DNA from: Rhizophagus irregularis
Taxonomy: Eukaryota > Glomeromycota > Glomeromycetes > Glomerales > Glomeraceae
Direction: 5' to 3'
Assembly: GCF_026210795.1 (NCBI RefSeq)
Contig: NC_089455.1
Location: 2,728,001-2,792,000, forward strand
Length of the DNA: 64,000 nucleotides
Shown here: in pieces, positions 1 to 64,000 of the stretch
Layout of the letters: each line of letters starts with the position of its first letter
Position numbering within the stretch: position 1 is the first letter of the stretch
The notes under the pieces: generated by a model
Database searches by the model: none
The model's input: the letters and a program-made list of their open reading frames with translations, nothing else
Told to the model about the DNA's origin: nothing
Program-made: the position numbers and the translations under genes

Positions 1-116
1 ATGTACATTATGAACCAAATTTTATATGAATAAATTTTTATGGTCTAAAATATATAATTGCAAGAAGTACTGTATATATTTATTTATAAATTTTAACGAA
101 TGAATGCAAAGAATAA

Positions 117-189
117 GCCCGGCTAGCTCAATCGGTAGAGCGTGAGACTCTTAATCTCAAGGTTGTGGGTTCGACCCCCACGTTGGGCG
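117..189 (+). tRNA. tRNA-Lys (anticodon CTT)
   Basis: The sequence folds as a complete cloverleaf. The 7-bp acceptor stem pairs 117-123 with 182-188 and the discriminator is G189. The D-arm carries AGCTCAATCGGTAGAGC and the anticodon stem is TGAGA/TCTCA around the loop CTCTTAA, so the anticodon is CTT at 150-152 (lysine). The T-arm holds GGTTCGACCCC, which also serves as the B box. No intron is present and CCA is not encoded. A T-run at 218-228 is a plausible RNA polymerase III terminator. Confidence 0.95.
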
Positions 190-2490
190 CATAAATCTTC
201 CAATTAAAAATATAAAATTTTTTTTTTTGAACGGTCCGTACTCTACGACCGTACTGCATTATATTTTTTGCGAAATTAATCGTACAGTACTGTACAGTGC
301 TTTAATAATATCAAATTAACCTTAATAGGCCCTTTTTACTGGTCAAATTTTTTCGCCCATTATTTCGTACAGTTGATATTCGTCACGTGATCTTAATATC
401 ACATGATTTTATATTTATATATTGTAGTCGCGTACTGCAAAATTAATTTTCTGATTAACTATAGATTCATTTATGAATTAAATTTCGGTGAATTTTGAAG
501 AATGTCGAGAACCAGTTTAAGCAATGTTTCCTTTAAATACAATTTCAACAACTTCTGCCAGTATGTTCACTGACCGTGTAAAATAGTATGGCGATTTAAT
601 ATAATAATACGCTTCTGATGCGGCGGTTGTGTTGAAGAAGAATTAGTGGCGTTTTATAAGTCCAGCATCAAAAGTAGTTATAGCTGCCCTAGTAAAGTAA
701 GTACATGTGATACAACCATTAATTTTATCTAATAAATTAAATGGTTTCTTTTTATAACTAATATTCTGTTAAATGAATTTAACAAACGATATAATTTGAA
801 TTAAATCATACTATCAAATTCTTAGAAAATCAAGCAAAGGGCAAATTTATTTATGGATTGGGATATTCCGCATTATAATGACGATTATATTGAAAAAAAA
901 ATCTGTCTGATGTATTAATAGTTCTCGCGTAAGTGGTAGTGTGACTATCACGAAACCTATTATCCTTGATTCAGATTCATGTGAAAATATAATTCAACAA
1001 GTTGAATTTTCAAAAATAGACAGTAGACTGTAGCAGTTTGCGATGATGGTGGAAATCGAATGCTGATACAAAATTTCAAGATTCAACTAATAAAGATTAA
1101 GATGATAAAATAGTAATAAAAGGTTCGGGAAGTGATATAAACTAATAAAAATTGATTATATATTAATATATGCTCTTAATAAATATCTGTGTGATTTGTT
1201 TTTTTTGTTTTTATTATACTCTGTTTATTCTAATGCCCTGATGATAATGTTTCTTTTTACATACGTTATGAACGCGAAAAAGAGTCTGCTGTTACTACCA
1301 TCCGAAATCGGAAGTGCGGTATGAACTGAAAAGAGTACAAGTTAATGATGTCGTTCAGTAAGTTATAATATTTACATTCGTGTTATTAGTGCTTGTTCAA
1401 TAACCATCAGAACTCTGGAAGAAACGAATATAAGGCTTAGGGAAAACAAAACAAGTTATCACACATAACTATATTTAATAATCAGATAATGAGATGATCG
1501 TTAACAACGCTTCCCTGTTGATTCGCTATATGAAATCCTGCCGCAAATCCTTCATTAAAATTCTAAATACTGTACATTCATAAATATAGATTTTGATCCT
1601 ATTGCTTTGATTAATAAAGTTTTGAAAACTAATCAGTAATCACTTATCATATAACATCTAGTATTGTATTAATCATAAATCATAATAATAAATAATAACA
1701 ATTATAATAATAATACCATATATCATGAGCCATAGTACCCTGAATATTTTGCAAAAATTGGGGGTTTGATCCTATACCCCAAGTACTAAATAAAACTTAA
1801 AAATTCCATTTTTGCAAATATCTTACGATCTACTAGTCCAATTTGAGTGATCTTTTTTTTTATTTTGAAAAGCTCAATGAAAACTATTAAACAAAAAAAG
1901 ATGATTTAAATCTGATTACTGAATCACAAGATAAATGTAAAATACCCTTCTGAGTACTATTACTACTATACAATTTTATAAAATTTCTCAAGAGGAATAT
2001 TATATATAGGGGAGTACTATGACTATAATATATGGTAGTAAAATTTATATTTTCATATATTATGTCAATTTTTTAAACATCAAGCGTCTGGACTGCATTC
2101 AATATCTAGTACATTATATCTAGATACCAATTGTTCGTGTATTGGGAAAGAAAAATTTGATTGCTATACATTCCATAATAAAAAATATTTTAAATGCAAG
2201 TGATCAACTGTTTAGATATTATTATTATTATTATTAATAAGATCAAGATCATAAATTATATAATAGTTATGTCTTATAAGTCATTTTCTTAAAAATTATG
2301 TCAAATATACTCTAAATTACATCTAATATACGTCTATGATATGATGTAACTTAATGTTATGTTATGTCATTAAGTTTGCACTCTTAATATCTACTGAATT
2401 GCATGATTTGCATAAATAAATTTTTTTTTGGATCATTTATCAGTTCTTTTTTTAACTATTAAATTTTTTTTATTTCCAAATTAGCTTGAA
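190..2490. other. AT-rich spacer without a supported gene
   Basis: No open reading frame with recognisable content is visible. A short frame from about 853 (MDWDIPHYNDDYIEKK, then a stop) looks like an eroded coding scrap. No inverted-repeat-bounded element was found by eye. The pol III T-run terminator of the tRNA lies at its left end. Confidence 0.6.
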
Positions 2491-2721
2491 ATGGCCCATT
2501 ATTTTCATAGAAATATTTTATTAACTCGTTTTATTACCCATCAAGTTATGTTCTCTCAACCACAAAAATTTGCAATAAGAAATTCAAATCCTGTTCTATT
2601 TCAATTATCACTTTCAAAATTTTACACAAACTCTATTTCTTCTTCGTCTTCTCCTCAAAATGATTCTAATTCCTCCTTCTATCTAAATAAATTTGCAAAA
2701 GCCACTGCAAAACAGCTTCCG
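2491..2721 (+). pseudogene. Exon 1 of a P-loop NTPase-like gene, presequence-like N-terminus
   Basis: The 77 codons start at ATG 2491 and end in phase 0 before a GTATAAG donor at 2722. The peptide is rich in Arg, Lys, Ser, His and Phe and has no acidic residue in its first 50 positions (start MAHYFHRNILLTRF), which looks like a mitochondrial targeting sequence. The matching exon 2 begins at 40244, also in phase 0. Joining the two gives QLP-TVIIGKLVVV with a membrane segment immediately after, and no stop. Without the intervening 37-kb segment the intron would be 68 nt (2722-2775 plus 40230-40243), a normal length for this window. I infer that both pieces are one gene, broken by transposition. 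It is called a pseudogene because exon 3 is also interrupted and the P-loop is altered (see 40244-41270). Confidence 0.72.
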
Positions 2722-2789
2722 GTATAAGATTTTTATTGTTTGTTATGCATTATTTATTTTAAGTTTTCAACATATTAGTGTTTGGAATC

Positions 2790-2870
2790 ATGTAACAGTT
2801 ATTCGAATAACTCGAGTATATTCGAGTATTCGAATAAGCATAGTGGTTATTCGAGTATTCATTTAGCCAG
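2790..2870. repeat. Subterminal ATTCGAAT/ATTCGAGTAT cluster, left end
   Basis: Short palindrome-like motifs ATTCGAATAA, CGAGTATATTCGAGTATT and TTATTCGAGTATTC are packed just inside the left TIR. The mirror cluster sits at 40142-40207 inside the right TIR. Such clusters near hAT ends commonly act as transposase binding sites. Confidence 0.55.
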
Positions 2871-2929
2871 ATATACTTTGCTGAAATCTCTGATTTTTTA
2901 AAATATTTTTACAATATTTTTACAATATT

Positions 2930-3235
2930 ATAATTATATATATTTAATAAATAAATAATATGAAATTGAGACTCATAAGAATATATTTTAAATATATAAA
3001 TATATATTAACAATATTAATACAATATATTTGTTATATTTGAAATAATATATTTAATATATAAATACTTAATATTAAATATATAAATACTATATAATTAA
3101 TATATTATATATATATATTTAGGATATAGTATTTGTATATTCAATATATATATATAATATATTTAACATATATTAAATATATAGTATATATATATTTAAT
3201 GTTTAGTATATATATGTTTAAAATATATTTATTAA
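2930..3235. repeat. AT-rich tandem unit interrupted by the LINE
   Basis: A stretch containing AAATTGAGACTCATAAGAAT and ATATTAACAATATTAATACA recurs at 14262-14400 and, more diverged, at about 14455-14540. The LINE at 3253-14237 lies between the copies, so it entered a pre-existing AT-rich tandem array. Confidence 0.6.
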
Positions 3236-4029
3236 TATATTATATATATATATTTTTTTTTTTGCAAGGTAGTGCAATTTGTGAGTTTATTAATTATATA
3301 AAAGACAGAAAGTTCTGTTACATGTATAATTAATTTGTTTAAAACTCCAAACCGGTCCCCCATCCATAAGATTGCTCCCGTGCCCTACCATCACCTTATG
3401 AAATTCACCTATATCCTCCCATAAGTAGCTATCAGATTATATAGGATCATCATCATCATATGGCTTTAATAAATGCTTTCACTACCCTCTAAACAAAAAA
3501 GAAGAACTATATTTGTATTTATATAATTTGAGATTGTTATATGCCTTCCAAATTACCCTTTTTATTTCCATTTTTAATAAATTGATTTATATATTGTCTT
3601 GTTTTTTCTAAAGAACTGACCACTGTTCACACATTTGAAAATTTTTCTTCCCTTCAGGTCATATGTACCATCTTACTTCTTGGGTTGGGTTGGAATTCTT
3701 TCATATACGATACGTTGTTGTGCTGATATTTTTTTCCTTAAATCTTGCTTTTTAATTCCTTTTCAGTACGTTCCCAATCTGCAACTATGCTCACAACGTG
3801 GTTGCCAAATAACCTTATAAAATTCAGTAATAAACATTTCTAAAAAAAGGGAAGCAATTGTTAGTGTAGCTTTTTCTGATTTGACTACACCTCAGCTTAT
3901 ATATCTTCTTTTGAAAAAGATTCCTTAACATTAGATGTACAAATAGGATAGGCAACTCTTGGTTAAAACCTGTTGTATGAACAAAGAAATTTCTATTCCA
4001 TAGATGTAGTTGTTGTATATCCTCTTGAT

Positions 4030-6248
4030 TTAGTTGAATATATTCTTTTTTGAGAGAAAGTCTTTAAGCATTTGTTCGCATTTGTTTATAGTATTGTTGG
4101 CCATTATTAACCATTTATCTCTGAGTTGCTGTGAATAAATTATATGATCATCATCTTCATTTTCTACAAGACATAACCTGCACTTTACATCTCCATATAA
4201 ATCATATCTTCTTTCTTTCATAATTTCCAAAGTTGGTAATGATTGTTTGTGAAACTTCAAGTGTTTGCTGAAATTGTTATTTACTGTGTTGCATAGCTAA
4301 ATCCCGCGTTTTTTTAAATATTGCCCAAGTAACTTTCTCTTCTATCATGCGAGTTGTATCTTGAAAATTGTTCTGCGCTGCATGATTAAAGCTGACATGA
4401 TGCCTCTAAGTGCAGTACTACATAAATTATCTATAAATTTCCTGATGTGTCGTCAACCCTCTTACCATCCCAGTATAAATCATATTTTAAGTCTTTCGTT
4501 GTGAATCATTAATTGCGATGCACGTTGATTTTCCTGTCATTCTTAGCCACTCTTGTCGCTTCTTCATTATTCTGTTCCCGATGACCTTTAACTTTTATTA
4601 GCTTTATCTCCAAATGTTTGCTGTCAATTAGATTAATTATACTACTAATTATGCTGTAATTGTTGCTTTTACACCATATTCGAATTTTGTTTTTTCCATT
4701 TGTTAAATTTATTCTTGTGTGGTTGATGCTATCTATCGCGCTGAGAATCTGTAAAGATATTCGCTCGTCCCGTTTGTAAAACCAATATACTGATAAAATA
4801 GCCCCAACTCTGCACGCGTAGATAAGCCGCTCTGTAATTGAGCTGCTGCATTCCAATATTACCTCGTTTTTATCATTTATTATTACCCACCATTGGCCAT
4901 ATGTTTTGTAAAGTCGTTTAAATTTGTATTAAAGCGATCTGTTAGCGAGCCATCTGTATATATGTCAATTATATTAGATGGATTGAATATTGATCTTAAT
5001 TGGTGCGAGCAAGTATATGTCCCGTCTTCTTATTTGATTTATCCTGTGTTTCAGATGAGGGCCGTATCATAATCCTGAATTTGTATACGGTCGGATATCT
5101 GTTCGAAATACATTGTCTCCCTGGCACTTTCTAGTCTCTATAATATCTTTAATAACTTTGGTATCGAGTTATTTTGGCAACTAAAGATTCTGTTAATGCA
5201 AGCAGTCCCGAATATCCTGTTGAAGTGGCAGTTATAGCTTTCTTTGTTGACTTCTTATCATTTAGTCTACAGCCACTACAACGTTGAATGACTTTTTGCA
5301 TCATACCGCATATCACATTTCTGGTTATTACTATTCCATGGCCCGTGTTGTATTGTAAACTTCACTATCTTATGTTTTTTAATAATTTGTCACATGCTAG
5401 TGTGCCATCCTGGTGTGTGTACACGGAAACTCCTTTTCCTACTGTCTTTAGACGGCATTTTCTTTGTCATCTTAAAAGCTTGCATAATTAATTAGGGCTT
5501 ACGCTGTCAATTTCTGCTCTTTCTGAATTTGATTTGGGGCTCATGTTGTCTTGCGATGAGGTCTTTTAGTTGGGTCGACTGTTGTATGAGGTCTGATAGC
5601 GTAGTGAGCCAGCCTTGGTCTACCTCTTGCTTGTCTCTTGTTAATGTCGCAAATTTGTTGCCATGTAATCGTGTTTGATGCGTTGTGGTTTAGTAACTGT
5701 AGCGCCCCATGTATTGAGAGGGCTGCTGCTTTCCTTATAATAAATTCTTTGTCCTTTTTTTGCAACTCTGACGCCTGTTGGTATACGAAATTCCTCACGT
5801 CGTAGGCCGATTATTGGTATATTCCATTCTTCACTTTCCGCTAACGGGTGAATTTTGAAAAGATAGTCGTGTGCTTTCCTTTATTACGTTGTACGTAGAT
5901 TGTTCACATCTTGTTGGGAGGCAGTAACGTCAAGGGGTCAGTCGTTAATATGCGTGATGTAATGTTTAGCGTTAGTTGCGCTTTTTTAGTCTCATTTTGA
6001 GCATATCTCTGCTTCGATTGAGAGTTTAGAGCTACTAAAAATTCTGTTATTTGCACGGCTGTTTGATTTCTCCAAAGGTTTTTCAGATTCCTTGTGCGGG
6101 AGTAGAGGATGTTGTTATGACAGTTAATTGGAAGTCGCGTTTTGTCTTGACTACTTTCATAATTGGTTTATAGATTTCTTCGTATTTCTTGTCTTCCCAA
6201 ATGGTAGTCTTCAGCCTGTATTCGAGTCTTGGGAGCAGCACCGTGTTG
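4030..6248 (-). pseudogene. LINE C-terminal half with RNase H-like region and zinc-knuckle end
   Basis: The sequence continues the LINE downstream of the hAT insert. INTVLLPRLEYRLKTTIWED occupies about 6187-6248, a thumb-like segment lies at 5541-5798, and an RNase H-like domain at 4509-4990. In that domain IYTDGSL is followed by a shifted frame that ends in KLIKVKGHREQNNEEATRVA. The last frame, 4030-4260, ends with CRLCLVENEDDDHI, the C..C..H-type knuckle usual at LINE C-termini. Several stops and shifts interrupt it. Sequence from 3264 to 4030 is the presumed 3' UTR. Confidence 0.75.
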
Positions 6249-6275
6249 ATGATATATATACTTGCCACCCATTTA

Positions 6276-6371
6276 AAATCCCCTCCCCTCCCATCCCATA
6301 TCCCATCCCATCCCAAATCCCAATCCCAAATCCCATCCCATCCCAAATCCCAAATCCCATCCCAAATCCCA
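6276..6371 (+). repeat. CCCATCCC/CCCAAATCCC array (left arm of the hAT)
   Basis: Some 15 C-triplets separated by 1-4 nt (CCCATCCCATCCCAAATCCC and similar) give a G-triplet array on the minus strand. The inverted partner is at 11037-11190. Both frames through the array give open but meaningless reading frames. Confidence 0.85.
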
Positions 6372-6840
6372 TTTACTTGTGTAACATTGTTCCAATTGGC
6401 CAATCGTCACGTGACGTTACACAAACTTCCAAAAAGGGAAATTTTGCTTCCCGCAAAAAAATGAGAAAATTTGGTTTCACAAGTATTCCAAAAAAGGAAA
6501 TTTATGCGCCGATCACATAATTCTGGCCGGCATTCCAGAAATTTTACCACTAATTCCGGTCAGAATTTAGTTTAAATTCTTATCCTACATACCCCCGATT
6601 TTTAAGAGATTTACCGATCAGATTTTAATGGATTTTAATGAAATTTATATCATTGGATTCGTCTCGATGCAAGGAATTCAATGGCAATGAAATTATATTC
6701 CCAACATTAATATTGACTAAGTTATTATAAAAAATGTATTTTATAATATATTATTAAAAATAACATGTTATAAAGCAATGGATTACTTTTTATATAAAAA
6801 GTTTTTATTCAGTTTATTATTTTATTATTTTTATTACAAT

Positions 6841-9352
6841 TTAACTTTGAATTAACTCAAACTTATCTATTAATTCATCAACATCAAAACTTAGATCTCC
6901 ATGATGCATTATACTTTCCTCATCACCTTTATTATTACCTATATCATCATCTTTATCATCTAATATACTTGTTGATAAATTAATAAAATTTGAGACTTCT
7001 AATTCATAATTATTTACATCTTCTAAATTTACTGTTTCTTCAATTTCATTGATATCATCAAAAACCAAATCAATTTCAAGATTATTATTATCACTGTCAT
7101 CAAATAAATCAACTCCATTATTTATTGATGATACAATCTGATTTAGTGTTTCATCAAGCTCTTCTGAAGTTATTTCATCATCTAAAAACTTTAATTCTGA
7201 TTTTGCATTCATTAAAAGATATGAATGTACTTGTGCCATAGCCTGAAACTCATCAATATTTATTCTATAAAAAATAAGATATTAAATAAAAATAACTAAA
7301 ATTAATATACATATAGTTTAACTGAATTTACTTACTTAGTACACCGTTTACTAAGATACCATCCTAAGATAGAGAAAACTCTTTCACAATCTGCATTGTG
7401 AGGCATAATTCCATGCATTTTTAATGCAAGTTTTCTAATAGGATCTTCTCCTTTTTTAAGTTCTACTGAAGTCCACCAATTTATAGGATTACTAATACCT
7501 TCTGTATATGGATCATCAAAAGGATCTTCTCTATCTCAATATAAATTAAGTTGTGTAAGCAAAAGATTGGAGCTATCTTTCCCACCACCAAATTGGTCTT
7601 TCCAAATATTAATAGCCTCCCTAGATATTTTTTTAAAAATCTTTTGCTGAAAGCAAGATGCTAAAAATTTATATTATAAATCTATTAGATAAAAAATTTT
7701 GAATTATTAAATTGTATTTTTAATTTTTTATCTCGATATTTTGGATGGAGTAAAAATGCTACCATATAAGTATTAATATCAAATTCCTTCCATCTTTTAT
7801 TAAAAATAGCAATACACTTCTTCTTAAAATCAATATTTTGAAAAGAGGGAATTTCTGATATTGCTTGTGCCATTTTAAGTAATTCAAAAAAACAGTCAGC
7901 TAATGTAGTTGTATTAAATTCAAGAGCTTTTATTGCACTTTTTGCAGGTTTTAAAATCAGTTTTAATTGTTCTACATTATACCAAAACTGCCTATCTTGA
8001 ATAATAGCTTTAGTTTTAATGGCATTAATAAAAATATCAGGTTGCTCACTAAAAATCTTTATATTAAAAAGAGTATATTAATATTATATGTAATAATATA
8101 TAAAATAAATAAAATAATTTTAAAAAAATACCAACCAATTTAATATTATTTTCTAAGCATAAAATTGAATCACAGACATCCCATGCTGTGCTCCAACGAG
8201 TTTTAACTGAAGACTTCAAACTTCCTTTAGAAAAAGAATTTCTAATTTTATTACGCAATGCATCTCCAGCTCAGTGTGTACCATGAAAAAATGAAATAAC
8301 TTTTTGGCATTTTTGAAGTATTTCTTTTGCCCAATCAATAGAAATTATATCTTTAGTTATTAAATTAATATGGTGAGCTATACATCTGATAGCCATTATA
8401 TGTGGATATTTATTCATTACTTTTCTTTTAGCTGATTGCATTGCAGCCTCTGCATCTGTAACAATTGCTATAAATTTAGAGTTGCCTACATTTTCAATAA
8501 CTTTAAGCATTTTTTCTTCATTAAATTCAGCTGTATGACGTTGAGATGAAAAATCATTAATTGAATATATATATTGACGTCGTGTAGGAGTTATTATTAC
8601 AAATGCATAAATACTTTGTCCAAGTGGACTAGTCCATGAATCAACTCCTAATATTAAAAAGGAATATTTAGTATTTTTTTTTTAAAAAAAAATTCTTATG
8701 AAATATATAATAATAAAATTAAAAATTCTAACCTAAAGTTAAATTTTTTGATTGACGCAATTCTTCTTCAATTTTTAATATTACATTTACTGATTCTGCA
8801 TTTAAATAAGTAGTTGATAAGGTTGTTCGTTTTGGTAATTTGTATTCAAAACATAAACTTTTTACAAAATCTTGAAAAAAAGGAGAATCTACAACTGAAA
8901 AGGGTATTCCACAACATATGAAAAAACGAACTAAAGATTTATCAGCTCTTGTAAAATCAATATTCCCACTATTATCTGTTTTATTAATTTTACTAATAGA
9001 TTGTTCAGAAACTTCTTCATTTGAAATCATACGTAAATATTCTATTTTAATATTGTGTGGAACTTTGGAACATCTTAAAGCTAAATGTGATTTCATTTCG
9101 TTTGGCTTTCCACGTTTCCATGATTGTTTACAAAATTTACATACTGCTCCTTTATGTGTATCATTTGGAATATCTACAATATCAAAGTAATCCCATACTT
9201 TGTCCCTTCTTTTACCTGATTTTTTTTGAATTAAATTTAAAGTTTCATTTTCAATATCATCTAAAATTGTACTTGTGTCATCTAATATATTTGAATAATC
9301 CAAATTATCATTCAAAGTAGTATCTGTATCAGTTAAAATATTGCTTTCAGTG
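6841..9352 (-). pseudogene. hAT transposase with BED zinc finger
   Basis: An N-terminal BED finger reads WDYFDIVDIP...CKFCKQSW...MKSHLALRC (C-x2-C...H-x4-C, about 9215-9060). Exon 1 ends at about 8734 and joins in phase to GVDSWTSPLGQSIYAFVIIT (first catalytic Asp). FIAIVTDAEAAMQSA follows (second Asp), then the KTRWSTAWD block. The C-terminal hATC dimerisation region is NPINWWTSVELKKGED with ALKMHGIMPHNADCERVFS. An acidic tail ends at 6841. Introns lie at about 8660-8733, 8050-8130 and 7265-7340. At least two in-frame TGA stops (minus strand, at 8271-8273 and 7536-7538) inactivate it; the first would be CGA (Arg) with a single C-to-T change. The start is unclear: no ATG precedes the BED region in frame, and the frame opens near 9352. 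Confidence 0.85.
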
Positions 9353-9479
9353 TTTTATTATTAAATAAAATATTAATTTTTAATATTTGTATTAAATATA
9401 AAAATAATACTAGTACACAAATACAAATATAAAGTAAATATACCATTATGATTAAAAGTAACAATTTATTTAATTGAAA

Positions 9480-10450
9480 TTTGGGTTTTCTTTTTTTTAT
9501 TTTTTTTAAAAAAAGAGTTGGGGTAGTTCACATTTTTGGTTAACTATATATATTTGTTTTAATCATATTAGATGATAAGAAAGTGGCTTAGTATTTAGTT
9601 AAATCAAATTACATTACTAATTTTTTTGGGCTTAGCTAATTTTTAATTTTTTGCTAAACATTTAATAAAAAAGGCAAAAAAGGCTCAATTTTTTTTAGCC
9701 AAGCAAATTATACCAATATAACAATGTTCAATGATTTAGCATTTGAGTTTTTTACATTAATTTTTATGCTTAGCTTTTAATAAAAAGAATTGATCTTTAA
9801 ACTAAATTATACTAATTTTTTTGATTAAATTACATTAATTTTTGGGCTTAGCTAATTTTAATTTTTTCTAAAAATTTAATAAAAAAGCCTCAGTATTTTT
9901 AAGCCAAGTAAATTATACCAATAATTTAACATTATTTTTTAAGCCAAATTACATTGATTTTTGTGTTTAGCTTTTAATAAAAAAGAATTGATCTTTAAGC
10001 CAAATCATGCATGCTAATTTTTTTGGCTTAGCATTTAATTAAATCAATTACATTAATTTTTGGGCTTAGCTAGTTTTTAATTTTTTCTAAACATTTAATA
10101 AAGAAAATGCTGTTAAGCAAATTATATTACCAATGGCTTAGTATTTAGTTTTTTAAGCCAAATTACACTAATTTTGTATTTAGCTTTTAATAGAAAGACT
10201 TGATCCTAAATCATGCAAATTTTTTGGTTTAGCATTTAATTAAATTAAATTACATTAATTTTTTGGGCTGCTAAGTTAAGCATTTAATAAAAAACGGCTT
10301 GATTTTTTTAACGCAAATTACATCAGTGATTTAGCATATAGTCTTTTAAGCCAAATTACACTAACTTTTGTGCTTAGTATTTAACAAAAGAAACTTGTTC
10401 TTTAAAAATAATACTAATTTTTTGTGCTTGGCATTTAATAAAAAAAAGTT
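9480..10450. repeat. Degenerate GGCTTAGC/TTTAATAAAA repeat inside the hAT
   Basis: A loose array of roughly 60-120-bp units holds TTTTTGGGCTTAGC, AGCCAAATTACA and TTTAATAAAAAA. It sits between the transposase start and the right arm of the hAT element. No coding content is seen. Confidence 0.6.
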
Positions 10451-11036
10451 TGATTATTTATTTCTAATATATAATTTGATGGATTATTATTATATGATAT
10501 TGCATAAATATTTAATAAAATAATATTTACAACCCAAAAATTAAATTAATCTAAAAAAAAAGTATCATCATCAAAATTATTAATTCAAATAAAATAATTA
10601 ATATATTACTAACTGCTAATATGCTACTTTTAAATAATATATATTACAAAATACATTTTTTATAATAATTCAGTCAATATTAATTTTAAAAATACAATTT
10701 TACTACCATTGAATTCCTTGCATCAAGACGAATCCAACGATATGAATTTCATTAAAATCTGATCTTAAAAAATGGGGTATGTAGGATAAGGATTTAAACC
10801 CTTGTAATTTGTAATTCTGGCCGGAGTTAAAATATAAACTTCGTAAATCTATTCGGATCTTAATTTTGCTCATATTCTGGTAATGGCTGCAATGCTGGCC
10901 AGAATTATATGATCGGCGTAAAAATTTCCTTTTTGGGAATACTTGTGAAACCAAAATCTCCCAATTTTTGCGGAAAGCAAAATTTCCTTTTTTGGAAATT
11001 TGTGTAACGTCACATGATAATTGACCAATGAGATTA

Positions 11037-11190
11037 TTTGGGATAAGGGATGGGATATGGGATATGGGATATGGGTGGGATTGGGATTTGGGATTGGGAT
11101 GGGATTTTGGCAAATGGGAGGGGGGATTTTGGCAAATGGGATGGGATATGGGATGGGATGGGATAGGGGATTCTCCCATCCCATTTAATA
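11037..11190 (+). repeat. GGGATGGGATAT array (right arm of the hAT)
   Basis: The array has many G-triplets spaced by AT, ATAT, ATTT or T (GGGATATGGGATATGGGTGG and similar). It is the inverted partner of 6276-6371. The spacing fits intramolecular G-quadruplex formation on the plus strand here and on the minus strand at the other arm. Confidence 0.85.
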
Positions 11191-11213
11191 TGGGTGGCAA
11201 GTATAATGATATA

Positions 11214-12318
11214 TATTGCTTGCATGTGAGTTAAATGTTTGCGTCTGATGGCTCCTAACACTGTCGAAATTTCCTTTTTCACTATTCCTTCTGTATGCTT
11301 GTCACCTTTGTCCGCCTTAAACCATACTCCTAGTATTCGTATTGGGACTGAACCTTTGTTGGCTGTTACTTTATCTCTATTTTTCCCTATCTCGATAAAC
11401 CTTTCCTCTTCATTATTATCTTCCGGATTAACAACTATAATTTCGGATTTTTCTCCATTTATCTTAATGTCATTAATATCAAAAAACTCATCAGCAATTA
11501 ACGTTATTTTTCTTGCTTCATTTTTACTTTTAGCAATCCATTGTGTATCATCTGCGTATGCTGATGCGGCGGTTCGTATTCTTACATTCCGTTTCTCATT
11601 ACAAATTGTGTTATACGGCCATTTCAGCTCAATAGAGTAACCTAATGATTTGTCCTCCTGTATTCTGTGGAGTAAAGGGTCATAAAAAATCCTCCATATT
11701 AGGGGCGATATCACCCTCCTCGATCGATACCATCACGCGCAGTGAAAGCATCCGTTAAGCCATAAGCTGTAATAATTCTTATCTTTCGATCCTTATATAT
11801 GTTTATGATAAAATTGATGATAGTAGTTGGGATTTTAATTCTTTAGGGCTTTTTGTAGGGAAACATCCCAACGCTATCGAAAGCGCCTTTGCCATATCTT
11901 GAGATACAATCCATACTGTTTTGTTTTCTTCGCAGGCGTCTTCCAAGATACTATTTATCATTGTGAGTGGAGTTGATGTCGATTCCTCAGGTAGGCCTGC
12001 GTAATTTGGTCCTTTCAAGATTTCATGCCTACTGAGTATACTTCCGAGGCGTTTTGTGATGATTTTTACCGCGCATTTACGTAGATATTCAATCAAAAGG
12101 ATCGGACGCGTTCTCGCTAGGTTATAATCCCAATCGTATGTCTTGGGGATCGGATAAAGTTGGGATATTTTCCACTTTATTGGTATGTTCTGTAGGTAGT
12201 AACACAAGCCCGTGTATTGCCTAAATAATTTATTAACTTCAATACCCGCTTTTTTTATTAGTTTGTAACTTATGTTTGATATACCCGACGCTGAACTGTC
12301 ATTCATGGTGTTGAGCAT
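11214..12318 (-). pseudogene. LINE reverse transcriptase, fingers/palm part
   Basis: Two frames cover the RT. 12318-11803 holds ASGISNISYKLIKKAG, then KWKISQLYPIPKTYDW and ARTRPILLIEYLRK (RT motifs 1 and 2), and EDACEENKTVWIVSQDMAKA (motif A region, SQDMAKA with the catalytic Asp). 11714-11214 starts with ISPLIWRIFYDPLLHRI (after motif B) and carries the catalytic AYADDTQW of motif C. A frameshift or deletion lies between them near 11715-11800. The frame then runs through LTHMQAIYII and stops abruptly at the hAT insertion (TSD 11206-11213). The continuation NTVLLPRLEYRLK lies beyond the insert at about 6190-6248. Confidence 0.85.
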
Positions 12319-13186
12319 CTCATTCCATTCTTGTTCTATCGGTGTGTCACCCAGGTGATCATATATTTGTGGGTTGATGTCAGTTCGTGGCTCATATATG
12401 GTTTTCCATATTCTGGAAGGTTCTCAAATTTGTGATTTCTCGCACGGAATAATGATGAAAATGCGTTAATTGCTTCTTCTTGGACTTCTCTTTAGTGTTT
12501 AAGAGAATTTCTTCCTAGTGTCCGTAGGATGCGGATTCGTCCAGGTTAATTTTTGAGTATATCTTGTCTAATATGTTATTGATCATTTTCTGTTAGTACG
12601 TAGTGATCATTTGTTGTTTCCTTCTTCTTATCCTTCTCTTTATTGCTTTTTACACTCTTTGTCTTTCATTTTGATTACTTTCTTCTGACTATCTTCAGCC
12701 AATTTCTAGTCTCGCATTTCCATGTGTGCCAATCTGTGTCTTCTGTTAACTCAGATATATTTGTTCCGTATCGTTCATTGAAAGTTTTGATCCCTTTTGA
12801 TGCCTTGAGCAACTCCGCTCCTTTCAACTCATTCTTATATAATTTTCTCATTATACTTCTCGTATAGGAGATCCTTACGTTCTTTCGAGGAGTCTTCAAT
12901 TTCTTTATAGTTTCTGTTGATGGTTTGTTTTGGTACTTCACCTTTTCGCGTGGGATGCGTTTAAGTGATGCCTGCTGTATACATTTGCATATAATGTCCC
13001 ATAGTTTATTTAAGGTGCTTCTTCACTTCGTCCATGAGTTTCTACGTATCTGAAGGCCTTATCTTCCAGAGGCTTTTGAGGTAGTTTTCATATTCATTCC
13101 ATTGTTCATTTGTGGTGTTTTCATAATCGTATACAATACGTTTTGTATTTTTCTCTGCTCTTCTACCCCTTTATTATTGGTAACTA

Positions 13187-14158
13187 TTATATCTGTGAAT
13201 GAGATCTTTGCGAACGTAATGTTGTGATCGCTATTTGTAATATCTGCTGATTGGTATATGTGATCTTCATTATTCTAGTTTCAAGTTTAGGATCCGCCCA
13301 GATGTAATCGATTCTGGTCGATGTAATTTTATTTGACCACGTAAAGCTTCTCTGTTTGGGATTTAATTTCCTAAATGTATCCACAAAGAAAGTATTATCT
13401 AACCATGTGATAATGTTAGAGGGTTTTTTTCCAAGCTTAGAAGGGCCGCTGTAATCCAACGATTTATCAATATACGTATTCAAGTCACCTATTAAAATAT
13501 AATATCTATTCTTTTTGCTATGGTTAATAAATTTGTTTTTTATGTGATTGGTTAATTCGTTTTTCATTTCCGTGTCAGATGGTGGCATGTATACGACGCC
13601 TATTATAAGTGTGCAATTCTTGAGTAGTAGCCGGGCTTCTATGTAGTAGGCACTAATTCTATTAATTTTTCCTAAATGTTTTTCCCATTTCTTGTTGATT
13701 ATAATACACACTCCGGATCCCTTGATCTTGTTGTCTTTGTTAGTCCAGAATGAGATATATTCCAGATTTTGTTTATTCCAGAATTTGCCGTATTTTCTGT
13801 CTTTGTTAGTTTCAACTATTCCCACAATATCTGCTCTTTTATTCGCGCAATAATCCATTAATATGTTGAGTTTAAAGTCGTCAGGTCCAATTCCGTTAAT
13901 GTTGTGTCCCATGAGTACTAAGTTAAAAGTGTTAATGTCGCTAATGTTACTATTAGAATTGTGTACGTCTTGTTCTTGTTGTGGGGACCTAATGTTTGCG
14001 TCTTTTGTGTAGGTCGCATTATTGCTTTGAATGTTCGTGTCTTGTGTATAGGTCGCGTTGCTGTTTTGAATGTTCTTGGGGGACGTGTTATGAATTTGGT
14101 AGGACTTTTCCCTTTCTGTCCTTGTTTTTGGAGTAACTCTAGTGTTATTATTTGTCAT
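13187..14158 (-). pseudogene. LINE endonuclease (APE/exonuclease-phosphatase) domain
   Basis: The 323-residue frame starts at ATG 14158 with a low-complexity N-terminus holding repeats of NATYT(Q/K)D. It then shows the expected order of the endonuclease fold: GHNINGIGPDDFKL, DIVGIVETNKD (catalytic Glu), GVVYMPPSD, LIGDLNTYID (catalytic GDLN), a SFTWSN stretch and RIDYIWADP (substrate-binding Asp). The enzyme nicks target DNA for target-primed reverse transcription. The frame is lost near the end, where a final SDHN-like histidine motif would be expected; TNSDHNITF-like codons occur in another frame at about 13205-13240, so a frameshift is likely. The region 12320-13187 (linker towards the RT) has several stops. 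Confidence 0.85.
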
Positions 14159-14254
14159 TTCGGCTAGTTCAATTGTTTTTCTTATTTCGTTGTTATTTTG
14201 TTTTCCATTTAGACCAGCTAAGGAAAATTTTTGCTATATTATATATATATTTGT

Positions 14255-14600
14255 TATATAATAATTATATATGAATAATAAATAAATAATATAAAATTGA
14301 GACTCTTAAGAATATATTTTAAATATTATAAATATATATTAACAATATTGATACAATATATTTGTTATATTTAAAATAATATAATATATATATAATTAAT
14401 ACATAATTAATATATATTTTTAATGTGATATATAATATAGTAATTATATATAAACAATATATATATCATATAAATTGAAACTCGTATGAATATATTTTAA
14501 ATATTATAAATGTATTTAAATAATATACTAATTATATTATAATTTTATATTTACTTATATGTATACAATACTATATACTATATATATGATATAAAAATCA
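14255..14600. repeat. AT-rich tandem units, right of the LINE
   Basis: Two further copies of the unit at 2930-3235 are present, with AATTGAGACTCTTAAGAATA at about 14303 and the diverged AATTGAAACTCGTATGAATA at about 14475. This is non-coding low-complexity sequence. Confidence 0.6.
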
Positions 14601-14744
14601 ACTAATTTATTGAAATAATGTACTTGTTATTTTTATTTGTTCATAATTATATTATTATACATAATTAAAATAATTAAACAAAATCCCATTTCATCTAAAA
14701 AAAACTAAGAAGTAAAAAATATCAATTCTATCAACAATAACATT

Positions 14745-15720
14745 ATTGCACCTAAGAATGAAAACCTAAAGAAAATTGCTCTCCATAAAAAAAGCCCAAA
14801 TATATAAATAAAATTTACCATTATTACAGATTCTTCGTTTGAAAGAAATCTTATGATATCGCCTAAAAGAACTTGCTTAAAGAAATTGGAAAGTATCTTA
14901 AGAAAGCAAAGAAAGAATGGAAAGTTAGAAGAAAGTGCAAAACTGAATGAAATAAGAGTAACAACTCATGTTAAAAAAATAATAAAACGCGTTAATTGAC
15001 TTACAAGGAGGAAATGTAAGTTAGGACCCGTCTACTAGAAAGTGAAAAATATCAACAATAACGTTATTACATCTAAGAATGAAAACCTAAAGAAAATTGC
15101 TCTCCATAAAAAAAAACCCAAATATATAAATAAAATTTACCATTATTACAGATTCTTCGTTTGAAAGGAATCTTATGATATCGCCTAAAAGAACTTGCTT
15201 AAAGAAATTCGTTCTAATTGAAAAAAAAAAAAATTTCGCAAGGAAACCTTGCAAATCTACCTGTTTCGTTTCTAACATCTTTAACTTCCCTCTGAAACAT
15301 AAAGTAAGGAAGGTGAAAGTAAGAAGAATAAGTATTAAGAGAAAGGGAAAGGCATGAAGGAAAGTCGCCTAAAAAAGCAAAAAAAAGAATGGAAAGTTAG
15401 AAAGCGCAAAATTGAATGTGGTTTAGTGAAATAAGAGTAACAAAATTCATGTTAAAAAAATAATAAAACGCGTTAATTGACTTACAAAGAGGAAATGTAA
15501 AGTTAGGACCCGTCTACAAGAAAGTGAAAAATAACAACAATAACGTTATTACACCTAAGAATGAAATAAGAAAGCAAAGAAAGGGAGGAGAAAATGGGAA
15601 GTTAGAACCCGCCTGCAATAAATCAATGTGGTTTAGTTAGGAAATAAGAGTAATAAAACATGTTTAAAAAATAAAAAAATAAGAATAATAAACGCGTTAA
15701 TTGACTTACAAGAAAGTGAA
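14745..15720. repeat. Direct-repeat array with GCGTTAATTGACTTACAA
   Basis: The block from CTAAGAATGAAAACCTAAAG to GAACTTGCTTAAAGAAATT occurs at 14752-14887 and 15073-15210. The block AAAACGCGTTAATTGACTTA with GGAAATGTAA and GGACCCGTCTAC occurs at about 14985, 15468 and (shorter) 15690. Together these make a compound tandem repeat with units of about 320-480 bp. Open frames through it are short and Lys-rich and are not taken as genes. Confidence 0.7.
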
Positions 15721-16495
15721 AAACTATCTAAGAAAGAGAAAAAATTAAAAATTCTGATCTAAACTTTGTAGAATTAAGAAACGAGATAAGTTTTAAACTT
15801 ACAAGTTTTCGCCTAAAAGTTCTTAATAAAGAGAGAACACGCCTATAAAGAATGTGAGGAAAAAACAAACTAAAAAGATCTTATGGGTTACATACTGGTT
15901 ACACAGATTACACAATCATGGATCAACCAATGATAATTGTATATTATTTTGATATATCACATATTTCTTACATATCGTTCACTATCAAATGCCTAAAGAA
16001 AACCGAAATAAGCTTTGCGCAAGAAACTTGATGAATAGGTATGATATAGAAGATTTTGACTTTGAAAAGCATACGATAATTGGAATAATTTAAATTTTTA
16101 TTTATGAATTGTAAATAAACACTTTTAGCGGGTAGACTTTATATTAACCAAAATTTTTATGCACATAATTTTATGTTGTTTGAATTTATATCGGTTGATT
16201 TAACAAATGGATATTATTTCATTAAAGAAAATGAAAAAATAATTTTTTTGAAGTAATACTTTTTGAAATCAAAATATTTCAAAATAAGCCCAGATCCTAA
16301 CAAAATACAATACAACAATGAACAATGAAGCGTCACGTTAAAAATAAAAAAGAAAACAGGTTGGACGAATTACCAATTTCATCCGTCCCAAAAAATCTAA
16401 AAAAACTTTTGTACTACCAAAGTCTCAGCCCGTGAATAAAAATTTGTATCACACATCTTTGTTATACATTGTATGATCGTACTTTTTATATAAAG
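15721..16495. other. Spacer without a supported gene
   Basis: AT-rich sequence with no open frame of note and no TIR pair found by eye. It may contain the promoter of the small gene that follows: a TATATAAAG-like box lies at about 16488, and an ATG at 16496 opens a 9-codon frame that may be its first exon. Confidence 0.5.
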
Positions 16496-16579
16496 ATGGA
16501 CGAGATAAAGAAAGAAATTTGCAAATTTTAATATTTTTAAACTTTTTGTAATTGACTTTTTAATAATTTTCTAATAAAG

Positions 16580-17173
16580 GGAGAATTTAGCAAGATTCTG
16601 ATAGATGAGCTAAAATTACTTTTTCTTAGAGTCAGGAACCCTTCGGATAATTCATTAGAAGTATTACTAAAAACAATAGATCCTACAATTAATCCTGATC
16701 AACTTAAAGATTATATCAATATTTGCAGAGGAAAATTTTCAGATTTTAGATATAATTACAAGAGTATTATAGTAAAGAAAGCTCAGGACCTTGAAATTCA
16801 TTTTAGGTATGCGGTTTTGAAGTTTTTATATTAGTTTATTTTGTTTTAGTAAATTATTATTTAACAATCTTTTTTTAGAAGTATCGGATTGGAAGAATTT
16901 GAAAACCTATTAGATAAAATTATTACTGAAGATTATTGTAGACAAATTCTTGCAACACATATTTCTTGTGTTCATAAAGAATCCTTTGAAAATGACAAAG
17001 TTTCTTTAAATAAACTTTTTGATTTTGTTAAAAAAAGTTTATTGATTGGTATAAAATCTTTTTTTATTCCAATTGATGTAAAAGGTGAACTTAAAAAAAT
17101 GGATAATTGTACTAGTTCTATTAAATTACAATCAAGATATCATACTAATATTGTATATAATATGGATTTATAA
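16580..17173 (+). CDS. Hypothetical helical protein, tail-to-tail with TERT
   Basis: Two exons join in phase: 16580-16806 (acceptor CTAATAAAG, donor GTATGC) and 16879-17173 (acceptor TTTTTTTAG, stop TAA). They give 173 residues plus an unresolved N-terminus, possibly ATG 16496. The peptide is Lys/Leu/Ile-rich with no signal peptide or membrane segment. It begins GEFSKILIDELKLLFLRVRN and ends ...TNIVYNMDL. The block LIDELKLLFLRVR resembles LIEELKLLFLKCR in the gene at 32.3-33.8 kb, so both may belong to one family. I do not recognise the family. Its stop lies only 100 bp from the TERT stop on the other strand, so the two genes converge. Confidence 0.55.
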
Positions 17174-20100
17174 TTTTTTATAATTTCACTATTGTATTAC
17201 TAATTAATTAATATCATAAGATTATTTCATTTAAATAAATAAAAAAGAAATAATATTAAACAATACCAAAACTTAAAATGTTATTTTATTAAAAATTAAT
17301 GATAACTTACAATCTACTATATGATTTAAATTATCTAACCGGGAGTTTTCAAGAAATTTTTTAAAATGTGAAAGTACTCCCTTATGATAGCTTTGTTTTT
17401 TGTTTAAAATGTAATAAAAAGCATTAGCACCGAGCCTTATTGTTAAATAATAAAAAATATGAAGTTAATATTTATGATAAAAATAAATTTAAATTATAAC
17501 AACACTAACCACATAAATTCTTTTTTATTTATATTAAAGGAATATCTACTTGATGCATCAGTTTTACATAATACTAAATATAAATGATCAATAGCATTAT
17601 GTAATACTTCTGTAATAATAACAAAAAAATTGCGTTAGTAAAAAATAATAATTAAATTTATTAAAATTTAATCAAAATTTACCAAATTCGAAATCTTCAT
17701 TTCTTTGGGATTTTTGTCTAGACATTCCTTTTATACAGTGGTGGAATTTCATTCCAGCCATTAAAAAATTTTGGTATATATTTAATAGGGTAGTTTCTCT
17801 TGTATTTAGCGAAGTATCATAAAAAATTTTATGGCTTTTTGCTAACAAAATTCTGAATAAATAATTATTTATATTAATTCAAAATTAATAATTTGCATAA
17901 TATTAATCATAATGCTTACTCGATCATTTTTTTCTTTAAACATGTACCAGGGGTCTTTGTCGATTTTATAGTTAAAATGTTAGCAATATCTAATTTAATA
18001 TAAATAATAATAAGTAAATTAATAAATAGTTTTTGAATTAATTATAGAATACTAACGGGATAAATCGCTGTATCTTGAATAATCCACTTTGACATCCAAA
18101 TTACGAGTATCAATTAATATTCCACACCACGGGAACTCTTATTAAAATTCAGTTAATATTTTACAATACAATTAATAAAACAATCAATAAAATAAAATAA
18201 AATAGCAAATACGTACCATAACCATCAACTTTATTTATTTTATTATTATTAACAGTTAAATCAAAGTTTACCATACTTTTTTTATCATTTACGACGATTT
18301 TATACTTTAAATCATCTTGGTGCATTGTTGTGATAAATTTTATAACATTATTTTTGTTTGTACTTATATACAAAAAATCATCGAAATGCAATAGTAACTA
18401 ATAATATTTAAATAATATTATAATATTAATTAAATATTAAATATATCAGTAAGTACATTGAAGTATAATATTTAAAAATACTTACCCCATTCGTGTTATT
18501 AATGATATATTTAAATTCTTCTTGCTCCATAACTCCATAATATATACTACATAATAAGGATGATAGTACCGATCCTTGTGGAATGCCGACTTTTTGTTTA
18601 TAATATTCTTCATTAACCTATATTAATAAATTTAATCAGTTAAAATAATTAAATAAATCATTTAAATAATATTCACTTGTATTTATTACCTTTATAATAT
18701 TTTGTTGAATATGTTCTTTCAACAATTCAAGAACATCCTTTACTTCCATATAAGATTCATACACATTATCAATAAGAATTGCATTTTTATAATTTTGAGT
18801 TAATTTGGCGCTGTATTTCGGAAAAGACAAAAATTCACCTAAATATATATATATGATAAAAACAAAATAAATTTAAAAAATAAAATAATTAAATTAAAGT
18901 ACAATAAGTAATGTGTTGAAAAACTTTTACTTGAATCATGAACAAAGTTATCACATTTTCTATAAATAGTTCCACCTTTTAGATAAATAGCTTCAAATTT
19001 ATTCACTGAGTATTGGTACTAAAAAAATCATCATTAGTAAATTAAAAAAAGATATTATATTATGCAAACAAGAAATTATTATTGTACAAACTTCAGTAAG
19101 AACTTCTTTTTCGATTATTTCCATAAGAATATTTTGATCAATTGTTTCGAAACAACATTTAATATCAACTTTAGCAAAATAAAGTCGTGGATTATCATCA
19201 TTAGATAAGTGTTTTTTATATTCTTTTAAACAAGCATGAACTTCGTTATAATTGAATATAGACCCAGTTAGTAACGAAGGATTTTTTTCCTACCAAATAA
19301 AAAAAAAAGAATAATTAATATTTAAATATTTACAATAACATTCAATTCAAATTATTTAATAAACTTACTTTTTCGTATTTAAGGATCTGAAACGTCATAT
19401 TTAATATGGAATTGATTGATTTTGGTCGCTTTATATTATTGGAAGTACGCATCGGACGTTTCATGTTAACAATAGGTCTCAGATTTCCTTTGTTATCTTT
19501 AGGGAGGAATTTTAATTCAGAGTAACCCAGTTTCCTGTTTTTGAAAATTGTTTCTTCATTCTTTGACGGTATTTTTTCATATACAGAACTCGTTAGAGAT
19601 TTAAGATTTTGTTCAACCATTTTAAACCAAATCTCTCTTCGATAATAGGATAACCTATTTCCTTGTTTAGCATGATTTGTTATATAAAAATTCAGCTATA
19701 AATATTAATATAGAAATTGTTAATGACTATAAATAAAATAAAAAATAAAATCATTTAAAATATCTATTTACTTTGAGAAGTGGAATTACTAAACATTCAA
19801 AAATCCACCAAATTAATTCGTACAACATTTCGGTACATTTCAATATTTCCAAATTATTATTGCCTTTAAGCCATTGGCATTTTTTAATCTAAATATTAGA
19901 AATATATATATTTCGTTAATAAATCAAATACCATTTTAATACATAGAATAAAATTAAACAATAACCTTAAAATTTTGCACGACTTCATGTAAAGATACTA
20001 CTTCGGAGTGACGTTTTTCAATAAAAACACTTATCATATTATAAATAACTGTTTTGTTATTTTTGTCACCAAAAAATTCGGGTGGAAATATAAAATCTAA

Positions 20101-20799
20101 AACTCCAACAACAAACTTCTTAACCTGTTTGAATTATTAAGTAATTTTTTTTTTAGAAATTAATAATAATTTAAGATAATTTTAAAATATTTAAAATATT
20201 ACCTGATAGGTATTGCACTCAACTAAACTTGTTTCCTTTATATTTAATACAGATTATAAGAAAAAATAATAATTCAATATTTGATTAAAATAAACACAAA
20301 AAAATTACCTGGATCGGGCAGTAAGTATTAAGCAAATGTCTATACTGGCATATATTATGACGTTTAATTATGTGATCAATATACGGAAGTAGATGTTTTA
20401 AATAATCCGGAAATTTACAATGTAAATTCTATTTTTTAAAATAAGCTATAGATTGATCATTTTACAATAATACCCAATTAATAAGTATTCTAATAAATAT
20501 ATATACTTACATCTATTTCCTTTCTCCTATCCATATAAGTATAATATAATGCATGAGAAACTCTACAGGTAAATACGTTTTTCAAGTTGAATTGTTTCGG
20601 AAATATATAACTTATCACGGTATTCGACATATTAACGTTATGATACGAAAACTTAACAACATTAAGGATATCTAATGAAATCATTATTTATTTATTAGTT
20701 ATTACAAAAAAAACAGTAAGAATTTTTTGGTACTTACGATCTTTTGGCAGCCCGTGCCACAATTCACCATCATCAGGAAATTATATAGTGCGAAAAGTT

Positions 20800-21250
20800 G
20801 CGCAAGTTTACACATCATAATATTTCGTAAGCTTCCAGACCCGCCGCAAGTTTGCGTAAGCGTAATATTTCGTAACTTTTTAAAATATTTCGAAATATTA
20901 CGATATGCAAAGCTTCGTAATTTTACGATTTGTAATATTCCGTAATTTTGCGGTTCGCAATATTTCGTAATTTTACATAATATTTCGTAAGTTTTCAGAC
21001 CCGCCGCAAGTTTGCGTAAGCGTAATATTTTGTAACTTTTTAAAATATTTCGAAATATTACTGTATGCAAGGCTTCGTAATTTTACGATTCGTAATATTC
21101 CGTAATTTTACTGCGTAATACTTCGCAACTTTTTAAAATATTTCGAAATTCTATGATGCGTAATGTTCCATAATTTGACGATTCGTAATATTCTGTGATT
21201 TTACACAACTTAATATTTCGTAATATTTCAAAATATTTCGATAAATAATA
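20800..21250. repeat. CGTAATATTTCG satellite, left arm
   Basis: Diverged units combine CGTAATATTTCGTAA, TTTTTAAAATATTTCGAAAT and AGACCCGCCGCAAGTTTGCG. The last, with its context, appears twice 170-180 bp apart (20835 and 20998). It is the inverted counterpart of 23805-24420. Confidence 0.75.
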
Positions 21251-21389
21251 CTTCATTTTCTGTACTATAAGTTTATATAATGTATGTTTTATTAGATATA
21301 ATCATAAAAAATTACAAGTATTTATTAATATATACAGAATACATAAAAGTAAAAAAGAGAAAGAGTAGAGTAACAATATTATTAGACGT

Positions 21390-21885
21390 AAAAAGAAGAG
21401 AAACAGCTATAGTAACGTTAGTATTAGATATAAAGATAAAAGAAATATTGTTATTATTGTTAGTATTAAGGTAAAAAGAGTTAAAGAAACAGTAAAAGGA
21501 GTAAAAGAAACATGGATATTATCGTTAGTATTAAAGTACAAGTAAAAAGAAATAAAGGAAACGTAGATAGTATTGTTAGTATTACGACATAAAGTAACAA
21601 AGAGGTAAAAAAAACGCGTTAATATTAAAATAATTAGTATTAATAAATAAATATTTCTATACCTGCAAAGTAATTGAACAAAAGAATAAAGAAATAAAGA
21701 GAAAGGAAAAAATAAACATGTTGTTAGTATTGTTAGTATCGTTAGTATTAAAGTACAAGTAAAAAGGAATAAAGGAAACATGGATATTATTGTTAGTATT
21801 ACGATACAAAATAACAAAGAGGTAAAAAAAAATGAAAATAATTAGTATTAATAAACAAATATTTCTATACCTGCAAAGCAATAAA
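21390..21885. repeat. Duplicated GTTAGTATTA-rich block
   Basis: A block of about 130 bp occurs at about 21530-21665 and again at 21745-21880. It contains AAGTACAAGTAAAAAG, TTGTTAGTATTACGA, AACAAAGAGGTAAAAAAAA and ATTTCTATACCTGCAAAG. Frames on either strand are Ile/Leu or Lys/Arg low complexity and are not genes. The rest of 21250-22660 is AT-rich sequence with no gene seen. Confidence 0.6.
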
Positions 21886-22799
21886 TTATGAAATATATGT
21901 AAATATATTGTATATAATTAAAGAAATAATAGAAAGAAGAGACAAAAAAATTAAAAATATTGAACAAAAGAATAAAGAAATAAGAAACAAAAATAAATAA
22001 GACAAAAACGCGTGCATGATTAAATGATTAAATGATTAAATTACATGCAAGGATCAGCCTAATTTTGATTGGCCAGAAATCATGTACATCGTATAGCGGG
22101 TGTGACATAAATAAATCGTGACTGAAATTTGTGTTCAATTTGTGTTCAATTTGTGTTGATAATTCTGGTAAAAAATTTGTTAATTTTGGCCAAATTTCGT
22201 TAAATTTGTTAAATTTGTGTTGAGTTTGTGTTGAATTTGTGTTGCGTAATTTTTTATTTATCACAAGGGGATGATATTTAGTAATTGCATGTACGACGTA
22301 CAAGATTTTTTTTATGATTTTTTTAAGAAATGTACGCAAAATATTTAATCAGAATATAATTGTTTTATTTTTAAATATGATATATTGATGATTTTTTTTA
22401 AAAAATTCAATAGAATGTGCTAATAATAAATTGTTTTATTTTTAAATATAATATATTGATATTTATATTTAAATAACCAAAACATGTACATGATTTTTAA
22501 TTATTTTTAATTGAAATCAAACTAAGATTTTTTTTTAAAAAAAAATTAAAATAAATTAAGTGATTTATATCTATATTTAGAATCATGATATTTATATTTA
22601 GATAATCCATATCCGCATGAGATTTAATTAATATGTTTAATGATGAAAAGTCTAATAAATTAAATTTTAATTGAAACGAGAAATAAAATCAAACCAAAGA
22701 GGTATTGTTCAAATTTTATTTAAAGTGACATTTTACGACTTTCTTTCAAATTTTTACTCATCCCAAAATCAAATTATAAAAATAAAATCAAATCTAATA

Positions 22800-23581
22800 A
22801 TGCCTCGCCAAACACGTCGTCGTTCCTATAACGTCCATTGGAACTGGGCTATGATGGACGAACTTGTCGACATACGCCGCGACAGAAACCGCGCCTACCA
22901 TAATATTAATGGTAGAAGCCGCCATGATTTTTGGGACTCTGTTGCCAATAGGTTCGCTATGACTAATATCTATAATTTTCTTTAAGAAAGAATTTAAATT
23001 CAAATTAACCAATCCATTTAATTGAATCAGAATAAATAGAATATTTCAAACGAGGGTTTCCGGGCAACAGTGCAGCCAAAAGTGGAGGAACCTCGTCAGG
23101 GATTACCATGTAAGTAAATAAATAAAATTACATTCATTTAAATTAAATGTATTTACCGAATATTCAAACTGATTTTGATATTTAGAACTATGTCCTTTAT
23201 CGTAATGGTACTCCCCCGATCGGCTCGGCTTGGCGTGGACGCGTACCGGCCAAAGATATTATCGCGAATTTAGAACGAGATTTTGGGAGAGGCCGGGTAA
23301 TTATACTATAATAAAATTTTATAATTAATATTACATTCTATTTTACGTTCACATTTTAAATTTGATAAATTTGATCAATTTTAGATACGCGCGACGATCG
23401 TAGGAGCAGGAGAAAACTTACCTACGTATCGTGAAGATAATTATTTTTATTTTTTTATTTATTAATTGCGATGACAGGCCCAGTCCAGTACCAAATATCG
23501 GCTGAGACTCACGTTTTTTGGGCTGTGACTGATAATCGACGTCCACGCCGTACAGCCCCAGGGTACTATTTTATAAAATAG
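22800..23581 (+). CDS. Small trihelix/Myb-like DNA-binding protein, cargo of the CAGGAA element
   Basis: Five exons, all in phase: 22800-22951, 23040-23109, 23186-23296, 23385-23430 and 23478-23581 (stop TAG), giving 160 residues. The start MPRQTRRRSYNVHWNWAMMD is basic. The helices DELVDIRRDRNRAYHN, HDFWDSVANR and GQQCSQKWRNLVRDYHNYV carry the spaced tryptophans and the QC-x2-KW-x-NL pattern of trihelix or Myb/SANT-like domains. The rest (PPIGSAWRGRVPAKDIIANL and a C-terminal tail) I do not recognise. The exons are clearly richer in G+C and CpG than the introns and satellites around them, and no stop or shift is present, so the gene looks younger or under selection. Its role is unknown: it may be a passenger, or it may bind the satellite arms of its own element. 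Confidence 0.72.
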
Positions 23582-23804
23582 TAGCGAACAAGTATCAAAT
23601 GTATATTTTTTTATTAAGTTATAATAAAAATTAGAATTTACTTTAATTTTTAATATAAAAATTGTAAATAATAAAAAATTCGTAAATAAAAATAAATTTG
23701 CTTTCCCAAACTTAAAAAAAAAAGGTGTTTATATAAAAGAAAAGGTGTTTATATTATTTTTGATTATTCAATAGTATCACATGCCCCTTGTATACGTTCT
23801 ACTG

Positions 23805-24420
23805 CATACGCAGTTTACAATCTCGTAAATTTTCGAAACGGAATATTACGCAGGTTTACAGTCTCGTAAATTTTCGAAATATTTCAACCGTAATATTACG
23901 CAGGTTTACAGTTTCGTAAATTTTCGAAATATTTTAACTGTAATATTACGCAGGTTTACAGTCTCGTAAATTTTCGAAATATTTCAACCGTAATATTACG
24001 CAGGTTTACAGTCTCGTAAATTTTCGAAATATTTTAACCGTAATATTACGCAGATTTACAGTCTCGTAAATTTTCGAAATATTTCAACCGTAATATTACG
24101 CAGGTTTACAGTTTCGTAAATTTTCGAAATATTTCAACCGTAATATTACGCAGGTTTACAGTTTCGTAAATTTTCGAAATATTTCAACCGTAATATTACG
24201 CAGGTTTACAGTTTCGTAAATTTGCAGAATATTTTGACCGTAATATTGCGTAAATCTTACGATATTGTAAACTTACGTAATATTTTAACCGTAATATCAC
24301 ATAAATCTTACGAAATTGTAAACTTACGTAATATTTTGAAATTTTTCGAAATATTATGCCATAAACTTTCATAAACTTACAAAATCGTAAACTTACGCAA
24401 TTTTTCGCGCTATAAAATTT
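23805..24420. repeat. 50-bp satellite, right arm
   Basis: About eight near-identical 50-bp units hold TAATATTACGCAGGTTTACA, GTCTCGTAAATTTTCGAAAT and ATTTCAACCG. From 24240 they become more diverged (ACGTAATATTTTAACCG, CGAAATATTATGCC). The array stands just inside the right TIR of the element in TERT. Confidence 0.9.
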
Positions 24421-25462
24421 CCTGATGATTTTTATTATATATTAGGGGACCAAAAAACATAATTGAATGAGAAAAAAACAAGTTCGATATGGAATTCGTG
24501 TTGGATACTTTTATAATTTTATGATCATTTAAGATAGCGGCTTTGAAAGATTTATCCAAATCTTCAATGGGACGTTTTCTACTGATGGATGGACCCATAA
24601 TTTGTATATAGCATCCATTTTTGAGCTCAAGAAAAATAGAATAGTTCGTCAACAAAAAACACAGGGCTTCTTGACCGATTCTATTTATTTTGAAAAATAA
24701 TAATTAGTTATGCTTTTTATACATTAATTAAATATAAATTTTGCAAAAGCCAACCTTGTATAAAGTTTCAACCAAGCGTATGATTTCTTCATCAAATCAG
24801 TTGTAGTATTTAATGTACAGATTTGATATCCTTTCGGATTTTTAATTATAGATTTATTAGACTTAGTAAACCCAAATCTGCCTACGTTGATTATCGGTTC
24901 ATGTCTATTTACTAAAAAATGAATGGACATATCTATTGTCTACAAATTAATATCGTTCATTAGTAAACGTTCACTCAAAGAAATAAATCAATATAAATTC
25001 TCACCGTATCTAGACCTATTTGTTCTTTTCGTATATTTTCCACAATCTCTTGCTTTTCCTTTGTAATCAGTGGGAAGTCTTTACAGGTATTAGAGCTTAC
25101 AATAGTCGTTCGGAAGAGGTGCTTATACTCCTCTTCATCGTCTTTTTTAATTAAATCAATATCACGAGCAGATGATTGAAGTAAATCATACAAAAGTGTA
25201 AGATTTGAATAATTAGTCTTTAGTGTAGCATTAGCAATTGTATTATTCATTAGAATATTTTATTATAGTGGTTAAAAACTTTTGTGATTTTTTCGCGTAT
25301 GTCATAAATACAGAAATATAAAAGATCGTCTTCATGAGTGAGATCGATATTTTTGTTGGCCAATCAATGGCTTTTATCGATCTTTTTTTTTACGATAAAA
25401 AAAAAAATTTACTTTTATTTTTAAATTGATAAAAAAAAATTACCTTTATTTTTAAATTTAGT

Positions 25463-28400
25463 ATGCCTTTAAGAAGAAGCAGTAAAAGCAAGAATAGAAG
25501 CTTAAATTTATGACAACGAAAAGAACAAGTTCGTAATAATGTAACTAATATAGACAATACAATTAATGATGTAGCTACTGAATTAAAAGGTAACGAATTT
25601 AAATAATTTAAAATATTATATCTTAAATTAAAAATAACTTTCTTTAAATGTTCAGATAATAATGACGATGCAAATGAGAGTGGATTTGAACATTACACTG
25701 AATATAATGAAACTGATTATGTTGATAGTGAGAACGAAAATAATTATGTTGATAGTGATGATGAAAATAATTATGTTGATAGCGACAATGAAAGTGATGA
25801 TAGTGATAATGAAAATAATTATATCGAAAGTGATGATGACGAAAGTGATGATGAAAATGATTATGTTGATAGTGATAATGAAAATAATGATGTTGTTAGT
25901 GATAATGAAGTTGAACACAAAAATTTTGAAGGTTCTGAAAATATACTTGAAAATAATACATTACCAAATTCTCCTTTTGATGGTGAATTTGGACCTTATT
26001 TTTCATCAAGTACTTCTGCCTCAATATTTGCTTGGATTACTAAACATATGATAAGTAAGTAAAATTAATTAATAAATTAATATTTTGTCTAAGATATTAT
26101 TTAATATTTTAAAACGTTTTATTGTCAGCAACAAATGCGTATGAAGACTTGGTTAAAATTTTAAACCACCCAAATTTTGATGTCAAAGAAGTTCCTACGA
26201 ATATTAGATACTTTAAAAAAAATAGTCGAGCTAGATTACCATTGTTAACAGTCAAGAAATACACTATACCCATATCTAACATGAAAACACAATCTACTTC
26301 TCAGCCTTTTAGAGAGGCATATGCAATATCATTATTTGATATCATAAAAAAAACTTTATCTAACCCACTTTTAATTTCTAAAATGTATAATGGTCCAGGA
26401 ATTGAAGTAGAGAATAAAAGTGAATTTTGGCATGGTGAACATAATATTATGATAAATTCAGGTATTTTTTTAAATATTTGGTATTCATTAATTATAAATT
26501 ATATTAATATTATTTAACTAAAATATATTATTATTTGTTTATTTAGTTGAATATTTTACAGGAGACTTTGTTCATATTATGGCATCAAATCAATTAAATT
26601 GTATGAGAATAACGTCTATAATTCTACATAACAGTAGATTAAAGTTAAAATTGCAGAGATTTTTAACTTTTGATGAACTTCCAGCTCAATATCAAACAGC
26701 TGATCGTTATTCTAATAGTAGTAATAAAAGATGGTTATTAGAAGATAAACCTATAATAGTTGAACCTGAAGTTATAGTTGGTAAAACATCAGTATGGTTA
26801 CAAGATCAAGAAGAGCCTAATTATTATACATATATTGTTGCTGAAATTTTATATAATTATCAAAACAAATGGAAAATCAGAAATATATGTTATAGATTTA
26901 AACATCCATCAGAATATTGTCCTTTTCCTCAAAATCCACATAATTTACCAATGTGGAAAATATTTATAGATCTTTATTATGATGATTTTGGCACTTTTCG
27001 AAATGTATATTATTCATTAGGTGGTGTTTACATACAAATTGGCAATATGCCATTTTCAATGAGAAAACTTTTAAAAAATCATTTTATTATAGGATTTGTT
27101 CCTTTTGGTGGAAACTTTAAAGAATTTATTAGTCCATTTTTACAAGAATTAAAAGAATTAGAAAAAGGAAAAGTTTTTAATATTCAAGGTAAAAATATAT
27201 TGGTAATAGCAGGTCTTGGTATTGTTACTGCAGACCTTCCACAGGGAAATGATTTAGTAGGAGTTATGAGACATAATGCTAAAAGAGGCTGTCGTTCTTG
27301 TAAAATTGAAAATCATAATTCTTTAAAATCTTTTGATGATATATCTAAAGAATTGCGATATCATCATTTAATGGATGATGAATTTGACCTTATATTAAAT
27401 TCAGATTCATTAACAATTCAAAGGAATTTATGTTCAAAATTTGGGTTAAAAAATCAGAAACCAATATTAGATAATTTAATACGTGATCAACTTCTTCAAT
27501 CACCCCAAGATATCTATCACGCTATTGCTGGTAAAATATTAAAATTAATGGATTGTACATTTAATATGTTTAATTCAAATGGAAATAATGAATTTATTAA
27601 AAATTGGAAGTTATTTGAAATGCCTATACAATGGCATAAATTACCAAATCCAATTACACATAGACAAAGTTTTATGATGTCAGATAGATTGCGTTTAGCT
27701 ATGGTTTTACCACATATTCTTTGACAATATTTACAAATTAAACATTTAAAAAACAATTCACTTATTGAATTACAAGAAAATCTGTCTGTTAATACAAATA
27801 GAATTATAGATAAATTAATTCAATGTTGGGTAGTAGTAGCAAAATGTGCTAAACTTTGTTTTAGTTTATTTTTTAATAATGAATCATATAAAATTTTGAA
27901 TGATTTATTAAACCAAGAAGCAATTTTACTTACAAAGGTATTAATTAAAATTAAATAATATTATTAATTATTATATAATATTAATTAGAGTATTATTTTA
28001 TTAATTTTATAGATTTTTCCTCAAGATTTTACTAATCTTCCTAATTTACATATTAATGGTCATTTACAACATCATGCTAAAACATTTGCTACATTAGTAA
28101 ATAGTGCTGTTGGAGTTAAAGAAATGGTTCATAAAATATTTAAAAATACTGTTTCACATACAAATGGAAAAATGATAGAAAAGAATCTAATAAAAAGATA
28201 TAATACTTTACAGGCATTACGTAATATCATAGATGGTACTTTGGATTCTCATTATAATAATTTTTTGGGAAATGGTTATTTTCAAGACAATATTTTTAGA
28301 TTATTGCTTTCTTCTTGGTTTGCTACATCAGCAACTATTTCTAATACTGAAAAAATAGGTATGTTTTATTATTAATTTATTTAACTGATTTTAATTTTAA

Positions 28401-29040
28401 TTTTCACTTATTAAAAAATTTTATTATATAGCAATTAATGAAGCAGTTGAATCCCCAGATGATTCTATTTATGAAATTCGGCTACAAGCTAAATGGAAAC
28501 AATATAAGATTTTGCAAAATAATTTTGAAACAAATATATCAATTAATGGTAATATTTACTATGGTCTTAAAACAGCTTATAAAGAATACTTTAACTTTAC
28601 AGAATATCTTCATAATACCAAAATTATTTATTTTAATTATATTTCATATAAGGTATTAAACCAAGATGGTGAATCATCAATAATACAAATAAGTGTTGGA
28701 AATGTAGTAGAACTTGAAGAGGAATTAGAAGGGAATTCATATGCAATAGTACAAGCCATTTTTTTACGTACGTATAATAATGCTAAAAAGCATGCCCTTT
28801 TATTTTTTAAAATGGTTTGAAAAAATTGAAGGAAGAAATGGTATTGATTCTCTAATGATGTGTCGAAAATACAAAATATGTACAGAAAGGAAAAAATGGC
28901 ACAATGTTTTTCCTATTTCTTTTGTAACTTCCATGCCTAAAGTCCATTTTGTTCATCAATGTGTTAATGACTGTTCAGTAAGAAATCATAATCTATCACA
29001 ACCTTACTTACTAAATGAATTTTTTTATAATGCAATATAA
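25463..29040 (+). pseudogene. Tnp2/CMC (EnSpm-CACTA)-like transposase gene
   Basis: Exons, approximately: 25463-25592, 25656-26052, 26129-26462, 26562-27940, 28012-28360, 28431-28792 and on to 29040. The N-terminus is basic. Exon 2 is a run of acidic DSDNENNYVDSD repeats followed by FDGEFGPYFSSSTSASIFAW. The core carries LYYDDFGTFRNVYYSLGGVY, FVPFGGNFKEFISPFLQEL, DLPQGNDLVGVMRHNAKRGC with CRSCKIENH, and LPNPITHRQSFMMSDRLRLA. The C-terminal part includes NLPNLHINGHLQHHAKTF and ends HFVHQCVNDCSVRNHNLSQP. Two in-frame TGA codons (25511-25513 and 27722-27724) each fit a CGA-to-TGA change, and one further shift near 28795 is likely, so the gene is dead. It diverges from TERT with 212 bp between the starts. 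I did not find its terminal repeats. The superfamily call is from motif memory; Plavaka-like is the alternative. Confidence 0.75.
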
Positions 29041-30060
29041 AATAAAGTTCAGAGTTAATTTCTATAAATTATTAATATCAAGTAGTAAAATTAAATATTT
29101 TTAATTATTATTTCAATATTTAAAATAATTTTCCTAAACTTACAAAATTCAAATTTTATTGAATATTCTCAATTTTAGCAGATCGACACATTTTTTTTCT
29201 TTTAAGTAACGAAATTTAAACCTTTTTTTGTAGATATCATCTTGGCTGATGTGGATTGCAGCATTTCAAGGTATTTAACTTCGAAATTCATCATATAAAT
29301 ATGTTTTTTATTTTAATTTTAGGTTTCAACATCTTGCTAGTATTTATTTTGAAGAAAGGAAATGCTTACTAAATTTTCGAATTAAGATTATCAAAATATA
29401 TACACAGGTCAAATGCTGACAAATCGGCATCCAATCGGATGCCAATAGTCATCCTTATTTGGTGATCGGATGCCAGTTAGGCGGTCAATTAATGGCGCAA
29501 ATCAGAATATAACCGGATGTGCCAATTATAATATTACATAATAAAAATAAATCACACCCGGCACTATTTAATTTGACCACTATTTAATTTGTCAAATTAA
29601 ATATAACCAGTATCTTCTGATTGCTAATAGAACCTTCCGATTGTAATTAATTGTTTAATAGAAATGCGCTGATTTGAATTGATTGCAAATATTATATTTA
29701 TTATTATTCTAATACAATAATTTAAAATACAATCTATCAATAAGCTAATTTGATAAATCCTACATATACTATCTATCCAATGAACCTACCAAAACATACA
29801 AAAGAAAAGAATACATTAGTATTATTTACTAATATTTCCAATTTAAAACATCTCCCCTTCTTTTCTATGGGCCGTTTTATTAGTTTCAAGGTACCTGGTA
29901 GGCCCTACAATAAAAAAAGAAAGTGGAACGTTAATAAAGCTTACTAGCGTTCTCAATTTAAAAAAACTCCCCTCCTACTTTTAATAATTACCTCTCAGGG
30001 GGTTCCTTTGGTTCTGAAGGTCCTATAATAAAAAAATTTTTAGATAAGAAAAATGGCGTT
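29041..30060. other. Spacer with no supported gene
   Basis: AT-rich sequence. A perfect hairpin GGCATCCAATCGGATGCC lies at about 29425, with GGATGCCA repeated near 29436 and 29470, probably a remnant of a small transposon end. The frame at 29750-29947 has no recognisable content. Confidence 0.5.
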
Positions 30061-30660
30061 GGTATAATTTAATAATGCTAACATCACCATACCCACCAAA
30101 GACACTTATCGTTCTAAGAGAAAATACTCCAAGACGCTGACCTACAGAAAAAAAAGTCCAGGTGCTGTTCAATGTTGAGAAATCCCACCAAAGAAGTCCA
30201 AGAAGTCAACGTCCGAAGTCCAATGCCAAAAGATCCAGTACTTACAGAAAAAAAGAAAGGTGAAAAACTAATAAAAAATTAAAGAAAATATGTAAGTTTT
30301 GAAGTATCAAATCAAAACTTGCCATACCCCAAAGCTGAAGAAACTGATACCTACAAAAAAAAGAGGAATTTAAAAAAAAGAAAAAATTAAAATAAAATTG
30401 TAAGTTCTGAACCGAAACTTACCAAATCCAAGATCCGATTCAAATAAGCCGGTATCTAAAAAAGGAAATGAAAGTTTAAAACGATTTTTTTAAAAATACA
30501 TCCCCCCCTTGAAACCGATATCTATAAATAAAAATTAAAAAGTTTTTTCAAAAGAAAAATTTACTAAAAAAGTTAAGTTTCGAAGTTAACTTACCGATCC
30601 AAAGCGCAAAAATCTAAGCTGATACATACCTAAAAAACGAAGCCATGAGAGTAATTTTTT
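30060..30660 (-). other. Array of intron-like units with hairpin splice donors (minus strand)
   Basis: On the minus strand, polypyrimidine tracts ending in TAG or AAG, short exon-like blocks and GTAAGT or GCAAGT donors alternate. Examples are exon-like blocks 30456-30424 and 30350-30323 (33 and 28 nt). Directly after each donor the sequence folds back on it: GTAAGTT pairs with AACTTAC (30400-30422), GCAAGTTTTGA with TCAAAACTTAC (30292-30322), and TAAGTT with AACTTA (30574-30593). No long open frame runs through it. The same architecture recurs at 56940-59400. Confidence 0.5.
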
Positions 30661-32262
30661 TAAAGGAAAAATTTTTTTTTAAGTTTATTAACGCTAAAAA
30701 GATTATCTTTCAGCACAAATCATAATTGACTAGTCTGATCTACCGATTGATTTATTTTGCTTTGACAATTCACATGCAAAAATTGTCAACAAACTTTACT
30801 GACGTAACTGACCGTAACGTCACTGCTAAAAAAAGAAAAAGTCTGTACCCCTAATTTTCTATATACCATTTTAATATATCACATTGACAAATAAAGTCTA
30901 ATTGGCATAATTGTTGGTTTGGCAACAATAAGTAAATTTCTGATTGCTTCTTATTTTACATGTTGAAGATCTGGATTTCCCAACCGGCAGATATAGATTA
31001 GGATTCCCATTCCATTTTTATTGGATAGGAACGCATGTCTTATACATTTTTCTATTTTGTGTATCATTTTTTGTTTGTAATACGACAAAAAAAATATTTT
31101 AAGTTTTCTTATGTAATATGTAATATTATTAGCTCCTTTTTTTTAAAAAAAAAAATTTTTAAAGTATTTTGAAAGATTTTTTTTTGCTATAAAATAATTT
31201 TTTTTATCGAAATTGATGAGAGGAGATGGTTTTTATTGGCTAAATTTTCATATAAAAAAATACATTATGTCATGGCAAAAAAATGTTTTCATCGGGCTAC
31301 TACCATAATATTCAATCCGATGAAGGCATTGTGTTGAATTTAAATTCTCCATGACTTTTATCGAAGTTATATTCAATTTAGTGTTATGATAAAATCAGTA
31401 AAGGGAGAGAAAAACTTTCACACACAATAAATTTTAGTATAATTGAGATATCTCACTGACAGATCCGCGTTCATGATTGACCAGAATATTGTCTCAGAAT
31501 ACTAAAGATTGGTTGCAATACGTTACCATTATGTAAGTTACCGGTTACAAACTTTTGCTCATTTCTTTATTCCAATTTAAATGTGATTTACAAAATAGCA
31601 ACATAAGATCACTGACAAATTAAAATAAATTGTTAAGTTCGTAAACAAATACTTAACAATCTCTACATTTGTAAGAAATTAAATTTACTGCCAGGTTCAA
31701 TTTAATTTTTTTTCGCTAAATCATATAAATGATAAAAATGTAAATTATAAAATAGTAGTAATAATAATAATTCAATAATTCGTTAAAACGTGGAGATGTG
31801 ACGTACTTAATAAATTTTTTAACAATCCGCAAGACCTTTACCATGAACAAAAAAAGCTAGATAAATAACAATCGCTGAAAATGTCAGGGGTAAAGTTTGT
31901 TTCGTAATGACAAATATAAACTCGTGTGATTTATTATGTCAGATCGAACACTGCTTTATTTGATGAAAATTGCCCCATAAAATAGTTTTTGACAAAGAAT
32001 TTGAACTTTTTTTCGTGTTTCAAGCGTGTACTTTATTCTGATTCATTTGTGATCAGAAGATTCTTCGCGTAGTTAATGCGGTTACTGCATTAATATAAAT
32101 GTAAGCTGATTTCCACACTCTTTCTAAATATTCTAAATAAAAATAGCCCCCAAAAAAAAATCTAAAAATGCTACATCAAAAAGTATGTAGCTAAATAAAT
32201 TTCTTAATAAATAATATCTCGAATAAATTATAAACCATAACTTAATATTCTTTTCTTCTATT
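30661..32262. other. Spacer with no supported gene
   Basis: AT-rich sequence with poly(T)/poly(A) runs and no open frame of note. I saw no TIR pair, tRNA or repeat array here. Confidence 0.5.
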
Positions 32263-33760
32263 ATAGGATTAGGTGGTACGGTTGCAGAAGGATCAAAACA
32301 ACCTATAAAAAAAAATAGAAGTTCATTTAATACAAATGAAGCAAAAACTAAGAAAAATAAATCTATAGAGGAAATATCCTCAGACTTAGAAACTGTCGCA
32401 AAAGAAAATGAACAAGCATTAGCTATAACAAACAGAAGTTTACCTGAAGCAATATCTAAAAAAAACATATTCGTCATGGTAATTCCCCCAGAAATAGAAA
32501 CTGCTGTTATAGAAGAATCTCAACAAGAAAAGAATGCTCTGAAAAAAAGAAGTCTACCTAATACCGTTGAATCAAGATTTAAGAAAAAAAAATCTATACA
32601 AGAGATTCCGCCTGACATAATAGATTTAGAGACAGTCGAAGGACCTGAACAACAAGGGCAAGGTTTGTCAAAAGAACAAAACTATTTGCTATGAATATTT
32701 AGAATGAAAAACTAACGTGTTTTCAAACGAAAAGAAAATTTAAGTTTATTCGATTTTGATAAAATAACGAATGATATTCCTATATTAATTCCAGATCGTC
32801 CAAACATGTAAGTAAACTACTGTTTGGGACACATTTATCACATCTTACATTACACTTATACCTTTAATGCCCTTACTAATTAGGATATACCTCTTTTTTT
32901 TTTCTAAAGGAGAAACAATTTAGAATCATACACAGAATTTGAAATTGCCGATTTTGTTGCAGATCATCCATCAATATTGGAGCTGGCTAGTGTTCTTAAG
33001 GAATCTAAAAGCGTAACGGCTAGAAATTCTAGAAATTGTAAATTGCCAGCTCTTTCTCTTCAGGTATAGTAAATATTTATAATTCATTTTAATGTAAATT
33101 TATTTTGAATTAAAAGTCTATCATTATTTAGAAAGAAAAAGATATAAATAATAAACTTTTGATCGAAGAACTCAAGCTCCTATTTCTAAAGTGTCGAAAA
33201 CTGAATTCGCATGTTTTTAATGCGATTATTTGTGCAATTTATCCAGATTTGAGGGATAAACTTCATCAGGAAACAGCAAAGAATATTCATCACGAATGCG
33301 TATTAAAAATGGCAGACTATAGGCACAAATATGTGAAAAAAATATCAGAAATGGTGAATACTTATATAAAAGATGAAGAATAAGAATCAAAATAAATTAC
33401 TATTGATTATTGTATTATTATTAAATAAAAATATTAACCAAATTTATAGAAAGGTTACGGTTGAAGAATACATTGGCGATTCGTGGAGAAACATTTTATT
33501 TATGCATCCTCGTGCTATTTAAAAAGATGAATTTGAATCGTCAAAAGATGATCAAGAACAACTTAAAAAATTTGTAATAGAATCATTTAAAATCGTTCTT
33601 GATTATGAACTACTAGATAAAGATGGCGCAGACGTTGATCTTCCTGGGGATAAAATCAAAAAAACTTTAGATCATATTACCTTAGGAATTAAAGTTCATT
33701 CTGTATCAAAGCATGATATTGTAAACACTTTAGATCTCAAAAATTGCTTAGGTAATTTTT
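32263..33760 (+). pseudogene. Hypothetical multi-exon gene, Lys-rich N-terminus, probably broken
   Basis: A frame opens at about 32263 (GLGGTVAEGSKQPIKKNRSS) and continues through VMVIPPEIETAVIEESQQ to a stop at 32693. It is rich in Lys, Glu and Ser and holds a degenerate internal repeat (RSLPEAISKKN, then RSLPNTVESRFKKKK), so it is probably disordered. Further exon-like blocks follow: FDFDKITNDIPILIPDRPN (about 32744-32806), NNLESYTEFEIADFVADHPS (about 32914-33063), KLLIEELKLLFLKCRKLNS to YIKDEE (33130-33383), and KVTVEEYIGDSWRNILFMHP to NTLDLKNCLG (about 33451-33750), which has a TAA at about 33521. Splice sites can be proposed but not all phases fit. The block LIEELKLLFLKCR resembles the gene at 16580-17173. 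I do not recognise the family. Confidence 0.45.
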
Positions 33761-33769
33761 TTTCGCAAC

Positions 33770-34415
33770 AAAATAGATGTAATTGTTAAAAATAAAAATA
33801 TTTCCAAATATTAAATTCGGTGTTTTTGTGCTATAAGTAATGTTCCATCAAGTTTTATTTGGTAACGGAATTTTACACAGTGATTCAATGCCGTTCATAC
33901 ATAAAGAGTTATGTATCGAGATTTTCAAACAAGAGACTTAAGAGACTTGATTAAAGAATCTTTACTTTAGCCAAAAAAGTTTTTAATGTGAAAATTTGGG
34001 AAAATTCTGACGTAAAGTTGTTGTTTGAGGAATTGCGCCTCCTTCTTTGAGGTGTTTTTAAAAAAAACGGAAGTAAACTATTAACTTTCGTAAAGGAATA
34101 TCTGCATTAGAAAATGCTTCTATCGAATCCTTTATCACTTCTTTTTTTGATGCTATAGCAAGTAGTTTGTATTGTTTGCTGACTTTTGGCTTTTTCCTTT
34201 GTTTCAAAAATAATTTTTTGGGAAGCATGCTTTTTGTTAATTTATGTTTCCATTCTACTGAGATCACATACAAAAAAGTAATCCATTATCAGCACGAAAT
34301 ACATAATCTTTAACTCGTGTATGAACTTTTATTGCACTGATTTTTCGATATAGGATAATGACTTGCCCCCCTTAAAATTTATACTGCAGAAAATTTTGCG
34401 AATATGTCATATATA
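33770..34415. other. Spacer with a possible minus-strand coding scrap
   Basis: A 71-residue minus-strand frame (34273-34058) reads KLTKSMLPKKLFLKQRKKPK and KEVIKDSIEAFSNADIPL. It could be an exon, but there is no neighbour to join it to. Confidence 0.3.
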
Positions 34416-36081
34416 TGTTGTGCCTCAGATCGTCAGATCGCAACTAGGTGAAACAATGTGATATACGGAAAGAAAAGTTCATTCGAACTTTTCTTAATTC
34501 TCAAAATCTTGTGATTAAAGATTTTCAAGGATAAGGAAGAAAAGTTCATTTGAACTTTTCTTAATTCTCAAAGTCTTGTGATTAAAGATCTTCGAGGATA
34601 AGGAAGAAAAGTTCGTTCGAACTTTTCTTAATTCTCAAAATCTTGTGCTTCGGTTTTTTTCTTAAAAAAAAAAATATCTTAATCTGAAAAAATAGTGCTA
34701 GTTTAACCCATTAGTAACTACACTAAAAATTATTTTAATTATTATGCTTTAAATAGGAACGGTTCTTCACGGCTAATTAGCTTCTTTGAGGTAAGTTTCG
34801 GAAGCTTTTATTATTTTTTTTATTTTTTTCTTTTTGGAACGGTACTAACCCTTTTTTTTTTCTTTTTTTAGCATTTCGGCCTGGACTTTCTCCCGGTAAA
34901 TAAGTGTGCTATGATGTCTACTATGGTGTTAGTTTCTTTCTCCTAGAACGGTACTGACTGTTCTTTTGCCTTTTTTTTTAGCATTTCGGCCTGGGACTCT
35001 CTCGGTAATAGGTGGTGTCTATGGTGTTGGTTTCTTTCTCCTAGAACAGTACTGACCGTTCTTTTGTCTTTTTTTTTTTAGCAGAAACTTTTCCTGAATT
35101 AGAAGTCATTCCCTCTAACAAAATATCAATTAGAGAGGCTGCATGCCTTCAGAATGCTGGTTTAGTATCAGGGGTATATGTAATTGTAAAGGTGAATGCA
35201 ATAGTAATAAATGTCGCTGTAAGAAGGCGGGTGGAGACTGTAGCAGTAGATGTTATAGTGGACGTTCGTGGCAAAAATAAATGATACTTATATGTAAAAT
35301 AAATTAGTCAAGAAATGCATTATTACTGATGTATTATATGAAAAAAATAATTAAGAAATTGAATTTAAAGTAATTTCATATATGCTTAATTCATTGATTT
35401 TATTTGTTAATGGATTATACATAATTTTTATATTATTTAATATCAGATTTTACATTAAACTTTTCGTTCCTCTTATTATGAATTTTCATTTCTCTAATAT
35501 TCCTATGTTTTCTTACTTAAATATTTACCTATTCTAAAAACCATTAATCTATTCCTATTAAAAAAAGAAAAGGGAATGGTTAGTATCTAGAAGAAAAAAC
35601 CAATACTATAGATACCATAGCACCACCTATTTACCAGGAGAGAGTCCAGGCCAAAATGCTAAAAAAAGACAAAAGAACAGTCAGAATCGTTCTAAGAGAA
35701 AGAAACTAACACCATAATAGACATCATAGCACACCTATTTACCGGGAGAGAGTCCAGGCCGAAATGCTAAAAAAAAAAGAAAAAAAAACGGTTAGTACCG
35801 TTCCGAAAAAGAAAAAAATAAAAATAAAAATAAAAGCTTCTGAAACTTACCTCAAAGAAGCTAATTAGCGTGAAGAACCGTTCCTATTAAAGCATAATAA
35901 TCAAAATAATTTTTATGTAGTTACATAACACTATTTTCAGATTAATAAAATAGTAGATATTTTTTTTAAAAAAAAATTTATTTGCCTTAGATTAAAAAAC
36001 CGAGCACCTCAGATTATCAATGATCCACATCACACACCTCACATGACGATTTCAATCCGAGAATCGATCTGAGGCACAACA
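34416..36081. mobile_element. 1.7-kb element with long inverted repeats and a CRC-type coding remnant
   Basis: The ends TGTTGTGCCTCAGATCG (34416-34432) and CGATCTGAGGCACAACA (36065-36081) are inverted. A second inverted block of about 350 bp, 34720-35075 against 35570-35940, lies inside and holds splice-site-like units. TGT...ACA ends and a cysteine-rich C-terminal integrase remnant are compatible with a Ginger-type DNA transposon. No clear target duplication is seen, so the class is tentative. A tandem hairpin-like unit GAAAAGTTCATTCGAACTTT repeats at about 34472, 34543 and 34609 just inside the left end. Confidence 0.55.
35086..35280 (+). pseudogene. C-terminal cysteine-rich tail of an integrase-like protein
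   Basis: The frame ETFPELEVIPSNKISIREAA runs to LVSGVY and then shifts by one base to CNCKGECNSNKCRCKKAG, CSSRCYSGRSWQK, stop at 35278-35280. The pattern C-x-C-x3-C...C-x-C...C-x3-C is the CRC-like tail I associate with Ginger/KRAB-A-domain-2-like integrases. That attribution is from memory and unverified. A single missing T at about 35178 explains the shift. An acceptor-like T-tract and TAG stands directly upstream. Nothing of the catalytic core is left in this element. Confidence 0.5.
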
Positions 36082-36254
36082 AAAATATGTAGCGATATAG
36101 TTTATCAAAAAATTTTGTGACTTGTATGATATTATGTGAAATGCCATAAATCATCGTCCTGCACTGGATCTGCTGCGCGGAATTTTATTTTTCGTTCGCA
36201 TTTTTGGGTATTTGGATTAAGATCTAAAATATAGATCTGTCATCTGTGAGATAT

Positions 36255-36369
36255 GCAAAAGTATCGATCTTGATAGGTCAGGGGGATAGTTCTTGATATA
36301 TCAATAATAAAAATAAATATATGTCTATCAAGAAGCATACCGCATCTATATCAAGATCGATACTTTTGC
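36255..36369. mobile_element. 115-bp foldback MITE with 9-bp TSD
   Basis: The inverted ends GCAAAAGTATCGATCTTGAT and their complement (36350-36369) are flanked by the identical 9-bp repeat GTGAGATAT (36246-36254 and 36370-36378). A nine-bp duplication fits Mutator-like elements. There is no coding capacity. Confidence 0.8.
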
Positions 36370-37149
36370 GTGAGATATGGCAAGCCAAAGCGAAATCAGA
36401 CATTGTATGCGTGTACTGTAGACAAATTTAGTATACATACCATACAATTACGCCAATTGATAATCAGTTTATATAAACTGAGATTAAAATAAAAATTGAT
36501 CTTATCATCTTTACAAACTACGACGAGCTATGACGAGCTATGACGAGCTACGGAAGTTTGTAGTCAAAACTACACTGAAATGCGACCAGTGCTCATGTAT
36601 ATTATTTTCCCTAACCCTTTTCTACTAACCTTTAATTTTGTAGTGTTTGGTTTTATTGCCACAGTTCACCTATAAACCGGTTGCCATGCTTGAGTACTAA
36701 TAGCATCTAAGTTAGTTGTTGAAGCTGAAGTTTAGGGTTCGCCCTTTTCTAAGGTGGATTCATAAGTAGTGCAATGGTTTCTATTCTTATTTATTTAATT
36801 CATTATACACAAGCATATACACATATTCCCACTTTTTTTCGACTTGTTCTTTTGTTAGTAAAGAAGCCAACTACAAACAAGAATAATTATGCAATAATCA
36901 AATCCTTTGATCAAGATCAAAATGATACTGTCATTTGAGATTAAAATTGGTTAAGGGAAAGTAAGGTTGCAACATACAATTATGGAAAATAAGACAATCA
37001 TATGAAGTGAAACCTGAAAGATGAGTACACAGCTATTATATCTTCTCCATCAGTTATTGTTAGAGATCATGCACTCTTTCGGCAGTCACGTGTTTTGTTA
37101 AATACTTATTTGGTCGGTTTATTTACTAAAATTGATACTTGATTTTTAA

Positions 37150-37660
37150 GCAGTGGCGTTACTTTCGTCATTTCAGACAAAGATCGGAACATTATCAACG
37201 ACCCGTCCATCTTCTTACGACATACACCATCACCAGACTATGAATCCAACACCACCATCAGTGATCGTTCGTACGGAATCGGTAGATACTGTACCCACTC
37301 CGGCCCATGATTAACATTAAGACAGAAACAATATCGGACTGATACATAATGCATCATTCCACACCTGACAGTATTTACGTGTGGCGTCAATAGACGAAAG
37401 AATAATACGAGAGATGGAATATGTTTGAACTTCCTTTTTTTTAATGCTTCTGTTCGCTCTTCTTTCTTTGGTTTTTTCTTTCCTTAGCCTTTTACTCTCA
37501 TGCGTAGTGGGCGGGACGTGTTCAGATGCGTCCCTCCACAGGTTTGTTTTTTGACACCAAGGTGGCGCTGTTAAATTTGGCGGTTTGGTAGTTTAGAATT
37601 ACTTTAGGCTTACGAATAGTTTGTCCCTTTGTTCACATGGAAATTAAATAAAAATAAAAT
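37150..37660 (+). mobile_element. SINE-like or processed-transcript insertion, 511 bp
   Basis: A perfect 19-bp direct repeat ATTGATACTTGATTTTTAA (37131-37149 and 37661-37679) brackets a segment richer in G+C than its surroundings. The segment ends in the A-rich tail AAATTAAATAAAAATAAAAT. Long duplications and an A-rich 3' end are marks of LINE-mediated insertion. A frame DRNIINDPSIFLRHTPSPDY is visible in it but is not recognised. No clear A/B boxes were seen. Confidence 0.7.
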
Positions 37661-37799
37661 ATTGATACTTGATTTTTAATTTAATTAAGCTTTTTTATTA
37701 AAGCTTAACTTTACAAGTCGATAATTTAATCGAATTCTTACTTTTTCGCAAGGCTAATAAGTTTCATTTTTTTACCTTATTACATTATTGCATTCCATT

Positions 37800-38500
37800 T
37801 TTGTTTAGTGCTATTTCGTATGTCTTTGTCTGGTGGCTCTTTTGGAAAGAAAGTACTAAGCTATTTTTCATCTTTTAGTTTCTAGTCTCTATTTCATACT
37901 ACCCTTTTTTGTTCTTTCATCCTTTGATTCTTCCAGAAAGGTAAAGGTGAGCTTTTCGCCTCTGATCATTTCTTGTCTTTGTTCGTACTAACTGATTTTT
38001 TGTTTCTTTAGGTCCTGGTTGTTGAGTGTTCTATTGAAAGGTAAAGGTAATTTTTCTTCATCCGTTTTATAATCTAATTTTCATCTTTGGTTCTTTCTGA
38101 TTAGTTGACTAATATCGGTTTTCTTTTCTTTAGGGCTTTGTGAGTATACTTTCAGAGTGACAGTTGGTTTATTTATGGCAATTTTTTCTTTTAATCTTAG
38201 GTTGGTTTTATTCAGTTTCTTACTGAATTTATCGTCTTTTTTAGGTCACCCATACTTTCTTCTTTCAGATTTTGACGGTTTTTCCTGGAAATTAAGATTA
38301 GGTTCATTCTTATTTTTTTTTCTTTTCTACCTTTCAGAACAAGGGTAGTTTTTGTTTTCCTTTTTGATTTCATTACTAATCATCGTCTTCTTTCTCTTGG
38401 TTTTTGGTACATTTTAGATTTGGCGGCTCTTTAGGATTTTTCTTTTCTATTGGGTTTACCACGAATAAAGTATGAAATTTCTTTTTTTATTTTTTTTTTG
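37800..38500 (+). other. Pyrimidine-rich array of splice-site-like units
   Basis: Units run acceptor TTTCTTTAG, short block, then donor GTAAAGGT (for example block 38013-38041 with AAAGGTAAAGGTAA after it). The unit start GAAAGGTAAAGGTGAGC occurs at about 37936 and a variant at about 38036. A GTACTAACTGATTTTT branch-site-like motif precedes one acceptor (about 37985). It resembles the arrays at 34.7-35.9 kb and 56.9-59.4 kb but without strong hairpins. No long frame except a pyrimidine-driven one at 38157-38348. Confidence 0.4.
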
Positions 38501-38987
38501 CAAAAACTAACTCCGACTTGGAATTACTAGAATCCTAGGCAAGTTCGAAAAAATTTTCAACCCTTTTAAAAAAAATTTGGTACTCCTAGTTCCAGCTTCG
38601 ATATCGAGGTCCTTAGTAATTTCAAAAATTATTGTAAACTTCTTTATATTAAAAATTTACGGGAAATTCGGCTTCAACTCTGAAAAACTGAAACAAACCC
38701 ATGATTAGTACAGCAGTTCGAAAGTATTTTTCTTAAATTGCTTATAAATGTTTTTGCCAATTTTTTTTTGGTAATGATCGGCCAAAATTAAAAAATAGCG
38801 ATATTTTAATAATATTTCTGCGATGTTATTATATTAAAATATTATAAAAATATTGTATTAATATCATAATTTGAGTATAATAAAAAAAATTATTTCTCTT
38901 ATTTTTCATATTATGGTTATTATATTGTTTTCCTATCATCTTTTTATTTTATTTAAATAGTATTTTTTAAATTATCATATTTTTATA

Positions 38988-39948
38988 CAGTCAACTCCCT
39001 CTATAGTCACTCCCGTTATAGTCACATTCTACTATATAGTCACGCCAGTTGAATGTTCAAAACACTTTATTATTAAAATCTATCCTATATAGTCACAATC
39101 TATCTATAGTCACTATCACACCTATCCTCAAAAATCTTATATTAAAAAGAACCGTTTATAATTACAGTTATATAAAGAATATATTAAATAACTTGGCATC
39201 TAATAATCGTACAAAGATGTACCATAGCTTGTTAGAATCGTCTCACTGAGACGAATCGAATGGTGGTAGTTTTATCCTTTTACGATCACTGGCTGATGAG
39301 TTATTCAACAAAATGTTAAGCATCGGCATTATTATATTCCTTGATTTACGTTTACTGCGCCATTTAACATTTTGCTAAATATCTCGGTACCTAGTGATTG
39401 TAAAAAGACGATTAATAGCTCGTTGGAATCGCCTCATCAAGACGAATCGAATGGTGGTAAGCTCATCTCTCTATGATCAATATTGACGGAGTTACTACTT
39501 AAAAACTATTTAATATTTTTTAATTTCGGAAATTGATCTAGTGATTGGATTTCGATGTATTTTATACCATTAGATTCGTCGCATCAAGACGAATCGAATG
39601 GTAGTAAGATTGTCTCTCTAGGATCAATATTGGCAGAGTTATTACACAAAAACCATTAATATTTTTTTAATTTCGGAAATTAATCTAGTGATTAGATTTC
39701 GATGTATTTTATACCATTAGAATCGTCTCATCAAGACGAATCGAATGGCGGTAAGATCATCTCTCTACGATTAATATTGGAGGAGTTACGATACAATAAA
39801 GTTTTAAGTATAATTTTGGCCAAAATTATGTTAATTTTTGGCCGGAATTATGATATACTAATATAAGAAATTTTTTATATAGTCACATCTCTTTATAATC
39901 ACTAAATATGGACTGTCCCAAATGTGTGACTATAAAGAGAGTTGACTG
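38988..39948. mobile_element. pogo/Tc1-like MITE with TA duplication and internal minisatellite
   Basis: The ends CAGTCAACTCCCTCTATAGT (38988) and the complement of CAGTCAACTCTCTTTATAGT (to 39948) are inverted and flanked by TA. Internally, units of about 140-190 bp hold AGACGAATCGAATGGTGGTA and a TCGTCT...AGACGA hairpin (about 39237, 39428, 39575 and 39728). It has no transposase, so it is non-autonomous. Confidence 0.8.
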
Positions 39949-40243
39949 TAGTTTATTTATTATTATTATATCATACTATTACATAACTGTATCGTAAAAA
40001 TATTTTTTAAAATTAGGAGTTTCAGCAAAGTAGTATAGTTAAAATTCTAATTGGGCATTAAATCCTTAAATTTAACTGAGTTAAAATCATAATTCAGGCC
40101 AAAAATTATGTAAATCATTACTATAAAAGGAAATTTAACTTATTCGAATATTATTCGAATACACTTTATAAATTTAAATGAATATTCGAGTATATTCGAA
40201 TATATTCGATTCCAAACACTACAACATATTTTGTTATTTATAG

Positions 40244-41270
40244 ACTGTTATTATTGGAAAATTAGTTGTGGTTAGCATTTTTAGTTTGATATTAGTGGAT
40301 TTTTTTTATGCTGGATATCAGAACTGGTATAATGAGCATCTTTTAAATAAAACTGTAGAAAAGGGCACTCAATTTAAAATTGATGTTTTGGATGATGAGT
40401 TTATTTCTCAATCTTTAGTTATAGATCATCTTAAAAAAATTTTTCAACCAAATAGAAATCAATCATATTATCATGTAGTTTATGAAGAATATAGTACTGG
40501 AAAAACTACATTAACTAAAAAGGCAGTAGGGCAAGGTGTCATATATGTTGAAATTCCTGCTGATGCAGAAAATATAGATGATTTTGGCATAGTATTTGGA
40601 GAATCTCTTAATTTTGCATTTGAGAAACATATCTCTTTTACAGCACAACTTATAAAAAAAATATTAGGTGATACCAATAGTAAGTTGATCATTATTATCC
40701 TTTACAACTGAAGCTTTTGATTCTAATGTTGTTTTTTATAGGTAAAGATAAGTGTTTTAAGTGGAAAAGAGCCTTAGAAGCAGTGTTGGGTTTTGGACTT
40801 GTCCAATTGGTAATTGGACAATTTTGGACTGTCTAAAATCAGTTTTGGATATAGTTTTGGACATAGTTTTGGACAGTTTAAAACTGCTCAAGAGTCCTAA
40901 TATTTATCAACTGAAACTAAAAATAAAATAAAAATATAATGTTAAAATGTTAAAAAAGTAAATATTTAATATAAATTAAATAATAAAAATTAATGTAAAA
41001 TCAAAATAATATTAAAAATTAACGTTTAAAGATTTTTGAAGTAATTTAATAATTGAACTAAAATTAAAATTAGCCAAAATTAGTCATAATTCTGGCCAAA
41101 ATTAAATTTTTTGTCATGTGATCTGTCCAAAACCTGTCCAATGAAAAAAACGTTTTGGTTTTAGACAAGTTTTGAACAGGTTTTGGACAAATGTCTAAAA
41201 CGTCCAATTGTCCAATTGCCCAACACTGCAGTTAGAAGCCTTTAAACGTGCTGATATAATATATAACCTT
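40244..41270 (+). pseudogene. Exons 2 and 3 of the P-loop NTPase-like gene
   Basis: Exon 2 (40244-40679) follows the acceptor TTATTTATAG and reads TVIIGKLVVVSIFSLILVDF (membrane segment), then GYQNWYNEHLLNKTVEKGT and VVYEEYSTGKTTLTKKAVGQ, then GVIYVEIPADAENIDDFGI. Exon 3 (from 40742) restores the split Ser codon and reads SKDKCFKWKRALEA. It is interrupted at 40780 by a MITE, resumes at about 41239 with AFKRAD and then dissolves into repeats. The P-loop reads E-E-Y-S-T-G-K-T, so the first Gly of GxxxxGK[ST] is Glu. With the presequence-like exon 1 and a membrane segment, the ancestral protein was probably a mitochondrial membrane-anchored ATPase (inference). An exon-like block REKRIMMIISDKENRSVMEY at about 45325-45415 could be a further remnant, with low support. 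Confidence 0.7.
40781..41228. mobile_element. 448-bp hAT-like MITE in exon 3 of the P-loop gene
   Basis: The ends CAGTGTTGGG and CCCAACACTG are inverted. The flanks CTTAGAAG (40773-40780) and GTTAGAAG (41231-41238) match in 7 of 8 bases, with two extra bases CA on the right. Subterminal CCAATTGG and TTTTGGAC motifs repeat in both orientations. The exon codons resume on the far side, so the element is a true insertion. Confidence 0.75.
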
Positions 41271-41271
41271 G

Positions 41272-41540
41272 TCAGATTATTTTCTGAATACCATTTTCCT
41301 GAATATACCTTTTCCTGAACCTAATTTTCTGAATGCCTATTTTCAGAAATTGATCATTTCCTAAAACTTCATTTTATCGAATGCCAATTTCCCGAATCTC
41401 AATTACTGGAATTATATGAAACATCCAATTTCTCAAATTCTTTTATTCTGAATTATTTTATCACAAATTCCAATATCATGAATATCATGAACCCTGATAT
41501 TCTGAATGGACATTTTACTGAATTTAATATTATTTTATAT
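41272..41540. repeat. Degenerate TTTCCTGAATACC repeat
   Basis: Loose 20-25-bp units (TTTTCTGAATACCA, TTTTCCTGAACCTAA, TTTCCCGAATCTCAA, TTTATTCTGAATT) follow the remnant of the P-loop exon. They are non-coding. Confidence 0.55.
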
Positions 41541-41911
41541 AATTTTACATCATAAATTAGAATTATTAATTTCATAAACTCAACTTTTATTTATTTAGTA
41601 TACTAAATTACTAATCAACAAATTATACATAATGTATATATATGTAATAAACTAACTTGTATTAAAACAAATACTTAAACATCACTAAATTTCCAGGTAG
41701 ACCGGCAATAAATAATTAATTTAATATTTACTTACCTTAGGAATCAAACCTAAGACCTTAAATACTTATTTTTTGTGATCTAATCATTTAAGTTATTTAA
41801 ACTTTTAATTCATAAAGTATATGTTTTTGATTTATTTAAGTTGAAAATCATTAAAAATGTAGTTTATTATTAGTGATGATCCTTTAAATTTTGATTATAA
41901 GACATTATTGT

Positions 41912-43229
41912 AGGACCCCGGAAAATACTTATATAGGTAAGGTCCCAAAAATATTTTTTATTAGTAGCTCTAAGCATAGGTTTTTACTATGATCGCTAAG
42001 CATTGTTGATATCTAACCTTAAAAATTATATAAAAATAAGCAAATTAATCTTCTAACCTAATTAAATTTTTATTATAACACATATAATTTATAAAATATA
42101 TTTATTAATTAATATATTTTATTAAATCCAATTTTAAATATGTTGTGAAGCTAAACTAAACATAATATACAAGTAGATTAACAATATTCAATTAATAAAG
42201 TTAATAAACAGTAAAAGAAAAATTCGAAATTAATACTATTACAAAAAATGTAAATTTCTCCATAAGTATTATACTTACACCCATAAAAATTAATATGTAA
42301 GTAGTTTCGACCATGCTGAACATTTTTCAATTAATTTAGAAAGTCGATTTCATTTGGCTAAAGTGGTGTAATTACGCTCTGAAGTTGTAAACGGAGAATT
42401 GAAAAATTCGGAAGTTAGTACCGTTATGAAAAATGCACTTTTCTCCATAAGTATTATACCCACACTCATGAAAATTAATATATAAGTAGTTTCGACCTTG
42501 CTGAACAACTTTCAATTAATTTAGAAAGTCGATTTCATTTGACCGAAGTGGTGAAATTACGCTCTGAAGTTGTAGACGAAAAAGTGAAAAATTTAAAAGT
42601 TATTACCGTTATAAAAATATGCTTTTCTATATAAATATCATACTTAGCCTTATGAGAATTAAAATACAAGTAGATTTAACTTGCTGAACAACCTTACTTA
42701 AGCATAAAAGACAATTTGATATAACCAAAGTGGTGAGTAGTGAAATTATATTTTAAAGCAAAACATATTTACAGTAATTTTATTTAACAAAATAAATAGT
42801 ATCTTTTTAATTTTTATTAAACTCAGTGTATTATTTTTAATATAAAATTACTATATTATACATGTTGAAAGATAATTAATAAAACATTGAAAAAAAAACT
42901 GAAATTTCATCAAAAAAAAATTTTTGTTTATGTATTTATATAAAATTGTGAAATGTAGTACAAAATCAACACTCACCGTTAGTGAAAATAAAATAAAAAT
43001 TAATTATAAATTCAATATATAATATTTTAAAAAGTTCTATAAATATGAAAAATAAGCAACTAAAAACTCTTAGTATTTTAAAATAATACCAAAAATATGC
43101 AATTTAATTATCTTACATAGTATAAAATTTTCTCAAAATTAAGCATTATAAAATTCTTACATCATAAAATTTTTCTATGTTGGCTAAGCACCTTAGTACC
43201 TTACATATATAAGTATTTTCCGGGGTCCT
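41912..43229. mobile_element. 1.3-kb non-autonomous element with 8-bp TSD
   Basis: The ends AGGACCCCGGAAAATACTTA (41912) and the complement at 43229 are inverted over about 32 bp. They are flanked by the identical 8-bp repeat ATTATTGT (41904-41911 and 43230-43237). The interior has three diverged copies of a block of about 185 bp with GAAAGTCGATTTCATTTG and AATTACGCTCTGAAGTTGTA (about 42350, 42530 and 42700). It has no gene. The 8-bp duplication suggests hAT, though the ends do not begin YARNG. Confidence 0.8.
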
Positions 43230-43237
43230 ATTATTGT

Positions 43238-43839
43238 CTGATTACTGGATAATTATACCGATTAATGAGTTAATAGTCCATTAACAGTTATTGGACACAT
43301 TTTTCGTTAGTTTTACATAAAAATCTTTATGCAAAATTTACAATTTTGACCAGAAATAGTCACTGGACTACCTAATAATTTAGTGATGAATAAATAATAC
43401 AAAAGCGAGCAGATTTTATTATTCAATCAAAGTATCTGTTTGTACCTGTATCAAATTTTTTTCTCCTAAAATGTAAATTAATTATATTTACTTGATGTTT
43501 AGGAAAATATTATCAAGCACTTAAACTCAGTGGGTCAGAGAAAAATTTATTAGCTAAAAATACGGTTATGGGTCAAAAGACCGATAAACAAAAGACCGAT
43601 ATAACATAATTCCGATCTACAAAATCACGAAACTACAAAATCCTGACTAGGACAAAATATCGACTAGTTCAAAATCCTGAAATACAAAATCGTCTAATAC
43701 AATAAAAATTTTATAGATTGTAATTAATAGAATTGTTACAATTGTACAAACATATATTTACTATTATAGTTAAAGAACAAATAAATCAATAAAATTGCAT
43801 AATTGATTATTTAAAGTATATTGTGTAAATCATTTAATG
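43238..43839. other. Spacer with short ACAAAATC repeats
   Basis: Short repeats such as ACAAAATCCTGA, AAAAGACCGATA and TACAAAATCG cluster at 43560-43700. No gene is seen. Confidence 0.5.
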
Positions 43840-43841
43840 TA

Positions 43842-45136
43842 CAGTCGCGTCGGAAAGTATTGCCCGATTTTGTATTATATAACGATACACCTAGCTTACA
43901 TTATTTATACCCCTTTTTTATTATTTTTTTTTTGTTTTCCCATAAATTTACAACTTGCTGAACCTGTTTCACAGTTAAAAAAATAATGACACATTATACT
44001 GAGTTATCTCCTCAAGAGAAGGGAAAAATACTAGCATATATGGAAAATTTCAATCCTACACAAATAGCAAGAAAAATGGGACGTGACCCTACCACAATAC
44101 GCAGGTTTATTGACAAATACAAGAAGACTGGAAAAACTGAAAATTTACTGCGTTCAGGATGGCCATCTGTTTTCAATAATAATGAAAAAAATGCACTCAT
44201 TAATGAAGTTACTAAAAATCGACGTGAACCTTTACATGAAGTTATTAATAAATTGAAATTGAGTTGTAGTCTAACAACTGCTAAACAGACACTATATGAT
44301 GCTGGAATTCATTCCCATGTTGCTGCAAAAAAGCCTTTTATATCAAAAAGGCATGCATCAGCTCGTATTAGTTGGTATGAAAAATATAAAAAAAAAACAG
44401 CTTGTGATTGGGCACAAGTTATTTTCTCTGATGAATCAAGTATTGAGATTGGAAAGCAGTCATGACAAATAAGAGTTTGGAGACATACAGGGGAAAGGTT
44501 TAACACTGAATGTTTGACACCTACCTTTAAAAGTAGTTGAAAATCAGTTATGGTTTAGGGATGTTTTGCGGAAGGGATAAAAGGACCATTGATTTTTTGT
44601 GATGAAAATAAGGAAGGAAATGAAAAAATTAATTCAAATACATATGTTAGAATCTTAAATAAACATCTCCATCCATTTCATCATATAGTTTGCGAATTAA
44701 CAGGAAGGGCTGCAGTTTTGACAAGTTAATGCCTTATATTCGTATCGCGAAAATAACCTTTAAAAAGATTGGTTGAAGAAAGAATAAAATTGCGATTATT
44801 GATTGACTGGCCAATTACTGATTTAAATCTGATAGAGAACATTTGCTGGAAGCAGTTAAAAAACAATATTCAAAGTCGGGAGGTCTTTCCTAGAACTGTG
44901 AGTGAACTTAAAGCCACACTAAATGAAGAATGGGAAAATTTTGACTGATCTGTTTTTGAAGAAGTTGTTGCCTCAATGCCACAACGAATCAATGCAGTAC
45001 TAGAAGCAAAGGGAGGACTAACACATTATTAGCCATTTTAAAAGTTATTTTTTTATGTAAATTTTAATGAGAATTAATAAAATTTTGCCGATTTTGGCAT
45101 TATTTATAAATTGGGCAATACTTTCTGACATGACTG
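43842..45136 (+). mobile_element. Tc1/mariner element, copy 1 (decayed)
   Basis: The ends CAGTCGCGTCGGAAAGTATT and GGGCAATACTTTCTGACATGACTG are inverted and flanked by TA (43840-43841 and 45137-45138). It is 1295 bp and near-identical to copy 2 at 59641-60932. Most differences are CG in one copy and TG or CA in the other. Confidence 0.92.
43986..45032 (+). pseudogene. Tc1-type transposase, copy 1
   Basis: ATG 43986 opens MTHYTELSPQEKGKILAYME with a paired helix-turn-helix (QIARKMGRDPTTIRRFIDKY, then a second HTH to about residue 110) and the first catalytic Asp in VIFSDESSIEIG. A CGA-to-TGA stop at 44463-44465, a TGG-to-TAG stop at about 44557 and small insertions around 44720-44850 destroy the rest. 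The stop of the ancestral frame is at 45030-45032. Copy 2 keeps the downstream DDE residues better. Confidence 0.9.
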
Positions 45137-45138
45137 TA

Positions 45139-45640
45139 CATACAAATTAGTTAATATTTCATGTTCTCATGTTCTAGCTTGCTTAGTAAACATAGCATAT
45201 TGAAAATTCATATGAAAATTTTTTTATGGTTATGTAATCATTCTGATTAACAAATTGCGCATTGCATATTATTATTTGACAAATTTATTTATACGTAATT
45301 ATAAATATTTATTTTAATTGACAGAGAAAAAAGAATCATGATGATCATCAGTGATAAAGAAAACCGTTCAGTGATGGAGTATCTTCGTGGCATTGCCCAT
45401 AATCTTACATTATAAGTCTTATTACATTATAAGTAAATTTACAAAAATCTAGTTCTTTTATCTAATTCTTTTATAAATTACAACAATTAATAAATAAAAT
45501 AAATAATATACAATATTTTGCGCAAATACTTATTTTAATGTCTAAAGAATAAAAGATTTCCAAATAATTTTTACTCAATAATATACTGTATATAAATAAT
45601 ATAAATAATCTACATCTGCAAATTGAATACGGCGTAATAT
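45139..45640. other. Spacer with one exon-like scrap
   Basis: AT-rich sequence. After an acceptor-like ATTGACAG at about 45325, codons for REKRIMMIISDKENRSVMEY run to a stop near 45415. They may belong to the broken P-loop gene, without firm support. Confidence 0.35.
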
Positions 45641-46230
45641 TACGAAAATTTACGCCTGCGAAATACTCCGTAAATTTACATGACCTTCGAAAAATTACGC
45701 AACAGTAATATTTCGTAATTTCAACGCAATATTTCGTAAGTTTACGCGTAATATTTCGTAGAATTACAGTGTAATATTGCCATGTATGTAAATTTTACAT
45801 CGTAGAAATTTCATTAGAATTTACCGGATTACAATATTTCGAAACTTTTCGAAAGTGTAATATTTCGTAATTTTACGTCGTGGGATTTTCGTAGGTTTAC
45901 GGGTGCAATATTTCGAAACTTTTCGAAAGTGTAATATTTTGTAATTTTACGTCGTAGGATTTTCGTAGGTTTACGGGTGCAATATTTCGAAACTTTTCGA
46001 AAATGTAATATTTCGTAATTTTACGTCGTAGGATTTCATAGGTTTACGGTATAATATTTCGAAACTTTTCTGAAGGTATAATATTTCGTAATTTTACATC
46101 GCAGAATTTCGTAGGTTTACGGTATAATATTTCAAAACTTTTTCGAAAGTATAACATTTCATAATTTTACATCGCAGAATTTCGCAGGTTTACGGTACAA
46201 TATTTCGAAACTTTTCCAAAATATTATTTT
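45640..46230. repeat. TTTCGAAACTTTTCGAAA satellite, about 75-bp unit
   Basis: Seven or so units contain GTGCAATATTTCGAAACTTT, TCGAAAGTGTAATATTTCGT and AATTTTACGTCGTAGGATTT. The vocabulary (CGTAATATTTCG, TTTCGAAA) is that of the arms of the element in TERT, but the unit length differs. It is non-coding. Confidence 0.85.
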
Positions 46231-46599
46231 TTCGCGAACTTTTTTCACAAATTCAAGTGATTAATATATGTAATTACAAAATAACATTTTTCACTATAAC
46301 TTACACGTAATATTTTATAAATTTATGTAATTTTTGTATTTTTATTCGAAATATAGCTACAATAAATAATTTGTATTTAAAACTATCATAATATTGCGTT
46401 CAATCTCGTCAATAGAATTTTTTTAAATCTTATTTGTCGCTCATCTTCATTTATTTGACTTTCGTTCTTTGACTTTTTATTTTTCAACTTCACTTCTATT
46501 TCATCTGTGATTAATATTTTGCTATATCTGATATTATAAAATAAAAGTCATTTGGATAACATTATTTGTTAATATCAAAAGGATGTGTTGTAAAGACAA

Positions 46600-48200
46600 A
46601 TTGTTATTAAAACTTAACCTATAAACATAATTGTAATAAAGTCGTACGAACATTAACAAAATTATGAAGTACATACCTTCAGTCCTTTTACACTGCTACG
46701 TTGATAGTATGCGTTAAATTCATTTCTGCATCAACGAATATTACAAGATCAAAAGTTAGACCAACAGTTATCATTATGCGTGATTATTAATATTTTTTAT
46801 AAAAAAAAAAGTAAACTTACGAACATTAACGAAATTGTGAGGTACATACCTTCCACTCCTTCTACACTATTACGTTGAGAACATGCGTTAAATTCATCTC
46901 TACATCAAACAAACATTACAAGTTCAAAAAGTTGGACCAAACAGTTGTGATTATTATTAAAAAGTCGTAAATATACGAACATTAACGAAATTAAGGAATA
47001 CATACCTTCCATCCCTTCTACACTATTACGTTGGGAGCACGCGTTAACTTTATTTCTACAAGTTCAAAAGGTTAAACCAACAGTTTCAATATGCGTGATT
47101 ATTAATATTTTTTATAAAAAAGACGTAAACATACGAACATTAACGAAATCGTGAAGTACATACCTTCCATTCCTTCTACACTACTACGTTGAGAGCGTTA
47201 AATTCATCTCTACATCAAACAAACATTACAAGTTCAAAAAGTTGGACCAAACAGTTGTGATTATTATTAAAAAGTCGTAAATATACGAACATTAACGAAA
47301 TTAAGGAATACATACCTTCTATCCCTTCTACACTATTACGTTAAGAGCACGCGTTAACTTTATTTCTATAAGTTCAAAAAGTTAAACTAACAGTTTCAAT
47401 ATGCGTGATTATTAATATTTTTTATAAAAAAGACGTAAACATACGAACATTAACGAAATCGTGAAGTACATACCTTCCATTCCTTCTACACTACTACGTT
47501 GAGAGCGTTAAATTCATTTCTGCATCAAAGAATATTCAAGTTCAATAATTGGGCCAACAGTTGTCATTTTATGTGATTATTAATATTTTATAAAAAAGAC
47601 GTAAACATACGAACATTAACGAAATTATAAAGTACAAATACCTTCCATTCCTTCTACACTACTACATTGAAAGCACGCGTTAACTTTATTTCTACAAGTT
47701 CAAAAAGTTAAACCAACAGTTCATTATGCGTGATTATTAATATTTTTTATAAAAAAGACGTAAACACATTAACGAAATTACAAAGTACAAATACCTTCCA
47801 TTCCTTCTACACTACTACATTGAGAGCACGCGTTAATTTTATTTTTACTTTATAAGTTCAAAAGTTAGACCAACAGTTATAATTATTAATATTGTATAAA
47901 ATAGTTAAATTATGGAGTATAAATACTTTCCATACCTTTACCATTATATTGTACGCAAAACTTTCCATGAACAATTATTAATATTATGAAATAGTCGTAA
48001 ACCTACGAATATTAATGAAATTATAAATATAAATAACTTCCATACTTCTACTATATTGAAAGTACGCGTTCATTTTTCCAGCAGCTGTTGCAAAGCTTTT
48101 TCATGTATAATTTATTAATATTATAAATATTCATAAAGCCTATGAATATATATAAATACTTTCCATGATACTTCTGCTAGTCTTCTGCTACGCAAATGTA
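46600..48200. repeat. 155-bp satellite with a two-unit higher-order repeat
   Basis: About nine units share CATACCTTCCATTCCTTCTA, CACTACTACGTTGAGAGC and ACATACGAACATTAACGAAA. The double unit at 46900-47160 recurs almost unchanged at 47207-47470, so the array has an internal period of about 306 bp as well. Units decay after 47880. No coding content. Confidence 0.85.
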
Positions 48201-48839
48201 CAATGAGCAGTCCTTGCAAAATAGAGCGTATAGAGAATATTAAGTTTGTTTATTTAATTCGTGTTTAGCTATTTTTAGATGATCACATGAACACATGTAT
48301 ATGCCATAATAGGTTAATTTATCAAATTTACTAGATTTATAAAATTAATTCGTAATCTGTGAGTCAAATTATATGATTTTGGTAGAGTCCTAAAGAATTC
48401 TGACCTCGACTATTAAAAAAAAATTCTTGCATGATAAATATAAAATTAAGAGAAATATGCATGACGTGTTGATAATATATACTATATAAATAATATAACA
48501 AATAACTAGAGGTTAATTTGTAACACTTTTCACAAATTTATAATTTCTTATGGTGGTGGCACTCGGCATCAGACTTGATAGAAATAAATTTAACTTTCCA
48601 AATATTGCGAAAGAGGAACAAAAAAATGAATTTTAACAAAATTGATAAATTTTGTGCGATCAAATTCAAAATAATTTTGTGTTTCATGGATAAAAATTCT
48701 TTTATTTGTTTAACAGTTATCAGCCAAATGAGAAAAACTCAAATTAATAAATTTTATATACAAATTAATCGCAAAAACATAAAATTCACCAGTCCTGCCA
48801 CACCAATAAAAAAAAAATATCTTATGCATACAATAAAAT

Positions 48840-50020
48840 TCACCTTATTATACATCATCATCATCATCTTCAGTTTCATTTCCGCTTTCTTCTTCCTCAT
48901 AGCTATTATCTTCAAAATCAGAATATCTTATGCCCGTTTGACTGTTGATTTTTTTCTTTAAAGAATAATATGATTAGCCATGAAATGATATTTTATTAAA
49001 TGCTACTACAAAATTACAAACTTACTAAAAATTTTTTAACTTTTTGTTTCATGATATTCTTTTTACACCTTATTTCGTCATGATTTGGGTTTAAAATTGT
49101 TGAGCAGATCGCAAGAACATATGCAAGTTCTGCATTAGAATGGTCATTTTGGAGGGCTCTGTCAATAACGCTTGCTAAAACAATCGAAGAATTTTTGTCC
49201 TTGGGATTCATTTTTTTGAACAGGCCTTCAAAACAATCTTTAACTTCAGGTTTTCTCTCCCACTTTGCTACTTCAGACGGCCCGGCATTTGTGTTTATAG
49301 GTGGTAAACGGGATCCAAATATAGAAAAAATAGCCTCCCTTGATTTCGAGGACAATGTTCCTCTTACGGACCGTACTTGTTTTGTTAACTTTACAAAGAA
49401 AGTTAATACTTAATATTTTATTTTATTTTATTAAACATTTTGTTATCGAATAAGGACTTACTTGTTTATGTATATTCTCGTTGTAATATGTGATCCAATC
49501 GTCTTCAGTAAAATTAGAGAAAAAACTCGCATGGTTCAGTACTAAATATCCTTCAATCAAAATAATTAGAAATTAAATAAATAATAAAATTAAATATTTC
49601 AAAGATATTCCTACCACTATGAATGATTCTTTAACGCTTGATGACAAATTTATTTTATCAGAAAGTAAATTTTATAATTCGGATTTAAACTCGTGTATTT
49701 CTTTACTTAAAGTATCGATTTTATTTTCAATCTTTGTTAATCGATCTACCATAATTACAATAAATATTAATTACAAGATAATTTTATTAATTTCTTAAAT
49801 ATTTGCGAATACCTTCAATTTTTGAATTTACAGGAAGCCATCTCTTAGTCTGAAGAACGTTAACTTCGTCATTGATGGTTTCGCTGGTGTTGATGTTAGT
49901 TTTACTGTTGTTGTTTCTGCTTCGGTTTCGGCTTCTATCACTGCGCTTGTGATTCCCTTCGATTAGCAATTCCTCAATTTTCTTATGAGAGGATTCTCTC
50001 AATTTATTTCCTGATTCCAT
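48840..50020 (-). pseudogene. Coiled-coil/Arg-Ser gene, copy A (lacks exon 3)
   Basis: This copy has the same exon order as copy B: MESGNKLRESSHKKIEELLI with an RSRNRSRNNNS stretch (50020-49812), the coiled coil VDRLTKIENKIDTLSKEIQE (about 49752-49625), and the block LSSKSREAIFSIFGSRLPPI (49355-49014). The exon that in copy B reads KVSIYPTKDECCGAVEGY is largely deleted, leaving only NHASFFSNFTEDDW. The acidic tail (SDFEDNSYEEESGNETEDDD) lies at about 48860-48960. It is probably non-functional. Confidence 0.5.
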
Positions 50021-50049
50021 AATGATACTTTTGAAAAATGGGATTTCTT

Positions 50050-51050
50050 ACAATTTAAGAAAAAAAAATATTTTTGAAGAAAAAAAATTGACCATTATTT
50101 ATGAAAAAAAAAAAACTCTTTAACAATTTTTCGTACCAGTCATTAACAGAAACTTTCGAATACTCAATAATTACATCACAAATTTTCGTACCAGTCATTA
50201 AGCAGAACCGCAGAAACTTTCTTAGTAATAATTATGTCAGTCGAGGAAATAAAAACAAATGCGCGCGAACATAAGGATAAATCGCATAATTACTCATTAT
50301 TCTAAACCAGGAAATTTTTTCGTACAATTCGCATAATTACTCATTATTCTAAACCAGGAAATTTTTTCGTACAATTCGCATAATTACTCATTATTCTAAA
50401 CCAAGCAAAAAAACTTTCTTAGTAATAATTATGTCAGTTGAGGAAATAAAAACAAATGCACGTGAACATAAGGATAAATTCACATAATTTCGATTACTTA
50501 CTCATTATTCTAAACCAGGCGTACCAGTCATTAAAGCAGTAACCGCAGAAACCTTCGAATATTCGATAATTATATCACTTTATATGGAACATGAGTTTTT
50601 TCCTTGTTATTATTATGAATAGAACCGCATGATTTCGATACTTACTCATTATACTAAACCAAGCAATTTTTCGACAAGTCATTAAAGTAGAATCTGCAGG
50701 AACCTTGAACCTTCGAATATTTAATAATTATATCATTGTTATATCATATATGGAAATAAAACATAAACACGTGAACATGAGTTTTATTATTATGGATAGA
50801 AATTCGCACGATTTCGATACTTACTCATTATACTAGTAAACCAAGCAATTTTTCGTACAAGTCATTAAAGTAGAATTCGCAGGAACTGCAGAAACCTTCG
50901 CATACTTAGTAGTAATAATTATATCAGTCGTATCTTACATGGAAACAATAAACATTAAAGTTTTTCTTTGTACGATAAAAAATTTATATAATTTCGAAAA
51001 CATAAGCATGCATACACATTATAAAAAATCTAATGATACACTCCTGAGTG
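50050..51050. repeat. Decayed AAACCAGGAAATTTTTTCG array (unit A); equivalent at 52920-54060
   Basis: Units of roughly 100-210 bp hold TACTCATTATTCTAAACCAG, TTCGTACCAGTCATTAA, CGCAGAAACTTTCTTAGTAA and TGTCAGTTGAGGAAATAAAA. Copies are more numerous in unit B. A minus-strand frame at 52964-53179 is a product of the repeat. Confidence 0.75.
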
Positions 51051-51571
51051 AAATAAAATTCCAACTCATTATATATTAGTCAGGGTTGTTTGATCAGCAT
51101 TTTTTGATCACAAATTTATTAGTTGGTGTGACCGATCAGACAATGAACTCCAGTCTAACCAATAAAAAATAGAACAATTTTACACATTCAATTGTAACTA
51201 TGAATTTTAACAAAATTGCGATCAAATTCAAAATAATTTTTTGTGTTTCATGTATAAAAATTCTTTTATTGTTTAACAGTTATCAGCCAAATGAGAAAAA
51301 CTCATATTAATAAAATTATATATATAAATTAATCACAAAAACGTAAAATTTATTGATTTGTTTTTGTTTTTTGAAGAGAGATGCTCTTTTAAATGATTAT
51401 CAAATAAATTTAATTTATAAAATTTAGAGGAGTGGGGGTATTTTTTTTTTTGAAATTGTACATATCAATTACTAATTCGTAATATTATATATATTATTAA
51501 TATATTCACCAGTCCTGCCAAACCAATAAAAAAAATAATAAATTTATTAAAACAAATAAACATATATATAA

Positions 51572-52887
51572 TTATCTTATGCATATAATAAAATTCACCT
51601 TATTATACATCATCACATCATCATCTTCATCATCTTCAGTTTCATTTCCACTTTCTTCTTCCTCATAGCTATTATCTTCAAAATCAGAATATTTTATGCC
51701 CGTTTGATTATTGATTTTTTTCTTTAAAGAATAATATGATTGATTAGCCATGAAATGATATTTTATTAAATACTACTACAAAATTACAAACTTACTAAAA
51801 ATTTTTTAACTTTTTGTTTCATGATATTCTTTTTCAACATTATTTCGTCATGATTTGGGTTCAAAATTGTTGAGCAGATCGCAAGAACATATGCGATTTC
51901 TGCATTAGAATGGTCATTTTGGAGGACTCTGTCAATAACGCTCACTAAAACAATCGAAGAATTTTTGTCCTTGGGATTCATCTTTGTAAACAGGCTTCCA
52001 TAACAACTTTTAACCTCGGGTTTTCTTTTCCATTTTGCAATTTCAGACGGCCTGGCATTTGTGTTTATAGGTGGTAAACGGGATCTGAATATAGAAAAAA
52101 TAGCCTCCCTTGATTTCGAGGACAATGTTCCTCTTACGGACCGTACTTGTTTTGTTAACTACGAAGAAAGTTAATACTTAATATTTTATTTTATTTTATT
52201 AAACATTTTGTTATTATCGAATAAGGACTTACTTGTTTATGTATATTCTCGTTGTAAACGAGATCCAATCGTCTTCAGTAAAATTAGAGAAAAAACTCGC
52301 ATGGTTCAGTGATAAATATCCTTCAACCGCTCCACAACATTCATCTTTTGTTGGGTAAATCGATACTTTTATTAATAATTTCGAAACATTTTTCACAACA
52401 TCCTAAAATTAGTCGAAATTCAAAATAATTAGAATGTAAATAAATAATAAAACTAAATATTTCAAAGATATTCTTACCGCTATGAATGATTCTTTAACGC
52501 TTGATGTCAAATTTATTTTATCAGAAAGTAAAGTTTTTAACTCGGATTTAAACTCTTGTATTTCTTTACTTAAAGTATCAATTTTATTTTCAATCTTTGT
52601 TAATCGATCTACCATAATTACAATAAATATTAATTAATTACAAGATAATTTTATTAATTTCTTAAATATTTGCGAATACCTTCAATTTTTGAATTTACAG
52701 GAAGCCATCTCTTAGTCTGAGTAACATAAATTTCGTCATTGATGGTTTCGTTGGTGTTGATGTTGGTTTTACTGCTGTTGCTTCTGCTTCTGCTTCGGCC
52801 TCTATCACTGCGCTTATGATTCCCTTCAATTAGCAATTCCTCAATTTTCTTACGAGAGGATTCTCTCAATTTATTTCCTGATTCCAT
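51572..52887 (-). CDS. Hypothetical coiled-coil protein, copy B (complete exon set)
   Basis: Exon 1 starts at ATG 52887 (MESGNKLRESSRKKIEELLI, then an Arg/Ser-rich stretch SDRGRSRSRSNSSK) and ends in phase 1 at a GTATTCG donor. Exon 2 continues DRLTKIENKIDTLSKEIQEF, a clear heptad coiled coil, to ESFIA. Exon 3 (about 52406-52233) reads DVVKNVSKLLIKVSIYPTKD and NHASFFSNFTEDDWISFTTR. Exon 4 reads LTKQVRSVRGTLSSKSREAI and SRLPPINTNARPSEIAKWKR to KVKKFL. The last exon gives an acidic tail, YSDFEDNSYEEEESGNETED, with stop at 51572. The exon 3-4 junction does not join cleanly in my reading. The layout (basic N-terminus, coiled coil, acidic tail) is common to lineage-specific fungal families; I do not recognise this one. 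The gene start at the right edge of the window (63675) has a similar basic stretch plus coiled coil. Confidence 0.5.
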
Positions 52888-55800
52888 AATGATACTTTTG
52901 AAAAATGGGATTTCTTACAATTTAAGAAAAAAAGAAATATTTCTGAAGAAAAAAAATTGGTCCTTATTTATGAAAAAAAAAACTCTTTAACCCCAAATCA
53001 AGCAATTTTTCGTACCAGTCATTAACAGAAACTTTTGAATACTCAATAATTACATCATGCAAATTTTCGTACCAGTCATTAAGCAGAACCGCAGAAACTC
53101 TCTTAGTAATAATTATGTCAGTTGAGGAAATAAAAACATATACACATGAACATAAGGATAAATTCGCATAATTACTCATTATTCTAAACCAGGAAAAGAA
53201 ACTTTCTTAGTAATAATTATGTCAGTCGAGAAAATAAAAACACATGCACGTGAACATAGGCGATAATTACTCATTATTCTAAACCAGGCAAAGAAACTTT
53301 CTTAGTAATAATTATGTCAGTTGAGGAAATAAAACCAAATGCACGTGAACATAAGGATAAATTCACATAATTTCGATTACTTACTCATTATTCTAAACCA
53401 GGTAATTTTTTCGTACCAGTCATTAAAGTAGAACCGCAGAAACTTTCTTATTAATAATTATGTCAGTTGAGGAAATAAAAACACGCACGTGAACATAAGG
53501 ATAATTTCGATTACTTACTCATTATTCTAAAACCAGGCGTACCAGTCATTAAAGCAGTAACCGCAGAAACCTTCGAATATTCGATAATTATATCACTTTA
53601 TATGGAACATGAGTTTTTTCCTGTTATTATTATGGATAGAACCGCATGATTTCGATACTTACTCATCATACTAAACCAAGCAATTTTTCGACAAGTCATT
53701 AAAGTAGAATCCGCAGTAACCTTCAACCTTCGAATATTTAATAATTATATCATTGTTATATCATATATGGAAATAAAACATAAACACGTGAACATGAGTT
53801 TTATTATTATTGATAGAAATTCGCATGATTTCGATACTTACTCATTATACTAAACCAAGCAATTTTTCGTACAAGTCATTAAAGTAGAATTCGCAGGAAC
53901 TGCAGAAACCTTCGCATACTTAGTAGTAATAATTATGTCAGTCGTATCTTACATGGAAACAATAAACATTAAAGTTTTTCTTTGTACGATAAAAAATTTA
54001 TATAATTTCGAAAACATAAGCATGCATACACATTATAAAAAATCTAATGATACCACTCCTGAGTGAAATAAAATTCCAACTCATTATATATTAGTCAGGG
54101 TTGTTTGATCAGCATTTTTTGATCACAAATTTATTAGTTGGTGTAACCGATCAGACATGAACAGTCTAACCAATAAAAATGGAACAATTTACGCATTCAA
54201 CCGTAACTTTACGGAAATCCATAAAACTTACCTTATCAAAAAAGGAAAAGTAATAGTCATATTTTAGATCAGTAACGTTATACAAGATATTAGTATCGCT
54301 GTCGTTAAATATAATAAACTTTATTAAAATATGTATTTATTTACAAAATATTCATTTGTTTTATTAAACCGGGGTACTATATGTACGATATCTTGTATTG
54401 CTTCTATATCAATAAAGTTATAGATTTCCGTAATTTCTAGTAAGGGACATCCATAAAGATGTGGTTGATTTTGAAATTTGAAGTCATACCACTGAATTAA
54501 TGCGAGATTTAATGGAATATTTTGATTCTTAAGTTCTATTTTCGCTATTAATAAAACCTTAATTTAAAAAATCATTTTTAAATTAGCAATATTATATAAA
54601 TATGTAGTATCAAATCAATTAAAAAATTACCTGCCCGTAACAAATGCCTTGATCAGAAGCGTAATCAAATAATTCATCAGAATTCATACGAACAGACACA
54701 TTACTATACCAAGGTCTGCCATAATAACTGTTAGTAGCACGCATGATTATTGCACCATTTTCTATTATAACTGATCTGTATATTGTCACTTGGCTTTCAT
54801 TTGCAATACTTTCGTGATCCATATACAGATTTAAACATTCCAAAAAATTGTCAAATCCAGATCTCATTTTGTGGTCTATATTAGCCTGTTCTACAAAAAA
54901 ATCATGGGCATCTTTTAATAGAAATTCGAAAAGTATTGCTGTAAATTTAAATATACGAGGGATATATAGTAGCTGAATTTGGTAATCGATGGGTTATATT
55001 TGTTATTGATTGTTGCCGAATCTATAAAAATTAATTTTTTTTAGAAATTTAACATAGTATTGTGTATTTTATATAAATAATACTTGCTATTTTCATTATT
55101 TGAACTTCAATATTTTTTTTATTACTTAATCGGTAGGAATTCTTAACGTATTCTTTGTGAAGGCTTTCGTAAGTCTCCGTAGTGTATCCATTAACTGCAC
55201 CAAATGATCGAATCGAATCAATTATATGATATGCCCACAAATGCAGTTTTGGTAATTTTAACTCCGAGGGGGACATACATTGGAGAATTTTTATGAACAT
55301 TTGAGACCAATTGTTTATAGATTCCTGAAATTATAATTTTAAGTATTAGTGGACAGCGTTGTTTTATAATAATTATGTAGTACATACCCTAAATTTGGCC
55401 AAATCACTTTCTTTGAAATTTTCATATCGACTAATTGCATACATTTCATTCCAAGCTTCGTAAAGTTTTGCCAGATCTTCATTCTTTACAAAATTTTCAT
55501 CATCCTCATTATTTACAAACAAATTGTCCACTACAAAAACCATTACTTTCATCAGATTGCGATACTCATTAGCTGTTAATCTGGCTATTGATTGTATGCT
55601 ATTTGTAAAGATCTTCAAACTGGGAAATCTTGGTATTGCGGCTAATCGATGATCTACTTCATCAACTAAAGTTTTGCTACATTGCGCCCCTAAAAGTTTT
55701 TTCGTATAATCGATTTGATAATGAAAGAGGCCTAAATCGAGATGATGCATTCTATCAGGCACTGTGGCTTGATAGATATTTATATTACTTAATATAAATT

Positions 55801-56939
55801 AATAAAAATAAACTCATGTTAGTGTAATGCTTGTAATGCTTACGTGATTTGGCGAAATGGCTGGATGCCTAACAAATATTATGTAAACTTACGGCAGATT
55901 CCAAAAAAAATTAGATATATTTTCAATGCAAACGGAATTTCCCGAGTTTTGATTAAAATACTGCTGCATATTAACATGAGTTCGTGGTGTTATATCATCA
56001 ATTTGTAAATTAAGATCAGCAAGATTGTCTCTTGTGACTAGACAAAAATGACAAGGATGTTTCGACATTGGTGATTTGTATGTAAGACAGTACGTTGCAG
56101 CTTCCGGCCAGTCAGATATTATAGCTGAAACTCTAGGATAAAACCAAATCATTTCGTTATTTAAAAATAGATCAATGCCATTTTTATTTAATTTTAATAA
56201 AGGGTCTAGTAACAATTCCAAAGATTTATGGAAGCATTCGCGAACAGCAATCTTAAATGTTTCAGACTTCCTTTCAGTAATATTATTAGATTTTAAGATC
56301 GGCAGATACGCTAATAATTGCTTTGCATCTTTCTTATTACGCCTCCAATTTTTAATATTACCAATAGACAAGTAAATGGGATGGAGTTGACTTTTTCCTA
56401 GTGTGTCAACATTTGTAGCGTCAGAATATAATATTAAAGATAAAAGCCTCATCAGGAAGTCACGGGAAAAATGTTCATCACATGTATATTTTTGCAAATC
56501 ATTTACATCGTAATTTTCATTATTTTAAATGTACGTGTAATATTTAACGTTAATGAACATCATCAATGAAATTTTTATCATGATGTGCAGCATTTAATAA
56601 TAAATATTCAATGTACATATCTTATATAATAAAAATACGATTACTAACTAGTAAATTTCAGTTAACTACAGTTAGTAATAATCGGTATCACATGATCAGT
56701 TTGCCGATTGATCTTTTTTTTTTTGATAAAAAAAAGTCTAAAAAACTTTAACCCCTTTCTTTCACTTCCCTTCATCCTCTTGTCCTTTCGTCCTTCCCTT
56801 CCCTTTCGTTCTCCCTTTTTCTCACACCTGTAAGTCTCGTTAGTCGTTACTTTTTTTAATTTATTTTTTTTTTATTTATTTTTTTTTTAATTTTATCTTT
56901 TTTTTTCATTATTTTTTTTTCGTAAGACACCGGCTTGGT

Positions 56940-59400
56940 CATGAAACCGGACTTTAAGGTAGTAAGAAACTGGAAAGGGGATATTTTTAACTTAAGAAAT
57001 GAACTAACGTTTCTCTTCATATTTTTTTTTTGTAGAACGCGTAGCGAGAAGGTAAAAAGTTTAGGCTCGTAACGGGCTCAGTCCTATAAAGTAATATTTT
57101 ATTTTTATTTTTAAAATTAGACACGACTGGAGTCATACAAATTAATGAGAAAAACATAAACTACAAGTCTAATGAACCCATTGTCATGAATGTACCCAAC
57201 CACAACTGGAGAAGCCAGTGTAGTCACCCTGCCTGCTATTCTAAAAGAACATAAGGCATAGCCTGCAGTCTAGAGCGAATTATTGGAAAAAGGAGAAAAT
57301 AAAGAAAAATTAACTGAAAAAAAAGAAAATTTTAAACTACTAATTACTACGGTTTCATGTCGGTCATATGACTTACCAATATTCCGATTTACCGATCCTG
57401 ATCAGTTGATTGATAATCAACTTTTTATATAAAAAAAAATTTTTTTTTTTACCGATCTTTTTTAAATAATAATTTATTCATTATTATTATTTAAAAGGAT
57501 GATGGAAATGTAAGTTAAGGGGAGGAATACTTGTTTTTTTTAATTTGGGAACGTTACTAACGTTCCCTTTCTTTTTTTTCTTTAAGGACATTCTTCTAGA
57601 CGTGAATTCCGTCGAAATGAAGCAAGAACAGCCTTTCCTTAGAGTTATGCGGTAAGTAGTTTAATATACAGTTATGAATTGCGTTACAGAATAACACCAA
57701 CACATTTTTTTTATTTTTAGTTTTTCAGCCTTTCCTTGGAGTTATACGGTAAGTAGTGTACAGTATGGTTATAAAATTGCGATATGGAACAATACTGACG
57801 CAATTTTGTTTTTATTTTTTAGTTCTTCGGCCTTTCCTCAGTAGGTAGTGTATTATATGAATAGTATGGTTATGAAATTGCGTTATGGAACCCCATTAAC
57901 GCATTTTTTTTTATTTTTCAGGTTTCCGGCTAGTGGATTAATTAACCTTAACTCTCTCACGAGGATTTTTTGGATATAAATTCGGAGCACCTTCACCTTC
58001 CTTATAATCAGCAAGAATTACTGCACATTGGTTGGTATAGTTTAGAGAGTGTGTGGTTGTATAATGGCATTTGAAACAATACTAATGCCAATTTTCTTTT
58101 ATTTTTTTAGGTTTCTGGCTATAGAATATGCGGTAGGTGTTGTTTGGTGAGTGTGTGGCTGTGTAATGGCGTTATAAAACATCATTAACGCCATCTTTCT
58201 CTTTTTTTTAGGTAAAGTTCAAGTCCAGCTTGAGCCAGCTCTTGAATACGAAACTGGACTTTAGGTAAGAAATGGGGAAAGGGAGAATTTTTTGTTACTT
58301 TAAATATGAGAAACGAACTAACGTTTCTTTTCATTATTTTTTTTGTAGGACGTGTAAGAGGACGCTGGCTTGAAATACTATAAAACTGGATTTAGGATAA
58401 AAAACGGGAAAGGGGGGTTTCTTTAATTTATGAAACTTGGTGCTTCACCCTTTTTAATTACTGGTGGTTTAATACAACCTTTGGATACCAAAGTTACCAT
58501 GATGGAAAACATTTATCGATATAAATCAGCTGGACAATACAAATTATTTAATGAGGCTAGCCACAGTGATAGATCCTTTATTCAATTCAAATTTAAAGGA
58601 TATGTTCGTCATAAAATTCTTTTGAAACATATCATTACATTAATGGAGCATACACTTGTTACGTTGATCCTTTAAGCAGTTTCTTTTCGTTATTTTGTTT
58701 ATAGGACGTATAGAAGGATGCCATTTGAACATGAAACCGGGCTTTGCTTTAAGATAAGAAATGGGGAAAGGGGAAGAAGATCCTGAATGGATATTATCGG
58801 TAAGTTTCGAAAGTTAGTTTACTTTTGAAACTTTTTAATTTATTGATTTTTTTTCTTTTTTTTGCAGGTTCCCAGATTTTAGACGATATGATTGGTAAGT
58901 TTCGAAAGTTTAGTTTACTTTCGAAACTTTTCTTTTAAATTTTTTTTGGTATGTTTTGAAGAAACTAACCATTTCTTCTTTTGTCTATTTTGTAGGAATC
59001 ATTTTCGAGATTTGGATCGGCTTTTCAGGCAAGTTTCGAAATTTCTCTTCGAAACTTTTTCTTTTAAATTATTTTTTTTTATTAATATTTTTTTTTATCT
59101 TTTTATTGTAGGTTGTACTTCCTGGATAAAATCAGTTCGAAGAATAACTTCAAAACTTTTTTTTGTGGGTCCTCCGGAGTATTCAGTTGAATTAATTTAA
59201 GTGGTAAGTTTCGTTGCGAAGCTTACCATCTTTTTTTTCATTTTCTTTAACAGAAATACTAAATTTTCTTTTTCTTTGTTTTTTTTTGTAGGTTTTAAGG
59301 GATTCAATTAGAAATGTTAGAATTTGAAAATGGTGAATTTCTTTGTGAAGCTTTGCCATTTTTTTTCTTTTTTATAAAAACGTTGTTATTTTTAATAGGA
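56940..59400 (+). other. Array of micro-exon/intron units with hairpin donors and branch-point palindromes
   Basis: The array has about 14 repeated units of T-rich tract ending in TAG or CAG, an exon-like block of about 18-70 nt, a GTAAGT-type donor and a short intron. Examples of blocks are 57721-57749 (TTTTTCAGCCTTTCCTTGGA...) and 57823-57840. In the left half, branch-like ACTAAC sits in inverted repeats (56995-57014, 57547-57567, 58309-58328 and 58958-58978). In the right half, donors begin inverted repeats (58802-58833, 58897-58929, 59031-59057 and 59202-59228). Blocks with TTCGGCCT resemble those at 34.9-35.0 kb. An 81-codon frame at 58430-58675 lies within; I do not recognise it. The array may be a non-coding or micro-exon gene carried by the element. 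Confidence 0.5.
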
Positions 59401-59640
59401 TTAATTAGATTAATATAGCTTTAGTATAGATTGTTATAATGTAATTTAATAAAATAATTTGTTATTCAATAACATTTAACATTGACATATTAACATAAAT
59501 AATAAAAGATTGATATGATGTAAAATAATGTATATCGTAATGTACGGACAATGAACATCTTTGATTTGGTGATGAACATCGAATGTTGTGACATCGTAGT
59601 ACATTGCAGGGTCTGATGTTCAGCATTTCTTTATGATGTA

Positions 59641-60932
59641 CAGTCGCGTCGGAAAGTATTGCCCAATTTTGTATTGTGTAATGATACACCTAGCTTACAT
59701 TATTTATACCCCTTTTTTATTATTTTTTTTTTGTTTTCCCATAAATTTACAACTTGCCGAACCTGTTTCACAGTTAAAAAAATAATGACACATTATACTG
59801 AGTTATCTCCTCAAGAGAAGGGAAAAATACTAGCATATATGGAAAATTTCAATCCTGCACAAATAGCAAGAAAAATGGGACGTGACCCTACCACAATACG
59901 CAAGTTTATTGACAAATACAAGAAGACTGGAAAAACTGAAAATTTACTGCGTTCAGGACGGCCATCTGCTCTCAATGATAATGAAAAAAATGCACTCATT
60001 AATGAAGTTACTAAAAATCGACGTGAACCTTTACATGAAGTTATTAATAAATTGAAGTTGAGTTGTAGTCTAACAACCGCTAAACAGACACTATATGATG
60101 CTGGAATTCATTCCCATGTTGCTGCAAAAAAGCCTTTTATATCAAAAAGGCATGCATCAGCTCGTATTAGTTGGTGTGAAAAATATAAAGAAAAAACAGC
60201 TCGTGATTGGGCACAAGTTATTTTCTCTGATGAATCAAGTATTGAGATTGGAAAGCAGTCACGACAAATAAGAGTTTGGAGGCATACAGGGGAAAGGTTT
60301 AACACTGAATGTTTGACACCTACCTTTAAAAGTAGTCGAAAATCAGTTATGGTTTGGGGATGTTTTGCTATGAGGGATAAAAGGACCATTGATTTTTTGT
60401 GATGAAAATAAGGAAGGAAACGAAAAAATTAATTCAAATACATATGTTAGAATCTTAAATAAACATCTCCATCCATTTCATCATACAGTTTGCGAATTAA
60501 CAGGAAGGGCTGCAAGTTTTCAACAAGATAATGCACCCATTCATACCGCGAAAATAACTAAAGATTGGTTAAAGAAGAATAAAATTGCGATTATTGATTG
60601 GCCAGCCAATTCCCCTGATTTAAATCCGATAGAGAACATTTGGAAGCAGTTAAAAGACAATATCCAGAGTCGGGAGGTCTTTCCTATTGAACTGTGGGTG
60701 AACTTAAAGCCACACTAAGTGAAGAACGGGAAAATTTGGACTGCTCCGTTTTTGAAGAAGTTGTTGCCTCAATGCCACAACGAATCAATGCAGTACTAGA
60801 AGCAAAAGGAGGGCCAACACATTATTAGCCATTTTAAAAGTTATTTTTTTATGTAAATTTTAATGAGAATTAATAAAGTTTTGCCGATTTTGGCATTATT
60901 TTTAAATCGGGCAATACTTTCCGACGCGACTG
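59641..60932 (+). mobile_element. Tc1/mariner element, copy 2
   Basis: The ends CAGTCGCGTCGGAAAGTATT and the complement of CAGTCGCGTCGGAAAGTATT at 60932 are perfect, flanked by TA (59639-59640 and 60933-60934). It is 1292 bp and lies inside the second CAGGAA element near its right end. It is the better-preserved copy; copy 1 is at 43842-45136. Confidence 0.93.
59785..60828 (+). pseudogene. Tc1-type DD34E transposase, copy 2 (two frameshifts)
   Basis: ATG 59785 opens MTHYTELSPQEKGKILAYME, which is preferred over an upstream in-frame start because it matches copy 1 and follows the TIR region. It has a paired HTH (QIARKMGRDPTTIRKFIDKY and PLHEVINKLKLSCSLTTAK), then the catalytic Asp in FSDESSIEIG. 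A shift at about 60370 moves the frame to LIFCDENKEGNEKIN and FQQDNAPIHTA (second Asp), then NSPDLNPIENIWKQLK (Glu, 34 residues later). A second shift lies at about 60690, before ELKATLSEERENLDCSVFEE. At the first shift copy 1 retains the correct frame. The enzyme would cut and paste at TA sites. Confidence 0.92.
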
Positions 60933-61870
60933 TACATCAAATGACTGATGTATATTTGATGAACATTTTTTCTGTGACTTCCTGATGCTGGCACCAGGTG
61001 GCAGGGATTTTTCCGCATTTTCCCACCATATCCCAGTATTTTGTTCGCTAAACTCCCTTTCACCGTTATGCTTTAAGTTTATATGAAGATTAGTAAATAT
61101 CCTATAATATTAAGTTGTATATTTCATACGAAAGTATAAAATAATTACCTCAACTTTCTCAAAAGTTAACGCAAAATTTTGTGATATGTCCGAAATTGAC
61201 AAAATATTTTTTATACAGTTTATTAAAGACTGATGATAAAGAAAATACTCATTATTATTATAATTCATTATACTAGTTTTAGTATAATTTAAATTTGGTA
61301 GTTTCATATTATCCATATATTTGCGGCCTTGTTCGATAGATCTTGGAAGAGGTGATTTATCTAAATTTGCATGTTTATTAAAGAATTTAATTATAGCATT
61401 TCCTGTCGCATTGTTAAGTTTATGTTTCGTAACTAATGCCATTAAATCACCATATGCTTCACTTGGGTAATTAACATTAATTTCTGATTTGGATTCTTCT
61501 TCATTCAATTCTGAATCAGAATCTTCCAAGATATTTTCAAAGACATTTTCATTTTCATCGTGGTCTATTTCTTCTATATTTTGATCAATTTCACCAACCT
61601 CTGAAATTGACATTATACTTTGAAAACTCTGATTATTTATTTCCGAGTCTGTACTTTTATTATCAGAAAGATCTTCGCATGAATCTTCACGTACCATCTA
61701 TAAAATTAATTATGTTAAAAAAGAAATTCAAAAAATTTTATAATTTCCTATTTTCTTTACCTCGATATCATGATTATTAGTTTTATGTTCAAATTCTTCT
61801 AATTCTTCACTATCGCTACTATCGTTATTAGGCGGAGTATTCAAAAATTCTTATGTTGAGTGTATGCAGA

Positions 61871-62505
61871 CCTTGCGCTGAAGTACTTGGACAAAAAAGG
61901 GCATTTATATGACATTTTTAAGAGTATTTTATTTACTTGAATTTAAACTTTACAAATTAATTAAAAAATTATTTGCTCATTTATGTCAATTTATAAACGT
62001 TTGCATAATGGTGTAGTTAGCCGAAAAATAATTAGCCACAACACGATCCGGCTCAGGCGTAGATCATTGTGAAAAGTTTACCTCTTTTTAAATTTTTCTA
62101 CGAAAAGTGGCGTATTTCGATAATCATAAAGTGAGTTTCGGGCGAAGCTATATTTCAAATTTGAAACAAGCCTCGCCTAATATAAGCCAAAATCTCTAAA
62201 ATCCTATTTTTGAAACTCTATAGATCAGATCATGTTAATGGAAACATAAGCCGGTTAATCAGATCTACAAAAATTGGTTTTCCCCGATCGATTTTAATTT
62301 TATAATAAACAGTGGCTATTATGGATATATAACCAACCCGATCAATCAAAAATTGTGCTCAATTGTAACTGTGATCTGGTTGGTTATACATTTTTTCGGT
62401 CAATAGTTATGCATCAAAAGACCACAAGCATTTTTCTATATATTTATCAATTAATAAGCTTAGAAAAATTTCGTTATAATCATACAGCTTATTATTTTAT
62501 AAAAT
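61871..62505. other. Spacer upstream of the Plavaka gene
   Basis: No open frame of note is visible apart from a low-content 63-codon one at 62355. GATCAGATCATGTTAATGG-like palindromic GATC sites cluster at 62220-62340. I did not find the Plavaka terminal repeat. Confidence 0.5.
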
Positions 62506-62507
62506 CT

Positions 62508-62865
62508 GAATATTTATTGCGAGATATTTCGGATCTAGAAATATAGTAGGGCTTTGCATGAAAGATTATTATTTATCTATTACTTTGTTGTAAATGTAAA
62601 CGAAAACCTTATAAAATTTGAATATTTATTGCGAAATATTTCGGATCTAGAAATATTGTAGGCTTTGCATGAAAGATTGTCATTTATCTATTAACTTTAA
62701 TGTAAACGAAAACCTTATAAAATTTGAATGTTTATTCGGATCTAGAAATATTGTAGGGCTTTGCATGAAAGATTGTCATTTATCTATTAACTTTGTTGTA
62801 AATGTAACGAAAACCTTATATTTATTGCGATCTAGAAATATATAGGCTTTGCATGAAATTAAACT
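62508..62865. repeat. Tandem repeat with TTTCGGATCTAGAAATAT, about 115-bp unit
   Basis: Four shrinking units contain GAATATTTATTGCGA, TTTCGGATCTAGAAATAT, TAGGGCTTTGCATGAAAGAT and GTAAACGAAAACCTTATA. The units shorten left to right through deletions. Confidence 0.85.
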
Positions 62866-62984
62866 TGTTGTGTAGTCGATCATTACGCATAATGATCAAA
62901 TAATTTTTTTTAACAAACAACAGTATATAGAAAGATTTACAAACAATAAAATATATAAATATGCATTGTTTCTGTTCATCTTCT

Positions 62985-63600
62985 GTAGGCTTGGTCCTCA
63001 TCTTTTTTGTCTGCAGATTTAGTCTCTTCGAGCGTCTTGCTCATTTTTCATTTCATGCCTTTTTTCTTCTACTGGATTTGCAAACGTTCCCAGATTTTTT
63101 TTTTTTTTTTTAGAAATATATGCAAGTTCATGTCTTTTCTATTTTCTTTTTCACACCCTTTAACAAAATTCTTTTCAAAAAAAAATTTGCAACGCAATGC
63201 GAGTCCACTAACAGAAAAAAACTCATGCTATTGTTTCACAGGCATCCTTCAAACTCTCCTTTATCCATTAACCAACCCCTTTCAATCTATCCGTTTAGGC
63301 TTGGTCCTCATCTTTTTTGTCTGCAGATTTAGTCTCTCGAGCGTCTTGCTCATTTTTCATTTCATGCCTTTTTTCTTCTACTGGATTTGCAAATGTTCCC
63401 AGATTTTTTTTTTTTTAGAAATATATGCAAGTTCATGTCTTTTCTATTTCTTTTTCACACCCCTTAACAAATCCTTTCAAAAAAAAAAAAAAATTTTGCA
63501 ACGCAATGCAAGTCCACTAACAGAAAAAAAACTCATGCTATTGTTTCACAGGCATCCTTCAAACTCTCCTTTATCCATTAACCAACCCCTTTCTTTTCTC
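62985..63600. repeat. Direct duplication of about 308 bp
   Basis: The stretch GTAGGCTTGGTCCTCATCTT to CATTAACCAACCCCTTTC occurs at about 62985-63272 and 63296-63592, differing mainly in homopolymer lengths. A plus-strand frame (63007-63618) is carried through both copies by the duplication. Its repeated FHFMPFFFYWICK is probably not a real protein. Confidence 0.85.
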
Positions 63601-63674
63601 TCTCAATTCATCCGTTAAACTCCTTTCTTCTCTTCTATCCGTTAAATTTCTCTTTTTTTTCATTTTTTCAATCA

Positions 63675-64000
63675 TGGACAAAAATAATAATAATAAAAAA
63701 AAAAAAACACTGAAACAGTCGAGCATGTAGACAAACGGAGAAAAACCGACGAATCTTCCGATGAATTAATTAATGGTTGGTTAAATTATATATTTTTGAA
63801 AAATAAAAATAATTATTACTAATATATTATTATTTATATTATTTATATTCTACTGTTATAAAGAAGCTTTAACGAAAATATTGCGCCAGAATATAAAAAT
63901 TTTATCCAAACTGGATATAATTATTTCCAACCAAAAGGCTTTAGAAAACAGAGTATCGAAAGTAGAAGAATCGGTCGATAAAAATAATGATAGTAATCAA
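63675..64000 (+). CDS. Start of a coiled-coil gene, cut by the window end
   Basis: ATG 63675 opens MDKNNNNKKKK and is followed, after a run of 13 A, by codons for NTETVEHVDKRRKTDESSDE that are readable only with a one-base shift in that run. The exon ends at a GTTGGT donor (about 63775) in phase 1 and joins EALTKILRQNIKILSKLDII at about 63864, then NQKALENRVSKVEESVDKNN to the edge, a heptad coiled coil. It resembles in layout the duplicated gene at 51572-52887. The homopolymer shift may be a sequencing error. Family unknown. Confidence 0.45.

Follow-up and report, generated by a model that had tools for sequence, protein, structure and literature searches.

Chromosome ends are maintained by telomerase, an enzyme that is probably related by descent to mobile reverse transcriptases and is as a rule the product of one essential host gene. 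The locus described here raises the question of how an intron-bearing gene for telomerase reverse transcriptase (TERT) has come to lie between hAT-type transposon ends within a host intron of Rhizophagus irregularis. The window, that is the whole stretch of DNA analysed, comprises 64,000 nt of the forward strand of NC_089455.1 (GCF_026210795.1, positions 2,728,001-2,792,000). A preliminary description had attributed the mobility of the entire interval 2776-40221 to its outer hAT ends, the segment being a macrotransposon or a giant cargo-carrying hAT element.

The 14-bp inverted ends TAGTGTTTGGAATC are present as exact copies at 2776-2789 (+) and 40208-40221 (-) and are flanked by an exact 8-bp duplication, CAACATAT, read directly at 2768-2775 and 40222-40229. 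With the flanks joined, the host intron is a GT..AG intron of 68 nt, the two exons continue in the same frame and their protein carries a GKTTL motif, which we take to be a P-loop; a Pfam scan of the host exon region 40268-40711 gave no family. Direct reading and search have thus confirmed the ends, the duplication and the in-phase intron that had been described, and the contents of 2776-40221 do occupy one hAT insertion site. A search of the window for TAGTGTTTGGAATC with up to 2 mismatches gave two matches, both exact; two or more matches were obtained in 20 of 100 shuffles (mean 0.80). Genome-wide there are 84 exact matches against 0 with the reversed control, so that the hAT ends belong to a real family. 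Among 29 genomic stretches containing both ends, the flanking 8 bp are identical in 24, differ by one base in three and do not match in two; all but three of these stretches have lengths of 270-296 bp. The MITE consensus, built from 26 genomic copies, is 289 bp long. The left outer end of the segment corresponds to its positions 1-100 and the right outer end to positions 99-289, the MITE being cut one time with positions 99-100 (TA) present twice. The outer ends are therefore the separated parts of a single ordinary hAT MITE of 289 bp, which has the ends and the 8-bp duplication of its family, and they do not bound the mover of the 37.4-kb unit.

The block 2876-40030 that splits the MITE is, as judged from its termini and copies, a second and larger TIR transposon of another family, carrying TERT. 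Its imperfect inverted ends begin with CTTTGCTGAAA and have the form CTTTG..CAAAG; CTTTGCTGAAA occurs at at least 100 places in the genome. In the current analysis the complete inner transposon has been identified at three sites besides the window, and the four copies measure 22.7 kb (C5), 26.5 kb (C17), 37.2 kb (window) and 40.3 kb (C15, diverged). The copy at C5:3207027-3229773 is colinear with the window copy, with the same ends and main pieces 96-98% identical. The left limit falls on the same base in the C5/window and C5/C17 comparisons and within 2 bases in C5/C15; the right limits of C5 and C15 differ by no more than 3 bases. Target duplications of 2 bp match in all four copies (TA, AA, TA and TT), the chance of one such match being 0.09 from the window dinucleotides. 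When the C5 flanks are joined with one AA, gap-free matches of 149 codons to transposase proteins extend over the junction (best 10 of 51 alignments), and the 22.7 kb has therefore been inserted in one piece into a gene that was already there. Subfamilies A and B share the core order gene A, TERT, Plavaka-like transposase and gene B. The least interrupted copy is about 23 kb, and the window copy is long because other elements are nested inside it (Table 1).

These observations suggest, with a probability of about 0.9, that a TERT-carrying DNA transposon was inserted into a MITE and later lengthened by nested elements. The split MITE, the four TIR-bounded copies with 2-bp duplications and the core order are joined in this respect by the TERT clade, the shared introns and the low A/B dN/dS described below. 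Movement of the whole of 2776-40221 by hAT ends, to which the perfect 14-bp ends and the exact 8-bp duplication had pointed, is very improbable and was rejected on the split-MITE alignment, since the ends join as parts of one element with the TA repeated and the inner DNA has its own, non-hAT ends at three further sites. The segment is mobile with TERT aboard, as had been proposed; the hAT ends are not what moves it, and none of the further copies is bounded by them. Stepwise nested growth, which the preliminary description had itself named as speaking against its proposal, is what the locus displays. A segmental duplication of the TERT region, with accidental inverted ends and 2-bp repeats, would agree with the 96-98% likeness of the C5, C17 and C27 copies, but it is hardly credible when the copy limits coincide so closely and the insertions lie inside a MITE and inside a transposase gene; the 2-bp duplications of all four copies and the rejoined transposase gene at C5 led us to reject it. 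Chance ends were rejected as well.

Table 1. Positions in the window of the host intron, the MITE halves and the components of the inner element.
Feature	Position	Strand	Remarks
Host intron, first part, ending in CAACATAT	2722-2775	+	direct reading, 68-nt in-phase closure
Left half of 289-bp hAT MITE (1-100)	2776-2875	+	100% to consensus
TA duplication of inner element	2874-2875 and 40031-40032		
TERT-carrying TIR transposon, 37,155 bp, inverted ends CTTTGCTGAAA... at both limits	2876-40030	- (TERT strand)	copies on C5, C17, C15
Nested LINE-like insertion, 16-bp duplication	3252-14234	-	lacking in C5 and C17; APE endonuclease at 13187-14158; BED-finger hAT-type element within it
Gene A (exons 16580-16806, 16879-17173)	16580-17173	+	function unknown; kept in both subfamilies
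TERT RNA-binding, RT and C-terminal exons (16 modelled)	17276-20651	-	
Nested 3.66-kb element, CATCA..TGATG ends, AT duplication	20771-24427	.	within a TERT exon
TERT N-terminal (TEN) exons (3 modelled)	24476-25250	-	
Plavaka-like transposase gene with BAH-like domains	25463-28980	+	
Gene B, lysine-rich protein	32143-33777	+	function unknown; kept in both subfamilies
Short cysteine-rich exon	35173-35277	+	matches in C5, C17 and C27 copies; no C15 match at E 1e-4
Nested fold-back element	36255-36370	.	limits approximate; lacking in C5, C17 and C15
Conserved non-coding block, candidate telomerase RNA	36480-36980	+	
CCCTAACCC, template-like, 1.5 telomere repeats	36609-36617	+	
Nested TIR element, CAGTCAACTCCCTCTATAGTCAC ends, TA duplication	38988-39948	.	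lacking in C5
Right half of same MITE (99-289)	40031-40221	+	98.95% to consensus
Second CAACATAT and host intron end, acceptor TAG	40222-40243	+	

The transposase is predicted from its motifs to be a Plavaka-like DDE transposase. The target duplications of all four copies fall within the 2-3 bp of the CMCT/Plavaka group, and the D, D, E arrangement with C(2)C and H(3-4)H between the second D and the last E is present, the motif residues being found across 27 aligned rows as D 24, D 26, C 20, C 21, H 26, H 25 and E 25; the catalytic D/E residues are assigned by order and pattern, the predicted structure being too poor (mean pLDDT 47.6) to serve as a check. The 50 Foldseek rows listed are BAH-bearing proteins, so the fold lends no support to the DDE assignment, which rests on motifs. 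Pfam Plavaka (PF18759) gave no match in the transposase or in 27 aligned relatives; a relative that is 35% identical (P0179) scores 25.1 bits against a cut-off of 26.3. According to two accounts (PMC12730594, PMC11075540) termini are mostly CA..TG in the CMCT clade and TGT..ACA or CATCA..TGATG in Plavaka. The present element resembles the elements of those accounts in its 2-bp duplications and in C(2)C and H(3)H between the second D and the last E, but differs by its CTTTG..CAAAG ends, its BAH-like domains and the lack of a PF18759 match. The closest transposase relatives beyond the four copies, at C18:592576 and C27:2905416 (70-76%), gave no TERT or block match in tabulated searches that score only the best candidates.

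The TERT gene described earlier in the segment is real, with its own exons present in the window. In a spliced model from the C5 copy the TEN, RNA-binding, RT and C-terminal domains all exceed the Pfam cut-off, and the best PDB match is a telomerase reverse transcriptase chain (E 2.5e-66). By its domain set the product is a telomerase reverse transcriptase, which would synthesise telomeres on an RNA template. A search for a second TERT locus, as the preliminary description had suggested, has revealed a separate, full-length host TERT on C9 (P0005) besides the element copies on C5, C17 and C15. The host gene is alike in its TERT domains and shares 18 of its 20 introns with the C17 element model (17 of 20 with the C5 model), which suggests that TERT was captured as DNA. 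The host protein has 1320 aa and a linker exon of 1063 nt, whereas the element TERT has about 890-970 aa and that exon is much shorter. The 8 element rows of the TERT tree form one clade (100/100), falling outside R. irregularis and R. clarus in both tree versions and sister either to all sampled Glomeraceae hosts (85/87) or to Rhizophagus alone (74/82.7), depending on the tree.

Between subfamilies A and B the TERT dN/dS is 0.22-0.24; that of the transposase is 0.23-0.25 and that of gene A 0.275 (one pair). TERT is thus constrained like the transposase (dN/dS about 0.23), and it seems, from these ratios, to have been held inside the transposon by natural selection over a long time. The A/B synonymous divergence is 0.59-0.60 for TERT, 0.37 for the transposase and 0.25 for gene A, which is unexpected under one simple shared history, barring rate differences or exchange between copies. 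TERT is damaged in all four copies of the assembly (stop, frameshift, lost start or insertion) and every transposase model has at least one lesion, so that no working copy is demonstrated in the assembly. The same lesion caller flags one frameshift next to an intron in the host TERT, and single calls close to splice sites are therefore unsure.

It could be argued that TERT is a passenger, captured one time, carried unused and now decaying. The damage in all four copies and the dN/dS of 0.44-0.55 among A copies would fit this, but we consider it unlikely in view of the A/B constraint, the core layout common to both subfamilies, each of which carries TERT, and the retention of all four domains. 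Less probable again is that the element TERT serves the host, as an extra dose or a stage-specific telomerase, the transposon being domesticated or tolerated for that reason. The full domain set, the long retention and the occurrence of R. irregularis proteins of both lineages in the protein database (P0001-P0004) are in its favour; against it stand the full-length host TERT and the damaged copies of this isolate, none of them preserved at one locus.

A non-coding block of about 500 bp with one CCCTAACCC is found in each of the four TERT elements, and no match to its core was found elsewhere in the genome. CCCTAACCC contains more than one telomere repeat and agrees with the TTAGGG arrays at contig ends, and is a possible telomerase-RNA template. 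The block is conserved between subfamilies at an exon-like level, with windows up to 89%; since TERT introns are 84% alike where aligned and non-exon DNA around TERT 72.8% (short gaps counted), block conservation by itself is moderate evidence. Hairpins chosen by eye have 3 compensatory pairs, and a scan of all short hairpins gave P 0.068 or 0.016. The RNA reading is disfavoured by RNAalifold on the whole block (1 both-sided pair of 120, covariation term near zero) and by an ordinary fold energy (MFE z -0.71). Rfam gave no telomerase RNA; the 10 matches listed all lie below gathering scores, and most of them are hits of microRNA models to the fold-back element. A search for a host telomerase RNA found none. 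Filamentous-fungal telomerase RNAs (PMC3603654) have a template of more than one repeat, a CCCUAA core and an upstream helix. The block resembles them in its putative template and core and has a candidate upstream helix, but differs in having no Rfam match. That the mobile unit comprises a whole telomerase, with both TERT and an RNA subunit of its own bearing a telomere template, is put forward tentatively as somewhat less probable than its contrary; the element might then provide telomeres for the ends that it exposes on excision or for breaks of its making, and an entire ribonucleoprotein would now be mobile.

The preferred reading of a TERT-carrying transposon within a MITE would begin with the 289-bp hAT MITE residing in the host-gene intron. 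A different DNA transposon, of about 23 kb as in the least interrupted copy, would have entered it and duplicated TA, its imperfect CTTTGCTGAAA ends enclosing gene A, intron-bearing TERT, the Plavaka-like DDE transposase and gene B, and subsequent nested insertions would have stretched the window copy to 37.2 kb. The transposase probably excises the entire unit, TERT included, at the CTTTG ends and reinserts it elsewhere. TERT was probably captured a single time, as DNA, from a Glomeraceae-like host. The role of TERT within the element can be suggested more cautiously: it may be retained since DNA-end synthesis aids the element, for example through the capping or healing of ends left broken by excision, or through the survival of excised linear copies. 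The 36.5-37.0 kb block might supply an RNA template belonging to the element itself.

A telomerase gene with introns has thus become part of a mobile element and is constrained across two subfamilies, which makes it a natural experiment on the benefit that telomerase could bring to a selfish element. It is also a fresh example of a DNA transposon of more than 20 kb with a stable gene set, in an ecologically weighty soil fungus that feeds plants. Among the openly accessible journal papers listed, judged by title and abstract opening, none describes a TERT gene carried by a DNA transposon. According to one study (PMC12730594), fungal DNA transposons of several lineages including Plavaka carry a TET/JBP dioxygenase gene; they are likewise complete units with a captured enzyme gene, but the cargo here is an intron-bearing TERT and the size about 23 kb, and no TET/JBP match was found among the 8 proteins scanned. 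The terminons of rotifers (PMC6431247) are Penelope-like retroelements at telomeres; they too are very large mobile elements with a telomerase-related RT, telomere repeats and extra genes, whereas the present element is a DNA transposon, located at internal sites, that carries a true TERT.

Weak RNA-binding-domain matches at C19:388008 and C15:4278823 were discarded as TERT loci, tblastn with three TERT queries finding none there. A degraded TERT fragment is present at C16:4858417-4859201.

The telomerase gene of the window lies in a TIR transposon (the TERT element, ends CTTTG..CAAAG), inserted into a 289-bp hAT MITE in the host-gene intron. The inverted ends, 8-bp duplication and 68-nt intron given in the preliminary description have all been confirmed by a sequence check; its proposal that the hAT ends moved the whole segment is not borne out, the ends being those of one cut MITE with the inner DNA inserted into it. 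Compared with a consensus built from 26 short copies, the two outer pieces add up to one MITE with TA repeated at the cut, and the MITE is therefore placed in the intron first and the insertion into it later. The outer ends have 84 exact matches in the Rhizophagus irregularis assembly (32 contigs, 146.7 Mb) as against none for the control; the window occupies C27:2728001-2792000 of this assembly. Among 29 stretches holding both ends, 26 are of 270-296 bp, and the 8-bp duplication is identical in 24, differs by one base in three and does not match in two. Mismatched flanks are seen at L056 and L060, where the two ends perhaps come from different copies. A longer family member (L025), with the exact duplication CTCACCGA, may have given rise to the 289-bp MITEs.

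Coordinates of the TERT elements and associated features
Feature	Location	Length	Flanking dinucleotides	TERT lesions or remark
TERT element, C27	window 2876-40030	37,155 bp	TA/TA	3.66-kb insert; codon lost at motif C
TERT element, C5		22,747 bp	AA/AA	in-frame stop; late frameshift
TERT element, C17		26,495 bp	TA/TA	start lost; stop; frameshift; insert
TERT element, C15		40,300 bp	TT/TT	stop; insert
MITE positions 1-100	window 2776-2875			100% identity to consensus
MITE positions 99-289	window 40031-40221			98.95% identity to consensus
LINE-like insertion	window 3252-14234			
BED-finger hAT-type element	window ~6255-11205			
Nested element	window 20771-24427	3.66 kb		
Conserved non-coding block	window ~36.5-37.0 kb			
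Transposase locus, C18	C18:592576-595516			70-76% identity
Transposase locus, C27	C27:2905416-2907867			70-76% identity
Degraded TERT fragment	C16:4858417-4859201			
Lone left end (L093)	C1:2841224			
Long hAT family member (L025)	C1:7504421-7509959	5,539 bp		

A genome search with the telomerase RNA-binding domain gave five loci above the cut-off: that of the window and four more, on contigs C5, C17, C15 and C9. The C9 gene is the host TERT (P0005, 1320 aa). Both limits of the window copy are imperfect inverted repeats opening with CTTTGCTGAAA, and all four non-host loci are bounded by ends of this type, one end of the C17 copy having a single base change. The flanking dinucleotides agree in each copy, the chance of a single such match being 0.09 here. 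When the C5 flanks are joined with one AA, a gap-free transposase protein match of 149 codons spans the junction (best 10 of 51 alignments). The C5 copy is colinear with that of the window (96-98% in the main pieces); it is without the LINE-like insertion, the 3.66-kb element and two small inserts, and has ~0.76 kb and ~0.37 kb missing from the window. The C15 copy forms a second subfamily with ~82% DNA identity. The order common to both subfamilies is left end, gene A (+), TERT (-), transposase (+), gene B (+) and right end. A lone left end resembling that of the TERT element is present on C1, which gave no match in the genome TERT searches.

Four domains, TEN, RNA-binding, RT and C-terminal, exceed Pfam cut-offs in the spliced element TERT model, and among solved structures the model is best matched by a chain of human telomerase reverse transcriptase (E 2.5e-66). 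Host introns are matched in position and phase by the C17 model (18 of 20) and the C5 model (17 of 20), and capture of TERT at the DNA level is therefore indicated. The linker exon measures 1063 nt in the host and is far shorter in the element gene. A 19-TERT tree unites the eight element rows (four assembly copies and the R. irregularis records P0001-P0004) in a single clade (100/100), placed outside the R. irregularis host and R. clarus (100/100) and beside Glomeraceae hosts (85/87). A smaller set groups the element with Rhizophagus (74/82.7) and so differs in the depth of the element clade. Separate from the five loci, a degraded fragment on C16 has two exon-like matches at 60-62%.

As the layout is common to both subfamilies, TERT was already in their ancestor, and the constraint between them therefore acted on TERT inside the element. 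By Nei-Gojobori codon counts (own script), dN/dS between subfamilies is 0.22-0.24 for TERT (bootstrap 0.17-0.31), 0.23-0.25 for the transposase and, from one pair, 0.275 for gene A (bootstrap 0.15-0.57). Synonymous divergence is unequal among the genes (TERT 0.59-0.60, transposase 0.37, gene A 0.25). Among the young copies of the first subfamily (C27, C5, C17) constraint on TERT is weaker (0.44-0.55) and the transposase gives 1.3-3.4 on few synonymous changes. All four TERT copies are damaged. Some lesion calls near splice sites are alignment artefacts: one frameshift is likewise called next to an intron in the host model on C9. Every one of the four transposase models contains one or more stops or frameshifts, and no working element was found among the four copies of the assembly.

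The DDE transposase would act on the CTTTG ends and move the whole unit, with TERT travelling along. As TERT has been retained, the making of DNA ends was perhaps of use to the element at some step. No description of TERT inside a DNA transposon was seen among the papers listed, judged by titles and abstract openings.

A potential RNA partner has also been considered. Each of the four TERT elements has exactly one CCCTAACCC, within a block conserved between subfamilies, and TTAGGG is the telomere repeat at contig ends among the matches listed. The block core occurs in the four elements only in a genome DNA search; in the other places listed the match is confined to the query's first 73 bases, a fold-back repeat. 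A 22-mer spanning CCCTAACCC has four matches at up to 3 mismatches, all exact and in the elements (reversed control, three), and telomeric 9-mers, overlaps counted, occur at one other place in 360 kb of examined DNA. Over 150 columns, the best windows in the block attain 89% between subfamilies; 62 overlapping non-exon windows average 72.7, the highest of them being 87.3. Its longest open frames are 61 (C27) and 52 (C15) codons. Four hairpins, picked after inspection, are preserved in every pair and include three compensatory changes; when all short hairpins are scanned, four compensatory pairs are counted (P 0.068 under one null, 0.016 under another). Counting against an RNA are the Rfam search of the block with no telomerase RNA match, an ordinary fold energy and 1 of 120 pairs in RNAalifold. 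For CCCTAACCC the plain alternative is a promoter motif of the telobox type. The block is put forward as a candidate telomerase RNA subunit with considerable doubt, at a probability of about one in three.

Relatives of the transposase number 53 at E 0.001 with a single-sequence query and 321 with a profile; those named among the 120 listed of the 321 are from Rhizophagus, Diversispora, Gigaspora, Scutellospora and Racocetra. Its motifs (D, D, C(2)C, H(3)H, E) follow the CMCT clade order as given in PMC12730594, and one relative has a Pfam Plavaka match slightly under the cut-off. The motif order and 2-bp duplications are like Plavaka/CMCT, whereas the ends of the TERT element are unlike those of known Plavaka; the transposase is classed as Plavaka-like and not filed as Plavaka. 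For two more transposase loci, on C18 and C27, the contig also holds a CTTTGCTGAAACCTCTAATTTT end 15-35 kb upstream, and neither locus gave a match among the best candidates scored in the genome TERT searches. They are possible TERT-less sister elements.

The window copy also carries nested insertions. The 3.66-kb element has CATCA..TGATG ends, the end type of PlavakaB in PMC12730594, and eleven near-full-length matches elsewhere with further partial ones, among 29 scored candidates. The LINE-like insertion carries an APE endonuclease reading frame and itself contains the BED-finger hAT-type element, with ends ACTTGCCACCC.
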